Part shown: in pieces, positions 1-64,000 of the stretch | How the letters are laid out: every line of letters begins with the position of its first letter | How positions within the stretch are numbered: the first letter of the stretch is position 1 | Program-made: the position numbers and the translations under genes | Assembly: GCA_005518205.2 (NCBI GenBank) | Contig: RFFC02000014.1 | Span: 66,572-130,571 of the forward strand | DNA from: Hormoscilla sp. GUM202 | Lineage (GTDB): Bacteria > Cyanobacteriota > Cyanobacteriia > Cyanobacteriales > Desertifilaceae | Length of the DNA: 64,000 bases | Reading direction: 5' to 3' | The notes under the pieces: generated by a model | The model's database searches: none | Told to the model about the DNA's origin: nothing | The model's input: the letters and a program-made list of their open reading frames with translations, nothing else

Positions 1-214
1 ATTCGGGTTCGCCCTGCGGTGGTGCCACTGGTGCTTTCGATAAAAAAAGGGCAATCTCTGGACTGACGTATTGAAGCAACTGCCCACGGACTGTAGCTTC
101 GAGTCCTGAGAGTGTTTTCAATTGCTCTGGAACAGTCCCTTGGGCCTCCTCATACAACAAGGCGGCTATTCCCAAAGCATAGGTTTTAATTTGAGCTAAA
201 TTTTCAGGATTCAT
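1..214 (-). pseudogene. ISKra4-family transposase, N-terminal end, runs off the window
   Basis: The minus strand starts with ATG at 214 and reads MNPENLAQIKTYALGIAALL, then continues through LLQYVSPEIALFLSKAPVAP to the window edge. This is the usual N-terminus of ISKra4-family DDE transposases. The rest lies outside the window, so I cannot say whether the copy is complete. The first 50 codons and the 5' flank are identical to the copy at 22119-22366. A 25-base terminal inverted repeat ending GGGATGCACCC follows at 288-312. Confidence 0.8.
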
Positions 215-312
215 AGTTTTAGAGGGAGCGTTTACCGACTGTCTCAGCTTAACACCATCTCGGAACCCGTTCGACTAAGCATTTCTACTCATTGCGAAAC
301 TGGGATGCACCC
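65..312. repeat. 248-bp direct repeat shared with 22119-22366 (ISKra4 end)
   Basis: By eye this stretch matches 22119-22366 base for base over 248 bp, including the ISKra4 start codon region and terminal repeat. Identity ends at the terminal GCACCC, as expected for two copies of one IS in different sites. Confidence 0.85.
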
Positions 313-319
313 CATTTAA

Positions 320-719
320 CGGAACCAGTACCATTGGTCTGGGTCGAGCTGAGAGTCGCCTCTCAACCCTCCCATGTCGCCTCTCAACCCTCCCATTCGG
401 GACCGGACTTACAATTTTCACTGCATCCGGCTACTGGTTGATAAGCCCTTGTCATGGGTAGCCCTAGCAGGATTACTCCTACTTGGCCTTATCTCATGAA
501 ATTTCACCCCTCTTAGGTTGCCAGTTCTCCTACATTTAAATCCTTGCTTCAGGCTCCGGGAACCCTACGCTACGGCAGATGTCGCGCAGCAGTATTAAGG
601 ATTGGTGTTCCCCCCGTACTTGGGGAGGAGGGTTTGGACCTCCATGATACCAAAATTACTGGCTAATGGAACCAGTCAGGTGTTCGCTGGTTCTCAGCTT
701 ATACCTGAACGTCTCGCAC
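320..719 (-). mobile_element. ORF-less group II intron remnant
   Basis: Read on the minus strand, the element begins GTGCGAGACG at 719, matching the 5' GTGCG of the full intron at 41123. It carries the conserved ATTTAAATGTAGG block and ends with a domain V-like hairpin (AGCCGGATGCAGTGAAAATT near 390-430) and a domain VI-like stem. There is no room for a reverse transcriptase. A palindromic repeat (CTCCGGGAACCCTACGCTAC) sits inside, near 552. It is closely related to the remnants at 33.3-34.5 kb and 37.9-38.8 kb, so any splicing or movement would need a protein supplied in trans. Confidence 0.65.
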
Positions 720-730
720 TGAACTATTTC

Positions 731-1046
731 TAACTCAAGTTGCTACCTATAAAAATTTCCACGTCCGAAACAGCCATTTTTGGCAATTGAATCCACCAAA
801 ATGCCATTTTGGGGTAAATTACAAGGCGATATGGGATGATTTTGGTTGATCTTGACCTTGATTTTCTATAGGTAACCTAAGTTGCTACCTACATAACCCC
901 AACACCAAAATTAGCCAAAATTAGCCTTTAGAGCCTTGTGATTTACTCCAAAATGGCATTTTTGTGGATATATTTGCCAAAAATGGCTGTCTGAGAGGTC
1001 GGAATTTTTATAGGTAGCAACTTGAGTTAGGTAGCAACTTAGGTTA
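731..1046. repeat. Large imperfect inverted repeat
   Basis: The left arm starts TAACTCAAGTTGCTACCTAT at 731. The right arm ends ATAGGTAGCAACTTGAGTTA at 1029. The arms match imperfectly for about 100 bp and share the blocks CAGCCATTTTTGGCA and AATGCCATTTTGG. A second, nested pair is AACCTAAGTTGCTACC (874) and GGTAGCAACTTAGGTT (1031). The short open frame across it is a by-product of the repeat. It could be a MITE or a fold-back element. Confidence 0.7.
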
Positions 1047-1097
1047 TTTCTATCCTCCCAGCCATCCACCCAGATGCCATTTTTCATAATTTTTTCT

Positions 1098-1661
1098 TTA
1101 TATTTCAGTTTTTGACGATCGCTCAAGATTTGTGAAGTTTTGTGTTGCCGGTGTCAAGCTAGCCCCCAAAACTTGGCCCACCCAGGCTTCAAAAGCCCGG
1201 AGAGGGGCAGTCCGCGCCACGTCACCGGGGTGAACCATCGGTTCTACCAGAATGGTAAACATGCCCAGGCGATTGCCAGCCAGAACATCAGTAAACAGGC
1301 GATCGCCCACCATTGCTACTTTGTTCACCGGCAGTTCCATAGCCGAGACAGCGCGTCTTAACTTCCGCCGGGACGGTTTACCAGCCCCCATGAGGTAAGG
1401 CAAATTCAGGTCCGTAGCAATTCTCTGAATACGATATCGATTCAGATTATTGCTGACCATCCACAGCGACACTACCTGTTTAATCTGTTCCACCCACTGA
1501 CGTAGTTCTGCCGAAGCCTGAGGTATCTGCAGGGGAACAAGGGTTTCATCCACGTCCAACACCAACCCTTTGAGGTTGTATTTTTGCATAATTTCTGGTG
1601 TCAGATGTATAATTGACCTGCCCAGAACTAGGTCTGGCTGTAAGAGTTGATTCCAGGACAT
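1098..1661 (-). CDS. yqeG: YqeG family HAD IIIA-type phosphatase
   Basis: This is a HAD-superfamily phosphatase of the YqeG type, found in nearly all cyanobacteria; its substrate is unknown. The nucleophile motif is in GLVLDVDETLVPL, and the C-terminal acidic motif is MVGDRLFTDVLAGNRLGMFT. The open frame extends upstream to 1796. I chose the ATG at 1661 because the family normally starts MSWN.LLQPDLVLG, and the 45 upstream residues look unlike coding sequence. It is the last gene of the minus-strand run mltG, DUF3727, ruvX. Confidence 0.88.
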   Translation of the reverse strand: MSWNQLLQPDLVLGRSIIHLTPEIMQKYNLKGLVLDVDETLVPLQIPQASAELRQWVEQIKQVVSLWMVSNNLNRYRIQRIATDLNLPYLMGAGKPSRRKLRRAVSAMELPVNKVAMVGDRLFTDVLAGNRLGMFTILVEPMVHPGDVARTAPLRAFEAWVGQVLGASLTPATQNFTNLERSSKTEI

Positions 1662-1833
1662 GGCAGTCATTGTCTGTTTACGACTGTTGACATGGTAAGC
1701 AGGTAAGCACAAATAAACCAATGATGTCAAAGAAATGTCAAATAGCTGAATCTCTTTCTGGAATGGGCTTTCAGCCAACTTGACAAAACTTGACAATTGA
1801 CTTTAATTATGCACACCTACTTACTGTGAGGCA

Positions 1834-2925
1834 TTAGCGAGAGAATAGTGAGTTCTCTACGGTAGCGATCGCCGCGTTATGTTCTGCCAGGGTGCGGCTG
1901 AAGATATGGGTACCATTATAGCGGGCGACAAAAAACAGATAATCTGTTTCTTCTGGGTATAGAGTCGCCTTTAAGCTAGCCACTCCCGGACTAGCGATCG
2001 GGGTCGGCGGCAAGCCGCGATTGAGATAAGTATTATAAGGGGAAGCGGTGCTTACCTGCTGGTAAGTTAAAGGTCGATCGCGAGTCTGCTTGATGCCCAA
2101 CCCGTATTCTACAGTCGGATCTGCTTCCAGTCTCATGCCCAGCTGCAGTCGCTGGGTAAACACCCCAGCAATTAGAGCGCGTTCCGAACTGACTACGGCT
2201 TCTTTTTCCACAATGCTAGCTAAAGTCACCCACTCGGACAAACTCATAGAAGTATTTTGTTGAGCTTGTTGATAAACTGGCAGTGCCACCCGCTCAAACT
2301 CTCCGATCATCTGTCGGACGACCGAGTCCGGAGTAATGGCATCTTTCGGCATCAGGTAACTGTCGGGATAGAGAAAGCCTTCGGTGTGAGGCAAGTTAGG
2401 GGGAAGCCAAGGATATTCACTGCTCCAGTTCTGACGAGTAGCTGCTACAAAGGCCTCCGCACTGAAAAAGCCCTGGGCTTCAAAGTAGGACGCCATCTGT
2501 TTAATATTCCATCCTTCGGGAATCGTGTACCTCGTCTGGACCACCTTTCCGAGCCAAAGAAGCTCCGCGATTTCTGCCATGGACTGAGTCGGCGACAATT
2601 GGTAGACCCCTGCTTGAAAATCACCCTCATCCGTTTGCAGCCTCAACCAACGGTACCACAGGTCCCAAGCTTTAGCCGAACGTATCAATCCTACCGCCTC
2701 TAAATTTTCGCCAATCTCCTGACTGGTAGTTCCCAGGGGAATTTCCACTTGCACCCCGGCGGCGGCAGTTTCCGACCTCGCAGACGATACTGGAGAGGCC
2801 GCCCAACTCCACCAAGCCCAACCTTGCCAGCCGCAGATTCCCAGTACTACTGGGAACAGTAGCAGATAGAACGACCATTTGGAGATGCGTGAAACAACTT
2901 CCATTTTTATCCTTAATCTTGTCAA
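1834..2925 (-). CDS. mltG: Endolytic transglycosylase MltG
   Basis: MltG cuts nascent glycan strands at the cytoplasmic membrane and so terminates peptidoglycan elongation. The 363 residues fit the family (YceG-like). A membrane anchor is visible at about residues 16-38 (WSFYLLLFPVVLGI). The catalytic-glutamate motif ASIVEKEA lies at 236-243. The family motifs GFLYPDSY and NTYLNRGLPPTPI are also present. The next gene upstream is DUF3727, about 50 bp away, and ruvX follows, a common cyanobacterial order. An alternative start is the ATG eight codons in. Confidence 0.93.
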   Translation of the reverse strand: MTRLRIKMEVVSRISKWSFYLLLFPVVLGICGWQGWAWWSWAASPVSSARSETAAAGVQVEIPLGTTSQEIGENLEAVGLIRSAKAWDLWYRWLRLQTDEGDFQAGVYQLSPTQSMAEIAELLWLGKVVQTRYTIPEGWNIKQMASYFEAQGFFSAEAFVAATRQNWSSEYPWLPPNLPHTEGFLYPDSYLMPKDAITPDSVVRQMIGEFERVALPVYQQAQQNTSMSLSEWVTLASIVEKEAVVSSERALIAGVFTQRLQLGMRLEADPTVEYGLGIKQTRDRPLTYQQVSTASPYNTYLNRGLPPTPIASPGVASLKATLYPEETDYLFFVARYNGTHIFSRTLAEHNAAIATVENSLFSR

Positions 2926-2974
2926 CTATTACAAAGGAGGCACCTGGCCCGCGAATCTTTGCCGATTATAATTG

Positions 2975-3529
2975 CTATTGGGTTCCAGACAGAGCCTTAA
3001 ATAGCTGTTCTTCTATCTTTGGTAGCAGCGGCTCAATGCGGGACAACTCTTCTGGTGATAGCAATTCCGGACCCCCTGCATCATTCATCCTCGCTAGGAG
3101 CAATAGGGGGTCTAGAGGCGCATATACATCGTATTCCTGTTGTTCATAACAGAAGCTAGCCAAGTGCATAAGTTCTTCGGACTCTGGGTCTAGTTCCTCT
3201 TCCACCCGGCTCAACTCAGGCAGTTCACCTGCAACGGTCAACATCACAGCTGTCCGCTGGAGGGTGAGGTTTTTCTCTGCCAGGACGGCTTTAGCCAGGT
3301 CAAACATTTCGGAGGCAATTTCCACCGACGAGTCTACGGGTATCGGTTCGTCAGCATCTTCATCTAATGGCCAAACGAAAATCTCCACAGGTGAGTCAAC
3401 GGGTAGGAGTACAACGTATTGAGTGTCATTTGCCTCCAAGGAATACTCCAGGTAACAGGTGAGCTTTCGTCCTGCTACATCTGTCTTAGTAACCGTTGGA
3501 GTCTCTATATCGATGTTTTCTTCGTCCAT
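2975..3529 (-). CDS. DUF3727 domain-containing protein
   Basis: A 184-residue acidic protein conserved in cyanobacteria, commonly lying between ruvX and mltG as it does here. The N-terminal half resembles DUF1292-like beta modules (LTCYLEYSLEANDTQYVVLLP). The C-terminal half ends in a conserved helix-rich tail (LSPEELSRIEPLLPKIEEQL). No signal peptide or membrane segment is visible, so it is probably soluble. Its function is unknown. It starts 19 bp after the ruvX stop, suggesting a shared transcript. Confidence 0.85.
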   Translation of the reverse strand: MDEENIDIETPTVTKTDVAGRKLTCYLEYSLEANDTQYVVLLPVDSPVEIFVWPLDEDADEPIPVDSSVEIASEMFDLAKAVLAEKNLTLQRTAVMLTVAGELPELSRVEEELDPESEELMHLASFCYEQQEYDVYAPLDPLLLLARMNDAGGPELLSPEELSRIEPLLPKIEEQLFKALSGTQ

Positions 3530-3547
3530 CCAGTTAACTCTCCTTAT

Positions 3548-4042
3548 TCACACTTGGCTTAATTTCAAATTCCCTTGCTTTCGCCCGGCAGCGTAGCGTG
3601 TAGCGTGTGAGTCCAACCATTGCTGCAAAATCAGGCAAGCTGCCTTGCGATCGATTAATTCCTTGTGGCGAGAGGGGGAAAGCTTTTGGTCAATTAATAG
3701 CTGTTCTGCTTCCACGGAAGTCAGTCGTTCGTCAACATATTCTACTGGCAACTGCAGGGCCGCGCCCAGGGATCGGGCTTCTTTTTGCACAAGTCTGGCT
3801 TGATAACCCAAGCTGCCTTTCATAGTATAGGGTAAACCGATTACTAGAACTTGAACTTGGCGTTCTACGACTAGTTCTCGCAGGGATGCCACTACTTGCG
3901 TTCGGGCCGCAGACGGCCCGAAAAATCTGGAAGTGCGTGAGATAGTTGTCAGTCCAGTGGCTATCAATCCCGTGCCATCACAACCAGCTACTCCAATTCG
4001 CTTTTTGCCGATATCTAAACCCAATGCTGAAATTATCACCAT
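3548..4042 (-). CDS. ruvX: Holliday junction resolvase RuvX / YqgF nuclease
   Basis: A 164-residue RNase H-fold nuclease of the YqgF/RuvX family, linked to Holliday junction resolution and rRNA processing. Family motifs: LGLDIGKKRIGVAG (first Asp), VEYVDERLTSVEA, and DRKAACLILQQWL near the end. A short in-frame palindromic repeat (plus-strand GGGCCGCAGACGGCCCGAAA at 3905-3924) has added the residues FFGPSAAR after TTISRTSR. The 5' end lies inside a tandem duplication, and a second, dead 5' copy sits immediately upstream. Confidence 0.92.
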   Translation of the reverse strand: MVIISALGLDIGKKRIGVAGCDGTGLIATGLTTISRTSRFFGPSAARTQVVASLRELVVERQVQVLVIGLPYTMKGSLGYQARLVQKEARSLGAALQLPVEYVDERLTSVEAEQLLIDQKLSPSRHKELIDRKAACLILQQWLDSHATRYAAGRKQGNLKLSQV

Positions 4043-4463
4043 AGTTTTCCGTCCAAGCTATTGCTGTTCCTCTGGTAACTGAGGGAAATCGGAGTACCCA
4101 TAAAAGCCATTATTAGTTGCTTCCTCCTTAAATAAATACCGATTACTAGAACTTGAACTTGGCGTTCTACGACTAGTTCTCGCAGGGAGGCCACTACTTG
4201 CGATTGCGCAGCGTGCGCGCAGCGCGTTCGGGCCGCAGACGGCCCGAAAAATCTGGAAGTGCGTGAGATAGTTGTCAGTCCAGTGGCTATCAATCCCGTG
4301 CCATCACAACCAGCTACTCCAATTCGCTTTTTGCCGATATCTAAACCCAATGCTGAAATTATCACCATAGTTTTCCGTCCAAGCTATTGCTGTTCCTCTG
4401 GTAACTGAGGGAAATCGGAGTATCCATAAAAGCCATTATTAGTTGCTTCCTCCTTAAATAAAT
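3837..4463. repeat. Tandem duplication of the ruvX/GNAT junction
   Basis: Copy A spans 3837-4137 and copy B 4139-4463. Both run from CCGATTACTAGAACTTG to CCTTAAATAAAT. They differ by only two point changes seen by eye and one 24-bp block, present only in copy B at 4203-4226. The near identity means the duplication is recent. Confidence 0.9.
4036..4368 (-). pseudogene. Duplicated 5' fragment of ruvX
   Basis: The first 76 or so codons repeat the intact ruvX start (MVIISALGLDIGKKRIG) and then run into a duplicated 3' end of the GNAT gene in a wrong frame. The nuclease is truncated after VQVLVIG, so no activity is expected. Compared with the intact copy it carries an extra 24 bases (4203-4226) that add eight residues, RCAHAAQS. 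It is the by-product of the tandem duplication. Confidence 0.85.
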
Positions 4464-5583
4464 CTGGATCTGCATCAGCTGACAGCTGGCGAACAGAAGA
4501 CCAGGATCGCTGGCCTAGTGGGACCGGTTTAGCTGGCTGGAGTCCTTGGATTAGCTGGAGATTTTCTAATGATACGGCTAGCTTGGACTCTCGGAGTTTG
4601 TGCCAGACTGAACGAGACATTAGCAGGGTGTGTTTTATCCGACTAGCACCCAGCCTTTCGAGATACTCTTCCCGTTCTGGCTGATAGTCAACAGATGTTA
4701 GCTGCAAGGATTGGTTTGGGAAATCCTGGGTAATGCGTGCCATCTGGGACATGAGTTCTGGGTACAGCCAAGTGTAGGCTGGGTGTACGGTCAGGTCGGC
4801 GACGTGAGGGCACTGGCCATCTGCGGCGACGCGCAGCTGAAAATAGCCGATCGCCGCTTGGCGCTGGGTTTCAAATACATAACCGCTGACTACTTCAGTA
4901 TGACCGATCCACTGCTGCAATGCTTGTATGAAAGAGGTTAAGAGGCTAGTCTTGAAGTCATCGATGTGGCGATCGAATACTTGACGCACTAGGGGCGGCA
5001 TGGCCACGGTATCCAGCTGGTAAAGGGGCTGGGCATCTGCGTTACTGACTGGTAGTAGATTGGGCAAAGCTGGTTCCCGAGAGGCTAATGCAGCTAGTAT
5101 TGCTGGTGGCAGTTCCCAGTAGGTCATCTGTGCCAGGGGTTGAAAGCCATTTTGCCGATAGAGGGCGATCGCATCTGTATGAGTTACATCTACTTCCAGC
5201 AACCAGGTGCGTGCTTCTCTGACTGCTTGCAAGCAGTGACGCAGGAGTTGAGAACCGATGACATACCTGGAAGCTGCGGCGTCTACCACCACCTGTTCCA
5301 CCCGCCATGTACTGCGCGTGCGGTTAAATGGGGAGATTTGAATCATGCCCAGGACTTGGTTATCCTGCTGTGCCACGTAAGCGCAAAATAGGTACTGCCA
5401 GGGGTTGGGAAACAGGCTCAATATTTTTAACAGACCGTACCAACGTCCCATCTGTCGGATTAAGGTATCGTTGCGGTCACTAGCAACTGTAGGCGCTGCT
5501 AACAGCTGCGCGATCGCCTCTAGGTCACGGTGAGTCAAGTTGCGGATTGTTGCTGTGGTATTTTCCGGGAAGAAAGGAGTCAT
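4384..5583 (-). CDS. GNAT family N-acetyltransferase (399 aa)
   Basis: A long cyanobacterial GNAT protein. The N-terminal 150 residues form the recognisable acetyltransferase domain: RDLEAIAQLLAAP near the start, VEQVVVDAAASRYVIGSQLL as the acetyl-CoA-binding strand and loop, and ALYRQNGFQPL near its end. The C-terminal half (VFETQRQAAIGYFQLRVAAD onward) looks like a second, degenerate GNAT-like fold. The substrate is unknown. It lies between ruvX and the F420-ligase-like gene on the same strand. Its last 80 bases are duplicated at 4043-4137. Confidence 0.85.
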   Translation of the reverse strand: MTPFFPENTTATIRNLTHRDLEAIAQLLAAPTVASDRNDTLIRQMGRWYGLLKILSLFPNPWQYLFCAYVAQQDNQVLGMIQISPFNRTRSTWRVEQVVVDAAASRYVIGSQLLRHCLQAVREARTWLLEVDVTHTDAIALYRQNGFQPLAQMTYWELPPAILAALASREPALPNLLPVSNADAQPLYQLDTVAMPPLVRQVFDRHIDDFKTSLLTSFIQALQQWIGHTEVVSGYVFETQRQAAIGYFQLRVAADGQCPHVADLTVHPAYTWLYPELMSQMARITQDFPNQSLQLTSVDYQPEREEYLERLGASRIKHTLLMSRSVWHKLRESKLAVSLENLQLIQGLQPAKPVPLGQRSWSSVRQLSADADPDLFKEEATNNGFYGYSDFPQLPEEQQ

Positions 5584-5630
5584 CTTGGGTGGGGCATCTG
5601 TTGGAGTTTCTCTTGTAACCAGCCGAATAG

Positions 5631-6791
5631 CTAGCTATTCGCCGCAATCAGGACTACCGGCGTCTGCTCGTCAGCATTCCCAGCTGGATTGCCGATCAAA
5701 GCTTGCTCTAATAAGGAGGTGTCTAGTCCGGGGGTTGCTGCCAATATCTTAACTGCTTTTAAGTCGTTCACGTCTACGATCGCCGCTGACAATCCTGTCT
5801 CTTGTTTGATTTGGGCCACTACCTGTTGGGGATTTTCCGGCCCCAGGACGATAAACTGGTCGTAGGGGGGCAGGGTGCCCGTTACGTCATCGATCAGTCT
5901 GGCTTGCTCTCCCGCTAGCTGGTAGAATACTCCTGGCTTGCGCAATACTGCTTTGGCGATCGCCCCAATGAGAAAGGCCAGCACTACCCGCACTGGTCCC
6001 ACTAGATCCACTAAGGTTTGCATGCCGCCAGCGGTTGCCAAGCTGGAGGTGGGCATAAAGTAATAGCATATCCGTTTTGCTGCCCATCCGGGCTTTACCG
6101 TACTGGGATGACGATATCTGCCCTGCATCAGGGCTACCGGGGTTTCCCCGATCGCTACTATATCCCCTGCTTTGGCGTGAGGCAGAACATAACTCTTTAC
6201 CACATCTACTGGATTATCCAGTTCCGTGAGCAGGTGAGTCCGGATCGGCAATACTTCTGCCCCCTTGACTTTTATTTTTTTGGGTGCTATACTCCTATCT
6301 GGATATTGCAAGGGATGAATTATATGGCGGACCTTGTCAATTCTGCCTTCCGGGCCATAGGTGATATAGTGAATCTTAATCCAGGCTGTTTGCAGGTGAC
6401 TGAGATTGTCCCCTGCGATCTCCACTGAGACTTGAATTTTGGTTTTCTTGCCAACCTTGACGATGTACGCATCCCAGTAACCGTCCTCTCTAGCAGGGAC
6501 ATCGGAGTGCATGGAAATCACCTTCGAGTTGCAACTGACGCTTTCTAGAGAGGATGCCGACAACAGCTTTATTTCTGCCCAGACTTCTGGCAACATGATC
6601 TCTAGCGCCTCGGTCCGGTTGATGAATTCTAGCTCCCCTGTCAGCTGATAGTGCTGCGGTGACGGCATGTCTAGTTTCCAGTTTCCCGCAGTCAACTCCA
6701 GGTTATTTCCCGGGCGACGCCGATACTGTAATTCTAGCCCTAGGGCGATTAACAGCGCCGCTACTCCTACGATAATAATTTCTACGTTCAC
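5631..6791 (-). CDS. F420-0:gamma-glutamyl ligase-like membrane protein
   Basis: A 386-residue protein with an N-terminal membrane anchor (EIIIVGVAALLIALGLELQY). A beta-rich region follows, then a C-terminal part resembling CofE-type F420-0:gamma-glutamyl ligases (HAKAGDIVAIGETPVALMQG; YDQFIVLGPENPQQVV). Cyanobacteria of this kind are not expected to use F420 in the classical way, so the true substrate is uncertain. It is the first gene of the minus-strand run ending in yqeG; the GNAT gene starts 47 bp downstream. Confidence 0.75.
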   Translation of the reverse strand: MNVEIIIVGVAALLIALGLELQYRRRPGNNLELTAGNWKLDMPSPQHYQLTGELEFINRTEALEIMLPEVWAEIKLLSASSLESVSCNSKVISMHSDVPAREDGYWDAYIVKVGKKTKIQVSVEIAGDNLSHLQTAWIKIHYITYGPEGRIDKVRHIIHPLQYPDRSIAPKKIKVKGAEVLPIRTHLLTELDNPVDVVKSYVLPHAKAGDIVAIGETPVALMQGRYRHPSTVKPGWAAKRICYYFMPTSSLATAGGMQTLVDLVGPVRVVLAFLIGAIAKAVLRKPGVFYQLAGEQARLIDDVTGTLPPYDQFIVLGPENPQQVVAQIKQETGLSAAIVDVNDLKAVKILAATPGLDTSLLEQALIGNPAGNADEQTPVVLIAANS

Positions 6792-7338
6792 TATATATCT
6801 GACTAATTATGATGAAATTCTCCTGTATTGTGCCATGCTCTCCACCTCATCCGATATATCATATTAAACATAACTTAACAAAAGCCGCCCGAACCCGTTC
6901 CCAGGCGGAGCGGTGGGAACGAGGGGTCCGGCTACTAGAACTTAGCCCACGCTCCTATCGTTTCCAGAGACTTTCGTTTCCCGAGACACTCACCCATGTC
7001 GGAGCGCTCGTAGTGGGCTGACTCTTCGCTATAGTCTAGTATCTCTTTAAACTTCCGCGATTGCTCGTGGAAACGACCCACCCATGTCGTTCGCCGCAGG
7101 CAACGACATGGGTGGGTGGATCGGTAAACGAAAGGGTGCTCCTGGACGCGACCCCCTCCTCGCAGCGGAAGGGGCCCTCCGCGTGCAGGGGCTAGATTGC
7201 ATGCATTATCGTTGCACCCTTTTCCATTTGCAAATCCACGTGCAAAAGTGAGATGCTCCCGATCTAGCCTGGCCTTAGCCAGACTTGCCTGGGTGAATTG
7301 CTAATTTTGAATTGCTAATTGCACGAACAATTAACAAT
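6792..7338. other. Intergenic region rich in palindromic repeats
   Basis: I see no gene here. A CGTTCCCAGGCGGAGCGGTG palindrome lies near 6897-6925. A perfect 16-bp stem, ACCCACCCATGTCGTT at 7076-7091 and its complement at 7102-7117 around a 10-base loop, is the best-formed member of a family repeated at 34, 46 and 58 kb. The end near 7300 holds TTGAATTGCTAATTG repeats. Confidence 0.7.
7076..7117. repeat. Palindrome of the ACCCACCCATGTCGTT family
   Basis: Perfect inverted repeat with 16-bp arms and a 10-base loop. Related palindromes lie at 34067-34110, 46168-46211, 58741-58782 and 58796-58838, several flanked by CGTTTCCAGAGAC or its complement. Confidence 0.85.
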
Positions 7339-8163
7339 TCAATCGACTCGTTCTAGTTGCCAGAGGATTTGATAGCCTTCCCGTCGGACTCGGGAGACTA
7401 CCCAGTTACGCCACACCCAGCGATCGCCCCGACTGGTGACTGCACTGGCGTTGATATCCATGAAGTCGGCGAGTTCGGAACTGGCGATCAGGTAGCCTTT
7501 GCTGGCTATTTCATCGGCTATTTGCAAGGTTTCTATCAGGTTGCGTAGTTGGGCGACTCTGATTTCGCGGGGCAGGCTATCCGCTGCGGGTTCTTCAGGC
7601 ATGGGCGAGTCTTTCATGGTACGATCGAGGGGAACTTGACTGGATTCTAGTTTTGGATTGTTGCTCTCTTCTAAGGCTAAGGGGTTGGCTGCTGCTTGCT
7701 GTAGTGAGGGCTGTTGGCCACTGGCAAAGGCCCGGGCGATCGCGTCGCAGCGTTCGTTGCCTGGGTTGCCGCTGTGGCCTTTGACGTGTTTCCACTTTAC
7801 CTGCTGGCTGTTGAGCTTCGCGAGCATTTCCCAGAGGTCCTGATTTAGTACCGGTTTCCCTTGGGATGTCCTCCAGCCGTTTCTTTTCCAACTGGCTATC
7901 CAACTGGTTATCCCTTTTCTGACATATTCGCTATCGGTGTAGAGGGTGACTGGTTCCGTTTGCCCCGTGCTGGTTACCAGTCTTAAGGCCGCGATCGCAG
8001 CTTGCAGTTCCATCCGGTTGTTGGTGGTTTGCTCTTGGGCACCCCCCATTTCATGGATAGAATCATCGTTGAAGTTTACTAGGACGCCCCAGCCCCCTGG
8101 TCCTGGGTTGCCGATGCAGGCTCCATCTGTGTACAGGCTTTTGATTGTGCGTTCGTCTGACAT
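7339..8163 (-). CDS. rnhA: Ribonuclease HI with C-terminal extension
   Basis: RNase HI cleaves the RNA of RNA-DNA hybrids. The catalytic acids are visible at D13 (LYTDGACIGNPGPGGWG), E52 (NNRMELQAAI), D77 (LYTDSEY) and D140 (RCDAIARAFA), with the substrate loop KHVKGHSGNPGN. The enzyme domain ends near residue 150. A further 120 residues follow, with a linker and a conserved tail (SELADFMDINASAVTSRGDR) seen in cyanobacterial homologues. It is preceded by a repeat-rich gap and appears to be transcribed alone. Confidence 0.92.
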   Translation of the reverse strand: MSDERTIKSLYTDGACIGNPGPGGWGVLVNFNDDSIHEMGGAQEQTTNNRMELQAAIAALRLVTSTGQTEPVTLYTDSEYVRKGITSWIASWKRNGWRTSQGKPVLNQDLWEMLAKLNSQQVKWKHVKGHSGNPGNERCDAIARAFASGQQPSLQQAAANPLALEESNNPKLESSQVPLDRTMKDSPMPEEPAADSLPREIRVAQLRNLIETLQIADEIASKGYLIASSELADFMDINASAVTSRGDRWVWRNWVVSRVRREGYQILWQLERVD

Positions 8164-8344
8164 TAGCAGGTGGGGGGTATAGGGTCTCTTTCTTTACGGC
8201 CCGCCTCTGGTTCAAACCAGAGCGTTACCAGGCGGTCCCTAGGTAACGAGGCTAAAGTCGGTTAAAACCGGTTAAAACCGACTAATAACATAATGCTTAT
8301 AATTTTAGCATTTTTTGACACAATGGTATTGGCCCTACAGTGTA

Positions 8345-8371
8345 GGTAGGGTTTCCGAACGAAACCCTACC
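8345..8371. repeat. Perfect 11-bp palindrome abutting the TPR gene stop
   Basis: GGTAGGGTTTC, a 5-base loop and GAAACCCTACC. It begins at the stop codon of the TPR gene at 8372, whose last repeat is cut off here. It may act as a transcription terminator stem, but no clear T-tract follows. Confidence 0.7.
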
Positions 8372-9130
8372 CTACCATGCCACACCCCGGTTGTACCAGG
8401 CTGAGTGGTAGTCAGGTTTAATCTCAAGGGCGCGGTCATATGATGCGATCGCCTCTTCATACCGTTCTAAGTTCCACAGCCTCACACCCCGGTTGTACCA
8501 GACTTCGTGGTAGTCAGGTTTAATCTCCAGGGCGCGGTCATAAGATGCGATCGCCTCTTCATAGCGTTCTAAGTTCCCCAGCGCCACACCCCGGTTGTAC
8601 CAGACTTTGTGGTCGTCTGGTTTAATCTCAAGGGCGCGGTCAAAAGATGCGATCGCCTCTTCATACCGTTCTAAGTTCCTCAGCGCCACACCCCGGTTGT
8701 ACCAGGCTGAGTGTAAGTCAGGTTTAATCTCAAGGGCGCGGTCAAAAGATGCGATCGCCTCTTCATAGCGTTCTAACTTCCCCAGCACCACACCCCGGTT
8801 GTACCAAGCTGAGTGTAAGTCAGGTTTAATCTCAAGGGCGCGGTCAAAAGATGCGATCGCCTCTTCATACCGTTCTAAGTTCCCCAGCGCCATACCCCGG
8901 TTGTACCAGGCTGAGTGTAAGTCAGGTTTAATCTCAAGGGCGCGGTCATATGATGCGATCGCCATGAAGAGGAGTTCTAAGTTCTCCAGCGCCATACCTC
9001 GCACGAACCAGACTTCGTGGTAGTCAGGTTTAATCTCCAGGGCGCGGTCATAAGATGCGAGCGCATCTAGGAAATACCCTTCCAGATCTAGCTCAAAACC
9101 CCGACGGAACCATTCATCAGCTTCCTGCAT
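8372..9130 (-). CDS. Tetratricopeptide repeat protein with near-identical repeats
   Basis: About seven 34-residue TPRs of the form AWYNRGVALGNLERYEEAIA follow one another. At DNA level they repeat every 102 bp with few differences, so they were amplified recently. I chose the ATG at 9130 (MQEADEWFRRGFELD), which begins at the end of an upstream frame. The frame also opens at 9181, but those codons look non-coding. The last repeat stops after RGVAW at the palindrome at 8345-8371, suggesting 3' truncation. The function is probably protein-protein interaction; partners are unknown. Confidence 0.8.
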   Translation of the reverse strand: MQEADEWFRRGFELDLEGYFLDALASYDRALEIKPDYHEVWFVRGMALENLELLFMAIASYDRALEIKPDLHSAWYNRGMALGNLERYEEAIASFDRALEIKPDLHSAWYNRGVVLGKLERYEEAIASFDRALEIKPDLHSAWYNRGVALRNLERYEEAIASFDRALEIKPDDHKVWYNRGVALGNLERYEEAIASYDRALEIKPDYHEVWYNRGVRLWNLERYEEAIASYDRALEIKPDYHSAWYNRGVAW

Positions 9131-9270
9131 TATATCATCTCCTCCGAAACAGACAACCCATCTCCGACAGACTCCTGCCAAAAGCGCTTTAACATCAGTC
9201 GCACCTCCCCTTCAGTCTTCTGTTTAACAGTATAGCTTGCATCTTGCACATTCTCAATTAGCCTCCTGGC
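9130..9270 (-). pseudogene. C-terminal remnant of a small conserved protein
   Basis: The minus strand reads RLIENVQDASYTVKQKTEGE then LMLKRFWQESVGDGLSVSEE, ending in a TAA that overlaps the TPR start. A related tail (PPEPEYTGNEIIEAEFLGDG) ends at 9607. Both look like 3' remnants of small hypothetical genes without clear starts. I do not recognise the family. Confidence 0.4.
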
Positions 9271-10120
9271 CCGCCGTGGGTTAAAACCCACGGCTAATAG
9301 CTTAAGTCGGTTAAAACCGACTGGAAACATTGTATACAAAGTGTTTAGTCCGTTTTACCCTCGTTCCCTGGCTCCGCCGGGGAACGAGCGACCCGAGGCA
9401 GAGCCTCTAGTTAAAAATGGTGCAAGATCTGAGTTAAAACCGACTGAAAACATTGTATACAAAGTGTTTAGTCCACTTTAGTGGACTTTAGCTATTAGCC
9501 GGGGGTTTGCAACCCCCGGCGGTCTATCGCTCAAGATGCAAGATGTGAGTTTGCAACCCCCGGCGGTCTATCGCTCAAGATGCAAGATGTGAGTACCCCG
9601 ACAGTTGCTAACTTCCTGACGTTTCGGGAACGGATATCCCATCTCCGAGAAACTCTGCTTCGATGATTTCATTACCAGTATATTCTGGTTCCGGGGGAAA
9701 ATGTGCGAGGATCTCCGAGGCAATTTTCCCGGCCACATCGGATATTTCCCCACAGGAAAGATCGCCAAGCTAGCGCATCCCCAGTGCTAACTCTTGATGC
9801 TGGGTGGGTGAGGCGAGCAATGTTTCTCCAAAGGGATGCAACCAGGCTGATAATTCCCCTTGTGTAGTCTTCTCTCCGATGAAGAAGCCCAAAACATTGC
9901 CCCGACTCGGGTGTGGTCAAAAACAGTTGGTACGGGGAGATTCTCGCTGGGTGCAGGGCGAAGCATCTATCAAGTTATGTCATAAGTTTACAGATAGACT
10001 CTTCGCCCTTGCGAAAGTGGGATGCACCCTCTTTACTGATAACTTTCTTCTCTATTGTAGTTCGTAGTGAGTGCTTTAGCGCTCGCGTTGAGGACTTTAG
10101 TCCTCACTACAAACTGCTGT
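9271..10120. other. Repeat-filled intergenic region
   Basis: No complete gene is seen. The region holds two copies of a block around ACATTGTATACAAAGTGTTT (near 9327 and 9450), a tandem pair of a 43-bp unit starting TTTGCAACCCCCGGCGGTCT (9505-9590), an ISKra4-like terminal repeat (GCGAAAGTGGGATGCACCC, about 10011-10029) and the palindrome pair GTAGTGAG...CTCACTAC near 10065-10110. A remnant coding tail (about 9607-9760, minus) may belong to a lost small gene. Confidence 0.6.
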
Positions 10121-10933
10121 CTAGGGCTTGGGAATTAATTGGATTTCAAATAATGTCGGCCACAGCTTTCCTGTTACGAAGATGCGATCGCCTTTCTCAT
10201 CATAAGCGATCCCATTCAGCACCGCATTTGGATCCCGGCGCAGTGCGATATCGAGCAACCCAGTCAAGTCTATCCAGCTCAAAACTTGACCCGTCTGGGG
10301 GGAAATGCGAGCGATAAAATCGGTCCCCCAGACATTAGCCCATATTTCCCCTTTAACGTACTCTAACTCATTGAGTCGGAAGACGGGGTTATCTCCGTCC
10401 CGCACTTGCAGCTTCTCGATCTCCTGGAAGCTATCGGGGTTCCAAAAGTACAGAATATTTGTCCCATCGCTCATAATTAGGCGCTTGCCATCGTGAGTAA
10501 TTCCCCAACCTTCTGTAGGATATTTAAACTCGTTGATTTTCTCAAATGTATCGCGATCGTATACAAAACCGGTATTAGACTTCCAAGTCAATTGAATAAT
10601 GCGGTCTTGCCAGAGAACGATCCCCTCTCCAAAGTAGCGCTTATCCAGGTTAGAGATTTGCAAAACCTTGCCAGTTTTCAGATCGACTCGGCGTATAGAA
10701 GATCTGCCCCACCAACCAGTGCCCTCGTAAAGTTGGCCATTGTGGTAGAACAAACCTTGTGTGAAAGCCTCAGTATCGTGGGGGTAACGGTTAATAATGC
10801 GGTAGCTGTACATGGGAGCCTGGGTTGGTTGTAAGTTTTCTGCTTTGGTATGATGTTCTGATTCAAATATACCGCAGGCGCTGGCGACTAATACAATTAC
10901 TGCCAGAGAAGCAGAAATCAATCTTTGGTGCAT
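10121..10933 (-). CDS. Glutaminyl-peptide cyclotransferase (plant-type), lipoprotein
   Basis: A 270-residue enzyme of the plant/bacterial glutaminyl cyclase family, which converts N-terminal Gln of peptides to pyroglutamate. It has a lipoprotein signal (LAVIVLVASAC, lipobox Cys20), so it should be exported and membrane-tethered. The beta-propeller family motifs RYPHDTEAFTQGL, YEGTGWWGRSSIRRVDL, GEGIVLWQDRI, NELEYVKGEIWANVW and LNGIAYDEKGDRIFVTGK are all in order. The length is normal. It appears monocistronic. Confidence 0.9.
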   Translation of the reverse strand: MHQRLISASLAVIVLVASACGIFESEHHTKAENLQPTQAPMYSYRIINRYPHDTEAFTQGLFYHNGQLYEGTGWWGRSSIRRVDLKTGKVLQISNLDKRYFGEGIVLWQDRIIQLTWKSNTGFVYDRDTFEKINEFKYPTEGWGITHDGKRLIMSDGTNILYFWNPDSFQEIEKLQVRDGDNPVFRLNELEYVKGEIWANVWGTDFIARISPQTGQVLSWIDLTGLLDIALRRDPNAVLNGIAYDEKGDRIFVTGKLWPTLFEIQLIPKP

Positions 10934-10987
10934 GATTTTGGTGGGTTGGTTAATTGCTAATTGCTGACTATTTTCAAGTTCAAATCA

Positions 10988-11392
10988 TCACTCTGGTTCA
11001 ACCCAGTCCACTTCCAAGCGGCGGAAGTCCCGGTCAAAAGATACCACATATCCGCCTCGCCGACGCGCCGTTTCTGCCAGAAATGCGTCTAAAAAGTCTA
11101 GATTTGCGATCGCCATTCTGTCCAATGCAGCTATAACTATATCCGCTTCTTCTAGGACTACCCCTTGTCTCGTTACCAAGGGCAGCAAAAGTTCAGCGAT
11201 TTGAGTGCGGGGGTATTGGTAGAAAGAACGCAGCACCCAAATAACCTCTGCTACCACCATCGGCAAAAGCCGGAGCGTTACTTCGCCTCGATCTGCTCGC
11301 TCAACTAGCCTTAACGAGCGTTGAAATAGCTCAGGAGGTTCCGTTGTTATCAAGCGGATCGAGACGTTTGCATCCAACCACATATCATTCAT
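10988..11392 (-). CDS. PIN-domain toxin (VapC-like)
   Basis: A 134-residue PIN-domain protein, the ribonuclease toxin half of a type II toxin-antitoxin pair. Acidic residues expected for the metal site are D7 (MWLDANV), E49 (MVVAEVIWVL), D102 (FLDAFLA) and D120 (VVSFDRDF). The start codon overlaps the stop of the AbrB-type antitoxin (ATGA-type overlap near 11389), the usual antitoxin-first arrangement. A second copy of this start, cut after about ten codons, is seen at 11770-11804. Target RNA is unknown. Confidence 0.87.
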   Translation of the reverse strand: MNDMWLDANVSIRLITTEPPELFQRSLRLVERADRGEVTLRLLPMVVAEVIWVLRSFYQYPRTQIAELLLPLVTRQGVVLEEADIVIAALDRMAIANLDFLDAFLAETARRRGGYVVSFDRDFRRLEVDWVEPE

Positions 11393-11649
11393 AATCCCTC
11401 ACTTAAGATTTTTTTAGCAAGAGCTTCACCAACTTCCTGACGGACAGCGTCCTTACCTGGGTAAGGACGGGTAGCTGGCAAAGCACCTGCAAATTCCCTC
11501 AGTCGCCTGGGTTTAAGCACTCTGAGCCGTATTAGTTTCTCACTTTCTACAAAAAACATCAATTCATCTCCTTCCTCTAGCCCCAGTTTACTGCGAAGTT
11601 CTTCAGGAATTGTCACTTGTCCGTCACTGGTTATTTTTGCTATGTGCAT
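11389..11649 (-). CDS. AbrB/MazE-type antitoxin
   Basis: A SpoVT-AbrB DNA-binding protein of 86 residues starting MHIAKITSDGQVTIPEELRS, the swapped-hairpin DNA-binding motif. The C-terminal region (ATRPYPGKDAVRQEVGEALA) should bind the PIN toxin. I chose the ATG at 11649 because it has a good ribosome binding site (GAGGAG) and matches family starts. The frame opens further upstream at 11697. It should neutralise the toxin at 10988 and repress its own operon. Confidence 0.88.
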   Translation of the reverse strand: MHIAKITSDGQVTIPEELRSKLGLEEGDELMFFVESEKLIRLRVLKPRRLREFAGALPATRPYPGKDAVRQEVGEALAKKILSEGL

Positions 11650-11801
11650 TTTATTTCTCCTCTTGCTTATTGCTCTCCGGGGCACGGCCAAGTACAATAC
11701 TGCTCGTCTATCCCGATAATCAACTGATGCCGTGCCCCTACCATTAATTGCTTATTGCTTATCGCTATTATACATCTGATATCGCCACAATAACATATCG
11801 T

Positions 11802-12076
11802 TCATAATCCCTCACTTAATATCTTTTTAGCTAGAGCTTTACCCACTTCCTGACGGACAGCTTCTTTGCCTGGGTAAGGACGGGTAGCTGGCAAAGCACC
11901 TGCAAGTTCGCTGAGACTGCGACGCTTGAACATCTGTACTTTCCATCCATCCAGGAATAACACCAGTTCATCTCCTTCTTCTAGCCCCAGCTTGCTGCGA
12001 AGTTCTATGGCTGGCGCCACGCTGCGCGATCGGGAATTGTCACTTGTCCGTCACTGGTCATTTTGGCTATATGCAT
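11802..12076 (-). pseudogene. Second AbrB-type antitoxin, broken by a 23-bp repeat
   Basis: A duplicate of the antitoxin at 11389. It starts MHIAKMTSDGQVTIP at 12076, then a 23-bp palindromic repeat (12011-12033) interrupts the frame and brings a stop. Removing exactly those 23 bases gives TIPIELRSKLGLEEGDEL and an open frame to 11802. A shorter product from an ATG at 12020, created by the repeat, would lack most of the DNA-binding motif. Its toxin partner is deleted after about ten codons. Confidence 0.85.
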
Positions 12077-12191
12077 TTAATCCCTCCTCTTGCTAATTGC
12101 GCTCCGGGGCACGGCCAAGTATAATTCTGCTAGTCTATCCCGATAATCAACTGATGCCGTGCCCCTACCATTAATTGTAATGTAATTGCCA

Positions 12192-13367
12192 TTATACATC
12201 ATCCTGGTGCCTAAGAGCTGCCCGAGAATTCTCCATACAAGATATTGCTACTTCGTCCTGGCGCTGTATTTTCAGGGCCTCCTCGCAAGATGCGATCGCC
12301 TCGGAGTATAGTTTCAGGTTAAACAAAGCAATGGCCAGATTTTTCCAAGCCGGGGCAAAATCTGGTTTAATTTCCAGAGACTGCTGGAAACTATCAACTG
12401 CTTCTGCATGTCGTGATAACTTAAACAATGCCATCGCTTGATTATACCAAGCTTCCCAGTCATCTGGTTTCAGTTCCGTAGCTTTATTATAAGACGCCAC
12501 TGCCAACTCATATCTTTTTAACTTAAACAGCGCATCCCCTCGCATTGCCCAACCGTTCTGGTAATCTGCTTTCAGGGCTAGGGCCCGATCGCAGCATGCG
12601 ATCGCCCTTGAAAACGTCCCAGCCTGCTGATACCTCAATGCCTCTTGCATCCAAGCTCTAACTTCCAGTTCTCTGAGAATAACCTGGGGGTTTGTTGTTT
12701 GAATGCCCATCTGCCGAGCCAGTTGCTTAACCATCCCAGAATTATTTTGCAACATGGCCAATACCCCATCCAAACTGTCTGGTTGCGCTTGACTCTTAAT
12801 CTTTGCATTACTTTTCTGTCTTTTCTGTACAGGAGTAACATTTGGGGCGATCGCCTCTATTCCCGGAGGCGTTTCAGGCACGGGTTCGGGGGGGTTATCC
12901 TCTGGTTCCGGAGGAGTTTCAGCCATAGAAGGAGGGGCGGCATCCTGAGTATTCGAGACTGCTTGTATTTGAGGATATCGCCCCAGCAACTCTTCTCCAA
13001 ATTTCCCTGCAACTCTTCCCAACTCTCCACAACCAACCTGACTCAGCAGCACCATCTGCCGTCCTAATTCTACATTAGGCGATTTTGAAGACAGCGTCCG
13101 TTCTCCGAAGCTATGCAACCAAGCTATCCAATCAGCTTCCGTAGTGCGATTTTCCCATTCTGCCAGAAACTGCCACACCTGTTGTTCTTGCCAACCGCCT
13201 GCAACCCCTTCCAGCAACCGCAGGAACAGAAACTCATAATTTTGATATAAAAGGGGCCGAACATTTTCCTGCTGTTTATTGGGAACTTTTCTTTGAGGCG
13301 ATCGGCCCAACAGCCTGCGCAGCAACCCCTGCAACCACTGCCAAAACTTTTTCCACATCTTACCCAT
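12192..13367 (-). CDS. TPR-repeat protein with basic amphipathic N-terminus
   Basis: A 391-residue protein. The N-terminus (MWKKFWQWLQGLLRRLLGRS) is basic and amphipathic and may attach to a membrane. A helical region follows, then a proline/glutamate-rich linker at about 145-175 (ETPPEPEDNPPEPVPETPP), then three to four TPRs from about residue 245 (ALALKADYQNGWAMRGDALF onward). It may start at the second Met (13358). The role is unknown; TPRs imply protein binding. Palindromic repeats lie upstream. Confidence 0.8.
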   Translation of the reverse strand: MGKMWKKFWQWLQGLLRRLLGRSPQRKVPNKQQENVRPLLYQNYEFLFLRLLEGVAGGWQEQQVWQFLAEWENRTTEADWIAWLHSFGERTLSSKSPNVELGRQMVLLSQVGCGELGRVAGKFGEELLGRYPQIQAVSNTQDAAPPSMAETPPEPEDNPPEPVPETPPGIEAIAPNVTPVQKRQKSNAKIKSQAQPDSLDGVLAMLQNNSGMVKQLARQMGIQTTNPQVILRELEVRAWMQEALRYQQAGTFSRAIACCDRALALKADYQNGWAMRGDALFKLKRYELAVASYNKATELKPDDWEAWYNQAMALFKLSRHAEAVDSFQQSLEIKPDFAPAWKNLAIALFNLKLYSEAIASCEEALKIQRQDEVAISCMENSRAALRHQDDV

Positions 13368-13454
13368 TTACCATTTACCATTACCCATGTAGGAACTGTC
13401 AGTGGGACACCATTATTTTTTGGCGACAACCCGAGTAAAAAAGAAACCGCTTTT

Positions 13455-13500
13455 TCCACCCCTCGTTCCCACAACGAGGCCTTGGAACGGCGCGGGAGGA
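13455..13500. repeat. CTCGTTCCC palindromic repeat
   Basis: CCTCGTTCCCACAACGAGGC followed by CTTGGAACGGCGCGGGAGG. Member of a dispersed family of CTCGTTCCC/GGGAACG palindromes also seen near 6897, 9359, 15130, 56179, 59013 and 63596. Confidence 0.65.
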
Positions 13501-13606
13501 TAGGTAGCAGCGCCCTCTCCGAAGCAAATCTCTAGCATATCCGTATGAATAATACCCGGGTTGAGAGGAAAGAAGACATTCCAGCAGGCAATTCTCGAGC
13601 TAACAG

Positions 13607-14398
13607 TTAATCCCTCAATCCTTTCTCGCGCAACCAAGAAGACGCCCAAGCTGCATTTGCCTCTGATAGCGGTGGTTCTGGTTTTTGGCTGTAATCTATT
13701 ACCAGCTCGTAACCTGATAAATCATATATCTCATTTAACAACCGCTGCAAATCTACAACTGGTTCCACATCTCCTGACTGCAAAGGTAACGGAAATGAGG
13801 GAATCGCATCTGGTAAGTTAAAGGCATATAAATCTGCGTAAGGACGCTGGTTGTCCCTACTCACCAAAATCCGATAATCTGAGAAAATATTATCTCCGAA
13901 AAATGGCATCGGTATCCCCCCGCGCAGTAAATCTATTTCTACCAGATTAGTTGCACTTCCCAAAACTCGCTGTCGCTTCTTCTGATAAGCATTGCGTCCT
14001 TTCCCCGATCGCTTATTTTTCGGAGACAAAATTTCCAATGCCGTCACCACCTCACCCGTGCCCACCTCTTGCACTTCTAAATACCCTTCTTTTATCGTCT
14101 CTGGTATCGGCGTTGTGACTGTCACTGGTTGCGCTGGTGGCGATAACACGGCCACCTGAGACCGAGAAGGTTTTGTTTCCTCCCTCTGTTCCCGTTTTAC
14201 TATCAGATCGGGAATTCCCACCAGCAGGGAGTTTGGCCCACCGGTTTCATACATGCGCACTTCTACCGCAACTCGATATTTAGGAAGCAGTTGAGGGGAC
14301 AACAACCTAAAAATCTCGCTAATCAGCAAGTGATGTACTCCTAGCCATAATTGCGGATGTTCTAAATATGGGTCCATACCCGGAAATGGAGATGGCAT
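13607..14398 (-). CDS. DUF4058 family protein
   Basis: A 263-residue protein starting MPSPFPGMDPYLEHPQLW, the signature start of DUF4058, abundant in cyanobacteria and of unknown function. Family blocks: LLISEIFRLLSPQLLPKYRV, VTALEILSPKNKRSGKGR, VEIDLLRGG and DLYAFNLPDAIPSFPLPLQS. No membrane segment is visible. The EILSPxNK and DLLR motifs recall nuclease-like folds, but that is only inference. A decayed second copy lies at 51511. Confidence 0.9.
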   Translation of the reverse strand: MPSPFPGMDPYLEHPQLWLGVHHLLISEIFRLLSPQLLPKYRVAVEVRMYETGGPNSLLVGIPDLIVKREQREETKPSRSQVAVLSPPAQPVTVTTPIPETIKEGYLEVQEVGTGEVVTALEILSPKNKRSGKGRNAYQKKRQRVLGSATNLVEIDLLRGGIPMPFFGDNIFSDYRILVSRDNQRPYADLYAFNLPDAIPSFPLPLQSGDVEPVVDLQRLLNEIYDLSGYELVIDYSQKPEPPLSEANAAWASSWLREKGLRD

Positions 14399-14481
14399 TG
14401 TTCTAACTCCAAATGATGTTTCTGCTTTGATTATACATTATACTTCTATTCACAATTGGCAATTCCCAATTTTCCTAGTAA

Positions 14482-15117
14482 TTATACCAAAACGATCGGG
14501 TCTTGGATATCGTGAATAAAATCATTCAGCACTGGGTCGTCCCTGTCCCGGCGATACAGTTCCCGGTAAATTTGGACGATCGCCTCCTTCACCATCTGAG
14601 CTGCGATCGTGTCATTTCTATATTCCGGGAAAACCATTAACAGCATCTCTGTTATCATACTGCTGCCATCAAGAGGCGGGACAACGTACCTCACCCCCTG
14701 CATTACCTTAGCCCCAACCTGCTGATAAAAGGCAACTCGTCTGTGCTTCTGTTCTCTGTTACTTCCAGACTCTGGATTTGCTACCTCTATCAACATAAAT
14801 TTATTACGCTCTCTTAACATTTGGTTAATTTGGTTCATAAAAGCTGTTCCAATCCCCTGACGTCGGTAGTTTTTCTTTGTAGCAATGTAATCTAGCAGAA
14901 TAAATTCTGTATTTTTCAATGGCCACAACAGAGCCATGAAAACCACTTCATCTTCGAGGTAGCCAAGGTACAAGCAACTCAGTCTTTTGTCTATCCTTTC
15001 TCTGAGTAAATCAACCTCAAATCGCGTATTTGCCGGAAAAGCATCAGCATAAATCTCCATCGCTGCGGCAAAACCTGCATGTTTCGTATCCTCGATCTCG
15101 ACAAACTCTTCTATCAT
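14482..15117 (-). CDS. GNAT family N-acetyltransferase (211 aa)
   Basis: The acetyl-CoA motif is clear: LLDYIATKKNYRRQGIGTAF with RRQGIG at about 105-110. RRVAFYQQVGAKVM follows as the typical C-terminal strand-helix. An internal segment, FILLDYIATKK, matches the usual beta4. The substrate is unknown. It lies alone between DUF4058 and the antiporter. The DUF4058 start is separated by 80 bp, so the two are not clearly an operon. Confidence 0.85.
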   Translation of the reverse strand: MIEEFVEIEDTKHAGFAAAMEIYADAFPANTRFEVDLLRERIDKRLSCLYLGYLEDEVVFMALLWPLKNTEFILLDYIATKKNYRRQGIGTAFMNQINQMLRERNKFMLIEVANPESGSNREQKHRRVAFYQQVGAKVMQGVRYVVPPLDGSSMITEMLLMVFPEYRNDTIAAQMVKEAIVQIYRELYRRDRDDPVLNDFIHDIQDPIVLV

Positions 15118-15216
15118 ATTATTACCTCATCTCTCGTTCCCTGACTCTGGCAGGGAACGTTCATTCGAGGCTCTGCCTCGCGACAGTCCGCAGAGCCGAT
15201 CGGAATCATTAGCTAG

Positions 15217-16131
15217 CTAAAATTCTCCCAAACCTGCGATTTCTGGATGGAAGAAGAAGGCCAGGCCCAAAACTACATAGGTAGCCAATAGCAGAGAACC
15301 TTCCAACCAATCAGAACGACCATCGGAACTGACAGAATTAGCAAGTAACACCGCTACTACCACCGCCACCAGTTCAAAGGGATTGAAATTGAGGTCCATC
15401 GGTTGACCCATTATCAAGCCAGCTAGCACTAATACCGGTGCCACAAATAGAGCAATTTGCAAGCTAGAACCCACCGCCACCGAGACAGATAGATCCATTT
15501 TATTTTTCATAGCTACCGTTACAGCTGTAGCATGTTCCGCCGCATTGCCAATAATGGGAACCACAATCACCCCGGTAAACAATGCCGTTAATCCCAAATA
15601 AGAGGTCGCTTCTTCTAGGGAGTCAACCAACAGTTCCGACTCTACCGCTACCACTATGGTTGATACTAATAGTACGATTACCCACAACAGTAGGTTCGGT
15701 TTCTCTTCTGATTCTTCCGCTTCGAGATCGGCCATGCCCACATCATAGAGAAAGGAGTGGGTTTTCATCGAGAACAGCAGTGTCAGCAAGTAAACCACGA
15801 TTAACACGATCGCTACCGCCCCAGAAAGAGTCTGCATGGTAGCTTCTGAGATGCCGTCGGAAGTGACATCCACAGCAGTCGGCACCAAGATAGCAATCAC
15901 CGCCAAATTCATCGCCGAAGCATTTAATCGCGCCACCACTGACTGAAATTGCTGTTCTCTGTAGCGGAGGCCACCCAAAAACATGGCAAAACCCATCACT
16001 AACAGCAGGTTACTGATAATCGAACCCGTGATACTGGCCTTGACCACATTAATCAGTCCCGCATTCAGGGCCACCAGACCGATAATCAATTCTGTGGCAT
16101 TGCCGAAAGTAGCATTCAAAAGGCGTTGCAC
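15217..16131 (-). pseudogene. Calcium/proton antiporter, C-terminal 5/6 (split by IS1)
   Basis: The CaCA/CAX antiporter body: the first repeat motif LLNATFGNATELIIGLVALN and the second GNAAEHATAVTVAMKNKMDL are both present, with about ten hydrophobic segments. These transporters exchange cytosolic Ca2+ for H+. The first 66 codons lie beyond the IS1 at 16122-16993. Removing the IS and one 9-bp target copy gives a 364-residue protein reading GPNLGGFLNATFGNATEL. A GTG at the IS edge could start a truncated product lacking the first helix. Confidence 0.9.
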
Positions 16132-16993
16132 ATTTACGGGATGATAGGTTAATGCATATTATTATAATCTGCAATCTTTCAGGGAGAATTTATAGTTAAG
16201 ATGAGGGATTTTTACCCATTAGTCAAAATTAGTGCTATAATGGAGTGTAAGGCGAATAATTTAGTTAAAGGAGTTGAAAATGAAATGTCCCCGATGTGGT
16301 TCTGAAAAAATTAATAAAAATGGTCACAGACGAGGTAAACAGAATTTGATTTGTAAAGATTGTAACCGTCAGTTTCTCGAACATTATTATCCGCGCGGTT
16401 ATTCGGAAGATGTCAAGAAAAACTGTTTAACGATGTACGTTAATGGTAATGGATTTCGAGGGATTGAAAGAATTACTGGCGTCAGCCATAATACTCAAAT
16501 TCAATGGGTAAAACAAGCAGCTAAAGAATTACCGTCAATCCCTGAAAACTATGAGATACCGGAGGTTGCAGAGATTGACGAGTTGCATACTTATGTAAAT
16601 GAAAAAAAGAAGAAAAAGTGGCTATGTCCAGTTGTAAATCATTTTAAGCCAGGGATTATAACATGGGTATTAGGAGATCGTTCAGCTGAAACTTTTAAGC
16701 CATTGTGGGACATTATAAAATGTTGGCAATGCTTTTTTTACGTCACTGATGGATGGCCTGTATATCCAATGTTTATTGAAGATATTGACCATATAGTTAG
16801 CAAAACATACATGACCCGTGTTGAAGGAGAAAATTGTCGATTAAGACATTATCTAGCTCGATTAAAAAGTCAAACATTATGTTACTCAAAATCATCAGAA
16901 ATGTTGAGGCTTTCAATTAAGCTATTATTGCACTATCTACGTTATGATTTTGTACCTGTCCCTAGTTAAATCATCCCGTAAATGTGCAACGCC
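16122..16993 (+). mobile_element. IS1-family insertion sequence
   Basis: 872 bp, bounded by terminal inverted repeats GGCGTTGCACATTTACGGGA and the complement ending TGTGCAACGCC. It is flanked by a perfect 9-bp target duplication, CATTCAAAA, at 16113-16121 and 16994-17002. It interrupts the CaCA antiporter gene. Confidence 0.96.
16274..16969 (+). CDS. IS1-family transposase
   Basis: A 231-residue transposase in one frame, so no programmed frameshift is needed, unlike classical IS1. The N-terminal zinc ribbon CPRCGSEKINKNGHRRGKQN...CKDC is followed by an HTH (RGIERITGVSHNTQIQWVKQ). Then come the DDE catalytic parts: AEIDELHTYV, YVTDGWPVYP and the C-terminal VEGENCRLRHYLARL. A good ribosome site (AAAGGAG) precedes the ATG. 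It looks intact and could be active. Confidence 0.93.
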   Translation: MKMKCPRCGSEKINKNGHRRGKQNLICKDCNRQFLEHYYPRGYSEDVKKNCLTMYVNGNGFRGIERITGVSHNTQIQWVKQAAKELPSIPENYEIPEVAEIDELHTYVNEKKKKKWLCPVVNHFKPGIITWVLGDRSAETFKPLWDIIKCWQCFFYVTDGWPVYPMFIEDIDHIVSKTYMTRVEGENCRLRHYLARLKSQTLCYSKSSEMLRLSIKLLLHYLRYDFVPVPS

Positions 16994-17192
16994 CATTCAA
17001 AAATCCCCCCAAGTTCGGACCCAGCACCACGGCGATTTCTTCCGTTGCCGTCCCCATCCAAGCTGCTAGAGGGACGATCGCCAGCCCCGCTGTGATAAAG
17101 ATCGTTGTCGAGCCCCAATCCAGAAAGTGACCGGCAATGGAAATGGGGATAAAGACCAAGAGAATGGAAATTATAGCATTTGTGTTCAGCAT
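16971..17192 (-). pseudogene. Calcium/proton antiporter, N-terminal fragment
   Basis: MLNTNAIISILLVFIPISIA and EEIAVVLGPNLGGFLN are the first helices and pre-motif region of the CaCA antiporter at 15217. After GGFLN the frame enters IS1 sequence (GRCTFTG) and stops. The genes were one before insertion. Confidence 0.9.
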
Positions 17193-17608
17193 TTCTCCTT
17201 CACCAGCCGCAGGTTATCTCACCTATGCTAGCTGGATTTGTCTCAGATGGAATGGATTTCAATCAATGGATAGACCGCAGAATTTTTAAATGTTGTACTG
17301 GATGGTGCCTTACTCCATAACTTTTGGGCCTGGGACGTGAGCTGGCGGTAAGGTGTGTGTGGGTGGTTTTAGATTTTCTTTAGGTTTATCGGCACGGCGC
17401 TCATCTAACCTACAAGAAAGCAAAAGTCTTTTCAAGTACCTGAAACATTAATTTGAGGCGGCTGACAGGTGGGCGGTGTCTTCGGAAGAAGTGCTTCTAA
17501 AAATCGGGAGACCGCTCGCTATCCGTCCGGAAAATATACCAGGTTTTAAGAACACAAACTTTAGCCACAGCGCAGGAGTTTTGAGTAGTTAGTATTGGAG
17601 GCTTAGAG
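17193..17608. other. Intergenic region between antiporter and GH57 gene
   Basis: 415 bp between divergent genes. Apart from the ribosome site TTGGAGG at about 17594-17600 I see no gene or strong repeat. It should contain both promoters. Confidence 0.6.
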
Positions 17609-20269
17609 ATGGTTTCTCCTTATGATACAGTTTCTTACGATTCGCCATTGTCTGCCATTACCCAAGTGGTCAACAGCGGGGACGATCTGCTGGAGATCGT
17701 CTCCAAAAACGATCCCAAAGGCGATCCCCTGCGGATAGCTACGGGAGTATACTTGACGGTTCACGGTCATTTCTACCAACCCCCCCGGGAAAATCCTTAT
17801 CTAGACGCGATCGAACGCCAACCGAGTGCATCCCCCTACCATGACTGGAACGAACGCATTCACCACGAGTGCTATCGTCCGAATGCCTTTGCTCGGGTAT
17901 TAAATGACCGAGGCGAGATCGTCAATATCGTCAATAACTTCGAGTATCTCAGCTTCAATATCGGTCCGACCCTGATGACCTGGTTGGAACGCTACGATGT
18001 GGAGGTATATCAGCGCATTCTGGAGGCCGATCGCCAAAGTTGCCAGCGCCTGAACGGTCACGGCAATGCGATCGCCCAAGTCTACAACCACATTATTATG
18101 CCTCTGGCGAACGATCGGGACAAGTACACCCAGATCCGCTGGGGGAAAGCAGACTTCCGATCCCGCTTCGGGCGCGATCCCGAAGGCATGTGGCTAGCAG
18201 AAACAGCTGTAGACTCTGCCACCTTGGCAGCTTTAGTGGCAGAAGGTATCAAATTTATCATTCTCGCCTCCTCCCAGGCGGAACGCTGTCGCCCCTTCCC
18301 CAGGTCAGAGGAACCGGAACCGGAATGGCACGAAGTCGGGGGCAGTCAAATCGATCCCACTCGCCCCTATCGCTGCTTTATTAACGGTGGCAAGTATATC
18401 GATATCTTTTTTTACGATGGCCCAATTTCCCGGGATATGGGTTTTAGCGATGTGCTGTTTAACTCGGGTCATTTCGTGGGTCGCATCGGTCAAGCAGTGC
18501 GCGGGGATCGGCGATCGTCCCAGCTAATATCGGTGGCGACGGACGGGGAAACCTTCGGTCATCATAAAGGTGGCACGGAAAAAACCCTCGCCTACGCCTT
18601 TTTGCAGGAATTCTCCCACCGTGGCTGGACGGTAACTAACTTTGCCCATTACCTCAGTCTTTCGGAACCAACCTGGGAAGTGGAACTCAAACCAGTCACA
18701 GCTTGGAGTTGCTCCCACGGGGTCTCGCGCTGGCAGGATGATTGCGGTTGTGGCGGTGGTGGCGAGTGGCACCAAAAATGGCGGCGTCCCCTGCGAGACT
18801 CCCTTAACTGGCTGCGCGATCGGCTGATTGAGGTTTATAAAGAGGAAGCAGGGAAATTATTCCGCGACCCCTGGTTGGCCAGGGATGAGTATATTCAGGT
18901 GATTCGCGATCGCACTCCAGAAAACGTTGACATCTGGCTATCTACTCATTGCACTCGCGAACTAACGCCAGATGAACAAGTAGACGCCTTACGCCTGTTA
19001 GAAATGCAGCGTCACAGCTTGTTGATGTTCACCAGTTGCGGTTGGTTTTTTGAAGAACTGTCCCGTCCCGAAGGGGTGCAAATTCTGCGCTATGCGGCCC
19101 GGGCGATCGAACTAGCTGGAGAGGTGACAGGCACGCAGTTGGAACCAGAATTTATCAAGCGCCTCGCTCAAGCACCCAGCAATGTAGAATGCTTCGGTGA
19201 TGGTGAGGCTGTCTACCGTCAGTTGGTGGCTACTGCCCAGATTAGCTTAGAACAAGTGGCAGCTCATTACGCCATGAGTTCCCTGTTCTATAGTTATCCC
19301 AAGCGCCATCGCCTCTACTGCTACAGGACCGATAAACTAGATTATCAGCTGCAACGGATGGGTGCCATGACTCTCGCCGTAGGACAGTTCCTGCTTGAGT
19401 CCCAAATCACGCGGGAAACGAATCATTGCGTGTTTGCTGTCTTGCATTTGGGTGGCTGGGATTTCCACTGTTGCATTCAACCCTTTTCCGGACGCCTCGC
19501 TTACAGTCAACTGAAAGAAAAGCTATTTTCAGCCCTGCAACAAGCCAGTGCTGCTCATGCGATCCTGGCAATGGTACAGCTGTTTGGAGACGATCGCTCC
19601 TTTAGCTTGCAAAACTTGTTTGCTGAGGAACGTCACCGGATCATGCAGTTATTAACCGCAGAAACTCTCACCCGCGTCAATCAGCTGTACACCCAAGTTT
19701 ACCGGGATAACTATGGCGTCCTGATGGCATTTCACCGGGATGAAATGCCAGTTCCCCCAGAGTTGCAAGTCGCCGCAGAAATTGCCCTGTCTCATCGCTG
19801 TCAGATGTCTTTACGGGGGCTGGAACTTGCAAATGGGGATACCCAATTGGGGTTGACTCACCTGGCCGAACTGGAGGCGATCGCCCTTGAGGCCAATCAA
19901 CTCCATTGTCAGCTGAAAGTTCCCGAGGGTAAGCAAACCCTGGAACGAATAATTTTGCGCAGCCTCTGGCATATCATGCATGATGGTAACTCTGCCGTTT
20001 CTGCCGATATCAAACGCTTGGAACGGATGATTGAAGTGGGCGAAAGGCTCAATCTCGGGATCTCCCTCGATCGCTGTCAGGAACTTTACTTCAACTGTCT
20101 GCACAGTCGCATCGTGCCACGGTGTTTGAGGGCCCAATCATCATCAAAGCATAGCGGTGAAGTCTGTGCCACTTCTGAAACTAAGCTTGACTTATCCCAG
20201 AGTCATCAGCTACTACGGTGGGGTGAAAAGCTAGCAGTCGATGTGAGCAAATGGACTAACCAGCAGTAA
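17609..20269 (+). CDS. DUF3536 / glycoside hydrolase family 57-like protein
   Basis: An 886-residue protein with an N-terminal GH57 catalytic barrel and a C-terminal DUF3536 region. Motifs in order: VHGHFYQPPRENPYLDAIER (GH57 motif 1), WNERIHHECYRPNAFARVL, GMWLAETAVD (the likely catalytic-glutamate region) and SVATDGETFGHHKGGTEKTL (likely acid/base Asp region). These suggest an alpha-glucan hydrolase or branching-type enzyme. The substrate is not known. The start is supported by GGAGG eight bases upstream. No signal peptide, so it is probably cytoplasmic and linked to glycogen metabolism. Confidence 0.88.
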   Translation: MVSPYDTVSYDSPLSAITQVVNSGDDLLEIVSKNDPKGDPLRIATGVYLTVHGHFYQPPRENPYLDAIERQPSASPYHDWNERIHHECYRPNAFARVLNDRGEIVNIVNNFEYLSFNIGPTLMTWLERYDVEVYQRILEADRQSCQRLNGHGNAIAQVYNHIIMPLANDRDKYTQIRWGKADFRSRFGRDPEGMWLAETAVDSATLAALVAEGIKFIILASSQAERCRPFPRSEEPEPEWHEVGGSQIDPTRPYRCFINGGKYIDIFFYDGPISRDMGFSDVLFNSGHFVGRIGQAVRGDRRSSQLISVATDGETFGHHKGGTEKTLAYAFLQEFSHRGWTVTNFAHYLSLSEPTWEVELKPVTAWSCSHGVSRWQDDCGCGGGGEWHQKWRRPLRDSLNWLRDRLIEVYKEEAGKLFRDPWLARDEYIQVIRDRTPENVDIWLSTHCTRELTPDEQVDALRLLEMQRHSLLMFTSCGWFFEELSRPEGVQILRYAARAIELAGEVTGTQLEPEFIKRLAQAPSNVECFGDGEAVYRQLVATAQISLEQVAAHYAMSSLFYSYPKRHRLYCYRTDKLDYQLQRMGAMTLAVGQFLLESQITRETNHCVFAVLHLGGWDFHCCIQPFSGRLAYSQLKEKLFSALQQASAAHAILAMVQLFGDDRSFSLQNLFAEERHRIMQLLTAETLTRVNQLYTQVYRDNYGVLMAFHRDEMPVPPELQVAAEIALSHRCQMSLRGLELANGDTQLGLTHLAELEAIALEANQLHCQLKVPEGKQTLERIILRSLWHIMHDGNSAVSADIKRLERMIEVGERLNLGISLDRCQELYFNCLHSRIVPRCLRAQSSSKHSGEVCATSETKLDLSQSHQLLRWGEKLAVDVSKWTNQQ

Positions 20270-20381
20270 GTTTCCAGGTAACACCTGCGAACCAGGGGGA
20301 AAGGCATTACTCTTCCCCCTGGCTTGACAAAATCGGTGCAGTATATTGTCAACCCCAGATAGAGAGTTAATAGTAAATGCC

Positions 20382-21044
20382 ATGTTGAAAGCATCTGATA
20401 TTATGACTGAGGACGCAATCACGATTCGCGGTTCAGCGACGGTGGCTTCCTCTGTCAAGATCGTGAAGTTGAATAACTTGCGATCGCTGATTGTTGATGT
20501 CCGCAGTTCTGAAGATGCCTACGGGTTCGTCACCCAAACTGATATTGTTTATAAAGTGGTAGCCTATGGTAAAGACCCGGAAAAAATGCGAGTCTACGAA
20601 ATCATGACCAAGCCCTGCATAGTGGTCAATCCCGATCTGGGAGTAGAGTACGTGGCGCGGTTGTTTGCCAATACAGGTATCCGGGTAGCGCCGATCGTCA
20701 AGGATGAACTGGTGGGGATCGTTTCCGTTACTGATATTCTCAATAAGGGGGACTTCGTAGAAAAACCCAAAGTCAACATTCTCCAGCGAGAACTGGATAT
20801 AGCCATCTCAGAAGCTAAATCTATTTGTGCGGCCAAAGGTGTTAGATCTCAAGAATGTATTGACGCTTGGGAATTGGTTGAGGATATCGAAGCTGACGCC
20901 AATTATCAATCTGAAACTTATCCCACGGTCCGCGGACGGCCCGAAAAATCGGAAATCAAACCTTTGGAAACAACAGAATTAGAGCTCTTCTGCTGGGAAC
21001 ATCCAGATCTGCAAGAAGTCCTCCAAAATCCGGCGAAAATATAA
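20382..21044 (+). CDS. CBS-domain protein with C-terminal CP12 domain
   Basis: 220 residues. Two CBS motifs form a Bateman module: MTEDAITIRGSATVASSVKI to FVTQTDIVYKVV, and MTKPCIVVNPDLGVEYVARL to GIVSVTDIL. This usually binds adenine nucleotides. A CP12-like region follows (LDIAISEAKSICAAKGVRSQ, then ECIDAWELVEDIEADA). In classical CP12 this region, with Cys pairs, holds GAPDH and phosphoribulokinase together and inhibits the Calvin cycle. Here the N-terminal pair is present, but only one Cys (ELFCWEHP) is seen in the tail. A palindromic repeat adds residues near VRGRPEKS. I chose the ATG at 20382; a TTG at 20346 is possible. Confidence 0.88.
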   Translation: MLKASDIMTEDAITIRGSATVASSVKIVKLNNLRSLIVDVRSSEDAYGFVTQTDIVYKVVAYGKDPEKMRVYEIMTKPCIVVNPDLGVEYVARLFANTGIRVAPIVKDELVGIVSVTDILNKGDFVEKPKVNILQRELDIAISEAKSICAAKGVRSQECIDAWELVEDIEADANYQSETYPTVRGRPEKSEIKPLETTELELFCWEHPDLQEVLQNPAKI

Positions 21045-21060
21045 TTATTGTTGGTTAATT

Positions 21061-21087
21061 TGGGTGCATCTCACTTTGGCAACGTGA
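21061..21087. repeat. Solo ISKra4-like terminal repeat
   Basis: GGGTGCATCTCACTTTGGCA followed by ACGTGAG resembles the 25-base end of the ISKra4 element at 21493, with no transposase nearby. Confidence 0.5.
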
Positions 21088-21185
21088 GTTCGACGGCTAC
21101 TTAAACCTTGATTTGGAGTCAGCAACAAAATGCTTCAAACCCTCATGATTGCGTTCGACAGATCCCCCCCCGATCGGGCTGCGTT

Positions 21186-21356
21186 CTAATTGAAGCCGAG
21201 CCAAGCAAGCAGCCCTTGCCCTGTCAGGAATTCAATCAGTAAGGCCAGAATAAAGCCAATCATGGCAGCGCGACCATTTAAGCGTTCTGAGTAGTCATTG
21301 AAGCCAAAGAACGTATCTTCTAGTTTCGGGGTGGTGGTTGGTTCTGGTTCAGTCAT
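21186..21356 (-). CDS. High-light-inducible / one-helix chlorophyll-binding protein
   Basis: A 56-residue protein reading MTEPEPTTTPKLEDTFFGFN then DYSERLNGRAAMIGFILALL and ending LTGQGLLAWLGFN. The ERLNGRAAMIGF helix is the chlorophyll a/b-binding motif of HLIP (Scp/Hlip) proteins, which protect or assemble photosystem II in high light. The length and single thylakoid helix fit the family. The gene is too short for most open-frame searches. A promoter-like sequence lies 30-55 bp upstream. Confidence 0.93.
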   Translation of the reverse strand: MTEPEPTTTPKLEDTFFGFNDYSERLNGRAAMIGFILALLIEFLTGQGLLAWLGFN

Positions 21357-21384
21357 GATTTCAGTTGGTTACAATTATTTATAT

Positions 21385-21411
21385 TCTATACAATACTCCG
21401 GACAGAATCAA
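21385..21411 (-). promoter_or_regulatory. Possible sigma-70-type promoter of the HLIP gene
   Basis: Read on the minus strand: TTGATT (21406-21411), a 15-base spacer, then TATAGA (21385-21390), about 30 bases before the ATG. The spacer is shorter than the ideal 17, so this is tentative. Confidence 0.3.
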
Positions 21412-21501
21412 GTGGCTATAACGAGTTTGTGATTCGTATAGTTGACAATGCCTTTAAACCACGAAAATAGTGGCGAACAAGGCCAGTAGAAAGGGTGCAT
21501 C

Positions 21502-21705
21502 CCAATTTGGCAATGAGCCAAAATACTTCATTGTTAAACTGTCACTAATAGACCCTTGGTCTGTCAAGGAAATGATGACGGATAAGAGAAGGGAAGGCTC
21601 GGACCAATTTGGCAATGAGCCAAAATACTTCATTGTTAAACTGTCACTAATAGACTCTTGGTATGTCAAGGAAATGATGACGGATAAGAGAAGGGAAGGC
21701 TCGGA
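21502..21705. repeat. Two tandem copies of a 102-bp unit
   Basis: Copies at 21502-21603 and 21604-21705, each running from CCAATTTGGCAATGAGCC to GAAGGGAAGGCTCGGA, with about three differences. The unit starts inside the ISKra4 terminal repeat. A plus-strand frame runs through both, but I see no sign that it is a real gene. Confidence 0.85.
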
Positions 21706-21821
21706 AGCGGTTATCTCCGTAAAATTCGTCAATTTTATCTTGACAGACCACGAGATGATGAGAATGTCAAGATTGACTCACCTTGAGAATACTCCATTGA
21801 GATAAGCACGCTCCGGGCCCC

Positions 21822-22268
21822 CTACGCTGCGAGATGCCGCAGAACTTGGGGAACATTGGCAGCTTTCCACTGCGCTCCTGAGAGCTTCACCCGTGCCGCA
21901 ACCTGCTTAATCGTTGATTCCACCTCTCCCGAACCGATTGAAATTCCCTCGGCTTGGTAATAGCCATAGTTCACAATGCGGTGACGATGCTTAGTAACAT
22001 AGGCCCTGAAGTTATCAACCCGTGGATGCTCCCAGTCGTCAAATTCTTTGAGGGCTGCATCTACCTTGCCTGACCATAGGAGAGCTTTCACTCGTGCCAG
22101 TCTAGAGCTGGACCCACCGACGTATTGAAGCAACTGCCCACGGACTGTAGCTTCGAGTCCTGAGAGTGTTTTCAATTGCTCTGGAACAGTCCCTTGGGCC
22201 TCCTCATACAACAAGGCGGCTATTCCCAAAGCATAGGTTTTAATTTGAGCTAAATTTTCAGGATTCAT
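21822..22268 (-). pseudogene. ISKra4-family transposase with internal deletion
   Basis: The 148 codons join the family N-terminus (MNPENLAQIKTYALGIAALL) directly to the C-terminal DDE end (YYQAEGISIGSGEVESTIKQ, then ARVKLSGAQW). Full-length relatives are roughly three times longer, and the first catalytic Asp region is missing, so it should be inactive. The frame survived the deletion. Confidence 0.85.
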
Positions 22269-22384
22269 AGTTTTAGAGGGAGCGTTTACCGACTGTCTCA
22301 GCTTAACACCATCTCGGAACCCGTTCGACTAAGCATTTCTACTCATTGCGAAACTGGGATGCACCCAGTAGAAACTGCCGTTGG

Positions 22385-22502
22385 GGTCTGCTGGAAATTG
22401 CCTGCACCGTCTCCAGCAGACCTGTTATAATCCTCTTGAGGCTATCCATCGGTGCGGTGAGTATGAAAGTTTACTACCGCAGTCTACAGGGAGGATAGCC
22501 TC
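22385..22502 (+). ncRNA. Two-hairpin structured leader candidate upstream of ald
   Basis: Hairpin 1: GGTCTGCTGGA (22385-22395) pairs with TCCAGCAGACC (22412-22422). Hairpin 2: GAGGCTATCC (22438-22447) pairs with GGATAGCCTC (22493-22502) and encloses an inner stem TGCGGT/ACCGCA around GAGTATGAAAGT. It ends 290 bp before ald. It matches no riboswitch consensus I know. It could equally be a MITE or repeat, since a CCTCGTTACCTGGCACCGCC repeat overlaps its end. Confidence 0.35.
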
Positions 22503-22795
22503 GTTACCTGGCACCGCCTGGAAACGCAGCACCCTGAAAAACTGTCCGGAGTATAGTCTATAGTAAATCAAACTTAAACCAGCTCTTCGTGAAATGGTAT
22601 GCGTTCATTGCCATCGGAATAGCCTAAAACCCTTGCTTCGTCTAGGGTTGAGGTCGTCGCCGCGCGCGATCGACTGATATGCAAGGCACGTTGGAACCAT
22701 TATTGGTAAAGGGTTTCAGGCGCATTAGCTATGATTTAGCATACTAGATTGGGAAGAGCCCTTAAACCTATATAAATGGTCAATCGAGAGGTAGC

Positions 22796-23887
22796 ATGGA
22801 AATTGGCGTCCCCAAAGAAACTAAGGATCTGGAATTTCGGGTGGGCCTGAGTCCGAGTAGTGTGAGAGTTCTAACTGAAAATGGTCATCGACTGTATGTC
22901 GAAACCGGAGCAGGTGCCGGTGCCGGCTTCACGGATGAAGACTATCTGAAGGTAGGTGCTGAAATTGTCAAGACTCCGTCAGCGGCTTGGAACCGGGAAA
23001 TGGTCGTGAAGGTGAAGGAACCCCTGCCACCAGAATACCAGTTTCTTTTGCCAGAGCAGTTGCTATTTACCTACTTGCATCTGGCAGCTGACAAGACTTT
23101 GACTGAGCATCTCATTAAGCAAGGCGTGACCGCGATCGCCTACGAAACGGTAGAATTACCCGACTCAAAATTACCTCTGCTGACTCCGATGAGCATCATC
23201 GCCGGACGGCTGTCGGTGCAGTTCGGTGCCAGGTTTCTAGAGCGTCAGCAGGGTGGCCGAGGAGTCCTCCTGGGGGGCGTTCCCGGAGTCAGACCGGCTC
23301 AAGTCTGTATTATCGGAGGTGGGGTTGTCGGCACAGAAGCTGCTCGGATCGCTGTGGGCATGGGAGCCCAAGTCCAGATCGTCGATGTCAACCTGGAGCG
23401 TTTATCCTATTTGGAAACCCTGTTTGGCTCCAGAGTGGAATTACTCTATAGTAATTCCGCACAAATTGAAGCGATCGTACCAGATGCTGACCTGCTGATT
23501 GGTGCAGTTTTAATCTTAGGCCGTCGCGCACCCGTCCTCGTTTCCCGAAGCTTGGTGCAACAGATGCGCCCAGGTTCAGTCATTATCGATGTTGCTGTGG
23601 ACCAAGGCGGCTGCGTCGAAACATTGCGATCGACATCTCATACCAATCCAACTTACATCGAAGAGGGCGTCGTCCACTATGGCGTTCCCAATATGCCAGG
23701 GGCGGTGCCTTGGACTGCAACACAGGCACTGAATAATGCTACCCTCCCCTATGTCTTAAAGCTGGCCGATCGCGGTGTTAAAGCTTTGGATAAAAACTCA
23801 GCTTTAGCTAAAGGTTTGAATGTTAAAAATCATCAGTTAGTTCATCCTGCCTTAAGAGAAGTGTTTCCTGATTTGGCTAATGGCTAA
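22796..23887 (+). CDS. ald: Alanine dehydrogenase
   Basis: A 363-residue NAD-dependent enzyme that interconverts L-alanine and pyruvate plus ammonia. It starts MEIGVPKETKDLEFRVGLSP, the family signature. The pyruvate-binding Lys lies in VVKVKEPLP and the catalytic His in YLHLAAD. The Rossmann glycine motif is IIGGGVVGTEAARIAVGMG, and the catalytic Asp follows in DVAVDQGGCVET. The length is normal. A GAGAGG ribosome site lies 6-8 bases upstream of the ATG. It ends convergently with topA over a shared stem. Confidence 0.96.
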   Translation: MEIGVPKETKDLEFRVGLSPSSVRVLTENGHRLYVETGAGAGAGFTDEDYLKVGAEIVKTPSAAWNREMVVKVKEPLPPEYQFLLPEQLLFTYLHLAADKTLTEHLIKQGVTAIAYETVELPDSKLPLLTPMSIIAGRLSVQFGARFLERQQGGRGVLLGGVPGVRPAQVCIIGGGVVGTEAARIAVGMGAQVQIVDVNLERLSYLETLFGSRVELLYSNSAQIEAIVPDADLLIGAVLILGRRAPVLVSRSLVQQMRPGSVIIDVAVDQGGCVETLRSTSHTNPTYIEEGVVHYGVPNMPGAVPWTATQALNNATLPYVLKLADRGVKALDKNSALAKGLNVKNHQLVHPALREVFPDLANG

Positions 23888-23935
23888 TTGTTAATGGCAT
23901 GGTTGCCTGACAATCAACAATTAACCATTAGCCAA
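23873..23935. terminator. Shared stem between convergent ald and topA
   Basis: TTGGCTAATGGCTAATTGTT (23873-23892) pairs with AACAATTAACCATTAGCCAA (23916-23935) with one mismatch. It lies exactly between the two genes and covers the ald stop codon. AT-rich flanks make it a plausible bidirectional terminator. Confidence 0.55.
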
Positions 23936-26563
23936 CTATTGATTAGCGCTGGTCTTTTTCGTCTCGGCGCTGGTCTTTTTGGTCCCGGTTGATTTACTCG
24001 ACTTGCGACGGTTTGAAGATGTGGAAGCCTTGTCTGCTAGCAATTCCAAGGCTTTCTCCAGAGTCACCTCTTCGACCGAGGTCCCCTCTTTTAAAGTAAC
24101 ATTAATTTTGCCATGATTGACATAAGGACCATAACGCCCATCGTAGATATTCACTGGTGCTTCATCTGATGGATGTTTACCCAACTCTCGTAAAGGTTTC
24201 TTACTGCGGCTATTGCGTGTCTTCTTCGGTTCAGCAAGTAACTCCAATGCACGTTGGAGATCGATTGTCAAGACATTGTCATCTTTCTTTAAGGAACGAT
24301 AATCTTTACCTTCCTTACCTTGGTCGTGAACCACATAAGGGCCAAAACGTCCTAAACCAGCTTGGACTTTAGCACCAGTTTCCGGGTGGGATCCCAGCAA
24401 ACGAGGCAGGGCCAACAATCCTACGGCCATTTCCAGGGTGACCAGATCGGGAGTGACGCCTTTAGGTAGAGAGGACCGCTTGGGCTTTTTCTTCTTCTCA
24501 CGATCCCCATCACCCAACTGCAGGTAGGGGCCATAGTTGCCATTCAGGAGATATATAGTATCACCAGTTTCAGGGTGCTGACCCAGTTCCTCTGGTTCAG
24601 AGGCTTTCTGCTTCAGCAGCGCTTCTACTTGTTCGGAGTCGAGCCGATCTGGGGTCAGGTCTTTGGGAATGGAAGCTTTGAGCACCCCAGAGCCATTATC
24701 AACTTCGATGTAAGGGCCAAATCTGCCAATGCAGACCTTGGCCTCTAAGCCAACCAGTTCCACGGTCCGAGCAAGTTTTGAGTCAATTTGGCTTTCCTGT
24801 TCTTTTACCTGATTGGACAGACCGGTTTCCCCGCAATAAAATTCTCGCAGATAAGGAAGCCAGTCCACTTCTCCGGTAGAGATGTCATCTAGAGTTCGTT
24901 CCATCCGGGAAGTAAAGCGGGTGTCTACTAGATCCGGAAAATGTGCTTCTAGCAGACTGGTGACCGCAAAGGCCGTGAAGGTGGGCACCAGGGCTTTGTT
25001 AATGATTTGAGCATAGCCCCGATCGACGATCGTGCCGATGATGGTAGCGTAGGTGCTGGGACGCCCAATGCCTTCTTTTTCCAGGGTTTTCACTAGGGAC
25101 GCCTCGGTATAACGGGCGGGAGGCTGGGTTTCATGGCCAATGGCCTCTAATTCCCGACAGTTGGGGCGATCGCCCACCTTTAAGGGTGGCAGAATCACTT
25201 CCTGGTTTTCTAGAGCCGCATTTGGGTCGTCAGAACCTTCTACGTAAGCACGGAAGAAACCAGGAAAATCAATTCGCTTACCAGTCGCACGGAAGCCAGC
25301 CCCTTCCACTAGCAGCAGGGCGATAATTTGAGTAATCCTGGCGGCAGCCATTTGGGTCGCGACAGTACGCTTCCAAATGAGGTCGTACAGCTGAAATTCT
25401 CGCCCTGTCAGACTCGTCTCTGACGGCGTGCGGAAACTGCTACCTGCTGGACGAATGGCTTCGTGGGCTTCTTGCGCGCCTTTGCTTTTGGTCTTGTACT
25501 GGCGCGGTGTCGGGCTGAGATACTCGGAGCCATATTTCTGTTTTACACAGGATCGGGCGGCGGCGATCGCCTGGTCCGACAAATGCACGGAGTCCGTCCG
25601 CATATAGGTTATATAGCCCTGTTCGTACAGACTTTGAGCCGTCCGCATGGTATCTCTTGCCGATAGCCCCAGCTTCCGGTTAGCCTCCTGTTGCAGGGTC
25701 GATGTGGTAAAGGGAGGCGAAGGCGAGCGGGTCACCGGTCGTTCATCAACGGAACTGACTCTCCAGCTTTTACCCAACAGACGGGCTTGAAGTTCTTTGG
25801 CATCTGCTTCATTTAACAGTCTGACTTTTCTACCAGAGGCAATTTGTCCCGTATCCGGGTCAAAATCGCTACCCGTGGCCACTTTAGTGCCTGCCAGGGT
25901 AACTAATCGCGCCTCAAAAGAGGTACGATCGAGCTCCAGAATCGCTTTTAAGTTCCAGTAGCTACCTTGGCGGAAGGCTCGGCGTTGACGTTCCCGCAAC
26001 ACCAGTAACCGCACAGATACTGATTGTACCCGCCCAGCTGATAATCCCCAGGAAATTTTCTTCCACAGCAGGGGAGACAGGGTGTAGCCCACCAGTCGGT
26101 CTAAAATCCGCCTGGTTTCCTGAGCGTGGACCAACTGCATATCGATATTCCGGCAGTCCGACAGCGCTTTACGTATGGCTTCCCGGGTGATTTCGTGGAA
26201 TACCATCCGCTTAATGGGGACTTTCGGGCTCAGCAAATCCAGAAGATGCCAGCTGATGCTTTCACCTTCGCGGTCTTCGTCTGTTGCCAGAATCAGTTCA
26301 TCAGCCTGCTTGAGAGCTTTTTTCAGTTCTGTGACTACCTTTTTTTTATTCTTGGGGACAACATAAAGTGGCTCAAAGTCCGCCTCGACGTTAACCCCCA
26401 GCTGCGCCCATTTTTCCCCTTTGACAGCTTCGGGAATTTCGTCAGCAGAAGAGGGGAGGTCGCGCACGTGACCCATTGATGCCTCTACACGATAGTCAGA
26501 GGGCAGGAAGTTCCGTATGGTACGGGCTTTGGTCGGAGATTCGACAATTACAAGCGTTGACAT
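23936..26563 (-). CDS. topA: DNA topoisomerase I (type IA)
   Basis: An 875-residue TopA that relaxes negative supercoils. The N-terminal Toprim domain ([35 protein letters not shown]) is followed by the active-site Tyr in [16 protein letters not shown]. The clamp regions [19 protein letters not shown] and [13 protein letters not shown] are present. The C-terminus carries several glycine-rich modules of the type [20 protein letters not shown] in place of zinc fingers, common in cyanobacteria, and a Lys/Ser-rich tail. Length and start are normal. Confidence 0.97.
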
Positions 26564-27316
26564 AGGGATTCGGTGAGATAGCAGCTTGGTATCTTACGCC
26601 TACGTTTCCTTTTGGTGATGCTGTAAGCTTTACTTGGAGGTGATTTGCAACATAGCTCACCCCAGTCTCAAGCATTAGGGGTAATTAAATATTGTATTCT
26701 GCGAGCGTTGGCTGGGACACAGGCAATATGTTTTCGGGGATGGACTCGGGAGCTTGTCGGCTGGGCTACGGGCATGCTCCTGAGGTCGTGCTCACGGCGG
26801 GGACAGCAGAAATATTTCGGTCCGGACAGCTTGAGAAAACACCGGTAGCGGTAAGGCACCCTACATATTAAAACTCTGCGGCTGTCGGACAGTTGTGTCT
26901 CCAAGACTAGGAGACACTTGTTGGTGGTCCAGTAGGTAAGATTTGCCCACCGCAGGGTGGGTTTACTCTATGCCTATCTTTTTATATCCGATCTGCTCTA
27001 GTCGCGTCTTTTGTTGTTATACAACCAGTTAGTTCGATCTCAAGTCAGCACCCATTTCTGATGAGTCAGCTGTAAATAAGAAAGCCGCGATCGCTCCCTA
27101 TCTGAATCGAGATTTAATTCGTCCAGAAAAGAAGCTAAATAAAGAAGCTAAATTATGTACGAGATCAGAAGGCTGTAAGCCTTATCAGGTCTGCATCCTA
27201 GCCTTCATGTCGCCCCTCCAGCCTCGTTACCTGGCGACCGCCTGGTAACGCGGGAGTTTGAACCCCCTGCGGTATAACTACGAAGCGAAAAAAATATTGA
27301 ACCCCCTGCGGTGTAA
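26564..27316. other. Intergenic region, no gene recognised
   Basis: 750 bp upstream of topA. I see a hairpin GTGTCTCC/GGAGACAC near 26893-26915, a CCTCGTTACCTGGCGACCGC palindrome at about 27222-27252 and a tandem pair of GAACCCCCTGCGGT.TAACTA blocks at 27258-27330. The GC-rich part at 26690-26850 has no convincing start codon. I cannot assign a known RNA to it. Confidence 0.5.
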
Positions 27317-27596
27317 CTACGAAGCGACAAAACTCAGTTCATCGGGACTCGCACCCAGAACGATACCTAAGATATCCCGGGAATCTTCTATCCTGATGAG
27401 AGTATTATTGCCCCGCACCAATCTCAAATTCAAGTCCCCTGCTGTCAGTCCTTCTGTAAGCCCGATCGCATCTATGCCAGACTCAAAATCGCGAATGCGA
27501 TCGGCCTGCCTGGCATTAGCAACTGGTGAGTCTAACAGGAAGATATCATTACCCGTGCCGCCAAGGAGAAGATCTCGTCCCGCCTCCCCATTGAGG
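27317..27596 (-). pseudogene. C-terminal fragment of the secreted subtilase (cut off by IS)
   Basis: Reads LNGEAGRDLLLGGTGNDIFL, then DRIRDFESGIDAIGLTEGLT and stops at 27317 after DELSFVAS. These are a last haemolysin-type Ca2+-binding repeat and the usual tail of RTX-like cyanobacterial proteins. It joins in frame to the gene at 29588 when the IS and one 9-bp target copy are removed. Confidence 0.88.
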
Positions 27597-29618
27597 GGGT
27601 GTAATTAAAAGTGACACTTAGGCATTATTAACCGGTCCGGGGGTTTTACCTCTGTATGACCGGCGGTATCAGATCTCCGCCAGTGATGGCCAGTGGATGG
27701 AACCACTTCTTAGGTGAATTCTGCCTTGACCCTTGAGATTTTTTTACCCTTATGTTATATAATTATTATAGCAGTTCTCAGATTAATGTGATATGCGATT
27801 GGTGAGATTGCTTCGGGGGGTTAACTCTATGAAAGCATAAGTTGAGCGCGGTCATCCCCCTCGCAATGACTTGCTAGGCGATCGAAAATATACCACATCA
27901 ATTTGAGAAATGCAATATAAGTTTACTATGGAGCTAAAGTCCTATGTCTGAATTCATGAATCATAATCAAACGGTTGAACTAACCAGTAGCGCTTATGAA
28001 TTAGCTCTAAGATTGCAGGCTCATCCCAATATATCAGCTCGTGTTTTATCTATTTTAGATCTTGTTGAAAATCCGGATGATAATTGTGAAACAGCGAGCT
28101 TTGCGGAATTAGAAGTTGTCTCGGAACTCCAAAAACTGGGAAATGATGCTCTTCAAGATTGGGCCAATTCCCAAGAGAAAAAAAAAGCCTTAGCTTGTGA
28201 GAAATCTCCTGAGATGCGCCGTCAGAGAAAAAAGCAACTATATTGGTATAGCCTGTTCGGAACTATCCAAGTTATAGAACAAACATTTATTTGCGTAAAA
28301 ACGGAAAAAGTATTTAGACCGTTTTCATCATCGGCCCAAATACATTGTCGAGGTTATTCTTTACCATTACAACGAGCAATTACAGATTTTGGAGCCGATG
28401 TATCTTTTGGAAAAATCCCTGAAAAGCTCAAAGAACATTACGGTATAACTGTACCGATTAGTTCGGCACAAGCGATTACTCAAAAACATGCACATGCGGT
28501 TAAACTATCTCAAAATTTAGCATCCGAAATCCCCCATCGAGATGGAGTAGATCAGATAATTACAGAAATGGATGGCACGATGATTCCAATTGTGAACACG
28601 ACGCCAGCAACCGATGATGTTCAAATTGTCGATCGCCGAAAAAACCGAAAGCTTAGTTGGAAAGAAGCTCGCCTATCACTTGTGGAAATTCCTGGCCAAA
28701 AACAGTCACTTATTGGAGGTACAGTAGGTACTGTTAATGATGCAGGAAACCAATTACTGCATAGTGCAATTCGGGCTGGTATAGGTAGCAATACTAAAGT
28801 TCATGCCATTGGAGATGGAGCCAGTTGGATTGTTAATCAGGTAAGGCGCTTGTTTGGAGAACGTGCTAGCTATCTAATAGATTTTTATCATCTGTGTGAA
28901 TATTTAGCCGCCGCTGCTCCTGGAAATGAACAGCAACAAAAAAAATGGTTGAAACAACAAAAGCAAGATCTCAAAAAAAATCAGCTCCTCAAAGTATTAA
29001 AGAATTTATCAACTCGTATGGAACCAGAACATCTAGCTGATAAATTTGCTCCCGTCCGAGTTTGTACACGATACATCAAAAACCGGCTTGAATACTTAGA
29101 CTACAAAAGTGCTATTGATGCTGATTTACCAATTGGCTCTGGAGAAATTGAGAGCGCACATCGTTATGTAATTCAAAACCGTTTGAAATTAACAGGTTCT
29201 TGGTGGACAGTTGAAAAAGCTGATGATATGTTAGCTTTAAGGATATTAAGAGTTAATAATGATTGGCAATCCTATTGGTTCAATTATTATCAAGAGACTC
29301 CCCTCATCGGCGCCGTCTAACAGTTATTGAGACTCTCACCAGTCACCAGACGACCATCATTTTTCTGCCATGAGAGCGCTCTGAACATATATATAGCATT
29401 TATCAAATAAGTGTGATATTTGGGTAAATCGCTGAAAACCTTATCCTGTCTGAATTTCATCGCACCATGTTATATCACATCAATTTGAGAAACGCAATAA
29501 TATAAATCTCGGGGGTCAATATTGCCAGATATTCACTGGCGATATTAACGCTTGATCCTACCAATTAGTTTTGATGACATCGCCGGTTCATGATTGAGTG
29601 TCACTTTTAATTACACCC
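27597..29618 (+). mobile_element. 2.0-kb insertion sequence (ISLre2/ISKra4-like)
   Basis: Terminal repeats GGGTGTAATTAAAAGTGACA (27597) and its complement ending ACACCC (29618). A 9-bp target duplication CCATTGAGG flanks it at 27588-27596 and 29619-29627. It sits inside the Ca2+-binding repeats of the subtilase gene. The frame arithmetic (3831 bp left after removal) supports these borders. Confidence 0.92.
27944..29320 (+). CDS. DDE transposase of the 2.0-kb IS
   Basis: 458 residues, apparently intact. Catalytic regions: IITEMDGTMIPIV (first Asp), HAIGDGASWIVNQVRRLFGE (second Asp, with DFYHLCEYL) and LPIGSGEIESAHRYVIQNRL (Glu). The layout belongs to the ISKra4/ISLre2 group; I cannot decide between them by reading. 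It shares only the GSGE.ES motif with the 22-kb ISKra4 remnant, so it is a separate element. Its ends and target duplication are complete, so it may still move. Confidence 0.85.
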   Translation: MSEFMNHNQTVELTSSAYELALRLQAHPNISARVLSILDLVENPDDNCETASFAELEVVSELQKLGNDALQDWANSQEKKKALACEKSPEMRRQRKKQLYWYSLFGTIQVIEQTFICVKTEKVFRPFSSSAQIHCRGYSLPLQRAITDFGADVSFGKIPEKLKEHYGITVPISSAQAITQKHAHAVKLSQNLASEIPHRDGVDQIITEMDGTMIPIVNTTPATDDVQIVDRRKNRKLSWKEARLSLVEIPGQKQSLIGGTVGTVNDAGNQLLHSAIRAGIGSNTKVHAIGDGASWIVNQVRRLFGERASYLIDFYHLCEYLAAAAPGNEQQQKKWLKQQKQDLKKNQLLKVLKNLSTRMEPEHLADKFAPVRVCTRYIKNRLEYLDYKSAIDADLPIGSGEIESAHRYVIQNRLKLTGSWWTVEKADDMLALRILRVNNDWQSYWFNYYQETPLIGAV

Positions 29619-31447
29619 CCATTGAGGAGATCGTTACCCGCACCTCCTGCGAGAACATCATTGCCCCCGCCCCCCAGAAGCGTGTCATTGCCATTTTCAC
29701 CCGAGAGGCGATCGCGCCCTGGAGTTCCGGTCAGCAGATCGTCTTCCGTCTCCGTCGAACCACCATCATTACTAGAAGTAACCGACAGCAGATAATCTCC
29801 CATGCTACCCGCAGCAGCGCCCGCCCCCGTGATGGGGTCGTAGTTGCGGGCCCCGGGATTAGATCCGTTCACCCCAATAATATATTCCGTTCCCCCAGTC
29901 ACTGCTACCTGCAAGTAACTGCCGCGAGTCCCGTTATTCTCATCGTCATTGAAAGCAATTTCATTTCCCTCCGCGTCGAACACCCGCAAAAATGTATCCG
30001 CGCTAGGATTTTCTGGGGATATTAGTAAGTTCGTACTGGTGCGAATATCTACCATCCCAGTAATGTCCGGGCGGAAGCGATAGAGGTCGATGTCCGTAGG
30101 CCCGATCGCGAACCCGTCATCTTCCCCAATATTGCCCAACAACTCCGAGTCGATCGCCAGTTCAAGCACGGCGATCTTGTCGATCCTGTCATCGGAAAGA
30201 CTGCTAGTTTCGCTAGGGGAAAGCAGTCGCAGATTCAAGATATAATCACCTTCATCCCCGCCAGAACCGCTACTTAACTGGAAGGGGTCGAAGTTGCCAT
30301 TGCCGGAACCCGTCACTGCCACAAAATAATCCCGGTTGGCCTCAATTGGCAACTGGATCAAGGGGTCAAAAGAATTGCTATCATCATCAAAGGCTAGCTG
30401 ATTCCCGGCGCTATCGAAGATAAAGGCCACCGTATCCGCAGGATCGGCAATGCCCCCTGCCTCGTAAGCATCGATGTTTACTTCCAGAATGCCCCCAGTC
30501 TGCGATCGCACCTTGACCAAGTCCACATCCCGATCGCCCACTTCTAGCAACTGCCCTGTTTCCGGGTTACTGTCCGACCCAATATTCTCCAGTTGCACGA
30601 AAGGCAAACTCACATCAGTAGTAGCTTGAGGTATGCTACCATTCAGGTCGCTATTGGCAAAGCTGACGATCAGATTGTAGGAACCTCCATCTCCCGTCGT
30701 CGGGCGATCGCCGGAACTGGTCGGGTCATAATCTTGATTCAAGAAGTCCGAGATCCCAATATAATAAACCTCTCCCTGTTCTACCGAGGCCCGCAGGAAA
30801 CTATCAGTAGTATGTCCGTTAAAGAAATTGCGATCGACCGGGTCGTCAAACACAAAACCGGGGAAGTTTGAGTCCGCGAACTCGATCGCATTTCCCTCAG
30901 CATCCGTAGCGAGGTCGTCATCGCTGGCCAAGGGACGGCCATTGACCCTGACCTCATTTCCCCCGGCATCGAATATCCGCACAAAGGAGTCCAGGTAGTC
31001 GCTATTAAAGGGCGTGTCAATATCAATTAACAACACCCCATTGTCCGGGGCGACCACTTCAAATAGATCTACATCTGCCACCCCCACAGTCTCGCCGTAG
31101 TCCGCACCAATAAAACCATCAAACTGTACCGGTTCGGTGTCCGTACCCAAATTCACTGCCACCGCCCCCGCGATCGTGCCATTGGGGTCGTCATTAATCA
31201 AGGTAAACTCTAAAGCATAATTCCCCGTATCTCCTGCCAAGTCCGCACTGCCCGCCACAGTGGGGTCGTAAGTACCATTATTGTAATCGCTTACCCCCAC
31301 ATAGTAAACCCCAGGGTCGAGAGAAACATCCAGGCGCGAGAAAGTCCCCTCCCCCCCATCATCATCAACAGCAATTTCCTTGCCCAAGCTATCGAACAGT
31401 CGCAGCAAGCTATCAAAATTATCGGGGTTTTGAGTATGGGAACTCAC
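29588..31447 (-). pseudogene. Middle part of the subtilase: PPC domains and Ca2+-binding repeats
   Basis: Follows the S8 part in the same frame after a single TAG. It holds about four copies of a bacterial pre-peptidase C-terminal (PPC)-like domain, each with a block like VGDRDVDLVKV or DIDLYRFRPD and a block like GNYALEFTL. It ends in glycine/aspartate-rich Ca2+-binding nonapeptides (DRLSGENGNDTLLGGGGNDV) before the IS cuts it. Such regions mediate secretion and stability. A GTG could restart translation, but without a signal its product is unlikely to work. Confidence 0.85.
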
Positions 31448-33178
31448 CTAGATCGTCACATTCCCCCCAGAAGATACCTCAAACCGGAAGATATCTACAT
31501 CCCGATCGCCCACCTCGGTGGAGTTGCCATCAACCCCGATCGCCCCCAACAGGGGTGCCACGGGAGAACCATCCAACACCGGACCCAGGAACGCCCCCGC
31601 GATCGTCCCATTAGAGTCCCCACTTCCCCCCGTAACTGGAGGGGGTGCGTTGCCAGTAAAGCGGCGCTGAATTTCCTTAACCGCTTCATAAACATTCAAG
31701 CGAGGGTAAGATATATTTGTATTATCGACATTATCCTCTTCATCATCCCCATCAAAGATGCTATCTGCAGTCGAGACGATAATTTCCTGCACCTCCGAAG
31801 GGGACAGCAGACGTCCGCCAAACTCCAACGCCGCCTCTTGCATCAGGGCCACAGTTCCCGCTACCATTGGCGATGCCATGCTAGTGCCCGCTGACTCTTC
31901 AGTTCTGTCACCGGGCACTGTACTGTTAATGAAAGCCCCCGGTGCAAAAATTACATTCGGCGCATCCAGACGCTGAGAGAAACTGACAATGCGATCGGTC
32001 CCCGTCGAACGATCGCGTGCCCCATTTTGCCAGCGGACGCCCCTAGTAGTACCATCCTGCCAGACCGCCCCTACCGCCAGGGTACTGTAAATCGCCGGGG
32101 CGGCCAAGTTTTTATATTCATTGTTCTCATAACTATTTCCAGCTGCCGAGACCACAGTAATGCCAGCATCTTCCAGGCGCTGGACATCGTCCTTGAGGAT
32201 ATCAAACACCCGCGACTCCGAACTAAAGAACCCACTGCCCAGAGACATATTCACCGCGACGATATTATATTCATCGCGGTTGTCTAATACCCATTCCAAG
32301 GCATTCTCGATCGTCGAGTTGTAAGCACTACCATTGGGTTCAAACACTTGCAGTCCGATCAAACCCACATCCGGGGCGACGCCAATATTTTCTTCGCTAG
32401 CGCCAACTATCCCCGCCACATGGGTGCCGTGATCGATGCGATCGACTGGATTATTCCCGCCATTAACAAAATCAACCCCCGTGATATAATTTCCCTCCAG
32501 CAGAGAGTGAGTGCGGTCCAAACCCGTATCAATAACCGCCACCCTCACGCCACTGCCATCAATGTCAGCAAACAGGGGGTCATTGCGCAAATCAGTAAGT
32601 CCGATCAAATCAAAAGCAGGGTTAACCCCTGCTGTCGCCTGTTCCAGTTGCAGCACTTGTCCTTCAATAGTCAGGACGACAGTATCATCCTCCTGTTTTA
32701 ATGCCTGTAATGTGCCCGAGTCCAGATCCACACCCCGAACCTGCTGGGCAAAGACTGCCCCCTCATCCCCTTCTGTATCCGTCCGGGACTGCTGCGAGTC
32801 AAGTGCATGTCCCAACTCTTCTAGCAGCACCTCTGCGACGACCTGGATATTATCTGCATGGTCGGTCAGCAGTTCCTGGGATAGATATATCCTGTCGATC
32901 TCCCCTGCGAAAGCCCCCAAAGCACCATTAAGATCGACTGCTGGACGAATTTCAATATCGGGGAAACTGGTCAAGTCGCCAGATGCCCAAGCTCTTGCTA
33001 ATGATATCAGGGGCTGCACGTCTCCGTCAAAAGCCAACTGCATCTTCGCGCCCACATCCGGGTCCCTAGTAAATGTGCTCAGGAGATCCTGGGAAAATTG
33101 CCAAGCTGCATCCAGGGTCTCGGATCCCGTAAAGGTCCCTGGTGCATTCACAACAGGCAGTGATCGATCTCGTGTCAT
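31448..33178 (-). pseudogene. S8 subtilisin-like secreted protease, N-terminal part ended by a stop
   Basis: 576 codons. The N-terminal region (residues 1-170) contains the cyanobacterial block VLLEELGHALDS. The peptidase S8 domain follows with catalytic Asp in AVIDTGLDRTH, His in RIDHGTHVAGIVGA and Ser in AGTSMASPMVAG. The first PPC-like domain then begins but is cut by TAG at 31448-31450 (GGNVTI-stop-VSSHTQ). A truncated product would still contain the whole catalytic domain, so some activity cannot be excluded. The intact gene would encode 1276 residues. Confidence 0.88.
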
Positions 33179-33579
33179 CGCTTTAGTTAGTTATATTGTC
33201 TTTCTACTACTACTTACTCTGGTGGAATGCACCTTTTGAGCCCTTTTTCAGCTTTTATTTACAACTCTTTACATTAATCCTCCCTTTCAAAACCGGACTT
33301 GCAACTTTCATCGCAGGAGGCTCCTGGTTAACGGTCCCTTTTCCTGGGCAGACGTTGGTTGAGTTACCTCTCCCTATCCTTATCTCATGAGGGTTCACCT
33401 TTTCGTGGTTAGCGCTAACGAGGACTACTTTAATGCCTGGCGGAGGGGGGTTCGTGCGGGATAAGGCTTAACCCTTTGGTTGGGGTCGTGCTCGGAATCG
33501 CTTCCCAACCCTCCCTTTCAAAACCGGACTTGCGACTTTCATCGCAGGAGGCTCCTGGTTGGTGAGCCGTTGTCTATGG

Positions 33580-33601
33580 CTGCGCCACGCTGCGCGATCG
33601 G
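33580..33601. repeat. 22-bp ATGG-targeted small dispersed repeat
   Basis: CTGCGCCACGCTGCGCGATC plus GG, inserted after CTATGG in the intron remnant. The homologous sites at about 454 and 38013 read ATGG without the insert. Confidence 0.8.
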
Positions 33602-34066
33602 CAGCCGGTGATTGGATTACTCCGCTCTGGCCTTATCTTCTGGATTTTTTGCCCCTTCTTTTCCCCTTTTCGTACAAGCTAAATTCGTCAAGTCTCTGAA
33701 GGGTGGCGTGAATAACGGGAAAACTGCCAACCCATCCTGTCATCCTTTCCTAACGTGGTCTCTCCCTGGCGTGCTGCTGGGCCTCGACCGCAGCTTTTAC
33801 CTCGCTTGAACTCTAGCTTCGTATATATGCCTCATGGACGTGTCCACTGGCACCGTATCGTTTTAGCGCTCCTTTTCCCTCCGATTTCTCTCCATATCCG
33901 TCCTACGTCAGCGGCGGTCTGGAATCGCAACACCCCTGTCCGTGGTGAGCTGGGTTCCAGCCCACATCCTATCCTGAGCATTACCCCAGGCATTAGCTTT
34001 TTAGGACATCCCTCCCCTGTTGTCTTTCGCTTAACATCTCACTTATCCCCTGGTCGCGTCCAGGAG

Positions 34067-34110
34067 CACCCACCCGGTCGTGTCGCTCCCGCGCACGACA
34101 TGGGTGGGTG
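34067..34110. repeat. CACCCACCC palindrome
   Basis: CACCCACCCGGTCGTG and GCACGACATGGGTGGGTG around GCTCCC, same family as 7076-7117. Confidence 0.75.
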
Positions 34111-35081
34111 TCTCCGGACGCGAAGGCTCCTGCCGGTCCATGGATTGCACAACAGAGGTTATAACGTTCCGTATAATCCATATGATGCTTTTAGGCCTCT
34201 GCAATACCCCGGGAAGATTTTTGTGATACGGAATAACCATGCATAACAGCTATTCACACCTACCCTTGCCTTTTGGCTCCAGCGCATACAGCCTTATTTC
34301 GCTGGTCTAAATTGACGAGGCTTATACAGATTCACTCATCGTTAACCTTGAGCATCTAACAAGCGCGGCGTTTCCGGCGATAGCTGCCAGATTGCCTACA
34401 TTTAAGTCCCTGCTCTCCACCGCCGGTGATGTCACTCCGCAGCAGTTGGGACCGGTGTACCTTCCGTATCCGAAGGATGGGGTTTGAGTAATTACCCACA
34501 ATAAAAACCTCTGACTTTGAGACTATAGTATAACGTGAAACTCAAGTTGGCGTTTGGTTGAGGCACGAAACCAAACCTACAGGTGATGCAATTTTTATTA
34601 TGGGCATTTAATGAGACCTGATATTAACCATTAGATATTTCTCTACCTAGTCTTCTTTAATTTCCCACAATTCCTACAACTCCAATTCCGATCGCCCGAC
34701 GGGAGAAAAGGGCGATCGCTCTTTTTCTCTTTAGCTATAACGGGAGGTGTTACTCAACCTTGAGTCGAAACTCATCGAACTTCACCGCATCTCCATCAGG
34801 TTGACGAGTATCGAAATAATAGCTACTCACCACCCCATTTCCCGTGTCCAAAATACTGAAAACCGTGATATCATTACTAGCAATATAAGGCAAAACCCGG
34901 CCATCTTCTCCCGTGAGTGGGGCAATATTTGGCACCACAGGTTCTAAACCATTCCTCGCGATATCCAGCAGGTACAGAACGCTGTTTATCGAGAGAAGCA
35001 CCGTAACTATTGCCAACGTTAGAAGTTTCTAGGAAATGCATCCCCCTGGGACTAACAAAGCGATTCCACAAATGGGAGTGA

Positions 35082-35128
35082 CCGCTCGCGCAGCGTGGCG
35101 CCAGCCATATCCCTCACGGGAGCGCCAG
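35082..35128. repeat. Two tandem ATGG-targeted small repeats inside the GHSH motif
   Basis: Units at 35082-35104 (23 bp) and 35105-35128 (24 bp). Removing all 47 bases rejoins TATGG and TCACTCCC to encode YGHSHLW. Confidence 0.9.
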
Positions 35129-35907
35129 CCATAGAAAACTAACTGCACTCCCGCTGATTCTAACAGAGGCATGACATCCCGAATGATGTAATCTGCTTCC
35201 TTGGGGTACTCGTAACGTACAGCAGTGATATTGCCAGCAGCATCGAGATCGATCGCCTGGACGGGGTCAGTGTAAGCAGGCACAATATTGTCACCCCGGG
35301 AATGGGGCGGGTGATGAAACATGACAAGTTTATACTTGGCCTGCTGAAACTCCAGACTCTCCAGTTCACTTTTCAGCCAATTATACTGGGGACTTCCCCG
35401 TTTAATGGGTTCAAAGATATGCTGTCCGTAACCCCAATTAACAGGATTTTGCAAATCCCGATCGCCTGCGGCTGCGCGCAGCGCAATCGGACTCGCGAAA
35501 CCTGCCCTTAGCATGCTTGGCCAGACTGGGGGTACGCCACATATTAGTAATGTAAGGCACCACCAAGCGCAGGTCACCAAAGGTAACAGCGTAGTAGAGC
35601 GCCCCGCCGGGACTATTCTGGGGTAAGGTGACCTCAGCTTCGTGACGCCAGATATTTCGCTCTGTGGTAATTTGGTAAATCTGACCGTCCTGAGTTTGGT
35701 TTGCGGGATTTTTGGTCTTCCCGGGCCCGACTCAGCTTGATGGTCCTGGCAATGGCAGTGCGTGAGAACCTTTCACCATAGGCGACTTGATGGTCAACAC
35801 CTGGAAACTCAGTAAACCAAACCACTCGCACCGTGGTCTCAGTCGGTAGTTGCAGAAACGGGTCCGTCAAGAGTTGAGATGATTGCATGGGAGTGAGTAC
35901 CTGGTGT

Positions 35908-35953
35908 CCGCTCGCGCAGCGTGGCGCCAGCCATTCGCGCAGCGTGGCGCCAG
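35908..35953. repeat. Two tandem 23-bp ATGG-targeted small repeats
   Basis: Units at 35908-35930 and 35931-35953. Removing the 46 bases rejoins AACAATGG and ACACCAGG, which gives the continuous reading INNGHQVLTPMQS. Confidence 0.9.
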
Positions 35954-36136
35954 CCATTGTTAATCAGCAAAACCGATAGTAACAGCAAGATGATGCTGGC
36001 TAGGAGAAGAGTGCCGTTGTTGAACTACGCGAGCATAGCTAATCTGCGGTCCAGATGCGATCGCACTATAGCAGATCGCCAAAAAAGTCCGCTAACCTAG
36101 CGGTCAGCGGACTCTATAACCGGTTCTATATGACCA

Positions 36137-36210
36137 TCGGAGCGGCGGGATTTGAACCCACGACCCCCACTACCCCAAAGTGGTGCGCTACCAAGCTGCG
36201 CTACGCCCCG
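36137..36210 (-). tRNA. tRNA-Pro (GGG)
   Basis: 74 nt on the minus strand. Acceptor CGGGGCG pairs with CGCTCCG (one wobble). The D arm is GCGCAGCTTGGTAGCGC. The anticodon stem CCACT/AGTGG encloses the loop TTGGGGT, so the anticodon is GGG. The T arm is GTGGG TTCAAAT CCCGC. The discriminator is A; CCA is not encoded. Confidence 0.95.
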
Positions 36211-36250
36211 ACATTTAATATCCTAACACATCCTAACACAGAGATCGGGA

Positions 36251-36616
36251 TTAGAAAACATTAATTTTCTGAATTTCTCGAATTAAATCTGGAACTACCG
36301 ACGGCGACCATTCCCCCTCGCACCGGCGTCCCGCGTTTAAGATAAAGTGAAGACTGTAGGCGTCAGGATAGCCGGAGACCTCCATCCAGAGTAAATCGCT
36401 TTGGGCTTCACAGGTAATTTTCTCGGAGTCCATCAGCATATCGGCCATCTGGTTCATACTTTCGGACAGTTGGTCTAGTAACTGGCAAAATTCCTGCCAT
36501 TCCGCCTGAGTCAGTTCGATCGCCCAGCGATCGCCACCCAATAAACCCTGATGTTCAGATGCTGCCATATTCCTGCCGATGCGCCAACCCGTGCCACTCT
36601 TGATTATACGTTCCAT
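36251..36616 (-). CDS. DUF1818 family protein
   Basis: A 121-residue protein limited to cyanobacteria and plastids. It has the family blocks IIKSGTGWRIG, GGDRWAIELTQAEWQEFCQL, CEAQSDLLWMEVSGYPDAYS and LHFILNAGRRCEGEW. It is predicted soluble, with unknown function. It lies near rpoZ, as often in cyanobacteria, with the disrupted small gene between. The tRNA-Pro follows 40 bp downstream. Confidence 0.9.
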   Translation of the reverse strand: MERIIKSGTGWRIGRNMAASEHQGLLGGDRWAIELTQAEWQEFCQLLDQLSESMNQMADMLMDSEKITCEAQSDLLWMEVSGYPDAYSLHFILNAGRRCEGEWSPSVVPDLIREIQKINVF

Positions 36617-36976
36617 AGATTTCCCCTTCCTAATGCTAATAATTGCCCTTTAGGATCTAGGCGGATGGGACTGCTACTTTACCGCTACCGGTTGGACTGC
36701 TCGACGACCTTAGCGGTCCGTGACTCTACTCACCCAACTGGATTACGGTCGATCGCAAGGGATTCATTTTCAGCTCACCTCTGAGAATTATCACCCTTGT
36801 GCCCTCAGGAGATCGCCACTGGCTACAGAGTTTCACGGGAAGAACCGTTCCGTTCCCAGACAAAACCATAGAAACAAGGAAATATCAAATTTTATAACAG
36901 TAATAATATTACTATCTGATACATCGAGAAAGGCATTGCATCTCGCTGTTGTCTATTTAAGCCAGATATCGCCGCT
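36617..36976. other. Intergenic, nothing recognised
   Basis: 360 bp between DUF1818 and the disrupted small gene. No convincing gene, RNA or strong repeat seen. Confidence 0.5.
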
Positions 36977-37277
36977 TTATCTCCATTTTTCGCCCAACAG
37001 GTCATGGCCCGGATAGATCGATTCACTGATAAATTCATTCGCATCTAGATAATCAGCCAGAGTGAGCTTCCAATCTAAGCGATAATTGGGAGGGCGACTT
37101 TTGACGAATATGTGATACCGGATCGAGCGTCGCATCAGGGTATTATCTGCATCCACCTCACCCGTTTCCCTGAGGACATAGTGATTCTCTTTAGGTAAGT
37201 CTGGCAATTTTTCATAGACTACGCGCCAAACCTGATTGGGTCCGATCCGCCGTTGCGCCGGTGCTGCTGGAGACTGT

Positions 37278-37300
37278 CCGCTCGCGCAGCGTGGCGCCAG
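37278..37300. repeat. 23-bp ATGG-targeted small repeat, copy in 36977 gene
   Basis: Minus strand: TTATGG, the 23-bp unit, then ACAGTC. Removal gives YGQSPAAP. Confidence 0.9.
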
Positions 37301-37339
37301 CCATAACTCCCGTTGGGACTGGTTCTGACAAAGGTTAAC

Positions 37340-37362
37340 CCGCTCGCGCAGCGTGGCGCCAG
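37340..37362. repeat. 23-bp ATGG-targeted small repeat, second copy in 36977 gene
   Basis: Minus strand: CATATGG, the same 23-bp unit, then GTTAACC. Removal gives AYGLTFVRTSPNG. Confidence 0.9.
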
Positions 37363-37594
37363 CCATATGCTAGGGCTGCTGCGGGTAGTAAACTGTTCTT
37401 GAGAGTATGGTGTTGCATATTTTCGGGATGATGGTTGCGACCTTGCGTTTCATAGCGGAGGGGTCCCTGCGCCTGTTGCTGGCTAGACGAAGTGCTGCGC
37501 AGCAGCTAGTGCCCTTAGCGCTAGATCATCTATCCAGCCAGATATGATGATCGCCTGAAATTATGCTAGTCACGGCATGGTAGGTGGTCACTAT

Positions 37595-37822
37595 TCACTC
37601 TCGAATTATTTCCGGTTCGCTTAACTCGTCAGACATCTCGATTATAGCCTGGAGAACAGGCTTCGTCTTGGGTTCTTCCAGACTATCAAAATCTTCATAG
37701 CGCCGACGATGGGCGCGGCGAGCCACTTGCACGGTAATCCGGTAGCGATTGGAGGCCGCACCGATCAGTTCTGCGCCCCGACCGATCAGTTCAGCGCTAT
37801 CAACGACAGAACGCTTGCCCAT
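37595..37822 (-). CDS. rpoZ: RNA polymerase omega subunit
   Basis: 75 residues, matching the cyanobacterial omega protein: [31 protein letters not shown] and the tail [18 protein letters not shown]. Omega helps assemble RNA polymerase and, in cyanobacteria, affects sigma-factor recruitment. The length is normal. Upstream DNA is disrupted by a group II intron remnant about 95 bp away, so its original promoter may be altered. Confidence 0.94.
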
Positions 37823-37826
37823 AGAA

Positions 37827-37914
37827 TTAACTGGTTTTCTGATTGACTTGCTGGATATAGTTTATCACCGCTTCTAAAAATCTCTGCATATCTAGGCAAG
37901 CCGCCATGCTTTGG
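37827..37914 (-). pseudogene. 3' end of an unknown gene cut by an intron remnant
   Basis: Minus-strand codons read [20 protein letters not shown] and VNQKTS before a stop just ahead of rpoZ. The 5' part is separated or lost at the 3' border of the intron remnant. I do not recognise it. Confidence 0.4.
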
Positions 37915-38760
37915 GCTGGGGTCGAACTGGGAGTCGCCTCCCAATCCTCCCTTTCGAAACCGGACTTGCGACTTTCATCGCAGGAGGCTACTGGGTAATA
38001 GGTCCGTGTCATGGATAGCTTATATCAGGGTTATCCCTGTTTAGCCTCTTAACCTGTTCTTTCGTCCCTAATCTGGTTGGTGAGTGGCGCTGCCGGCAAA
38101 CCAAAAGTGTCACCAATTTACAAGACCGTTTTACCAGAAATCCATAACCTAGTTCCTTTTGGGAAGCTGGTCGCCGTGGCGTAATCAAGACTACTAGTTC
38201 CGGTTATTTCCTATTATCACCGTACTACGTTAGCATATCCCGGACATTACTCCAAGCTTTAGCTTCTTAGTACATCCTTCCCTCAATAGCTTGCGCTTAT
38301 CATCTAACTTGTCTACCCTCAAGACATTCCAGGCGGACAGCATATTGAAGGTTACTTTGTTCCATGGTATCATTATGATGCTTTTAGGCCCCTACTCTTC
38401 CCCGGGAGTTCTTTGAGTACGATATTAGCCATTGAACAAGACTAATACTAACTACCATTTCCCTTTTGGGCCAGCGTAAATAGCCTTATTCCGCTGGTTC
38501 GTGGTCACGAGGTTTACATAGGTTCGCTTATTCTAACCATGAGCATCTTCCCAAGCGGCGTTGCCGGCTTTAGGCTGCCAGCTTGCCTACATTTAAGTCC
38601 TTGCTTCACACCACTGTGATGTCACTCAGCAGCATTAAGGACCGGAGTCTCTCCCGTACCTGGAGGGGGGGATTTGGACCCCCATGAGTACCACAGTTGT
38701 TGGCTAATGAAACCAACCAGGATTTCACTGATTTACAGCTTATACCTGAACAAATCGCAC
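37915..38760 (-). mobile_element. ORF-less group II intron remnant with both ends
   Basis: 5' end GTGCGATTTG at 38760 on the minus strand, then a region like the full intron (GGTTTCATTAGCC; CCTCCAGGTACGGGAG), the ATTTAAATGTAGGC-type block, a domain V hairpin (CCTCCTGCGATGAAAGTCGC) and a domain VI stem ending near 37915. At about 846 bp it keeps the ribozyme parts but no protein gene. It lies between a TnpB-related remnant and rpoZ. Confidence 0.7.
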
Positions 38761-38785
38761 ACCCAAGTCCACGGTGTAACTTCGC

Positions 38786-39664
38786 TTAACTAGAAGTGCG
38801 CTTGCGCTTGGTCTGGCTTCTCCCGCAAGCAGGAGCCACCATTTCCTTGACCTCTAGTCCCCAGTTAGAGACACTATAGAAAGAATGTCGATTCTCGATC
38901 TTAGTGCAAGACTTTAGCAATTTATTCAGTTGATACCAGAGGCTCCATACGTGCTTTGGTGACTTCACGTCAAGATAGGCGGTTATGGAGCTTGGGATTA
39001 ATTCCTTCAATTTCATACCTCGTCTAGCTATAGCAAGACCTGCTGCCTCATCGCTAGCTAATCCGTATAAACGAGCATATTTGACTAAACCAATCAGACT
39101 GGTGTACGCCTCCCTCGATTACTGAGAATACTTTCTAGTAGCTGGTAAAAACGAGCATAAGCCCAGCCCGACAACATTCGAGCATATTTGCTGCTATATT
39201 CTCTCAACTGTTCCTTTTTTCTGGAAAAGTCGAGATTCTCACAAACAATCGGGCATTTGAAGATATTTGGCTTAGCTACCAACTGCAAGCAAGCATCTAC
39301 CTTCTGAGCATCCTGCTGACCGTGAGGCAATCCCATTTGCAGCGGGATCTGACCTTTAGCTTTCAAATTCCCATCCTTATCGACATATGCCCATCCGATG
39401 GAGCCAGGGTTCATGTCAATACCGATGCAGCCCTCAGATGAATGCCTCGATACTCGCGAGGGCTGCGTTGGCGTAAATAGCAGCGTTCCACTTGCCATTT
39501 TTCAGGTAAAAATGCCAACTTTTTGCTCCTATTGAGGGCAGTCTGTTTATCTTACGATCGTATCCGCCCAGTTTAGTTGTCACGTACTCGCCGAACCTGT
39601 CTTCTAAGCAGGCGGGAACTCTAAATTTAAGGGTTACGCCGTCCCATTGACAAACCTGATTCCC
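38786..39664 (-). pseudogene. TnpB-related (IS200/IS605 accessory) protein remnant
   Basis: Pieces in three frames: WDGVTLKFRVPACLEDRFGE (39.6 kb), then CIGIDMNPGSIGWAYVDKDG with CPIVCENLDFSRKKEQLREY (RuvC-like region), then after a frameshift near 39110 SLIGLVKYARLYGLASDEAA and ITAYLDVKSPKHVWSLWYQL. These match TnpB-related proteins, relatives of the RNA-guided nucleases. At least two frameshifts disable it, and no guide RNA or TnpA was recognised. Confidence 0.7.
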
Positions 39665-39794
39665 CCATTCCAAAGCCCTCAGTTGTGCTAGCTGATGGGC
39701 TGTTTCCACGCCCTCCACGCTCCGGGCCCCCTCCGCTACCAGACATCCATGCCCAGATTATCAGCCAGAGTGACGATCGCCTGAACAATTTATA

Positions 39795-40973
39795 AGTAGT
39801 CAGACAAAATTAATTACATATTTTTCTCCAAAATTTTTTATGATTGTTTCAACGGAATCAACTAAGTTTTTCCAGCAAGAATAAGCATCGATTTCAATCC
39901 ATTCGTATTTAATAAACCGCCACAAGATTTCAATCAAATTCAAATGAGGTGAATAAGTGGGGAGATGGAATATAGTAATATTGCGTTCTTTCCATTCTTC
40001 AATCTTATCTTGAATAGCATCACTAGTATGGACAGATGCTTGGTCTACTACAATTACTGTTTGCTTTTCCATTCTCGTGGGAAAAAATGCATCGATACAA
40101 GCTATGACTACATCTGAATTAATATTTTGAGTAGATACATACGCTTCTAAATGATTGTGGCGATTCATTATTCCTAATACATTTAATCTGCGGCTACTCC
40201 GACTAGGTACTTCTATATATTCCCCAATATTTTGCCATCCATAAGGGACACAAGGGATTAAATAAAACCCACTTTCATCTAAATAATACAAATTAATTTC
40301 CCCCAAATTGTCTAACAGTTTCAGTTGTTCAAGTTGTGCTTTTTTTTCCTCATACTCTTGAGCTGGGGGGCTGACAGCTACCCCTTTACGCATCCGATGC
40401 CAACTCATATTCATTGTTTTCAATATTCTCTGAACAGTTTTAACACTTGTTTCAATTCCCCATTCTTCTTTGATTTTAGCCACCACTTTTTTTAATTGCC
40501 TCGGTTCTTCTTCAGTCCAGGCTTTAATTTTTTCTTTTTGTTCGAGACTAAAGGTTTGCTTACGACCTCTTCCAGACTTATTATATAGTCCGACCATTCC
40601 CTCGGAATCCCAATTTTTAATCCAATTGTAGATAGTTCTATAACTAACATCAAAGATTTCCATAAGTTCTTTAACTTTTTTATGTTCTCGATCTCGCAAA
40701 AGTAAACAATGTGCTCTTTGACGAACTTGATGATGGCGACTTTGATGATAAATTCGTAAGAGCAATTTTGCAGAAAGCTCATTTATTTCGCGCATTAAAA
40801 TCCTTCTTAATTTCTCCTAATTTATCGTCATATTATGTCAAATATATCTGGCCGGGGATGAGCATGAAAACCGACTCCCCGTTAGTTTGACAAAAATCTG
40901 CTACATGTACGAGTAGCTATATCTAGTATAACAAGTTTTCTCGATTTTGTGCAATTAATTTTGTCCAACTACT
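39795..40973 (-). mobile_element. IS630-family insertion sequence
   Basis: 1179 bp. Ends AGTAGTCAGACAAAATTAAT (39795) and, complementary, AGTAGTTGGACAAAATTAAT (40973), flanked by TA duplications at 39793-39794 and 40974-40975. It interrupts the EAL remnant. Its ends are matched by the MITE at 42333-42432. Confidence 0.93.
39800..40795 (-). CDS. IS630-family transposase
   Basis: 331 residues. N-terminal helix-turn-helix pair (REHKKVKELMEIFDVSYRTI; WNIE-type region ESVKTVQRI). The DDE catalytic parts are YLDESGFYLIPCVPYGWQN (first Asp), VIVVDQASVHTSDA (second Asp) and YSPHLNLIEILWRFIKYEW (last acidic residue). The reading frame is complete and the ends are intact, so it is probably active and could also move the related MITE. 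Confidence 0.93.
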   Translation of the reverse strand: MREINELSAKLLLRIYHQSRHHQVRQRAHCLLLRDREHKKVKELMEIFDVSYRTIYNWIKNWDSEGMVGLYNKSGRGRKQTFSLEQKEKIKAWTEEEPRQLKKVVAKIKEEWGIETSVKTVQRILKTMNMSWHRMRKGVAVSPPAQEYEEKKAQLEQLKLLDNLGEINLYYLDESGFYLIPCVPYGWQNIGEYIEVPSRSSRRLNVLGIMNRHNHLEAYVSTQNINSDVVIACIDAFFPTRMEKQTVIVVDQASVHTSDAIQDKIEEWKERNITIFHLPTYSPHLNLIEILWRFIKYEWIEIDAYSCWKNLVDSVETIIKNFGEKYVINFV

Positions 40974-41728
40974 TATATTTTCACCATTAGCACCAATGCG
41001 ATTGACATTCATAGCGGTCAATCTTCAAAGTATTAATGGCATCGCTCATAATAGCGATCGGGCAGGCTTGGAATACTGGGTACCACAGCTATCAGTGCCC
41101 GCCACAGGACTTATAGCCTTGAGTGCGATTCGTTTAGCGTAAACTGAATTGACACAAGTCAATAATGGTGACCGCTAGCAGGGTTTCATTAGCCTTGACA
41201 ACTTACAGATGATGGTGGTGAAAGCCCACCCCTCCAGGTGCAGGAGTGACAGCACCCTCCCCACGGTAGAGATGGCATCAATCCGTGAAGCGGGAAGGAA
41301 AGGCGCTCTAATCGGTAGCCTAAACCGGTTATCGCCAAGCAAGTAGTCATGATGAGCGAAAGCGAAGGTTTACAGATGTCGTTATTAAGAACCAGCGTAA
41401 TAAGGCTGAGACGCTGGCCCAAAAGGGAAAGGATATAGGTCATTGGCGGACTCAAGGCCGACCAATAAGCACTGACCATAAACCCGGCATATAGAACCTA
41501 TCTAAAACTACAACCAATCATCTGTAGGAACGAAGTAAACCAGGTATGTACTCTCAATCACCGGTCGATAGATTGAGTAGCCACCACAGGCGCAAACTCT
41601 GCTCTCCGGAAGGCAGGTCATACTTGGGAAAGATTGAGTGGAGAAGCACAAACGCCCATCTGTAATGGATGGGATAAGCTAACGCCCTCACGGTTTCGTC
41701 AATTGTGAAGTTGTGAGTAGTAGTTAAT

Positions 41729-42427
41729 ATGTCACGGAACACCATCAATAGAAGAGTGTATGACTGGAAGACTATCCCCTGGCAGAAGCTAGAGCGAGTA
41801 GTTTTTAAGCTGCAAAAACGAATTTACAGAGCGGCACAGGAAGGCAATAGACAAAAAGTTCGCAAGCTCCAAGGGTTACTGAATAGGTCATGGTCCGCAA
41901 AGATGATAGCGGTACGGCAGGTAAGTCAACAGAACCAGGGAAAGAAAACGGCAGGTGTGGATGGAGTGAAAGCTCTAACCCCAAAGCAACGTCAGGAACT
42001 GGTAAGCCAACTCAGAGTCACCAAAAAGGTTAAGGCAAAACCCACACGAAGAGTATGGATACCAAAACCAGGAGGGGACGAAAAGAGGCCATTAGGGATA
42101 CCGACAATGCACGACCGCGCATTACAAGGGTTGGTCAAACAGGCGCTAGAACCCGAATGGGAGGCGTACATGGAAGCCAACTCATACGGATTCAGATCGG
42201 GGAGAGGATGCCACGATGCAATAGAAGCGATATTCAACAGCATCAAGACGAAACCCAAATGGGTATTAGATGCGGATATTGCGAAATGCTTCGACAGAAT
42301 CAGTCACTCAGCACTCCTTGATAAACTGAATAAGTACATGGACAAAATTAATTTCACACACTCTCTCGCGCTAGTCTCCATATCCGGAGCATGTCGCCCA
42401 TGGCTATGTGCAATTATTTTTGTCTAA
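41729..42427 (+). pseudogene. Group II intron reverse transcriptase, N-terminal half
   Basis: Reads through the RT N-terminal region and blocks 1-3: NQGKKTAGVDGVKALTPKQR, RRVWIPKPGGDEKRPLGIPT, ANSYGFRSGRGCHDAIEAIF and WVLDADIAKCFDRISHSALL. It then enters the MITE and stops at 42425-42427. Without the MITE it continues in frame to 43621 as a 596-residue protein. Confidence 0.9.
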
Positions 42428-42432
42428 CTACT
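42333..42432. mobile_element. 100-bp MITE with IS630-type ends
   Basis: Ends AGTACATGGACAAAATTAAT and, complementary, AGTAGTTAGACAAAAATAAT, flanked by TA at 42331-42332 and 42433-42434. The ends match the IS630 at 39795-40973. The internal 50 bp does not obviously come from that IS. Confidence 0.92.
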
Positions 42433-42481
42433 TACAACATCACCAATCCGCAGACAAATACGGGCATGGTTAAAAGCCGGG

Positions 42482-43621
42482 GTGATAGACCAGGGAACAT
42501 GGCAAACCACGGAAACCGGGACTCCACAGGGGGGAGTAATATCCCCATTACTGGCCAATATAGCCCTTCACGGACTAGAAAAGGAAGTAATGAGCCTCGC
42601 GCAAACGAAAAAGGAAAAGGCAAAACTGACAATAGTCAGATACGCCGATGACTTTGTGGTTATGCATGATGACCGGTCAATGATTGAACAAGCAAGAGGA
42701 GTAGTTGAGGACTGGCTAAAAGGAATAGGTCTAGAGTTAAAAGCCGAAAAAACAAGGATATCTCACACGCAGGAGGGAGAGAGCCCAGGATTCGATTTCC
42801 TAGGGTTCAATATCCGACAGTACAAAATGGGGAAACATAGAAGCGGCAAAAACTCTAACGGGACCACCCTAGGATTCAAGACCCTAATCAAACCAAGTAA
42901 CAAATCCATTAGGAAACATAAAGAACAGCTATCACAGATAGTTAAAAGCCATAAATGTACACCACAAACAGCGTTGATAGCAAAACTGAACCCGGTAATA
43001 CGGGGATGGAGTAACTATTTCAGGACAGTGGTAAGTAAGGAAACTTACAACGACATGGACAATCACCTATGGAAATTACTCTGGCAATGGGCAACACGAC
43101 GGCATCACAACAAATCAGGGCAATGGATAGCTAAGAAATACTGGACCACTGAAGGTAAGAACCATTGGGTATTTGCCGGCAAGTCCAGAGAAATTGGCGA
43201 AATAACAATGGCCAAACACTCCGAAACTGAGATAGTCAGACACGTAAAGGTGAAAGGTACAGCTAGCCCTTTCGACGGTAACCTAGTCTATTGGAGCCAA
43301 AGATTACGGAAGAGCCCAGATGTAAGCACAAGAATAATAAAGCTGCTCAAGAGGCAGGATGGCAAGTGCAGGCTATGCGGACTAACGTTCAAGGATGGTG
43401 ACAAATGGGAAGTGGACCATATCCTGCCAACCTCAAGGGGAGGTAAGGACTGGTATGCAAACCTACAGTTGCTACACGATTATTGCCACGACTATAAGTC
43501 TGCCAGAGATGGTAGCAAAGGCCGTATCCATGACAAGGATGACGAAACTGAGGAGCCGGATGAGGTGAAAGTCTCACGTCCGGTTCTGAAGACGAGTCGG
43601 TCCGGTGACGGACTGGCTTAG
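42482..43621 (+). pseudogene. Group II intron reverse transcriptase, C-terminal half with maturase and HNH
   Basis: Contains the RT catalytic block IVRYADDFVVMHDD, TPQGGVISPLLANIALHGLE, the maturase X domain (LNPVIRGWSNYFRTVVSKET) and an HNH endonuclease (CRLCGLTFKDGDKWEVDHIL, then LQLLHDYCHDYKS). Its frame is the same as that of the upstream half. The true coding start lost to the MITE is near 42435; GTG 42482 is only an internal codon. The end overlaps ribozyme domains V-VI, as is common. Confidence 0.9.
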
Positions 43622-43697
43622 TGTAATCAGCAGTGCTGCTGCCGACGATAATAGTAGCGATCGCGCTTGGCTGGCGAGGGACAAGAGAGCAAGGATA

Positions 43698-44882
43698 ATG
43701 AGAACGATTGCCGAAATTAACGACAAAATAAACCGCAAACAGGCAGTAGTGTGGACGGTAGAGGAAGTAAAGGCGCGAGTAGCAGAAGTTGGCGTCACCC
43801 AGGCAGCCAAGGAAGTGGATGCGATCGCCACAGGCACATTTGAGCCAATGGAGTCTTCAGGAGCGATAATCAACCTAGGACAGACCGATCCACCGATCAA
43901 AATTCGCCAGTGCTGGTTAGATGGCATCCCGGCCTATTCCGGTTTTGGGCCAGTAGATTTATATATAGGAGCAACCGAACCAGTGGATACCCAACAAGGG
44001 GAAGATGCCAGAGAACATGGCGGTGCTTATGCGATCTCAGACCTGATTGCGGGAAAATCAGTGCAGCTGCGAGCGATCGGACAGGCAACAGATTGCTACC
44101 CGAGAGCCTCCTTTGAAACCACAATTAGCAGCAAGACCATTAACCAATTTTATTTATACAATCCTCGCAATCTGTACCAGAATTTTATTGTGGGAGTTAA
44201 TGGAGGCGATCGCACCCTGTTTACCTACCTCGGTCCCTTACATCCGCAACTGGGAAACGCCGTCTACTCCAACACGGGAGCCATTTCTCCCCTACTGAAC
44301 GACCCCAAACTGCAACTGATTGGCATTGGCAGCCGGATATTATTAGGAGGTGCGATCGGTTATGTTTCCTGGGAAGGAACTCAGCACTTCCCTTTACAAA
44401 AACGCCTCCCCAATGATACACCAATAGGTCCAGCTGCCACCCTGGCTCTGATTGGCGATGCCAAGCAAATGAACCCAAAGTGGGTCAGGGCCTGCTACTT
44501 CAAAAATTACGGTCCCTCCTTAATGCTGGGGGTCGGCGTCCCCCTACCAGTATTGCACGACTTCGTTGTACAACATTGTGCCGTCGAAGACAAGGATCTA
44601 GTCGCCCCCGTAGTAGATTTTTCCATTCCCCGCCGGGTCCGTCCCACCTTCGGACTGGTCAGCTACGCCCAGCTGAAAAGCGGGAAGATTGCCATTGATG
44701 GCAAAGCAGTTAGAGTTGCCCCCCTTGCCAGTATCTTTCTCTCCCGTCAAGTTGCCCTAGAATTAAAAGAATGGATTACAGCTGGCAAATTTACCCTTAC
44801 CGAACCCGTAGCCCCAATTCCAATGGACCGGTCTTTTTTACCTCAAGACAAGTTTGGTTCTCAGGAGATGGAAATTGAATAG
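43698..44882 (+). CDS. Homocysteine biosynthesis family protein (HcyBio/DUF39)
   Basis: 394 residues, from MRTIAEINDKINRKQAVVWT. The family is linked in some prokaryotes to sulfide incorporation into aspartate semialdehyde to make homocysteine; its role in cyanobacteria is inferred. Blocks include PIKIRQCWLDGIPAYSGFGP, IGIGSRILLGGAIGYVSWEG and LGVGVPLPVLHDFVVQHCAV. I chose the ATG at 43698 (AGGAT upstream) over the longer frame from 43605, because those extra codons come from the intron end and leader. An intact intron in the leader may impair expression unless it splices. Confidence 0.88.
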   Translation: MRTIAEINDKINRKQAVVWTVEEVKARVAEVGVTQAAKEVDAIATGTFEPMESSGAIINLGQTDPPIKIRQCWLDGIPAYSGFGPVDLYIGATEPVDTQQGEDAREHGGAYAISDLIAGKSVQLRAIGQATDCYPRASFETTISSKTINQFYLYNPRNLYQNFIVGVNGGDRTLFTYLGPLHPQLGNAVYSNTGAISPLLNDPKLQLIGIGSRILLGGAIGYVSWEGTQHFPLQKRLPNDTPIGPAATLALIGDAKQMNPKWVRACYFKNYGPSLMLGVGVPLPVLHDFVVQHCAVEDKDLVAPVVDFSIPRRVRPTFGLVSYAQLKSGKIAIDGKAVRVAPLASIFLSRQVALELKEWITAGKFTLTEPVAPIPMDRSFLPQDKFGSQEMEIE

Positions 44883-44987
44883 ACCATATAAGAAGAGATT
44901 ATGTTATACTGACCTTGGGCATAAACTGGCCTTTTGGCGGACACTATAGCATTTCTCTTTCGCCCGTGCCATTTCAGGCATAATTAA

Positions 44988-45857
44988 CTATTCGGGAGTG
45001 TTTTGCTTGCGGGAGCGGGAGGGTTTAGAGATGGGTTTGCGAGGCACTGTTCCGGAAAAATCAGAAGATGATTGTAACTCGTCAGTACGGGTGGATGTGG
45101 AGAGCCTTTGGGCTTTTTGAAACCGCTGGGGGCCCTTCTTCTTGGAAAAATTATTTTTCTGCTTGAACTTGCTGGCCAGAGCAGCAATAGCAGTGCCCGA
45201 CTGAATTACCAGGTCGTTCCCCTGTCGCTGAACATCAAATTCCCAGAAGTGATTCAAAACCTTGCCCGTGAGCACGCCCTTGAGCTTCAGCTTGAACGAC
45301 TTGGGGCGCTCTTCTTTTTTGCGGGGGGCCTGATGAAGCTTGACAACTACCTCCTCTTTCTCTTGGGAACTATAGACCACCTCACCCCGAATCGAAAAAT
45401 AGCCATCTTCAAAATGGGCGGTATCAGCTATCTTGGTTTTATCGATGACCTGATTTTTTACAAGCGTTTCTGGATCCCAGACCCCGACAATTTGGGTATG
45501 CAAATCTTGTTCCTTCTCTCGGGTGCGGGGATAGACCACCCACAGGTGTTCTTCCTCTAGATTCATGTGCTTCCTCAACAGACTTATGATCCGACCGAGC
45601 AGCACTGCATCGATCGTCGTGCCATCGGAGGCTGTCAGGGTGCCTTGGGTGAATTGTGTCGGCATGGGGGTATATCGACCCCGGACTAAGCCGATGGCTC
45701 GGTACTGCTTCGGTTCGCTGGGAGGAGAAATCGGTTGTGGCCGAGGTCTTAGCGGTGGCTTTTCCTTCACGGGCGGGCTGACCTTGGCCTCTTGGCCACC
45801 GTCAGCTGGCTGAGATTCCCGAGATTTTTCTTCCTTGGATAAAGACTCAGAAGTCAT
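44988..45857 (-). CDS. Conserved hypothetical protein with basic tail (289 aa)
   Basis: The N-terminal 45 residues are Pro/Glu-rich and disordered. A core of about 170 residues (YRAIGLVRGRYTPMPTQFTQ to FWEFDVQRQGNDLVIQSG) looks conserved in cyanobacteria, and the tail is rich in Lys/Ser/Arg. No membrane segment or known motif. The tail contains SSDFSGTV, encoded by a short dispersed repeat also found at 46396 and 53366, so the C-terminus may have been altered. Function unknown. Confidence 0.7.
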   Translation of the reverse strand: MTSESLSKEEKSRESQPADGGQEAKVSPPVKEKPPLRPRPQPISPPSEPKQYRAIGLVRGRYTPMPTQFTQGTLTASDGTTIDAVLLGRIISLLRKHMNLEEEHLWVVYPRTREKEQDLHTQIVGVWDPETLVKNQVIDKTKIADTAHFEDGYFSIRGEVVYSSQEKEEVVVKLHQAPRKKEERPKSFKLKLKGVLTGKVLNHFWEFDVQRQGNDLVIQSGTAIAALASKFKQKNNFSKKKGPQRFQKAQRLSTSTRTDELQSSSDFSGTVPRKPISKPSRSRKQNTPE

Positions 45858-46167
45858 AGACTTGAATTCAAGCGGTCAGGATGATTACGTTAGTCTGCCT
45901 ATTGTACTGTTCTTGAGGGAGAACGCTCACTTACCTTCGCAGTCGGACCTCAGTTTGACTCTGGCGTGTAAAGTTTTGTAAACTTAGTTCAAACCCTTTG
46001 GCTGTGGGAATTTCGAGCATTATTATTCAAACTACCAACACAGCCCGATCGCGCACTGCGTAGCGGAGGGGGCGTTACCCGGGGAGCTGGCAGCCATAGA
46101 ACTAAGAACTACCGTTTGCTCAGGACCGGTAGCCTGTCTGTGCGCACGCTCCTATCGTTTCCAGAGA

Positions 46168-46211
46168 CACCCACCCATGTCGTTGCCTGCTGGCGAACGA
46201 CAGGGTGGGTG
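46168..46211. repeat. CACCCACCCATGTCGTT palindrome
   Basis: 16-17-bp arms with one mismatch, loop GCCTGCTGGCG; CGTTTCCAGAGA precedes it. Same family as 7076-7117. Confidence 0.8.
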
Positions 46212-46340
46212 AAGAGGAAACGACCCCCTCCGCTGCGCGAATCGCGCTCTGCTCAACAACGGCTCGACGAGTGGGATTATCTTCTGAATGCAAGTGATGC
46301 CAGAGTTATCCGGCAGATTTAGACAATTTTTCAACTACAG

Positions 46341-46390
46341 GAGTACCTGGGGAGTACCTGGGAAGTACCTGGGGAGTACCTGGGGAGTAC
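46341..46390. repeat. Five tandem 11-bp units in the TPR gene leader
   Basis: GAGTACCTGGG repeated at 46341, 46352, 46363 (as AAGTAC), 46374 and 46385. It lies 65-115 bp before the likely start codon. Confidence 0.85.
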
Positions 46391-46455
46391 ATGCCGATTT
46401 TTCCGGAACGGTGGGTACAGGAGTTAAAATGACATCAGAGTTCAAGGGGTATTGC

Positions 46456-47301
46456 GTGAGCAAAAAGCGCATTAACTGGATAGTCTATCTGATGTTGGTG
46501 GTGGCAATTACCGCCTTAGTGGGATCTTCCATGATTCCGGTGTTTGGTAATGCCTTGATGGCTAAACAGCTAGCTAATCGGCCAGCCCAGACGACCGCAG
46601 CAGGGACAGGAACCCTCACGGACTCCCGGCGAGGGGAGTTGGCATCTCAGGCCCGTGGTTATGAACTGGTCCTAGAACGGGAGCCGGAAAATCAGACGGC
46701 CCTACGAGGATTGCTAGAGGTGCGCCTGGAGTTACATGATATTCCCGGGACGATCGCGCCTTTGACAAAACTGGCCGAGTTGCATCCCGAGGAGGCGAAT
46801 TACGGGCTGCTGCTGGCTCAGGCTCAGGAGTACATAGGCGATCGCCAGGGGGCATCCAATGCCTATCAAAAGGTGTTGGATGCTCATCCCGGCCAGATGA
46901 ATGCTCTGCAAGGTCTGGTGAACCTGCGGCTGTCCGCTGGAGATTTTAAAGGGGCGATCGAGTTGCTTGAAGATAGCCTCAAGCAGGCTACCCAAGCGAA
47001 CCAGCTGCAACCGGGAACTGCGGACACTATCTCGATCGAACTGCTGCTGGGACGGGTTTATGCGTCCGAACAACGCTACCCAGAGGCGATCGCGGTCTAC
47101 GATCAGGCCATAGAAGAGGACCGCAATGATTTTCGACCTGTGCTAGCTAAAGCTATTGTCCTCAAAACTCAGGGTAAAACTGATGAAGCTCAACTTCTGT
47201 TTTCTCAGGCTGCTTCCTTAGCACCAGCTCGGTACCAGGAGCAAATCAATCAGCTAGCAGCGGAGTCCGATCCCTCAACTGCCGAAACTAGCGAACAGTG
47301 A
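46456..47301 (+). CDS. Membrane-anchored TPR protein
   Basis: From the GTG at 46456 the protein reads VSKKRINWIVYLMLVVAITA, a membrane anchor, then linker and five to six TPRs (YELVLEREPENQTALRGLLE; YQKVLDAHPGQMNALQGLVN; ELLLGRVYASEQRYPEAIAV). Anchored TPR proteins of this form are widespread in cyanobacteria and often relate to envelope or photosystem assembly. I chose GTG because AAGGGG precedes it and family members start MSKKR. An ATG at 46429 (GGAG) is almost as good. The open frame begins earlier, in repeats. Confidence 0.8.
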   Translation: MSKKRINWIVYLMLVVAITALVGSSMIPVFGNALMAKQLANRPAQTTAAGTGTLTDSRRGELASQARGYELVLEREPENQTALRGLLEVRLELHDIPGTIAPLTKLAELHPEEANYGLLLAQAQEYIGDRQGASNAYQKVLDAHPGQMNALQGLVNLRLSAGDFKGAIELLEDSLKQATQANQLQPGTADTISIELLLGRVYASEQRYPEAIAVYDQAIEEDRNDFRPVLAKAIVLKTQGKTDEAQLLFSQAASLAPARYQEQINQLAAESDPSTAETSEQ

Positions 47302-47391
47302 CCAGTGGCCAGTACCGTGACGCTGACCACTAACAACTGTCCTCTAACAACTGACCACTAACAACTGACCGCTAACAACTGACTATTCACT

Positions 47392-49119
47392 TTAATATTT
47401 CCGTTCTTGGGGCTCAAACATGGTCATAGTTACGGGTAGATAATTCAAGTCTATGCCTGCGGGGGAATAGTAAGCCATTGTATGCTGTCCAAACTTACTG
47501 TCCTCTCGCTGGGGATAGTCTTCACGGTAATGAGCCCCCCGACTTTCTTGTCGGTTTATAGCTGAGGTGAGTATCATCTGTCCGACAATCATGATGCTGC
47601 GTAGTTCTAAGGCTTCGATGATTTCAGTGTTCCAAAGACTACCTTTATCATCTAAATGGATTTGGCTTAATTGCTGTTGCAACTCTTGCAGTTTGTTTAA
47701 CCCCTCATTCATCAGTTCTTCGGTTCTAAAGACGCCACAATACTGACTCATGCAATCTTGAAAGGCTTGATAAACTTGGTTAATTCGATACTCCCCTTGC
47801 TGGTCTAATAAACCTTGAATTTGGTTTCGGGCTTCTGTTAAATAGAATTGTTCGTCTACTTCGGGAAGCTTGCGGTTTTGGACAAAATTTGCTATAGAAG
47901 TACCGGTCCGTTTGCCGTAAACGACACATTCTAGCAGAGAATTACTGCCCAGGCGATTGGCACCATGTACGGAAACACAGGCAGATTCACCGGCGGCAAA
48001 GAAGGCATCCACTAGACTGCTATTGCTGCTGCGGACCTGACCGTCGGTGTTGACGGGGATGCCCCCCATGGAGTAATGTGCTGTGGGACGCACGGAAATG
48101 GGTTGTTCTACGGCGTCTACCCCTGCTAGTCGGTAGGCTTCTTCCCAGCAGAAGGGCACCCGAGACATGATTTTCTCCCGCCCCATGTGGCGCAAGTCCA
48201 GATAGACGAAGGGACCGCCAGCATTGCCCTCGAGATCGATGCCGCGACCAGCCCGCAGTTCCCGGGCGATCGCCCGGGAGGTAATGTCTCGGGGGGCTAG
48301 TTCCATCTTGCTGGGGGCGTAGTTGGCCATGAACCGATCGCCTTCGGAGTTAATCAGATAGGCACCTTCTCCCCGGACTGCTTCAGAAATCAGCACTCCG
48401 ACAGGATACAATCCAGTGGGATGAAACTGGACAAATTCCATATCCTCTAGGGGTACGCCAGCAACTGCGGCCATCGCCAGACCATCTCCAGTGGAGGCAA
48501 AGTCATTGGAAGTGGTATTGAAGACTCGGCCATAGCCCCCTGTGGCAAACATGACTGCTTTGGCCCGTACTACATCTAGCTTGCCATCCAAAATGCGGTA
48601 CATGACAATGCCTTTAGCCCGACCAGCTTCTAAAATCAGGCGCATCACGTACCATTCTTCATAGACCTGGACTCCATTCCGCCGCAGGTTGTTAACCAAT
48701 TCGTGGAGAATGGCGTGACCTGTTTTATCGGCGGCGTAGCAGGTGCGATCGTGGGTATGACCGCCAAAGGGGCGTTGGGCAATTCTCCCATCTGGTAAGC
48801 GGGAGAATAATACTCCCATATGTTCCAGGTCGATAATGACATCGGGAGCTTCTCGTGTTAATATTTCTACGGCATCTTGGTCTGCTAGATAGTCGGAACC
48901 TTTGACCGTATCAAAGGCATGGGCTTCCCAACTGTCGGAAGAATCGACATTTTTCAGACTAGCGGCAATACCCCCCTGGGCCGCCACCGAGTGGGAACGA
49001 ATGGGGTGGGTTTTGGCAACTATGGCCACATTTAAGCTGGGATCGATGCGGGCAATTTCTACAGCGGCCCGACATCCTGCTAGTCCACCGCCGACGATAA
49101 TCACATCATGTTGGAGCAT
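47392..49119 (-). CDS. sdhA: Succinate dehydrogenase / fumarate reductase flavoprotein subunit
   Basis: 575 residues. FAD-binding start VIIVGGGLAGCRAAVEIA, the covalent-FAD His region RSHSVAAQGGIAASL, substrate and active-site blocks FGGHTHDRTCYAADKTG, EFVQFHPTGLYPVG and RGEGAYLINSEGDRF, and the C-terminal HGANRLGSNSLLECVVYGKR. It oxidises succinate and feeds plastoquinone in the thylakoid and plasma membranes. The iron-sulfur subunit is not adjacent, which is common in cyanobacteria. Ends at 47392 in a tail EPQERKY. Confidence 0.95.
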   Translation of the reverse strand: MLQHDVIIVGGGLAGCRAAVEIARIDPSLNVAIVAKTHPIRSHSVAAQGGIAASLKNVDSSDSWEAHAFDTVKGSDYLADQDAVEILTREAPDVIIDLEHMGVLFSRLPDGRIAQRPFGGHTHDRTCYAADKTGHAILHELVNNLRRNGVQVYEEWYVMRLILEAGRAKGIVMYRILDGKLDVVRAKAVMFATGGYGRVFNTTSNDFASTGDGLAMAAVAGVPLEDMEFVQFHPTGLYPVGVLISEAVRGEGAYLINSEGDRFMANYAPSKMELAPRDITSRAIARELRAGRGIDLEGNAGGPFVYLDLRHMGREKIMSRVPFCWEEAYRLAGVDAVEQPISVRPTAHYSMGGIPVNTDGQVRSSNSSLVDAFFAAGESACVSVHGANRLGSNSLLECVVYGKRTGTSIANFVQNRKLPEVDEQFYLTEARNQIQGLLDQQGEYRINQVYQAFQDCMSQYCGVFRTEELMNEGLNKLQELQQQLSQIHLDDKGSLWNTEIIEALELRSIMIVGQMILTSAINRQESRGAHYREDYPQREDSKFGQHTMAYYSPAGIDLNYLPVTMTMFEPQERKY

Positions 49120-49170
49120 TTTGGGTTTGGTGTCTCCTGTTCTTTGTTGAGTCTATCGCGATCGCAAAAA

Positions 49171-49198
49171 AAATTCCCTGCCTGTGGGCAGGGAATTT
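49171..49198 (-). terminator. Intrinsic terminator of the 49226 gene
   Basis: Perfect 12-bp stem AAATTCCCTGCC/GGCAGGGAATTT with a 4-base loop. On the minus strand it is followed by a run of eight T. It lies 28 bp after the stop of the gene at 49226. Confidence 0.9.
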
Positions 49199-49225
49199 GT
49201 TGAGAGTTGAGACAACAAAACTCGA

Positions 49226-49528
49226 TCAGCTTGTAGCTTGGACCGGTTGGCCCTTCGGCATGGTTACACTAGCGGTTGCAGTTTCCTGTACGGGTACTAA
49301 CTCGATGTGATTGAGTAAGGTGGTGACGAAGGCAAACAGCAAAAAGGGCAGAGACAATACTAGGATCACTCCTACGCTAGCTAATGCGTATGCAGGACGA
49401 GTGGTGCCCATCAATGCCATTGCTGCGGCCAAGCTGATCATGATCACGATTAACCAGATGACAATTTGAGCGTAGATGTCCCCAAAGGTGAGGGTGCAGC
49501 GGAAACTATATTTGTTAAATTTCTCCAT
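49226..49528 (-). CDS. Small two-helix membrane protein
   Basis: 100 residues with two hydrophobic segments at about 20-40 (IVIWLIVIMISLAAAMALMG) and 47-72 (ALASVGVILVLSLPFLLFAF). The tail is short and soluble. It resembles conserved small cyanobacterial proteins of unknown role. A strong intrinsic terminator follows it, and an AT-rich upstream region suggests its own promoter. It lies upstream of sdhA on the same strand, but the terminator makes co-transcription unlikely. Confidence 0.8.
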   Translation of the reverse strand: MEKFNKYSFRCTLTFGDIYAQIVIWLIVIMISLAAAMALMGTTRPAYALASVGVILVLSLPFLLFAFVTTLLNHIELVPVQETATASVTMPKGQPVQATS

Positions 49529-51510
49529 GATCTTCCTCCCTATCTTTATTTTTCATGTTACAGCTCTGACTATATTTGGGACGATTTCTTAATTTTTCTT
49601 AAAATCTTGCAATATAACTTTAAAATCAGTCTGCTGGTAGGTTTCCAATCGCCGGAAATGTGGCTACCAACTTAAGCCGGGACAGATCATAAGATGCTGT
49701 GGGCGAATTACCAGATCGTGCGCTATGAGCAGGGAGCAGGGAGCAGGGAGAGGGGAGAGGGGTGAAATCATTGATTTATGGTGGTTCGGGACAACTGGAA
49801 ACCCCCAGTTAATTACCCCACAGTATCAGATCATAAGGCAAGGCTTCCAGCCCACAGGTATATCAGCCGATCTCTAGGGCAAATTTGTCCCGCTTTACTT
49901 TGGTAGCCCGGGATGTTGAGGGGTGTGGTCAAAACCCGCCCTACGAGCATGGGATACCCCAGTCGCCGGATCCCCCCTGGGATGTCTCGCGAAGGCCGCT
50001 CGATGTCCCCCCAGAGGGGGACGCGCTAACCGCACTACCCCGGGGACATCGTATTCGCACTACCCAAGAGACATCGCACCCCCCTTAAAAAGGCATAGCT
50101 CTGGGGGGGGTGGGGAGAATGTCAATCGATATTGGTTATATTTATACATATGTTTACAAATATAACAAATTAATAGGGTTTCTTTGATTATTTCCTGGTG
50201 AGTAATTCTGAATAAATTGAAGGATTTATCAAGAAAGAGAGCGGCAAAAAAGTCAATCCCCAAGCCAATGTTAAGCATCGAAGAAACCCTTGTACCATCA
50301 GGCTTTCAAGATTGTAAAGAATTATGTGAGTAATGGTAAGCTTAAAAAGGGGGGCGAAGACAGCCCCTCAATCGCCACGGGGGGGTTTGGGGGGGCTCCC
50401 GCTGCAACAAATGCATGACCACACCCCATAGGTCAGGTTTATCGTCCTCCCACCCCTGGGTGGAGAGGAATCTGCTCAGGTTTATCGTCTTTCCACCCCT
50501 GGGAGGAGAGGAATCTGCTCAGGTTTATCGTCCTCCCACCCCTGGGAGGAGAGGGTTCTGCTCAGGTTTATGTCTTCCCACCCCTGGAGGGAGAGGAATC
50601 TGCTCAGGTTTATCATCTTCCACCCCTGGGAGGAGAGGGATCTGGTCAGGTGTATCATCAACCTAGCCTAGGGGGAGAGGGATCTGGTCAGGTTTATCGT
50701 CCTCCCACCCCTGGGAGGAGAGGAATCTGGTCAGGTTTATCATCAACCTAGCCTAGGGAGAGAGGAATCTGGTCAGGTTTTCGTCTTCCCACCCCTGGGA
50801 GAAGAGGAATCTGGTCAGGTTTATCGTCCTCTCACCTCTGGTAAGAGAGGAATTTGGTCAGGTTTATCATCAACCTAGCCTAGGGGGAGAGAAATCTGGT
50901 CAGGTTTATCGTCCTCCCATGTGGGGAGAGGAATTTGGTCATGTTTATCGTCAATCCACGCTAAATTGATCAAATAGGCGTTAATGTACAAGTTTGGGTA
51001 AAACGCGATGGCAGCAGACACGGGTGTGGTCTGGCAGTTGTTGCATAGGGATCTCCCCCCCAAACCCCCCCGCGCCAATTGGGGGGGCTTCCATAGCCCC
51101 CCTTTTTAAGCGGTCCCCCCCTTTCTAAGCGGTTCCCCCCTTTTTAAGATACTGTGGGGTAATTGACTGGGGTGTAACCCAAAAACAGCCAAAGCTTCAC
51201 CAAGAGAGAACTTTCTCCCCACTCCCCACTCCCCCCACCCTTTAGGGTGGGGCTATCCCCACTCCCTACTCCAGATCGCGGATATATGGGTTATCGCCCA
51301 CAGTATCTTTTAAGGGGGGATCGGATGACTGGGAGGGCCCATGAACGTAGGGCGGGTTTTGACCACACCCGATGTTGAGTAATGTTGTAGGTTGGGTCTG
51401 GAGCACGAAACCCAACCAAGAGATATTGCTGGATCGAGATATAATTGGCAGTAGACCCAGAGATTATGGTAGATTACAAGTAAGAGCAAACATCATCTGG
51501 AGTTAGAACA
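49529..51510. other. 2-kb gene-free region with minisatellite
   Basis: No gene recognised. Apart from the minisatellite (50434-50960), it holds CCCCTTTTTAAG and GGGGGG-rich inverted blocks near 50090 and 51040-51150, a GAGCAGGGAGCAGGGAG run (49733-49760), and TTTTGACCACACCC-type motifs near 49921 and 51357 that also occur at 54785 and 59060. Confidence 0.65.
50434..50960. repeat. Minisatellite of 12 units of 39-43 bp plus a partial
   Basis: Each unit starts CAGGTTTATCGTCCTCCCAC (or a variant) and ends AGAGGAATCTG.T. Most carry the small hairpin CCTCCCACCCCTGGGAGG. A minority use the core CATCAACCTAGCCTAGGG (units 6, 8 and 11). There are no spacers, so it is not a CRISPR array. Confidence 0.9.
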
Positions 51511-51967
51511 ATGCCATCTCCATTTCCGGGTATGGACCCATATTTAGAACATCCTCAAGTATGGCCAGAATTACATCACTTGCTGATTAGTGAGATTTTT
51601 AGGTTGTTGTCCCCCCAACTGCGTCCTAAATATCGAGTCGCCCTAGAAGTGCGCGTGTATGAAATCAGTTTTTTGGCGATAATATTGACTCATCTTATCT
51701 GATTTTGGTGAGTAGAGATTCTCAGCGCAGCGTGTCCCCAGGCTGATTTATATGCCTTTAACTTACCAGAGGTGATTCCCCCATTTCCATTACCCTTGCA
51801 GTCAGGAGATGTGGAGCCAGTTATAGATTTGCAGAGGTTGTTAAATGAGATATGACCTATCGGATTACACTATGGTAATAGATTACAGCAAAAACCCAGA
51901 ACCACCGCTATCAGAGGTGAATGCAGTTTGGGCGGACGCTTGGTTGCGCGAGAAAGGACTGCGGTAG
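51511..51967 (+). pseudogene. Decayed DUF4058 gene
   Basis: Starts MPSPFPGMDPYLEHPQVWPE and follows the intact gene at 13607 to VEVRVYE. The middle is deleted. It resumes at YAFNLPEVIPPFPLPLQSGD and VDLQRLLNE, frameshifts near 51854, and ends WLREKGLR in another frame. Nearby, the ATPase gene begins 44 bp later on the same strand. Confidence 0.85.
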
Positions 51968-52010
51968 TTAATGGGGAATGGCGAAAAAATGTAATCGCAA
52001 GAGTAAGATT

Positions 52011-53600
52011 ATGCTAACCAGGTTAAAAGTTTCAGGTTTTAAGAACCTCGTCGATGTTGATGTCCGCTTTGGACCATTCACCTGTGTAGCGGGGGCAAAT
52101 GGGGTGGGAAAATCTAATCTGTTTGATGCTATTAGGTTTTTGAGTGCCTTGGCCGATCGGTCTCTCATCGAAGCTGCTTTATCCGTGCGGGATGAAAGCG
52201 GTAAAACCGGTGATGTCCGAAGCTTGTTCCTCCGCGTCGGCGATCGATATGCTGAGCAAATGTCCTTTGAAGCAGAAATGATCGTGCCTTATGAGGGAGT
52301 AGACGATCTCGGACAAAAGGCAAAAGCTACTATTACCTTTCTCAGATACTCTGTTATCCTAGCCTACAAAGCAGATGATAGTCTCCGGTCCCTAGGAACG
52401 CTGGAACTCTTGAAAGAAGAATTAGTTCACATCAACATCGGTGAAGCTGCCAAGCACTTACTGTTTCCTCACAAAGCTAAAACATGGCGTAAGTCCGTAG
52501 TAAACGGTGAACGGAGAGGAGCCCATTTTATTTCCACTGGAGGTGAGGGGACAGAGAGAGTCATTAAGCTCCATCAAGACGGTGGTAGCAGTGGCAGAGC
52601 TCTATCTAGGTCAGCAGTCAATCTGCCCCGGACTGTACTTTCTGTAACGAATGCTGCCGAAAGTCCTACGGCGCTGTTAGCGCGGCGGGAAATGCAATCC
52701 TGGCGCCTACTTCAGCTCGAACCTTCATCTTTGCGTCACAGTAGCGAATTTATTGCTCCTACAAAATTAGGGACAGACGGATCTCATCTAGCTTCAACAC
52801 TCTATCATTTAGCACGTCATACGAAAAATCACCAAATTAATGGGCAATCAGAGAATGTAGAGGCAGCAGAAGCACGAGTTTATGCTCAAGTTGCTAATCG
52901 TCTGGCAGAATTGATTGAGGATGTAGATGAAGTATGGATTGACCGCGACGATCGCCGCGAACTCCTCACCTTAATGGTCACCGATCGAGACGGGACATCC
53001 CATCCGGCGCGGGCATTATCGGATGGCACCATGCGATTTCTGGCATTAGCAGTGCTGGAACTCGATTCAGAAGCACAGGGTGTTTTGTGCTTAGAAGAAC
53101 CGGAAAACGGCATTCATCCCGAACGCATCCCGAAGATGATCGAACTACTTCAAGACATTGCAACTGATGTGGAAGAAGAGATTGGTTTTGACAATCCCCT
53201 TCGTCAAGTAATCGTCAACACTCACTCTCCAGCAGTTGTCAGTCAGGTTAGGGATGATAGCCTTTTGGTGGCTGAGTTGAAGGAAACGGTTAGTTCAAAC
53301 CAGCGGTTTAAGCGGGTGTGTTTTAGCTGCTTGTCTGGTACTTGGCGAGTTAAAGCAGTCTCTGATTTTTCCGGAACGGTAGAAGGGCGATTTCAAGCCT
53401 CTGAAGAAGTGAGTGTTGTCCCTAAAGGTAAACTACTTGCTTATCTGAATCCAGTTGTGCCGCAAGCATCAGAATATGATGACAATGGAGAGGCAGCAAG
53501 CTACCAGCGATCGAAGGAAAGATCGTCCAAAAAACGCCGAGTTGCGGACAGAGAAGACCTGCAACCGTACATTCCGGGTTTTCCTAGTGAATTGCTATGA
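52011..53600 (+). CDS. AAA/OLD-like ATPase of a two-gene module
   Basis: 529 residues (540 from the upstream ATG at 51978). An SMC/OLD-like AAA_21 ATPase. Walker A is GANGVGKSN (residues 28-36). The ABC-type signature is LSDGTMRFLAL (336-346). Walker B is VLCLEEPENG (358-367), with the His switch NTHSP (403-407). No Toprim domain is in this protein; the partner may supply one. I chose the ATG at 52011 because MLTRLKVSGFKNL is the family start. DFSGTV (452-457) matches a dispersed repeat. The start of the partner overlaps its stop (ATGA). Confidence 0.85.
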   Translation: MLTRLKVSGFKNLVDVDVRFGPFTCVAGANGVGKSNLFDAIRFLSALADRSLIEAALSVRDESGKTGDVRSLFLRVGDRYAEQMSFEAEMIVPYEGVDDLGQKAKATITFLRYSVILAYKADDSLRSLGTLELLKEELVHINIGEAAKHLLFPHKAKTWRKSVVNGERRGAHFISTGGEGTERVIKLHQDGGSSGRALSRSAVNLPRTVLSVTNAAESPTALLARREMQSWRLLQLEPSSLRHSSEFIAPTKLGTDGSHLASTLYHLARHTKNHQINGQSENVEAAEARVYAQVANRLAELIEDVDEVWIDRDDRRELLTLMVTDRDGTSHPARALSDGTMRFLALAVLELDSEAQGVLCLEEPENGIHPERIPKMIELLQDIATDVEEEIGFDNPLRQVIVNTHSPAVVSQVRDDSLLVAELKETVSSNQRFKRVCFSCLSGTWRVKAVSDFSGTVEGRFQASEEVSVVPKGKLLAYLNPVVPQASEYDDNGEAASYQRSKERSSKKRRVADREDLQPYIPGFPSELL

Positions 53601-54244
53601 AAGAAGAACTTCGCTACACTTTACTGTCTGATGGTAGTTCAGACAAAGCGTTACAATATGTTCTGACATGGTTATTGCGAGAACATATTGTTGTTAACTG
53701 TGCTATCCAGTCTGAACGGGCAGATTTAGGAAGGTTACCTAAACCGCCCAAAAAGTTGCCCGATCGCATCCAAAAGAGCCTTGAACTTTACCCTTGCGAT
53801 TTATTATTCGTGCATAGAGATGCGGAAAAAGAACCGCGACAAAATCGTGTGGATGAAATCAGAAAAGCGATAGATTCAGTGGGAAAATCACTGTCGGTCC
53901 CCGCAGTTTGTGTGATTCCGGTACGAATGCAAGAAGCTTGGTTATTATTTGACGAAGCTGCAATCCGAAAAGCAGCTGGTAATCCGCGCGGACGACAGGC
54001 ATTAAAATTGCCAGACCTCGCTAAAGTTGAAGAACTACCCGATCCAAAAAAAAATCTACACCAAGCTTTACTTGATGCCAGCGAACTTGGACCCAAACGG
54101 AGGAAAAAATTTAAGGTAAACGAAAAAGTTCATCGAGTAGCTGAACTGATTGATGATTTTACACCCCTGCTGGCTTTGTCTGCTTTTAGGGCCTTAGAAG
54201 TTGACATTGAACAGGCGATAGAAAAGTTCGGGTGGTCTAAGTGA
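53597..54244 (+). CDS. DUF4276/Toprim-like partner of the ATPase
   Basis: 215 residues, start overlapping the ATPase stop by four bases, so translation is coupled. SDGSSDKAL (11-19) may correspond to the acidic start of a Toprim fold. FVHRDAEKE (71-79) could be its D-x-D-type motif. PVRMQEAWLLFDE (108-120) resembles a conserved block of DUF4276-like proteins. If so it is a nuclease or Toprim effector controlled by the ATPase, as in PARIS or AbiL-type systems. The family call is inference from motif layout only. No membrane segment is seen. Confidence 0.65.
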   Translation: MKEELRYTLLSDGSSDKALQYVLTWLLREHIVVNCAIQSERADLGRLPKPPKKLPDRIQKSLELYPCDLLFVHRDAEKEPRQNRVDEIRKAIDSVGKSLSVPAVCVIPVRMQEAWLLFDEAAIRKAAGNPRGRQALKLPDLAKVEELPDPKKNLHQALLDASELGPKRRKKFKVNEKVHRVAELIDDFTPLLALSAFRALEVDIEQAIEKFGWSK

Positions 54245-54484
54245 ATTTCCCGAGGAAAGGGATGGTGCTACCCGATCGCTCGTGGGAAAAGTCCAAATGC
54301 CTAGATTTCAACTTAATGGCGATCGGTCAAAGTGCAAGATGTGAGTTTAAGGGATCCACGGTGGCTTAACGGAAGGTTTGAGCGAATTTTATGCAATGAA
54401 AGATGCTGGACAGCGTAGCATTTTTTTCTATATGTGATATCATACTTTAAAACAACGGCGCGATCTGCGGTTACAAAAAAGATG

Positions 54485-54800
54485 ATGAATCTCGATCTGT
54501 TATTTACCAGTGCTAACCTGTTCGTTTTACCCTTTTGGGCTTTAATTATCCTCCTTCCCAACTGGAACGTGACTCGGCGGATTATCGGTTCCCCTATTCC
54601 TTTTATGTTACTGGCAGCACTGTATCTTTACTTGCTTTCAGGTGCTATAGATCCAGAAACCGCTAAAGCCCTGTCCAACCCCAAATTAGCCGATCTTGCT
54701 AGCGCGTTTGGCAACCTGCAAGTCACAGCAGCAGGATGGGTTCATTTCCTCGTCATGGATCTATTTGTAGGACGCTGGATCTATTTTGACCACACCCCGA
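54485..54800 (+). pseudogene. ABA4-like protein, C-terminus replaced
   Basis: MNLDLLFTSANLFVLPFWAL, ILLPNWNVTRRIIGSPIPF and GWVHFLVMDLFVGRWIYF match ABA4-like membrane proteins (the plant member acts in neoxanthin synthesis). After GRWIYF the conserved last helix is replaced by repeat sequence (TTTTGACCACACCCC). An open frame runs on to 54904, but its residues do not resemble the family. It may start at the previous ATG (54482). A stem of AGAAACCCGGTTTT and AAAACTGGGTTTCT lies just downstream. Confidence 0.75.
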
Positions 54801-54972
54801 TCTCCCTGGGGCCTGTATATGCCGGTGCTAGCAGGTGCCACGAGAGCATCTCAAGAATGCATGAAGAAACCCGGTTTTGTGGAAAAACTGGGTTTCTGGG
54901 CTAGTATAGCTGGCAACAGCACGTTCAGATCCCCGCAGCCAAGAAGCAAAACTGGGATGGATCCTGTGCAAC

Positions 54973-55854
54973 TTATTGACTGAGAAGTCTCTCAAACTGC
55001 AAAGGATCATGACTATGACGATTTAACCAAAGACAAACAGTGTGGGCCAAAATTTTGCGGTTAAAACGATTGGTTAAATGCCAGGTATCCCTAGCCCAAA
55101 CCTTTTCAATATTAAACCGCTCTGTAAGCTGTCCAATTACAGTTTCAATTAAACGCCTAATTCTCATCAAAAAATTTACTAAACTTGGGGAACGTTTGTC
55201 ATGCATATTTTTGCGTAATGCTGTTTGTAAATTTATCCCGACGTTAGCTAATTGAGCTTTTAATTCTTCGCTAATATAACCCTTGTCCCCAATTAATATA
55301 CCTTCAATTCCTGATACAATTTCCCATAAAGCCTCTCGCTCAGACCCCTTACCTGTTGTCACAGTAAAACCAGTAATTACTCCTGAACTATTAATTACTA
55401 AATGCCCCCGAAATCCGTAATAATAACTATCTTTGGCAGCACAATAACTATAATCAGATTCAGCAGAAAAATTAGAACTTCGAGTTGCGCGAGTAATACA
55501 GCATAATGGTATGGGAATGCCGTCTATCAAATGAATTGGATCGGAAAAGCCTCCCAATTTCCATGCTAAACGTTTTTGTGATTCTTGTTTATACATCCAT
55601 AAATTAGCAGCTTGTCTAGTAAATGTGGTGCGAGTTTTTAGCTGAGGAAATAAATCTAACCAATGGTGTTTAAAGTATTCCCAAATTCCTTTGTCAGGAT
55701 CTATTCCTTGAAATTCTCCTACAATTTCCATTGTGATTACTTCAGCGTCGGTTAATGAAGGTGCAAACCCTCTTTGTCTTGGTGGGTGTTCTTTGAGAAT
55801 ATTTTTTAACAAATCATCGACACAACAATAAACAGCTACGATCAACTCTTCCAT
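54973..55854 (-). CDS. IS982-family transposase
   Basis: 293 residues. The family features are the N-terminal block ILKEHPPRQRGFAPSLTDAE, HLIDGIPIPLC with the first Asp, SYYYGFRGHLVI, ILIGDKGYISEE with the second Asp, and RIRRLIETVIGQLTERFNIE with the last acidic residue. The frame looks complete. I could not find convincing terminal inverted repeats or a target duplication, so the element limits are not stated. It lies downstream of the truncated ABA4-like gene and may have caused that damage. Confidence 0.92.
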   Translation of the reverse strand: MEELIVAVYCCVDDLLKNILKEHPPRQRGFAPSLTDAEVITMEIVGEFQGIDPDKGIWEYFKHHWLDLFPQLKTRTTFTRQAANLWMYKQESQKRLAWKLGGFSDPIHLIDGIPIPLCCITRATRSSNFSAESDYSYCAAKDSYYYGFRGHLVINSSGVITGFTVTTGKGSEREALWEIVSGIEGILIGDKGYISEELKAQLANVGINLQTALRKNMHDKRSPSLVNFLMRIRRLIETVIGQLTERFNIEKVWARDTWHLTNRFNRKILAHTVCLWLNRHSHDPLQFERLLSQ

Positions 55855-56223
55855 AGATAGACATTTATATCACCTCGATTTTTGTAAATCTGTGTATTTT
55901 CAAATTTTAGTGGTGGGACTTTTTTTTGTCAAGGAGTTGACCCTAACGATCGGAAAAATGTATTTAATAATACATTAACCTTCCCTGTTGTCCTCGTATA
56001 AGGCTTCGGAAAATCATACTTGGCAAATTTGGCTACCAACCTATTCGCGGGACAAAATTTTTCCCCAAGTGCTCGCTCTTCAGTCCATGTGGGCTGAAAG
56101 CCTTGTATCATGGGCTGTTTGGGATCCTTTTTGGTAGCCGCAAAAAAAGTTGCACATCGCGTATACCCTTGAATTGCCATTAGCCTCGTTCCCACTGGCG
56201 ACCCCTGCTAACGCCATTAACCT
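55855..56223. other. Intergenic between IS982 and manC
   Basis: Minor open frames but nothing recognisable. A CCTCGTTCCCACTGGCGACC repeat lies near 56183 just before the end of manC. Confidence 0.5.
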
Positions 56224-57291
56224 TTACAGCAGATGCTCAAATTCCGGGTCATTTTTCAGCATTGCCAGTACCTTTTTGATCTCTTGGGTGCGGTCTTTTT
56301 TCACTAGCAGGGTGACCTTGCCATCCCGCACTACTACCACATCGGACATGCCAATGGTAACAATAACTCCCTCGGCATCGGTGTCGTAGAGAATTGCTCC
56401 CTTGGTATCCATGCCCACATGCTCGGCTAACTCCAAGTTGGGCTTGTCCCCTTGCAGCAAGCGTGATAGGGCATTCCAGTCTCCCAAGTCATCCCAGCCA
56501 AAATCTGCTGGCAGCACGTAAGCGAGCGCCGTCTTCTCCATTAAAGCATAGTCTATCGAAATTTTGGGCAGCTCGCCGTATGCCCCTTCCCCACGCGATC
56601 GCAGCAAGGTGACGATCGCAGGAGCATGTTTGCTCATCTCCTCTAGCAGCACCCCAGCCCGGAAGATAAACATACCACTATTCCAGCTAAAACGACCTGT
56701 GGCAATAAACTCGGCGGCTGTCTTTTCATCTGGCTTTTCGGTAAACTGCTTTACCTTATATACAGGCAACCCGGCAAAAGTGCCTGTCTGTTGACCTTGT
56801 TCGATATACCCGTAGCCCGTGGCCGGATATGCTGGCTTTACTCCCAGGGTGACAATGGCTGCTTCGTCATTCGAGGCGGCTAGCTGAGTTGCGGCATTGA
56901 TGGTTTGGACAAAAGCTTCTCGGTCTGCGATCCAGTGGTCCGCCGGGAAAAACCCGATCGCCCGATCTTCCCCTTCACGCTGGGCGATCTTCAAAGTCGT
57001 CCAAGCCACTGCTGGTGCGGTATCCCGTCCTTCCGGTTCCGCTAGCAAGTTACTCTGGGGTAGTTGAGGTAGTTGTTGGAGTACCCCGTCTGCTAGTTGC
57101 TTGGAAGTACATACCCACAAGCCTTCCCAGCCCCCGGCGATGTTTAATAGTCGGTCTGCGGTCTCTTGCAGCAGACTCTTACCGCTGCCATCCAAACTGA
57201 GAAACTGTTTGGGTCGATCTTTGCGGCTGAGAGGCCAAAAGCGTTCTCCTTTGCCACCGGCGAGGATAACTGGGATTAAGGTTCTGTTCAT
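56224..57291 (-). CDS. manC: Mannose-1-phosphate guanylyltransferase
   Basis: 355 residues. The enzyme makes GDP-mannose from GTP and mannose-1-phosphate, for exopolysaccharide and glycans. The nucleotidyltransferase signature VILAGGKGERFWPLSRKDRP is at 8-27. Other blocks are EPEGRDTAPAVAW, FFPADHWI, FTEKPDEKTA and WNSGMFIFRA. It has no isomerase domain (shorter than fused ManC/A), the usual cyanobacterial form. No neighbour suggests a pathway cluster. The start is well placed at MNRTLIPVILAGG. Confidence 0.95.
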   Translation of the reverse strand: MNRTLIPVILAGGKGERFWPLSRKDRPKQFLSLDGSGKSLLQETADRLLNIAGGWEGLWVCTSKQLADGVLQQLPQLPQSNLLAEPEGRDTAPAVAWTTLKIAQREGEDRAIGFFPADHWIADREAFVQTINAATQLAASNDEAAIVTLGVKPAYPATGYGYIEQGQQTGTFAGLPVYKVKQFTEKPDEKTAAEFIATGRFSWNSGMFIFRAGVLLEEMSKHAPAIVTLLRSRGEGAYGELPKISIDYALMEKTALAYVLPADFGWDDLGDWNALSRLLQGDKPNLELAEHVGMDTKGAILYDTDAEGVIVTIGMSDVVVVRDGKVTLLVKKDRTQEIKKVLAMLKNDPEFEHLL

Positions 57292-57518
57292 TCTCTGCTC
57301 TGTGCTCGCCTACTGTTTTCTATCCTACATGATTTCGATGGCTTGAGAATTGCTCGCGTGAGAATTGTTCATTGAGAATTGTTGATTCTTCGCTGTCAGC
57401 CCGCCGGGGGTTTGAACGGCGGGTTATCGGACCCTCAATACTTTGCGGGGCGACAGCGGGAATGCGATCGCCCTAATGGGAACGATAATTACATTGAGAG
57501 ATTCTCCCAGGGCGAGAT

Positions 57519-57956
57519 TTATAAGACATAACCCAACTCACCGCCATTAGGATGGGTAACGGTATCAATTAAGGTGTCAACCTCGCCTTTTTTTAGCTGA
57601 TATTCCGGTAATTCACGGTTTAATGAAACGCGCTTATAGTTCAAGCATTTCTCTTTTTTTTTGAGGGTAATCAATTGAAATTTGTCATCTATTGTACGCT
57701 TTAACCAGATAGTAATTACCGATAGATTAATTTCATTAACCCCAATAATTTTCCCTTCAACACGATGTTCCGTATTCATTGGTAGCATCTTCAATTGCTT
57801 CTGCTGTATCTGCTAATTTACGGATGGCGACCTTGTTGGGGGTTGTCTTGGGTGAACTTGGGCTATAAATTTTGATTTATCATCTTCTTCTCTATGAATT
57901 AATAAGTATCGAGTCAGTTTAGGTGGTGGAATAATCGCATCAAACGGAATTTTCAT
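57519..57956 (-). pseudogene. DUF6883-DUF4926 type locus, frameshifted
   Basis: It starts MKIPFDAIIPPPKLTRYLLI at 57956, a DUF6883-like start, then loses the frame near 57840. A second frame carries LADTAEAIEDATNEYG, then VEGKIIGVNEINLSVITIWL with KFQLITLKKK. It ends LPEYQLKKGEVDTLIDTVTH, which looks like the DUF4926 protein that often sits next to DUF6883 in cyanobacteria. So both genes appear merged and broken. Function unknown; pairs of this kind resemble toxin-antitoxin neighbours. Confidence 0.6.
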
Positions 57957-57964
57957 TATTCAAT

Positions 57965-59180
57965 ATGTCCGAGATTTTTTTATATAGTAGGGTGGGAGAT
58001 CGGGCTATTGTTGCAATCCCCACCAAAAATGTCGAGACGCTGAACGGTTGCATCTCTACAGAAATCATCGACTTTGCCATCAGTCGATTGACGCCATATT
58101 TTTATTATTACATAAATTCTGATTGTCAACCATTTTTTATATTTTTGTAAAAATTTCTATCGTTATTTTTATTGCTGATTTAGTAAATTATCTGAAAATA
58201 TTATCATTTAATAGCAAAAATTTCAATTTAGTACGATCGCGTATTTCTGGGTGACATTGCCTTTAGCTATGCGTGGAGAGCGCACGTCGATCGCGGCAGA
58301 GCATCGCCCCCACAGATCGTCAAATGCTTGAATTTGCATTATTATCAGAATAACTGGACAGTGAAAAGTTCTCGCTGAGATGGCGCCGATAAAAGTTAAC
58401 AGACAATCCTCTCTGTTAAAGGCTTTGCTACTCGTCGGGGCCGCCGAGAAATGAATTTAGTCATTCCGCCGCAGGGTCTACATTTCGCGCTCAATATGTC
58501 AAGCTCTATCTTGAAGAGTAAGACGGACAATTTGTTCTGTGGGATAGCTTTTTGTTTGCAGCGGAAGAGTGCGGAACCAACGGGGAAAACCTCGCGCCTC
58601 TGTCTACTGACATTTCCAAACTTAGCAATTGTAAAATTCCCAAGCCCACAGCGTTAAGGTTCACAAAACGCTCCATAGCGACAATCTTACGATTGAGAAG
58701 TGGGCGGGACTCTACAGGGAACTGATCGTGTCCAGAGACGCCCACCCTGTCGTTCGTCTGCTCGGCAACGACATGGGTGGGTCGTTTCCGAGAGCGCCCA
58801 CCCTGTCGTGTCGCTCCCGCGCACGACAGGGGTGGGCGTCTCTGGAAACGAAAGCCTCTCGGACACGATTCGAGGATAAGATTTTTAGGCCGCCTTTCTG
58901 CTATAATACATCGTAGCGTGCGTAATCCCCCAAATGCGTGTTACGTGTAGTTTTTATAATACAAATCCGGGCCGTAGCCGCTTATCAACCGGTGAAATCG
59001 TCATAATTTTACCCTCGTTCCCACGGCTCTGCCTGGGAACGCGCGACTTACCAACTGGTTTTGACCACACCCGGTTTCAGCCATTTGATACCCTTCGACG
59101 CAAAACCCCCACGCCGTAAGCTAAATCATCAAGGGATCTACCGGATTCGCCTGAAAGGCAACATCAGGGAGGCGAAATAA
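57965..59180. other. Intergenic region with tandem large palindromes
   Basis: No gene recognised. Two CGCCCACCCTGTCGT palindromes (58741-58782 and 58796-58838) stand side by side within GTGTCCAGAGACG...GTCTCTGGAAACG. A CCTCGTTCCCACGGCTCTGC palindrome lies at 59013-59045. Possible transposase remnants near 58450-58640 could not be confirmed. Confidence 0.55.
58741..58838. repeat. Two adjacent CCCACCC(TGTCG) palindromes
   Basis: First palindrome 58741-58782, second 58796-58838. Both have arms of 14-18 bp. Members of the 7076-7117 family. Confidence 0.8.
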
Positions 59181-59642
59181 ATGGTAGAGATGCTGCTGCA
59201 CTGGGAGTCAAAGTACGATGGCGGAGCTTGCTTTAACGCCACAGAGGTGAAAACTAACATTGGCATACTTCAAGCTCCTGGCTATGATGAACCTTGGATC
59301 GTAGCTATGGATTGCCCCGCCTCCTCATACAAAACTCGGGATTATGGCATCCGCTGGGGAATTGAACCCATGTTTTCGGATTTCAAAACCCGAGGTTTTG
59401 GTATTACTGAGACTCAAAAAGAACATGCAGATCGCATTGAATGTTTAATTTTGGTTATGGCACTAGCCATGTATTGGTCCACCTCTGCTGGTATGAGCGA
59501 TGAGACCCCTTTACCCAAGTCTCAAAAAAAACGCTTCCGTTCTTGGTGTTCTCTATTTATTTACCACTGGACTTCGTCTGATTATTCGATCGATTCGTCA
59601 TGGACTACCGGTCCCGCCTCTATGGACTCCCTGGAAAACTGA
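59181..59642 (+). pseudogene. IS4-like transposase C-terminal remnant
   Basis: TRDYGIRWGIEPMFSDFKTR and GFGITETQKEHADRIECLIL match the Glu-region block of IS4-type DDE transposases. The first two catalytic Asp regions are missing and the C-terminus is disordered in sequence. YRIRLKGNIREA encoded just upstream (about 59135-59178) is likely more of the same gene. Confidence 0.7.
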
Positions 59643-59660
59643 GGGGTGGTAAGTAACCGA

Positions 59661-59979
59661 GATGTCTCCTGTGTGCCGTATGGACCCTGGGACAAGAGCA
59701 CCGGCAGAGATATCGAAAAGTAAGAAGTGCATCGGACCACAGAAAAGAAGGGGAAGGTTTTATCGACGCTACACGCTACGCTGGTAAGGTCGATAAAACC
59801 TTCCCCAGTCGCTTTCAGTTCCTTAAGACCCGCATTGGACGGCGTCCAGCAGGATACAGCGATGTCTCCTGTGTGCCGTATGGACCCTGGGACAAGAGCT
59901 CTGGCTGGAGATATCTCCTGTGGTGTGGTCTGTTCCGATCCGATGTCTCCTGTGTGCCGTATGGACCCTGGGACAAGAG
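59661..59979. repeat. Three copies of a 38-bp direct repeat
   Basis: GATGTCTCCTGTGTGCCGTA plus TGGACCCTGGGACAAGAG starts at 59661, 59861 and 59942. The gaps between copies are 162 and 43 bp, so this is not a regular array. Confidence 0.85.
59750..59806. repeat. Perfect 18-bp inverted repeat, 21-base loop
   Basis: GGGGAAGGTTTTATCGAC (59750-59767) and its exact complement (59789-59806). The loop is GC-rich. It stands between the IS4-like remnant and the gene at 60030. Confidence 0.9.
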
Positions 59980-60029
59980 TTCTGGCTTGGGATTAATCGA
60001 GCGTGAATATGCTGAATTTAAAAGTTGAA

Positions 60030-60758
60030 TCAAAGGTCTTGAGCGGGTGATACCACGGCTTTGAGCTTGGCAGAAAAATCAGAATCTGCTGGAGTAAATT
60101 GGCTAATCGGCTCAGACTTAGAGTTAGAGTTAGACTTAGAGCCTCCCGGCTGGGTGTTGCTTGTGGGTTCGAGATTGTTGGTTTCTCTCTGTCGGGCAGC
60201 CAATTCTTTTAAATTCAGCGTCGCTGCCCGATCGCCAGTACTGTCTGGCGACTCGGAGGGTGGTTCAGTTGATGAATCTTGATGGGCATATACCTCGGCT
60301 GGAGTAGTTTCTGCCGGTAGGTCGGCCAACTGCTCACTGGAGTTTTCTGGCTCTATCAGATCTAAAGGCATCCTGCTGCAAACAATGCGTTCAAATTCCA
60401 GGTTGAAATGACAGACTGGCTGACCCCGCCGATGCCACAAGGCTAAGATTTGCTCAACCGAAATAGCTTTGTAGCGTCCTTGATACAGTGCCTCAATCAC
60501 AGCTAAGCGTACCCACCCCGACTGACCTGTACTTCCGAGGCGCTTGATTAATCTACTGACCGTTTCGCGGTCACATAGCTCAAAGCTATAATGAATCAGC
60601 AGGGCAGCGGCTTCGGTTAAGGCCTTTGAGGTTGCCACTGGTATATCCCACTTGTTTTGACATGCTATTTTTGCATCTTCTGAGGTTATACTCCTCGCCT
60701 CGCCCCACAAGATGTCTATTGGTGCCAATTGGGATAGTTTCGTAGCTACTTTTGTCAT
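60030..60758 (-). CDS. Conserved hypothetical protein with low-complexity tail
   Basis: 242 residues. The N-terminal 120 residues (SKALTEAAALLIHYSFELCD; RLAVIEALYQGRYKAISVEQ; LWHRRGQPVCHFNLEFERIV) look folded and conserved in cyanobacteria. The tail is Ser/Glu/Pro/Asn-rich (SKSNSNSKSEP, from a short DNA repeat) and probably disordered. No membrane segment. Function unknown. Confidence 0.7.
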   Translation of the reverse strand: MTKVATKLSQLAPIDILWGEARSITSEDAKIACQNKWDIPVATSKALTEAAALLIHYSFELCDRETVSRLIKRLGSTGQSGWVRLAVIEALYQGRYKAISVEQILALWHRRGQPVCHFNLEFERIVCSRMPLDLIEPENSSEQLADLPAETTPAEVYAHQDSSTEPPSESPDSTGDRAATLNLKELAARQRETNNLEPTSNTQPGGSKSNSNSKSEPISQFTPADSDFSAKLKAVVSPAQDL

Positions 60759-60783
60759 GCCTTATACCATTGCCGATACCTTG

Positions 60784-60830
60784 TCAGTTGTCAGTTGTCA
60801 GTTGTCAGTTGTGAATTGTCAGGGCGTTGC
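60784..60830. repeat. Tandem GTCAGTT repeat upstream of the 60030 gene
   Basis: TGTCAGTTGTCAGTTGTCAG continues for about 40 bp. A similar CTAACAACTGACCACTAACA block lies at 47325-47385. Confidence 0.8.
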
Positions 60831-60919
60831 CGGGATGATAGTGGTTATTAATTGTTGATTGTTGACTGTTGGTTTTATATTCATAAATTTTCATATATTT
60901 ATATCTTGCCAAATTCTCT

Positions 60920-63055
60920 TCAATTCTCTATTTTCAATTCTCTATTTTCAACATCACCATCTCCTGAACGCACTTGCGATTCAGAAAAAGATTCAGTGCT
61001 GCCAGTGCTGCTAAAGTCACTGATGCGGAAGTTGAAGGCACCAAGCCCTAGCACTGGATTGTAGCGCAAGCTCATTCCGTAGGTGCGGCGGCTGTATTCC
61101 AAGGTGTAGTCGGTACTCAGACCTTCACTATTATCCAAATTGATCTTCGTTCGCACCCCCAACCGAAATGGCCCATAAATCTGCTGGGTGAGTTGGGCCG
61201 TGAGGACTCTGACGTCTGCAATTCGATCGAACTTAAAGGGCGATTCACCATTGCGGATAAATTGAGAGTACACCAGACTAAAGCCAGTATAGTCAAACCA
61301 GGGACGGGAGAAATGACCCAATTGTCCTTGCAGTCCAATAGAGCCCTTGAGGGAGGATTGGTTTTCACCATTACTGTAGGTACTGGTGGTGCCCACAATT
61401 CGAGAAATCAACTGGATGTATGGCACCACTGGTGTTGGCGTGTATCTCAATCCAGCTTCAGCCGTTGCCGGTAGGGCCTCTCCCTGCCAGAGAATAAAAT
61501 CTCGGTTCAGGGTCGCACTGGTTTGAAAGCGATTTAAGGTGACATTCTCTTCCGGATCGAAGGGGTCGGAGATCGAGCTGCGGCGGTCCGTCTTGGCCTT
61601 CACCTCCTGATAGCCAATTTGATAGTTGAAATTAATGCCAGTATCTCCTAACTGGATCGCTGGCGATGTCAGGACCGCACCGATACTCCTTTGCACGGTT
61701 TGATATCCCAGGGAGCCGTTGAACAGCCGATCGCGATAGCTATATTCTCCTGTCAGGGTATAGTCCTTGATGGACTGAGACACCCGCAGACTTGCACGGG
61801 CTGTATCTCCGACATCGTCAAAACCTACAAAAGCAGCCTTTGAGCGCAATAAAGTAGTGCTCGTTAGCCTCATGTTCAGATCCGCTTTTAGTCCATAGAT
61901 GCTCAGGTCGTTGAATTTTCCCTCTTTGAGCGCCCTCTGGAGATAAAACTGCGGTGTCAAGCTCAAAGATATTTTATCCGTGGCGATCGGCTTAAACCTG
62001 CTCTCTACGAACAGCCCTCCCCGGTCACGATCGTCAAAACCGAAGCTTACTATTGCTGGTTCTCTGTCTCTGCGGTCGATCAGCAATCTATCTCGCAATA
62101 GAGACACAGACAGACGTTGATCGAACACCAAGCGGGCTTTGCTTGTCCTCACCTCATCTTGTAAAGCTGAGAGCCTAGTGAGAGTGGCTCTATTCGCTCT
62201 CACTTCTAATTCCGGTGGTGAAAACGGATCGTTAGTGAAGCGAATATTAGTAGCTTTCCATCCAGCAGGCGTGAAGTCAATCTGTTCTGCCTCAAACCGC
62301 AAGCGCCTGATCCCCCCCCCTGCTTCCGGGATGTTGCCATCACCACCGATACTCACCCCACCAGTCCCTATGACATTTTCCGGGGGTCGATCTGCCCCCA
62401 GGGGTTCGCCTACTGTTCCTGTTGCTACTGTCGTGGCATCCAAAGAAGTCGTCCCATTACCGGACAGGTCTTCCGAGGTTGTGGGCACAAAAATCGAGCC
62501 TCTCGCCGCCGATATCACCCCAGTTCCATGTACAAAGTTGTACTCAAAGCGTTCTCCTAGCAATAGTTGCTCTCCTGTGAGCAGGGACACGTTTCCCTGT
62601 GCCACTGCTATTCTATTTACCAAATTCACTTGCAGCTTGGCCGCCTGAAGCAGAGCATTTCCAAACCTCATCTGAACATTCCCGGAAGCTGTAAATACTT
62701 GCCGTCTGGTGTCGTATTCTTGCTGGTCTGCTGTTAATTGAATTAGGGATTGCTGGAGTTCGGGAGCGATCGCCTCCTGGGGAGCGGATGGCCCTGTCTC
62801 CCGGTCCAACGGGTCGGGCGCAGCCGGGGCCTGCGCAGCAGTATCATTCCTTGTTACCTCCGGCAGCTGCCTTGCTTGTCCTGCAGCCGATTTAATTGGT
62901 AAGCCCACTGTCATTGGTGGTCCTAGCAGTTTTGCCGATGCTGCTGGTGCCACAGTCAGCCACACATATCTTACCGCCGGTTCCATTACGGACTCTGGCG
63001 GTAAGTTGTAGACTATAGGAGGCTGTTCTGGCGGCGGTACTGGGGGGTAGGGCAT
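60920..63055 (-). CDS. DUF3769 / OstA-type outer-membrane assembly protein
   Basis: 711 residues from the Met at 63055 (MPYPPVPPPEQPP); the open frame extends to 63109. An N-terminal proline-rich part precedes an LptA/OstA-like region (TADQQEYDTRRQVFTASGNV; LLLGERFEYNFVHGTGVISA). The C-terminal half is rich in alternating beta-strand patterns typical of a porin-like barrel (LTGEYSYRDRLFNGSLGYQT). This resembles LptD-like lipopolysaccharide assembly proteins in cyanobacteria. It probably lies in the outer membrane; the substrate is not proven. No signal peptide is obvious at the chosen start. Confidence 0.82.
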   Translation of the reverse strand: MPYPPVPPPEQPPIVYNLPPESVMEPAVRYVWLTVAPAASAKLLGPPMTVGLPIKSAAGQARQLPEVTRNDTAAQAPAAPDPLDRETGPSAPQEAIAPELQQSLIQLTADQQEYDTRRQVFTASGNVQMRFGNALLQAAKLQVNLVNRIAVAQGNVSLLTGEQLLLGERFEYNFVHGTGVISAARGSIFVPTTSEDLSGNGTTSLDATTVATGTVGEPLGADRPPENVIGTGGVSIGGDGNIPEAGGGIRRLRFEAEQIDFTPAGWKATNIRFTNDPFSPPELEVRANRATLTRLSALQDEVRTSKARLVFDQRLSVSLLRDRLLIDRRDREPAIVSFGFDDRDRGGLFVESRFKPIATDKISLSLTPQFYLQRALKEGKFNDLSIYGLKADLNMRLTSTTLLRSKAAFVGFDDVGDTARASLRVSQSIKDYTLTGEYSYRDRLFNGSLGYQTVQRSIGAVLTSPAIQLGDTGINFNYQIGYQEVKAKTDRRSSISDPFDPEENVTLNRFQTSATLNRDFILWQGEALPATAEAGLRYTPTPVVPYIQLISRIVGTTSTYSNGENQSSLKGSIGLQGQLGHFSRPWFDYTGFSLVYSQFIRNGESPFKFDRIADVRVLTAQLTQQIYGPFRLGVRTKINLDNSEGLSTDYTLEYSRRTYGMSLRYNPVLGLGAFNFRISDFSSTGSTESFSESQVRSGDGDVENRELKIEN

Positions 63056-63222
63056 AGTTCTATAAATTCCAAAACACAGCCCCAGACCGATGCAACTCTG
63101 AGCACGCAACAGCGTAAGCGTGCGACTCCGGAGCGCTAGCTGGTGGCAGCTTTTCTGGCGACTGGTTGTCGCCTGCCCTTACTCATACTTACTCTGGTGT
63201 GGGTGAAAATGAGGGTACCAGT

Positions 63223-63339
63223 TTACTCCATATCCTGCCGTCCGGGGTTGCGGGAGGGATCGTTAGACAAAAAGCCAAACACGAATAAACCCACGAAGAA
63301 GAGCACAACGATGTTAACAACGATTTTCAGAGTCAGCAT
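63223..63339 (-). CDS. psbI: Photosystem II reaction center protein I (PsbI)
   Basis: 38 residues, [20 protein letters not shown] then [18 protein letters not shown]. It matches PsbI, the single-helix subunit next to D1 in photosystem II that stabilises early assembly. The helix and the NDPSRNPGR end are diagnostic. The gene is too short for most open-frame searches. It lies alone between the DUF3769 gene and the hypothetical at 63394. Confidence 0.97.
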
Positions 63340-63393
63340 AGGGATGTTTCCAAAAGACCATAATTCTTATCATACCGAAAATTTGCCCCATTG

Positions 63394-64000
63394 CTACTGT
63401 CCCCGAAACCATTTCCATATCCCGATCGCCCGTTCTTCCAACCACAGGATACCCCTGTCTAGCCATGCTAATATCTTCTCTAGGGGGTGCTTTACATAGC
63501 CGTTGGGAGTGGCAGCGGTTTCTATCCAGTCCGGTGTCAGCTCTATATATATGTTATCCCCGGGTGACCGTTGTGCTACAGCTTGTTTCCTCCCCCCTCG
63601 TTCCCACGGCTCCGCCTGGGAACGTGCTAGGGTGCCAAATACATTTACCCAGTCGGAAACTTCAACTTGTGAACTGCTTTGGGCTTCTCTGGAAAATGTC
63701 TGAGGTTGGGCAACTGCTTGCTCTGGCCGCCGCAGGATGCGCAATATATGATTTTTTACTGACTTGCCCACGAGAGGCGCGATCGCCTTTTCTGCTCCTG
63801 TTAATCTCTGTTCGCGTAGGACCGGTAACCTTGTAGCGGAGGGTTCCCGGAGCGTGCGTGCATCGCTGCTGCTCTTTTCGGATCCACTCTTCTTACTTCC
63901 TGTCAGTTGCTGCACCTGTTCGTCAGCTGTTCCTGGCAGGTTTTTGTCACCTCTCTTGTTGCCAAAAAAGTACGCGATCTCCGCTCCGATATGGGCGAAA
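63394..64000 (-). CDS. Hypothetical protein with two in-frame repeat insertions, runs off the window
   Basis: The frame is open to the window edge, beginning FAHIGAEIAYFFGNKRGDKN, so the start lies outside. A later ATG-like start at 63915 (reading QQLTGSKKS) is only internal. The C-terminus (LDRGILWLEERAIGIWKWFR) is amphipathic and aromatic. Two dispersed palindromes are in frame: TAGCGGAGGGTTCCCGGAGC near 63834 (residues ARTLREPSATRLP) and CTCGTTCCCACGGCTCCGCC near 63597 (residues QAEPWERGG). Function unknown. Confidence 0.65.
   Translation of the reverse strand, partial: FAHIGAEIAYFFGNKRGDKNLPGTADEQVQQLTGSKKSGSEKSSSDARTLREPSATRLPVLREQRLTGAEKAIAPLVGKSVKNHILRILRRPEQAVAQPQTFSREAQSSSQVEVSDWVNVFGTLARSQAEPWERGGRKQAVAQRSPGDNIYIELTPDWIETAATPNGYVKHPLEKILAWLDRGILWLEERAIGIWKWFRGQ

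Follow-up and report, generated by a model that had tools for sequence, protein, structure and literature searches.

The DNA analyzed here comes from the sponge-dwelling cyanobacterium Hormoscilla sp. GUM202, whose 6.87-Mb draft genome is in 70 contigs. The window, meaning the whole stretch of 64,000 bp that was analyzed, is contig C14:66572-130571 of this genome. Its nearest relatives in the comparison were Hormoscilla SP12CHS1 and GM7CHS1pb. Near the start of the window lies ruvX, the 5' half of which is present in two tandem copies, A and B. The features used below are as follows, with F1, F2 and ATGG denoting families of small elements.

3548..4042, minus strand: complete ruvX, the 5' half of which lies in copy A; 164 aa; Pfam PF03652, E=2.3e-37; PDB relatives 1vhx and 7ess
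3836-4137: duplication copy A (by alignment), 302 bp; comprises the 5' half of ruvX, its start region and ~80 bp from the end of the GNAT gene, without the 24-bp block
3903..3926, minus strand: F2 hairpin element kept in copy A, within full-length ruvX; 24 bp, 8 codons
4036..4368, minus strand: truncated ruvX fragment, an ORF in copy B; 110 aa, departing from the ruvX sequence at the junction
4138-4463: duplication copy B (by alignment), 326 bp; transcriptionally upstream of copy A, 24-bp block kept
4203..4226, plus strand: F1 element in copy B (ATTGCGCAGCGTGCGCGCAGCGCG), which is the block; 24 bp, from a genome family of 81 copies at ≤3 mismatches to the consensus
4229..4252, minus strand: F2 hairpin element in copy B, adjoining F1; 24 bp, absent from ruvX of GM7CHS1pb
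4384..5583, minus strand: GNAT acetyltransferase gene upstream of ruvX; Pfam PF00583, E=2.9e-14; its 3' end occurs again in copy A
7620..7632, minus strand: site in rnhA without the F2 element found there in GM7CHS1pb and SP12CHS1
12007..12029, minus strand: ATGG-family element, 23 bp, absent from both relatives
20926..20947, minus strand: further F2 element

The complete gene belongs to the YqgF family (pre-16S rRNA nuclease or putative Holliday junction resolvase), as seen from Pfam PF03652 and its PDB relatives. It encodes a full-length RuvX domain, covering 3-134 of the 134 profile positions, and its product was aligned to 1vhx over residues 5-145. Transcription on the minus strand runs from the GNAT gene through copy B and copy A to the remainder of ruvX. 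Copy B consists of the first half of ruvX and the end of the upstream GNAT gene. No full-length RuvX domain was found in the copy B fragment, where the Pfam match covers only profile positions 3-59 of 134 (E=4e-10). This fragment is presumably a pseudogene.

An alignment of the two copies showed no differences beyond two substitutions and a 24-bp gap. This confirmed the observation in the preliminary description of the locus, which had reported two point differences and a 24-bp block at 4203-4226 that adds eight codons in frame to copy B. The gap has four equal-scoring placements, 4203-4226 among them, since GCG is repeated at both ends of the block. The junction between the copies (4137/4138) is a clean join with no microhomology and no N. 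An exact 44-bp tandem duplication was also seen at 9504-9594 of the window, in a stretch of which ~50 bp is missing in GM7CHS1pb. Small tandem duplications seem to be frequent in the GUM202 genome.

Two 24-bp insertions in ruvX

The ruvX gene was compared across 109 loci, with a few genomes counted twice. The stretch of the protein that reads GLTTI..R.S....LRE is 19 residues long in 103 of these loci, while it is 27 residues in copy A and 35 in SP12CHS1; copy B has the extra eight codons too. The 16 extra residues in SP12CHS1 correspond to two neighboring 24-bp insertions, F2 and F1. The F2 element reads ATTTTTCGGGCCGTCTGCGGCCCG on the gene strand and is present in both copy A and copy B. Judged from the orthologues, the block is a later addition to ruvX, as it is absent from GM7CHS1pb and almost all the others; an ancestral 24 bp was rejected given the short form in 103 of 109 loci. 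In alignments with 1vhx and 7ess, relatives of solved structure, the gaps fall in the same stretch, which therefore looks tolerant of length change.

The ruvX elements are not typical of their families. In the F1 copy at 4203-4226, two paired stem bases are swapped compared to the consensus (T and G for C and A), as if the inner part had been inverted between the ends. The F2 elements in ruvX are of a less common form that pairs perfectly. At the 3' end of ruvX, a 14-bp insertion (GTAGCGTGTAGCGT, window 3593-3606) was seen relative to GM7CHS1pb, and SP12CHS1 has a 145-bp insert nearby.

Families of small elements and their mobility

The preliminary description had proposed a genome-wide search for the block and its relatives. 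With up to 3 mismatches, the block had 48 matches in the whole GUM202 genome, compared to 0 for a reversed control pattern. The exact sequence ATTGCGCAGCGTGCGCGCAGCGCG occurs once in this genome, as the copy B block. Counted at ≤3 mismatches to the family consensus, ATCGCGTAGCGTGCGCGCAGCGCA, F1 has 81 copies in GUM202, 67 and 75 in the two relatives, and 0-8 copies in 36 other cyanobacterial genomes (reversed control pattern, 0). About half of the 81 GUM202 copies are exact. F2 (ATTTTTCGGGCCGTCCGCGGACCG) has 75, 34 and 194 copies in GUM202, GM7CHS1pb and SP12CHS1, respectively, and 0 in the 36 others, so that it is restricted to Hormoscilla among the 39 genomes. At C7:90018-90113 of GUM202, four exact F1 units lie in tandem, preceded by half an F2 hairpin; they form a nested or expanded array. 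Two mirror forms of F2, GGG..GGA and GGA..GGG, exist across the three Hormoscilla genomes, each keeping one purine-purine mismatch in the stem.

The third family, ATGG (TCGCGCAGCGTGGCGCCAGCCAT), is 22-23 bp long in GUM202. The preliminary description had called the block unlike this family, a claim that no longer holds. An F1 sequence with C at the variable T/C position aligned to an ATGG element with a score of 16, compared to a maximum of 9 in 5000 shuffles, and an intermediate form, ATCGCGTAGCGTGCGCGCAGCCAT, is found at C13:115101 of GUM202. The two families have in common the 5' half and an AGC..CAT end, but ATGG has a different 3' half and a different predicted fold. Its empty sites read (C/T)GA^A, in contrast to CG^ATCG for F1 and F2. 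Two 23-bp ATGG elements lie head to tail at 35912-35957 of the window, with more copies at 35086, 37282 and 37344. An Rfam scan of window positions 1-12000 gave no match.

Mobility was read from a comparison with SP12CHS1 over 184 kb of aligned sequence at 94% identity. Indel sizes peak at 24 bp, with 9 events compared to 1-5 for each other size between 19 and 28 bp. F1 or F2 accounts for seven of the nine 24-bp indels, and three ATGG elements are among the indels of 22 and 23 bp. Filled and empty orthologous sites were seen for all three families and in both directions. For example, an F1 site at locus L007 (TGCCCG^ATCGTCTG) is empty in SP12CHS1, and an F2 site at locus L262 (CTCCG^TGGG) is empty in GUM202. 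From these sites and the 24-bp peak, F1 and F2 are read as recently mobile. The suggestion that more than one family of small elements may be active was thus borne out, with F1, F2 and ATGG all varying in presence between relatives.

F1 and F2 elements lie in genes more often (22 of 26) than ATGG elements do (17 of 30; Fisher p=0.04, with long ORFs standing in for genes). A 24-bp unit is eight codons and keeps the frame, so F1 and F2 can be tolerated in genes, whereas ATGG elements break the frame because of their length of 22-23 bp. The difference fits genes tolerating 24-bp elements but, with ORFs as the proxy, is only suggestive. The 24-bp elements are also a source of small protein insertions, as in ruvX here and in rnhA of the relatives.

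Target site and hairpin

In a 1.26-Mb sample, the HIP1 octamer (GCGATCGC) occurs 980 times, far more often than any other palindromic octamer. The commonest flank obtained by joining the two sides of an element is CCG^ATCGC, found in 13 of 59 cases for F1 and 16 of 102 for F2, which puts the insertion point after nucleotide 3 of a HIP1-like octamer. The 3' flank is ATCG in 30 of 59 F1 cases and 48 of 102 F2 cases. The flanks are mostly variants of HIP1, with the strict form, GCG^ATCGC, in the minority (6 of 102 for F2), and copies outside HIP1-like sites also exist.

Although F1 and F2 are unlike in sequence, they fold alike, as ((((.(((....))).)))): 4 bp, a 1x1 mismatch, 3 bp and a 4-base loop. 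Over 16 F1 and F2 variants, 96% of the cells are paired and 5 of the 7 pairs have changed on both sides. In control alignments slid out of register, 23-48% of the cells are paired and 0-1 pairs have changed on both sides. This count is biased toward the hairpin, since the variants were cut and aligned on it by hand, and we give moderate weight to the compensatory changes as support for a common hairpin. Compared to shuffled sequences, the fold energies of F1 and F2 are not unusual for most strands.

Small dispersed repeats (SDR) of Nostoc punctiforme and relatives reportedly form a hairpin with compensatory changes; a hairpin common to families is also what F1 and F2 have. F1 and F2 are probably new members of this class. 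Like SDR, they are very short dispersed cyanobacterial repeats with recent mobility, and they fit the size and dispersal of SDR (~20-27 bp, many copies), with 24 bp and 81 and 75 copies in GUM202. The closest is SDR5, which is likened to them by behavior and not by sequence. According to PMC4390886, which cites Elhai et al. 2008, SDR5 inserts between nucleotides 3 and 4 of HIP1 (GCG^ATCGC), a position that agrees with the commonest joined flank of F1 and F2. Since most flanks are not strict HIP1 sites, the agreement is one of position and does not prove identity. Unlike SDR5, F1 and F2 have many copies in sites that are merely HIP1-like, F2 is found only in Hormoscilla among the 39 genomes, and the ruvX case has an in-frame gain and a later exact loss that are ordered by a duplicated copy.

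Rickettsia palindromic elements are repeats of around 100 bp or longer that are inserted in frame in protein-coding genes. F1 and F2 resemble them in being in-frame repeats within such genes but are much shorter; this comparison is by description, not by sequence.

Order of events at ruvX

SP12CHS1 has a single-copy ruvX with both F1 and F2, and its block is identical in place and sequence to that of copy B. In GM7CHS1pb, ruvX has neither element. Since a single-copy ruvX already carries the block, the block is older than the duplication, and F1 was lost exactly from copy A. The preliminary description was right that a very small element moved after the duplication, and the direction can now be given as loss from copy A. 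It had also used the block to date the duplication, while the block only orders the loss after it. As for the possibility raised there that the 24 bp was an ancestral part of ruvX deleted here, the deletion and the earlier presence of the block were upheld, but not the ancestry, with 103 of 109 loci short. Overall, the earlier reading was partly supported.

The two substitutions were polarized against SP12CHS1. One site is derived in copy A and the other in copy B, so that both have changed independently. The base beside the block gives CGAACGC in copy B and at the healed site of copy A, compared to CGATCGC in SP12CHS1, which places this change before the duplication. Comparison showed the order of events, the families to which the elements belong, their preferred target and how they vary among relatives; gain and loss were deduced from three draft genomes, which are not related in the same way throughout the window.

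We consider it highly probable that F2 and F1 were gained in ruvX, that the 5' half of the gene was then duplicated and that F1 was finally lost exactly from copy A, with SDR-type spread and slippage as the likely processes. The two elements would have inserted next to each other in a single stretch of RuvX that tolerates length change, adding eight codons each. After the tandem duplication, the copy in the whole gene, A, would have lost F1 while the half-copy, B, kept it. The elements may be non-autonomous SDR-type repeats that insert at HIP1-like CG^ATCG sites and are spread by some mover, possibly through an RNA or a single-stranded hairpin intermediate. The most likely route of loss is slippage, in which the hairpin would be deleted between short flanking repeats, GCG in ruvX and CGAT in rnhA. 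The absence of F2 from rnhA of GUM202 is likely a second exact loss.

Another possible explanation, which we find rather doubtful, is that 24-bp elements are inserted at CG^ATCG and precisely excised by a dedicated machinery, which may be linked to the methylation or cutting of HIP1. If so, genes would gain and lose eight-codon cassettes reversibly, and copies A and B of ruvX would document one complete natural cycle of insertion and excision.

The tandem duplication could instead be an assembly artefact that joined two strain variants from a metagenome, with and without the block. This is a draft genome of 70 contigs with 2.7% estimated contamination, and the GUM202_hs assembly is a hybrid that was finished with GapFiller (PMC6520454). 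However, the junction is clean, without N or microhomology, and the window holds other tandem duplications, so we regard an artefact as unlikely. An artefact would still leave the 24-bp difference standing as a true loss, present in some strains and not in others.

Cyanobacteria are often polyploid, and the duplication could have formed by unequal exchange within a cell whose chromosome copies were already with and without the block, which would put the loss before the duplication. We judge this quite improbable. Copies A and B have the CGAACGC substitution in common, in contrast to CGATCGC in SP12CHS1, so two such alleles would have separated only recently, and a loss from an F1-bearing ancestor would still be needed.

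REPs and REPINs, which are tagged with GTAG or CGTC (PMC3733652, PMC3116915), are likewise short dispersed hairpin repeats, some within genes, and F1 and F2 could be repeats of this kind mobilized by a RAYT transposase. F1 does contain GTAG, and GUM202 has four matches to Y1-type transposase genes. However, the GTAG lies within the F1 stem and not at the end of the hairpin, and the F2 end has neither GTAG nor CGTC; a terminal tag beside the stem-loop was found in neither F1 nor F2. None of the four Y1 genes is near a listed GUM202 copy of F1 or F2, so no RAYT gene flanked by cognate repeats was found among them. F1 and F2 also differ from REPs in being 24-bp units at HIP1-like sites. A REP/RAYT origin is thus very unlikely and was rejected.

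Insertion into copy B after the duplication, with SP12CHS1 independently receiving the same element at the same site, was rejected as extremely improbable: the element families do vary between genomes, but the atypical ATTGCGCAGCGTGCGCGCAGCGCG would have had to insert twice at an identical base, each time beside the same F2 copy.

Target choice and loss are directly testable, since the three genomes provide filled and empty sites, lineage-specific amplification, a common hairpin and a common target. Larger differences between these genomes were seen as well. A ~870-bp stretch at window 16122-16993 is missing at the same place in GM7CHS1pb and SP12CHS1, where the flanks are contiguous. About 25-30 copies of it, at ~89% identity, are found elsewhere in GM7CHS1pb, and it is likely an insertion sequence.

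Follow-up and report, generated by a model that had tools for sequence, protein, structure and literature searches.

Very small, recently active mobile elements of 22-24 nt in Hormoscilla, with two classes of insertion

The small dispersed repeats (SDRs) SDR1-8 of Nostoc punctiforme and its relatives were reportedly described by Elhai and colleagues in Genome Research in 2008, with an RNA intermediate proposed. To our knowledge, the way in which such repeats spread has been an open question since these Nostoc repeats were described. At about 23 nt, an element has no room for the ends that transposases usually require.

The SDRs of filamentous cyanobacteria are described as non-coding, dispersed, recently mobile, precisely inserted sequences of 21-27 nt (see also PMC4390886 and PMC3116915, where they are cited), and SDR5 is reported to lie between bases 3 and 4 of HIP1 (PMC4390886). 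Also relevant are the REP sequences and REPINs, with their RAYT (TnpA-REP) transposases (PMC3116915, PMC3733652, PMC6006769), and the IS200/IS605 elements.

Here, we describe mobile elements of only 22-24 nt in Hormoscilla, a filamentous cyanobacterial symbiont of Lamellodysidea sponges (PMC6520454). They form one family, are non-coding, and have been active recently. The window is a stretch of 64,000 nucleotides from Hormoscilla sp. GUM202 (GCA_005518205.2, contig RFFC02000014.1, positions 66,572 to 130,571), whose genome, a 6.87-Mb draft, is referred to below as the host genome. By description rather than by sequence, the units appear to resemble the Nostoc SDRs in their workings: they measure 22, 23, and 24 nt (against about 21-27 nt), lie dispersed in many copies, and have moved recently, as judged by 36 pairs of filled and empty sites. 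They differ from SDR5 in that the target is H/TCRG (the slash marks the junction throughout) instead of a position inside HIP1, with no HIP1 at the empty sites, and they differ from SDRs in possessing a class of pairs with an exchanged target base. Setting them beside the descriptions of SDR1-8, we rate them as a new family, from a genus new for such repeats, whose rule of two insertion classes is unusual.

Units, copies, and distribution

Three forms of the unit can be distinguished. Unit A is ATGGCTGGCGCCACGCTGCGCGA (23 nt); unit B, ATGGCTGCGCCACGCTGCGCGA (22 nt), is A without one G; and unit C, ATGGCTGGCGCTCCCGTGAGGGAT, is a 24-nt sister that has its first eleven bases in common with A. Neither A nor B contains a stop codon in any of the six frames.

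A preliminary description of this DNA had taken ATGG to be the target that precedes a palindromic unit. It does literally precede the sequence then called the unit, and every copy listed at that time is present at its site, but ATGG is part of the unit, because ATGGCT directly precedes all 51 exact 17-nt cores in the genome. The tandem period of 23 nt likewise begins at ATGG, and the earlier boundaries are thus displaced by four bases. The palindrome is weak: 8 nt within the unit, TGGCGCCA, are palindromic, but when folded in isolation the units do no better than shuffled sequences and show no stable hairpin.

With corrected boundaries, the copies and empty sites of the window are as follows:

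12007-12029, plus strand: unit A, single (class I), followed by the target TCGG at 12030-12033; net gain of exactly 23 nt relative to the paralogue
11595-11612, plus strand: paralogous empty site TTCT/TCAGG in the neighbouring antitoxin gene, junction between 11602 and 11603
20506-20522, minus strand: empty site GTAGGCATCT/TCAGAAC; unit A is present in Hormoscilla GM7 (L166)
21352-21368, plus strand: empty site GTCATGATT/TCAGTTGG, junction between 21360 and 21361; unit A is present in GM7 (L158:295-317)
33576-33597, plus strand: single unit B (22 nt) with TCGG after it, within a repeated stretch that resembles a group II intron
35086-35108, minus strand: unit A as the downstream member of a C+A pair, with GCGG after it (35082-35085)
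35109-35132, minus strand: unit C (24 nt), upstream half of the C+A pair
35912-35934, minus strand: unit A as the downstream member of an A+A pair, with GCGG after it (35908-35911)
35935-35957, minus strand: unit A as the upstream member of that A+A pair
37282-37304, minus strand: unit A, single, followed by GCGG on the minus strand
37344-37366, minus strand: unit A, single, followed by GCGG on the minus strand

Two MazE/AbrB-type antitoxin genes stand in tandem, coded on the minus strand, and the first of these units lies within the second gene. The two genes offer their own before-and-after comparison, empty GAAGTTCT/TCAGGAATTG (11595-11612) against filled GAAGTTCT[23]TCGGGAATTG (12007-12029), and excising the unit gives TIPEELRSK, just as in the neighbouring paralogue, where TIPIELRSK had first been reported for the excised reading. 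The gene at 34.7-36 kb carries both the C+A and the A+A pair, and its GM7 orthologue in L114 has neither, reading TTTTCT/GCGG at the former site and TTAACA/TCGGACA at the latter (35912-35957). At 21352-21368 it is the window that is empty, and its aligned flanks are 100% identical to those of the filled GM7 site over 210 nt. The intron-like site had been credited with an empty ATGG in related copies; this is unsupported, the closest related copy (L100) reading GTCA/TCGGTAGCC.

The copy number of the repeat in the host genome is far above chance, with 66 copies at up to three mismatches (51 of them exact) and none in a reversed-pattern control. Three Hormoscilla genomes contain 57, 163, and 15 copies of the 23-mer when up to one mismatch is allowed, and reversed patterns matched in none of them. 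For unit B the corresponding figures are about 78, 155, and 27 copies (with a pattern that includes NCGG; the placed B copies are a sample of sites, not an exhaustive set), and for unit C they are 6, 38, and 2. No copy of the 23-mer, again at up to one mismatch, occurs in 36 further genomes from the family and the order, or in a partly overlapping set of 290 genomes drawn across the class. Among the roughly 300 cyanobacteria sampled, the family is therefore limited to the three Hormoscilla genomes. In public species genomes the 23-mer appears, among the matches listed, in contigs of Hormoscilla sp. GM7CHS1pb and SP12CHS1. Viral spread was considered and rejected, as the viral contigs searched contained no match.

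The host and GM7 genomes diverge by only about 1% in aligned stretches flanking the units. Many unit sites are nevertheless filled in one of the two only, which indicates that the activity is recent.

Target site and the two classes of insertion

We assembled 36 distinct filled/empty site pairs (20, plus 17 further sites with pairs, ACGG, or unit C, one of which overlaps). In every one the gain is exactly one or two units, without target duplication. The empty sites read H/TCGG or H/TCAG, plus a few variants, and ATGG stands at the junction in 0/36. A flank logo of 233 sites agrees: on the 3' side it shows T at +1, C at +2, G or A at +3, and G at +4, with no signal beyond, and on the 5' side there is little signal other than the absence of G at -1 (0/233). 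Insertion is therefore exact, duplication-free, in one orientation, and directed to H/TCRG; on the bottom strand, this is 3' of the fixed tetranucleotide CYGA. Sites shared by the host and GM7 sometimes differ at +3, with TCGG in the host and TCAG in GM7.

These sites bear out the earlier view of a small mobile element in the manner of the SDRs, with precise, site-specific insertion and the ability to stack. They rule out ATGG as its target, together with the 51/51 ATGGCT cores; the genome-wide ATGG bias of the flanks, proposed as a check, is real but trivial, because those are the first four bases of the unit.

The same pairs could in principle be read the other way, with the empty sites derived from an ancestral repeat by site-specific deletion. 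Nothing specifically favours this, although some single units may be reduced pairs. The empty state is often common to a paralogue, the second species (G002), and a neighbouring genome, and it restores reading frames; the copy numbers (15, 57, and 163) fit gain; and the unit is missing from all 36 related and 290 class-wide genomes. We regard deletion as extremely improbable.

Single units and pairs follow different rules. The sampled loci comprise 216 single units, 35 pairs, and no triples. After single A or B units the +1 base is T in 182 of 208 cases, whereas after pairs (those with C included) it is T in 1 of 35, the other 34 carrying A, mostly as ACGG, or G. The difference persists when only A/B pairs are compared with singles (1/21 against 182/208; Fisher p = 4e-15). 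Single C units end in ACGG in seven of eight cases. There are thus two classes: single A/B units keep TCRG intact (class I), and after pairs and C units the base at that place is A or, in occasional cases, G (class II). For this reason the expectation that empty sites lack only the unit holds for single insertions but fails for pairs, where one adjoining base also changes from T to A or G.

At class II sites the empty relatives read T at +1 in 17 of the 17 examined, so class II insertion either replaces the T or brings its own base; at one site, an empty TCAG has become ACGG on filling. Memoryless stacking at class II sites would predict about 17 triples, and none were observed. The pairs are often mixed (BA, BC, AC, CA, AB, CB). 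All four GCGG junctions of the window fall within 2.3 kb, which suggests that the junction base is carried by the donor, with the caveat that the empty GM7 orthologue of the C+A pair (L114) already reads GCGG. Junctions of the types ACGG, ATGG, and TTGG also occur among the flank-logo sites.

The unit/target junction often reads GCGATCGG, one base off HIP1 (GCGATCGC), but HIP1 itself is lacking at the empty sites. We rejected the idea that methylation drives mutation of the CGATCG at the junction, as HIP1 sites are invariant between the host and GM7 (57/57 kept).

Possible routes of insertion

A Y1 (HUH) transposase of the IS200/IS605 or RAYT type deserves consideration. Read on the bottom strand as CYGA/TCGCGC...CCAT, a single-stranded DNA would be inserted 3' of the tetranucleotide without duplication, and re-insertion at the same target would yield head-to-tail copies. 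The one-sided 4-nt target, the lack of duplication, the fixed orientation, and the head-to-tail pairs are all as such an enzyme would leave them, and the first three are likenesses to IS200/IS605. The host genome also carries intact Y1 genes, two of them RAYT-type (C60:8994 and C17:120593) and one of the cyanobacterial YxxNQKEHH type (C13:160439). However, cutting and joining at CYGA cannot turn its A into T or C, yet class II sites change, the target T becoming A or G where IS200/IS605 would leave it unaltered. Re-insertion at the same target also predicts pairs ending in TCRG, which were seen in 1/35. The Hormoscilla unit differs further from IS200/IS605 in being gene-less and only 23 nt long, and it lacks a clear GTAG-type foot and hairpin. 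Nor does the strand of the unit follow the GC skew around it (rho 0.03), a measure that may itself carry no information here; a replication-strand bias of unit orientation was set aside on this result. On balance, we consider a Y1 transposase somewhat unlikely.

Proximity does not single out such an enzyme either. No unit lies within about 1.4 kb of the Y1 loci of the host genome, where other repeats are found instead, and a Y1 transposase identified by position was rejected accordingly. As a separate observation, one unit in GM7 lies near a broken Y1 gene.

REP sequences and REPINs invite the same comparison. Shared features are a length of 20-40 nt, high copy number, genus specificity, dimers, and the presence of Y1 genes in the genome. 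In contrast to them, Hormoscilla pairs are direct rather than inverted, the hairpin is weak, insertions fall inside genes, neither a GTAG nor a CGTC tag occurs in the unit or its flank, and the units of the host genome do not sit beside a RAYT gene. Judged by these tags (PMC3733652), the unit is not a REP.

In our view, the best single account is that the target primes the copying of a short RNA or single-stranded DNA; we would give this somewhat less than an even chance. The unit would be supplied in trans on a template ending ...GCGA-N-CGG. A nicked target strand ending in CYG would anneal to the CGG of the template by C-G pairing or T-G wobble, the latter of which would explain the R in the TCRG target. 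The annealed strand would be extended through N and then through the unit, and the new strand joined to the flank, so that base N would come from the donor. A two-unit template would give pairs, and many ACGG singles would be pairs that later lost one unit. A reverse transcriptase (of the group II intron type, present in these genomes) and a Y1 transposase are the candidate enzymes.

We favour target-primed copying on three grounds. The NCGG found after donor copies is matched by one side of the target; either G or A is tolerated at the position where a primer ending in CCG or CTG could pair with CGG; and the adjoining base can be donor-derived. The model does not explain the loss of T at +1 in class II or the ceiling of two units. 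No template RNA or master copy was found for the unit, and no enzyme is linked to it by position, the Y1 genes of the host genome being present without a flanking unit. The +3 differences at shared sites, the failure of the unit to fold better than shuffled sequences, and the GCGG already present in the empty C+A orthologue were counted against it.

A stronger version is, we think, unlikely to hold: a retroelement templated by 22-24 nt of RNA or single-stranded DNA, the smallest known, in which the target primes through 3-nt CRG:CGG pairing, the template writes the junction base, and the two-unit form is a distinct transposition product. If true, it would be a natural counterpart of prime-editing chemistry.

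Whatever the route, the unit is among the smallest mobile elements with clean before-and-after evidence. With 36 exact pairs, a defined target motif, and a base change specific to one insertion class, candidate enzymes and candidate intermediates, RNA or DNA, can be put to a direct test.

Interrupted genes and the dnaK site

In both the host and GM7, an insertion interrupts one dnaK gene, at the same codon. The host has A+A followed by ACGG and GM7 a single A followed by ATGG, the state expected in GM7 after loss of one unit. This fits the idea that pairs form after insertion, by slippage or recombination, with ACGG as a mismatch-repair by-product between the ATGG of the second unit and a TCGG target; the existence of mixed junctions (ACGG, ATGG, TTGG) fits it too. 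Many pairs are heterodimers (BA, BC, AC, CA, CB), though, which could not be made by slippage of one unit, triples do not occur, and C singles also end in ACGG. As the general origin of pairs, slippage therefore seems quite improbable to us.

The presence of the dnaK insertion in both genomes prompted us to consider ribosomal bypass of the unit in live genes. Breakage of the gene is the simpler reading, given that two other dnaK paralogues are intact and that the genomes are too close for a test of selection (one synonymous and one non-synonymous change between host and GM7 upstream, one and two downstream).

Restoration of the frame on removal of the unit, claimed earlier for all coding sites, was confirmed in the 12-kb gene and in some of the genes at 35-37 kb. 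Over a broader set, at 39 of 217 sites the unit breaks an open frame of 100 codons or more, and taking the unit out lengthens that frame by 30 codons or more. By breaking reading frames, the units add to gene decay in a symbiont.

Junction bases at shared insertions

At four orthologous filled sites, the junction reads TCGG in GUM202 and TCAG in GM7, another Hormoscilla genome, within flanks that are 98-99% identical. The HIP1 octamer sites that were compared between these two genomes showed no variation.

Shared insertions with a junction difference, examples (GUM202 locus, GM7 locus)
L087, L134
L088, L145
L097, L168
L070, L182

Interrupted genes and a group II intron match

The unit splits a dnaK gene at the identical codon in both genomes: GUM202 carries two A units head to tail (L076:2009-2054) and GM7 a single A unit (L127), and the 3' half retains an open frame that is nearly identical between them.

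In the window, tandemly duplicated MazE/AbrB-type antitoxin genes adjoin a PIN-domain toxin gene (11389-12020 and 10988-11392); the unit breaks the second antitoxin copy and itself provides an in-frame GTG start.

Window 43550-43627: match to group II intron domain V (Rfam RF00029 / RF04357)

Y1 transposase genes and other repeats

Three loci (L185, L188, and L192) hold intact Y1 transposase genes. One is of the cyanobacterial YxxNQKEHH type, without a known element; the other two are of the RAYT type and have different palindromic repeats in their flanks (AGAAACCGGGTTTCT, CTCGCTCCTAGGCTCTGCCTGGGAGCGA).

Further short repeats (e.g., CGTTCCCAGGCAGAGCCGTGGGAACGAGGGG and AGCAGGCAACGACATGGGTGGGTGTCTCCGGACGCGAAGC) are abundant across the GM7 and GUM202 loci generally. 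Two genomes from other genera of the same order (G011 and G025) contain look-alike repeats in a few copies (GCCTCCGGCACGCTGCGCGAACGG, GGCTTCGCCTCGCTTCGCTAACGC), which are possibly distant relatives.
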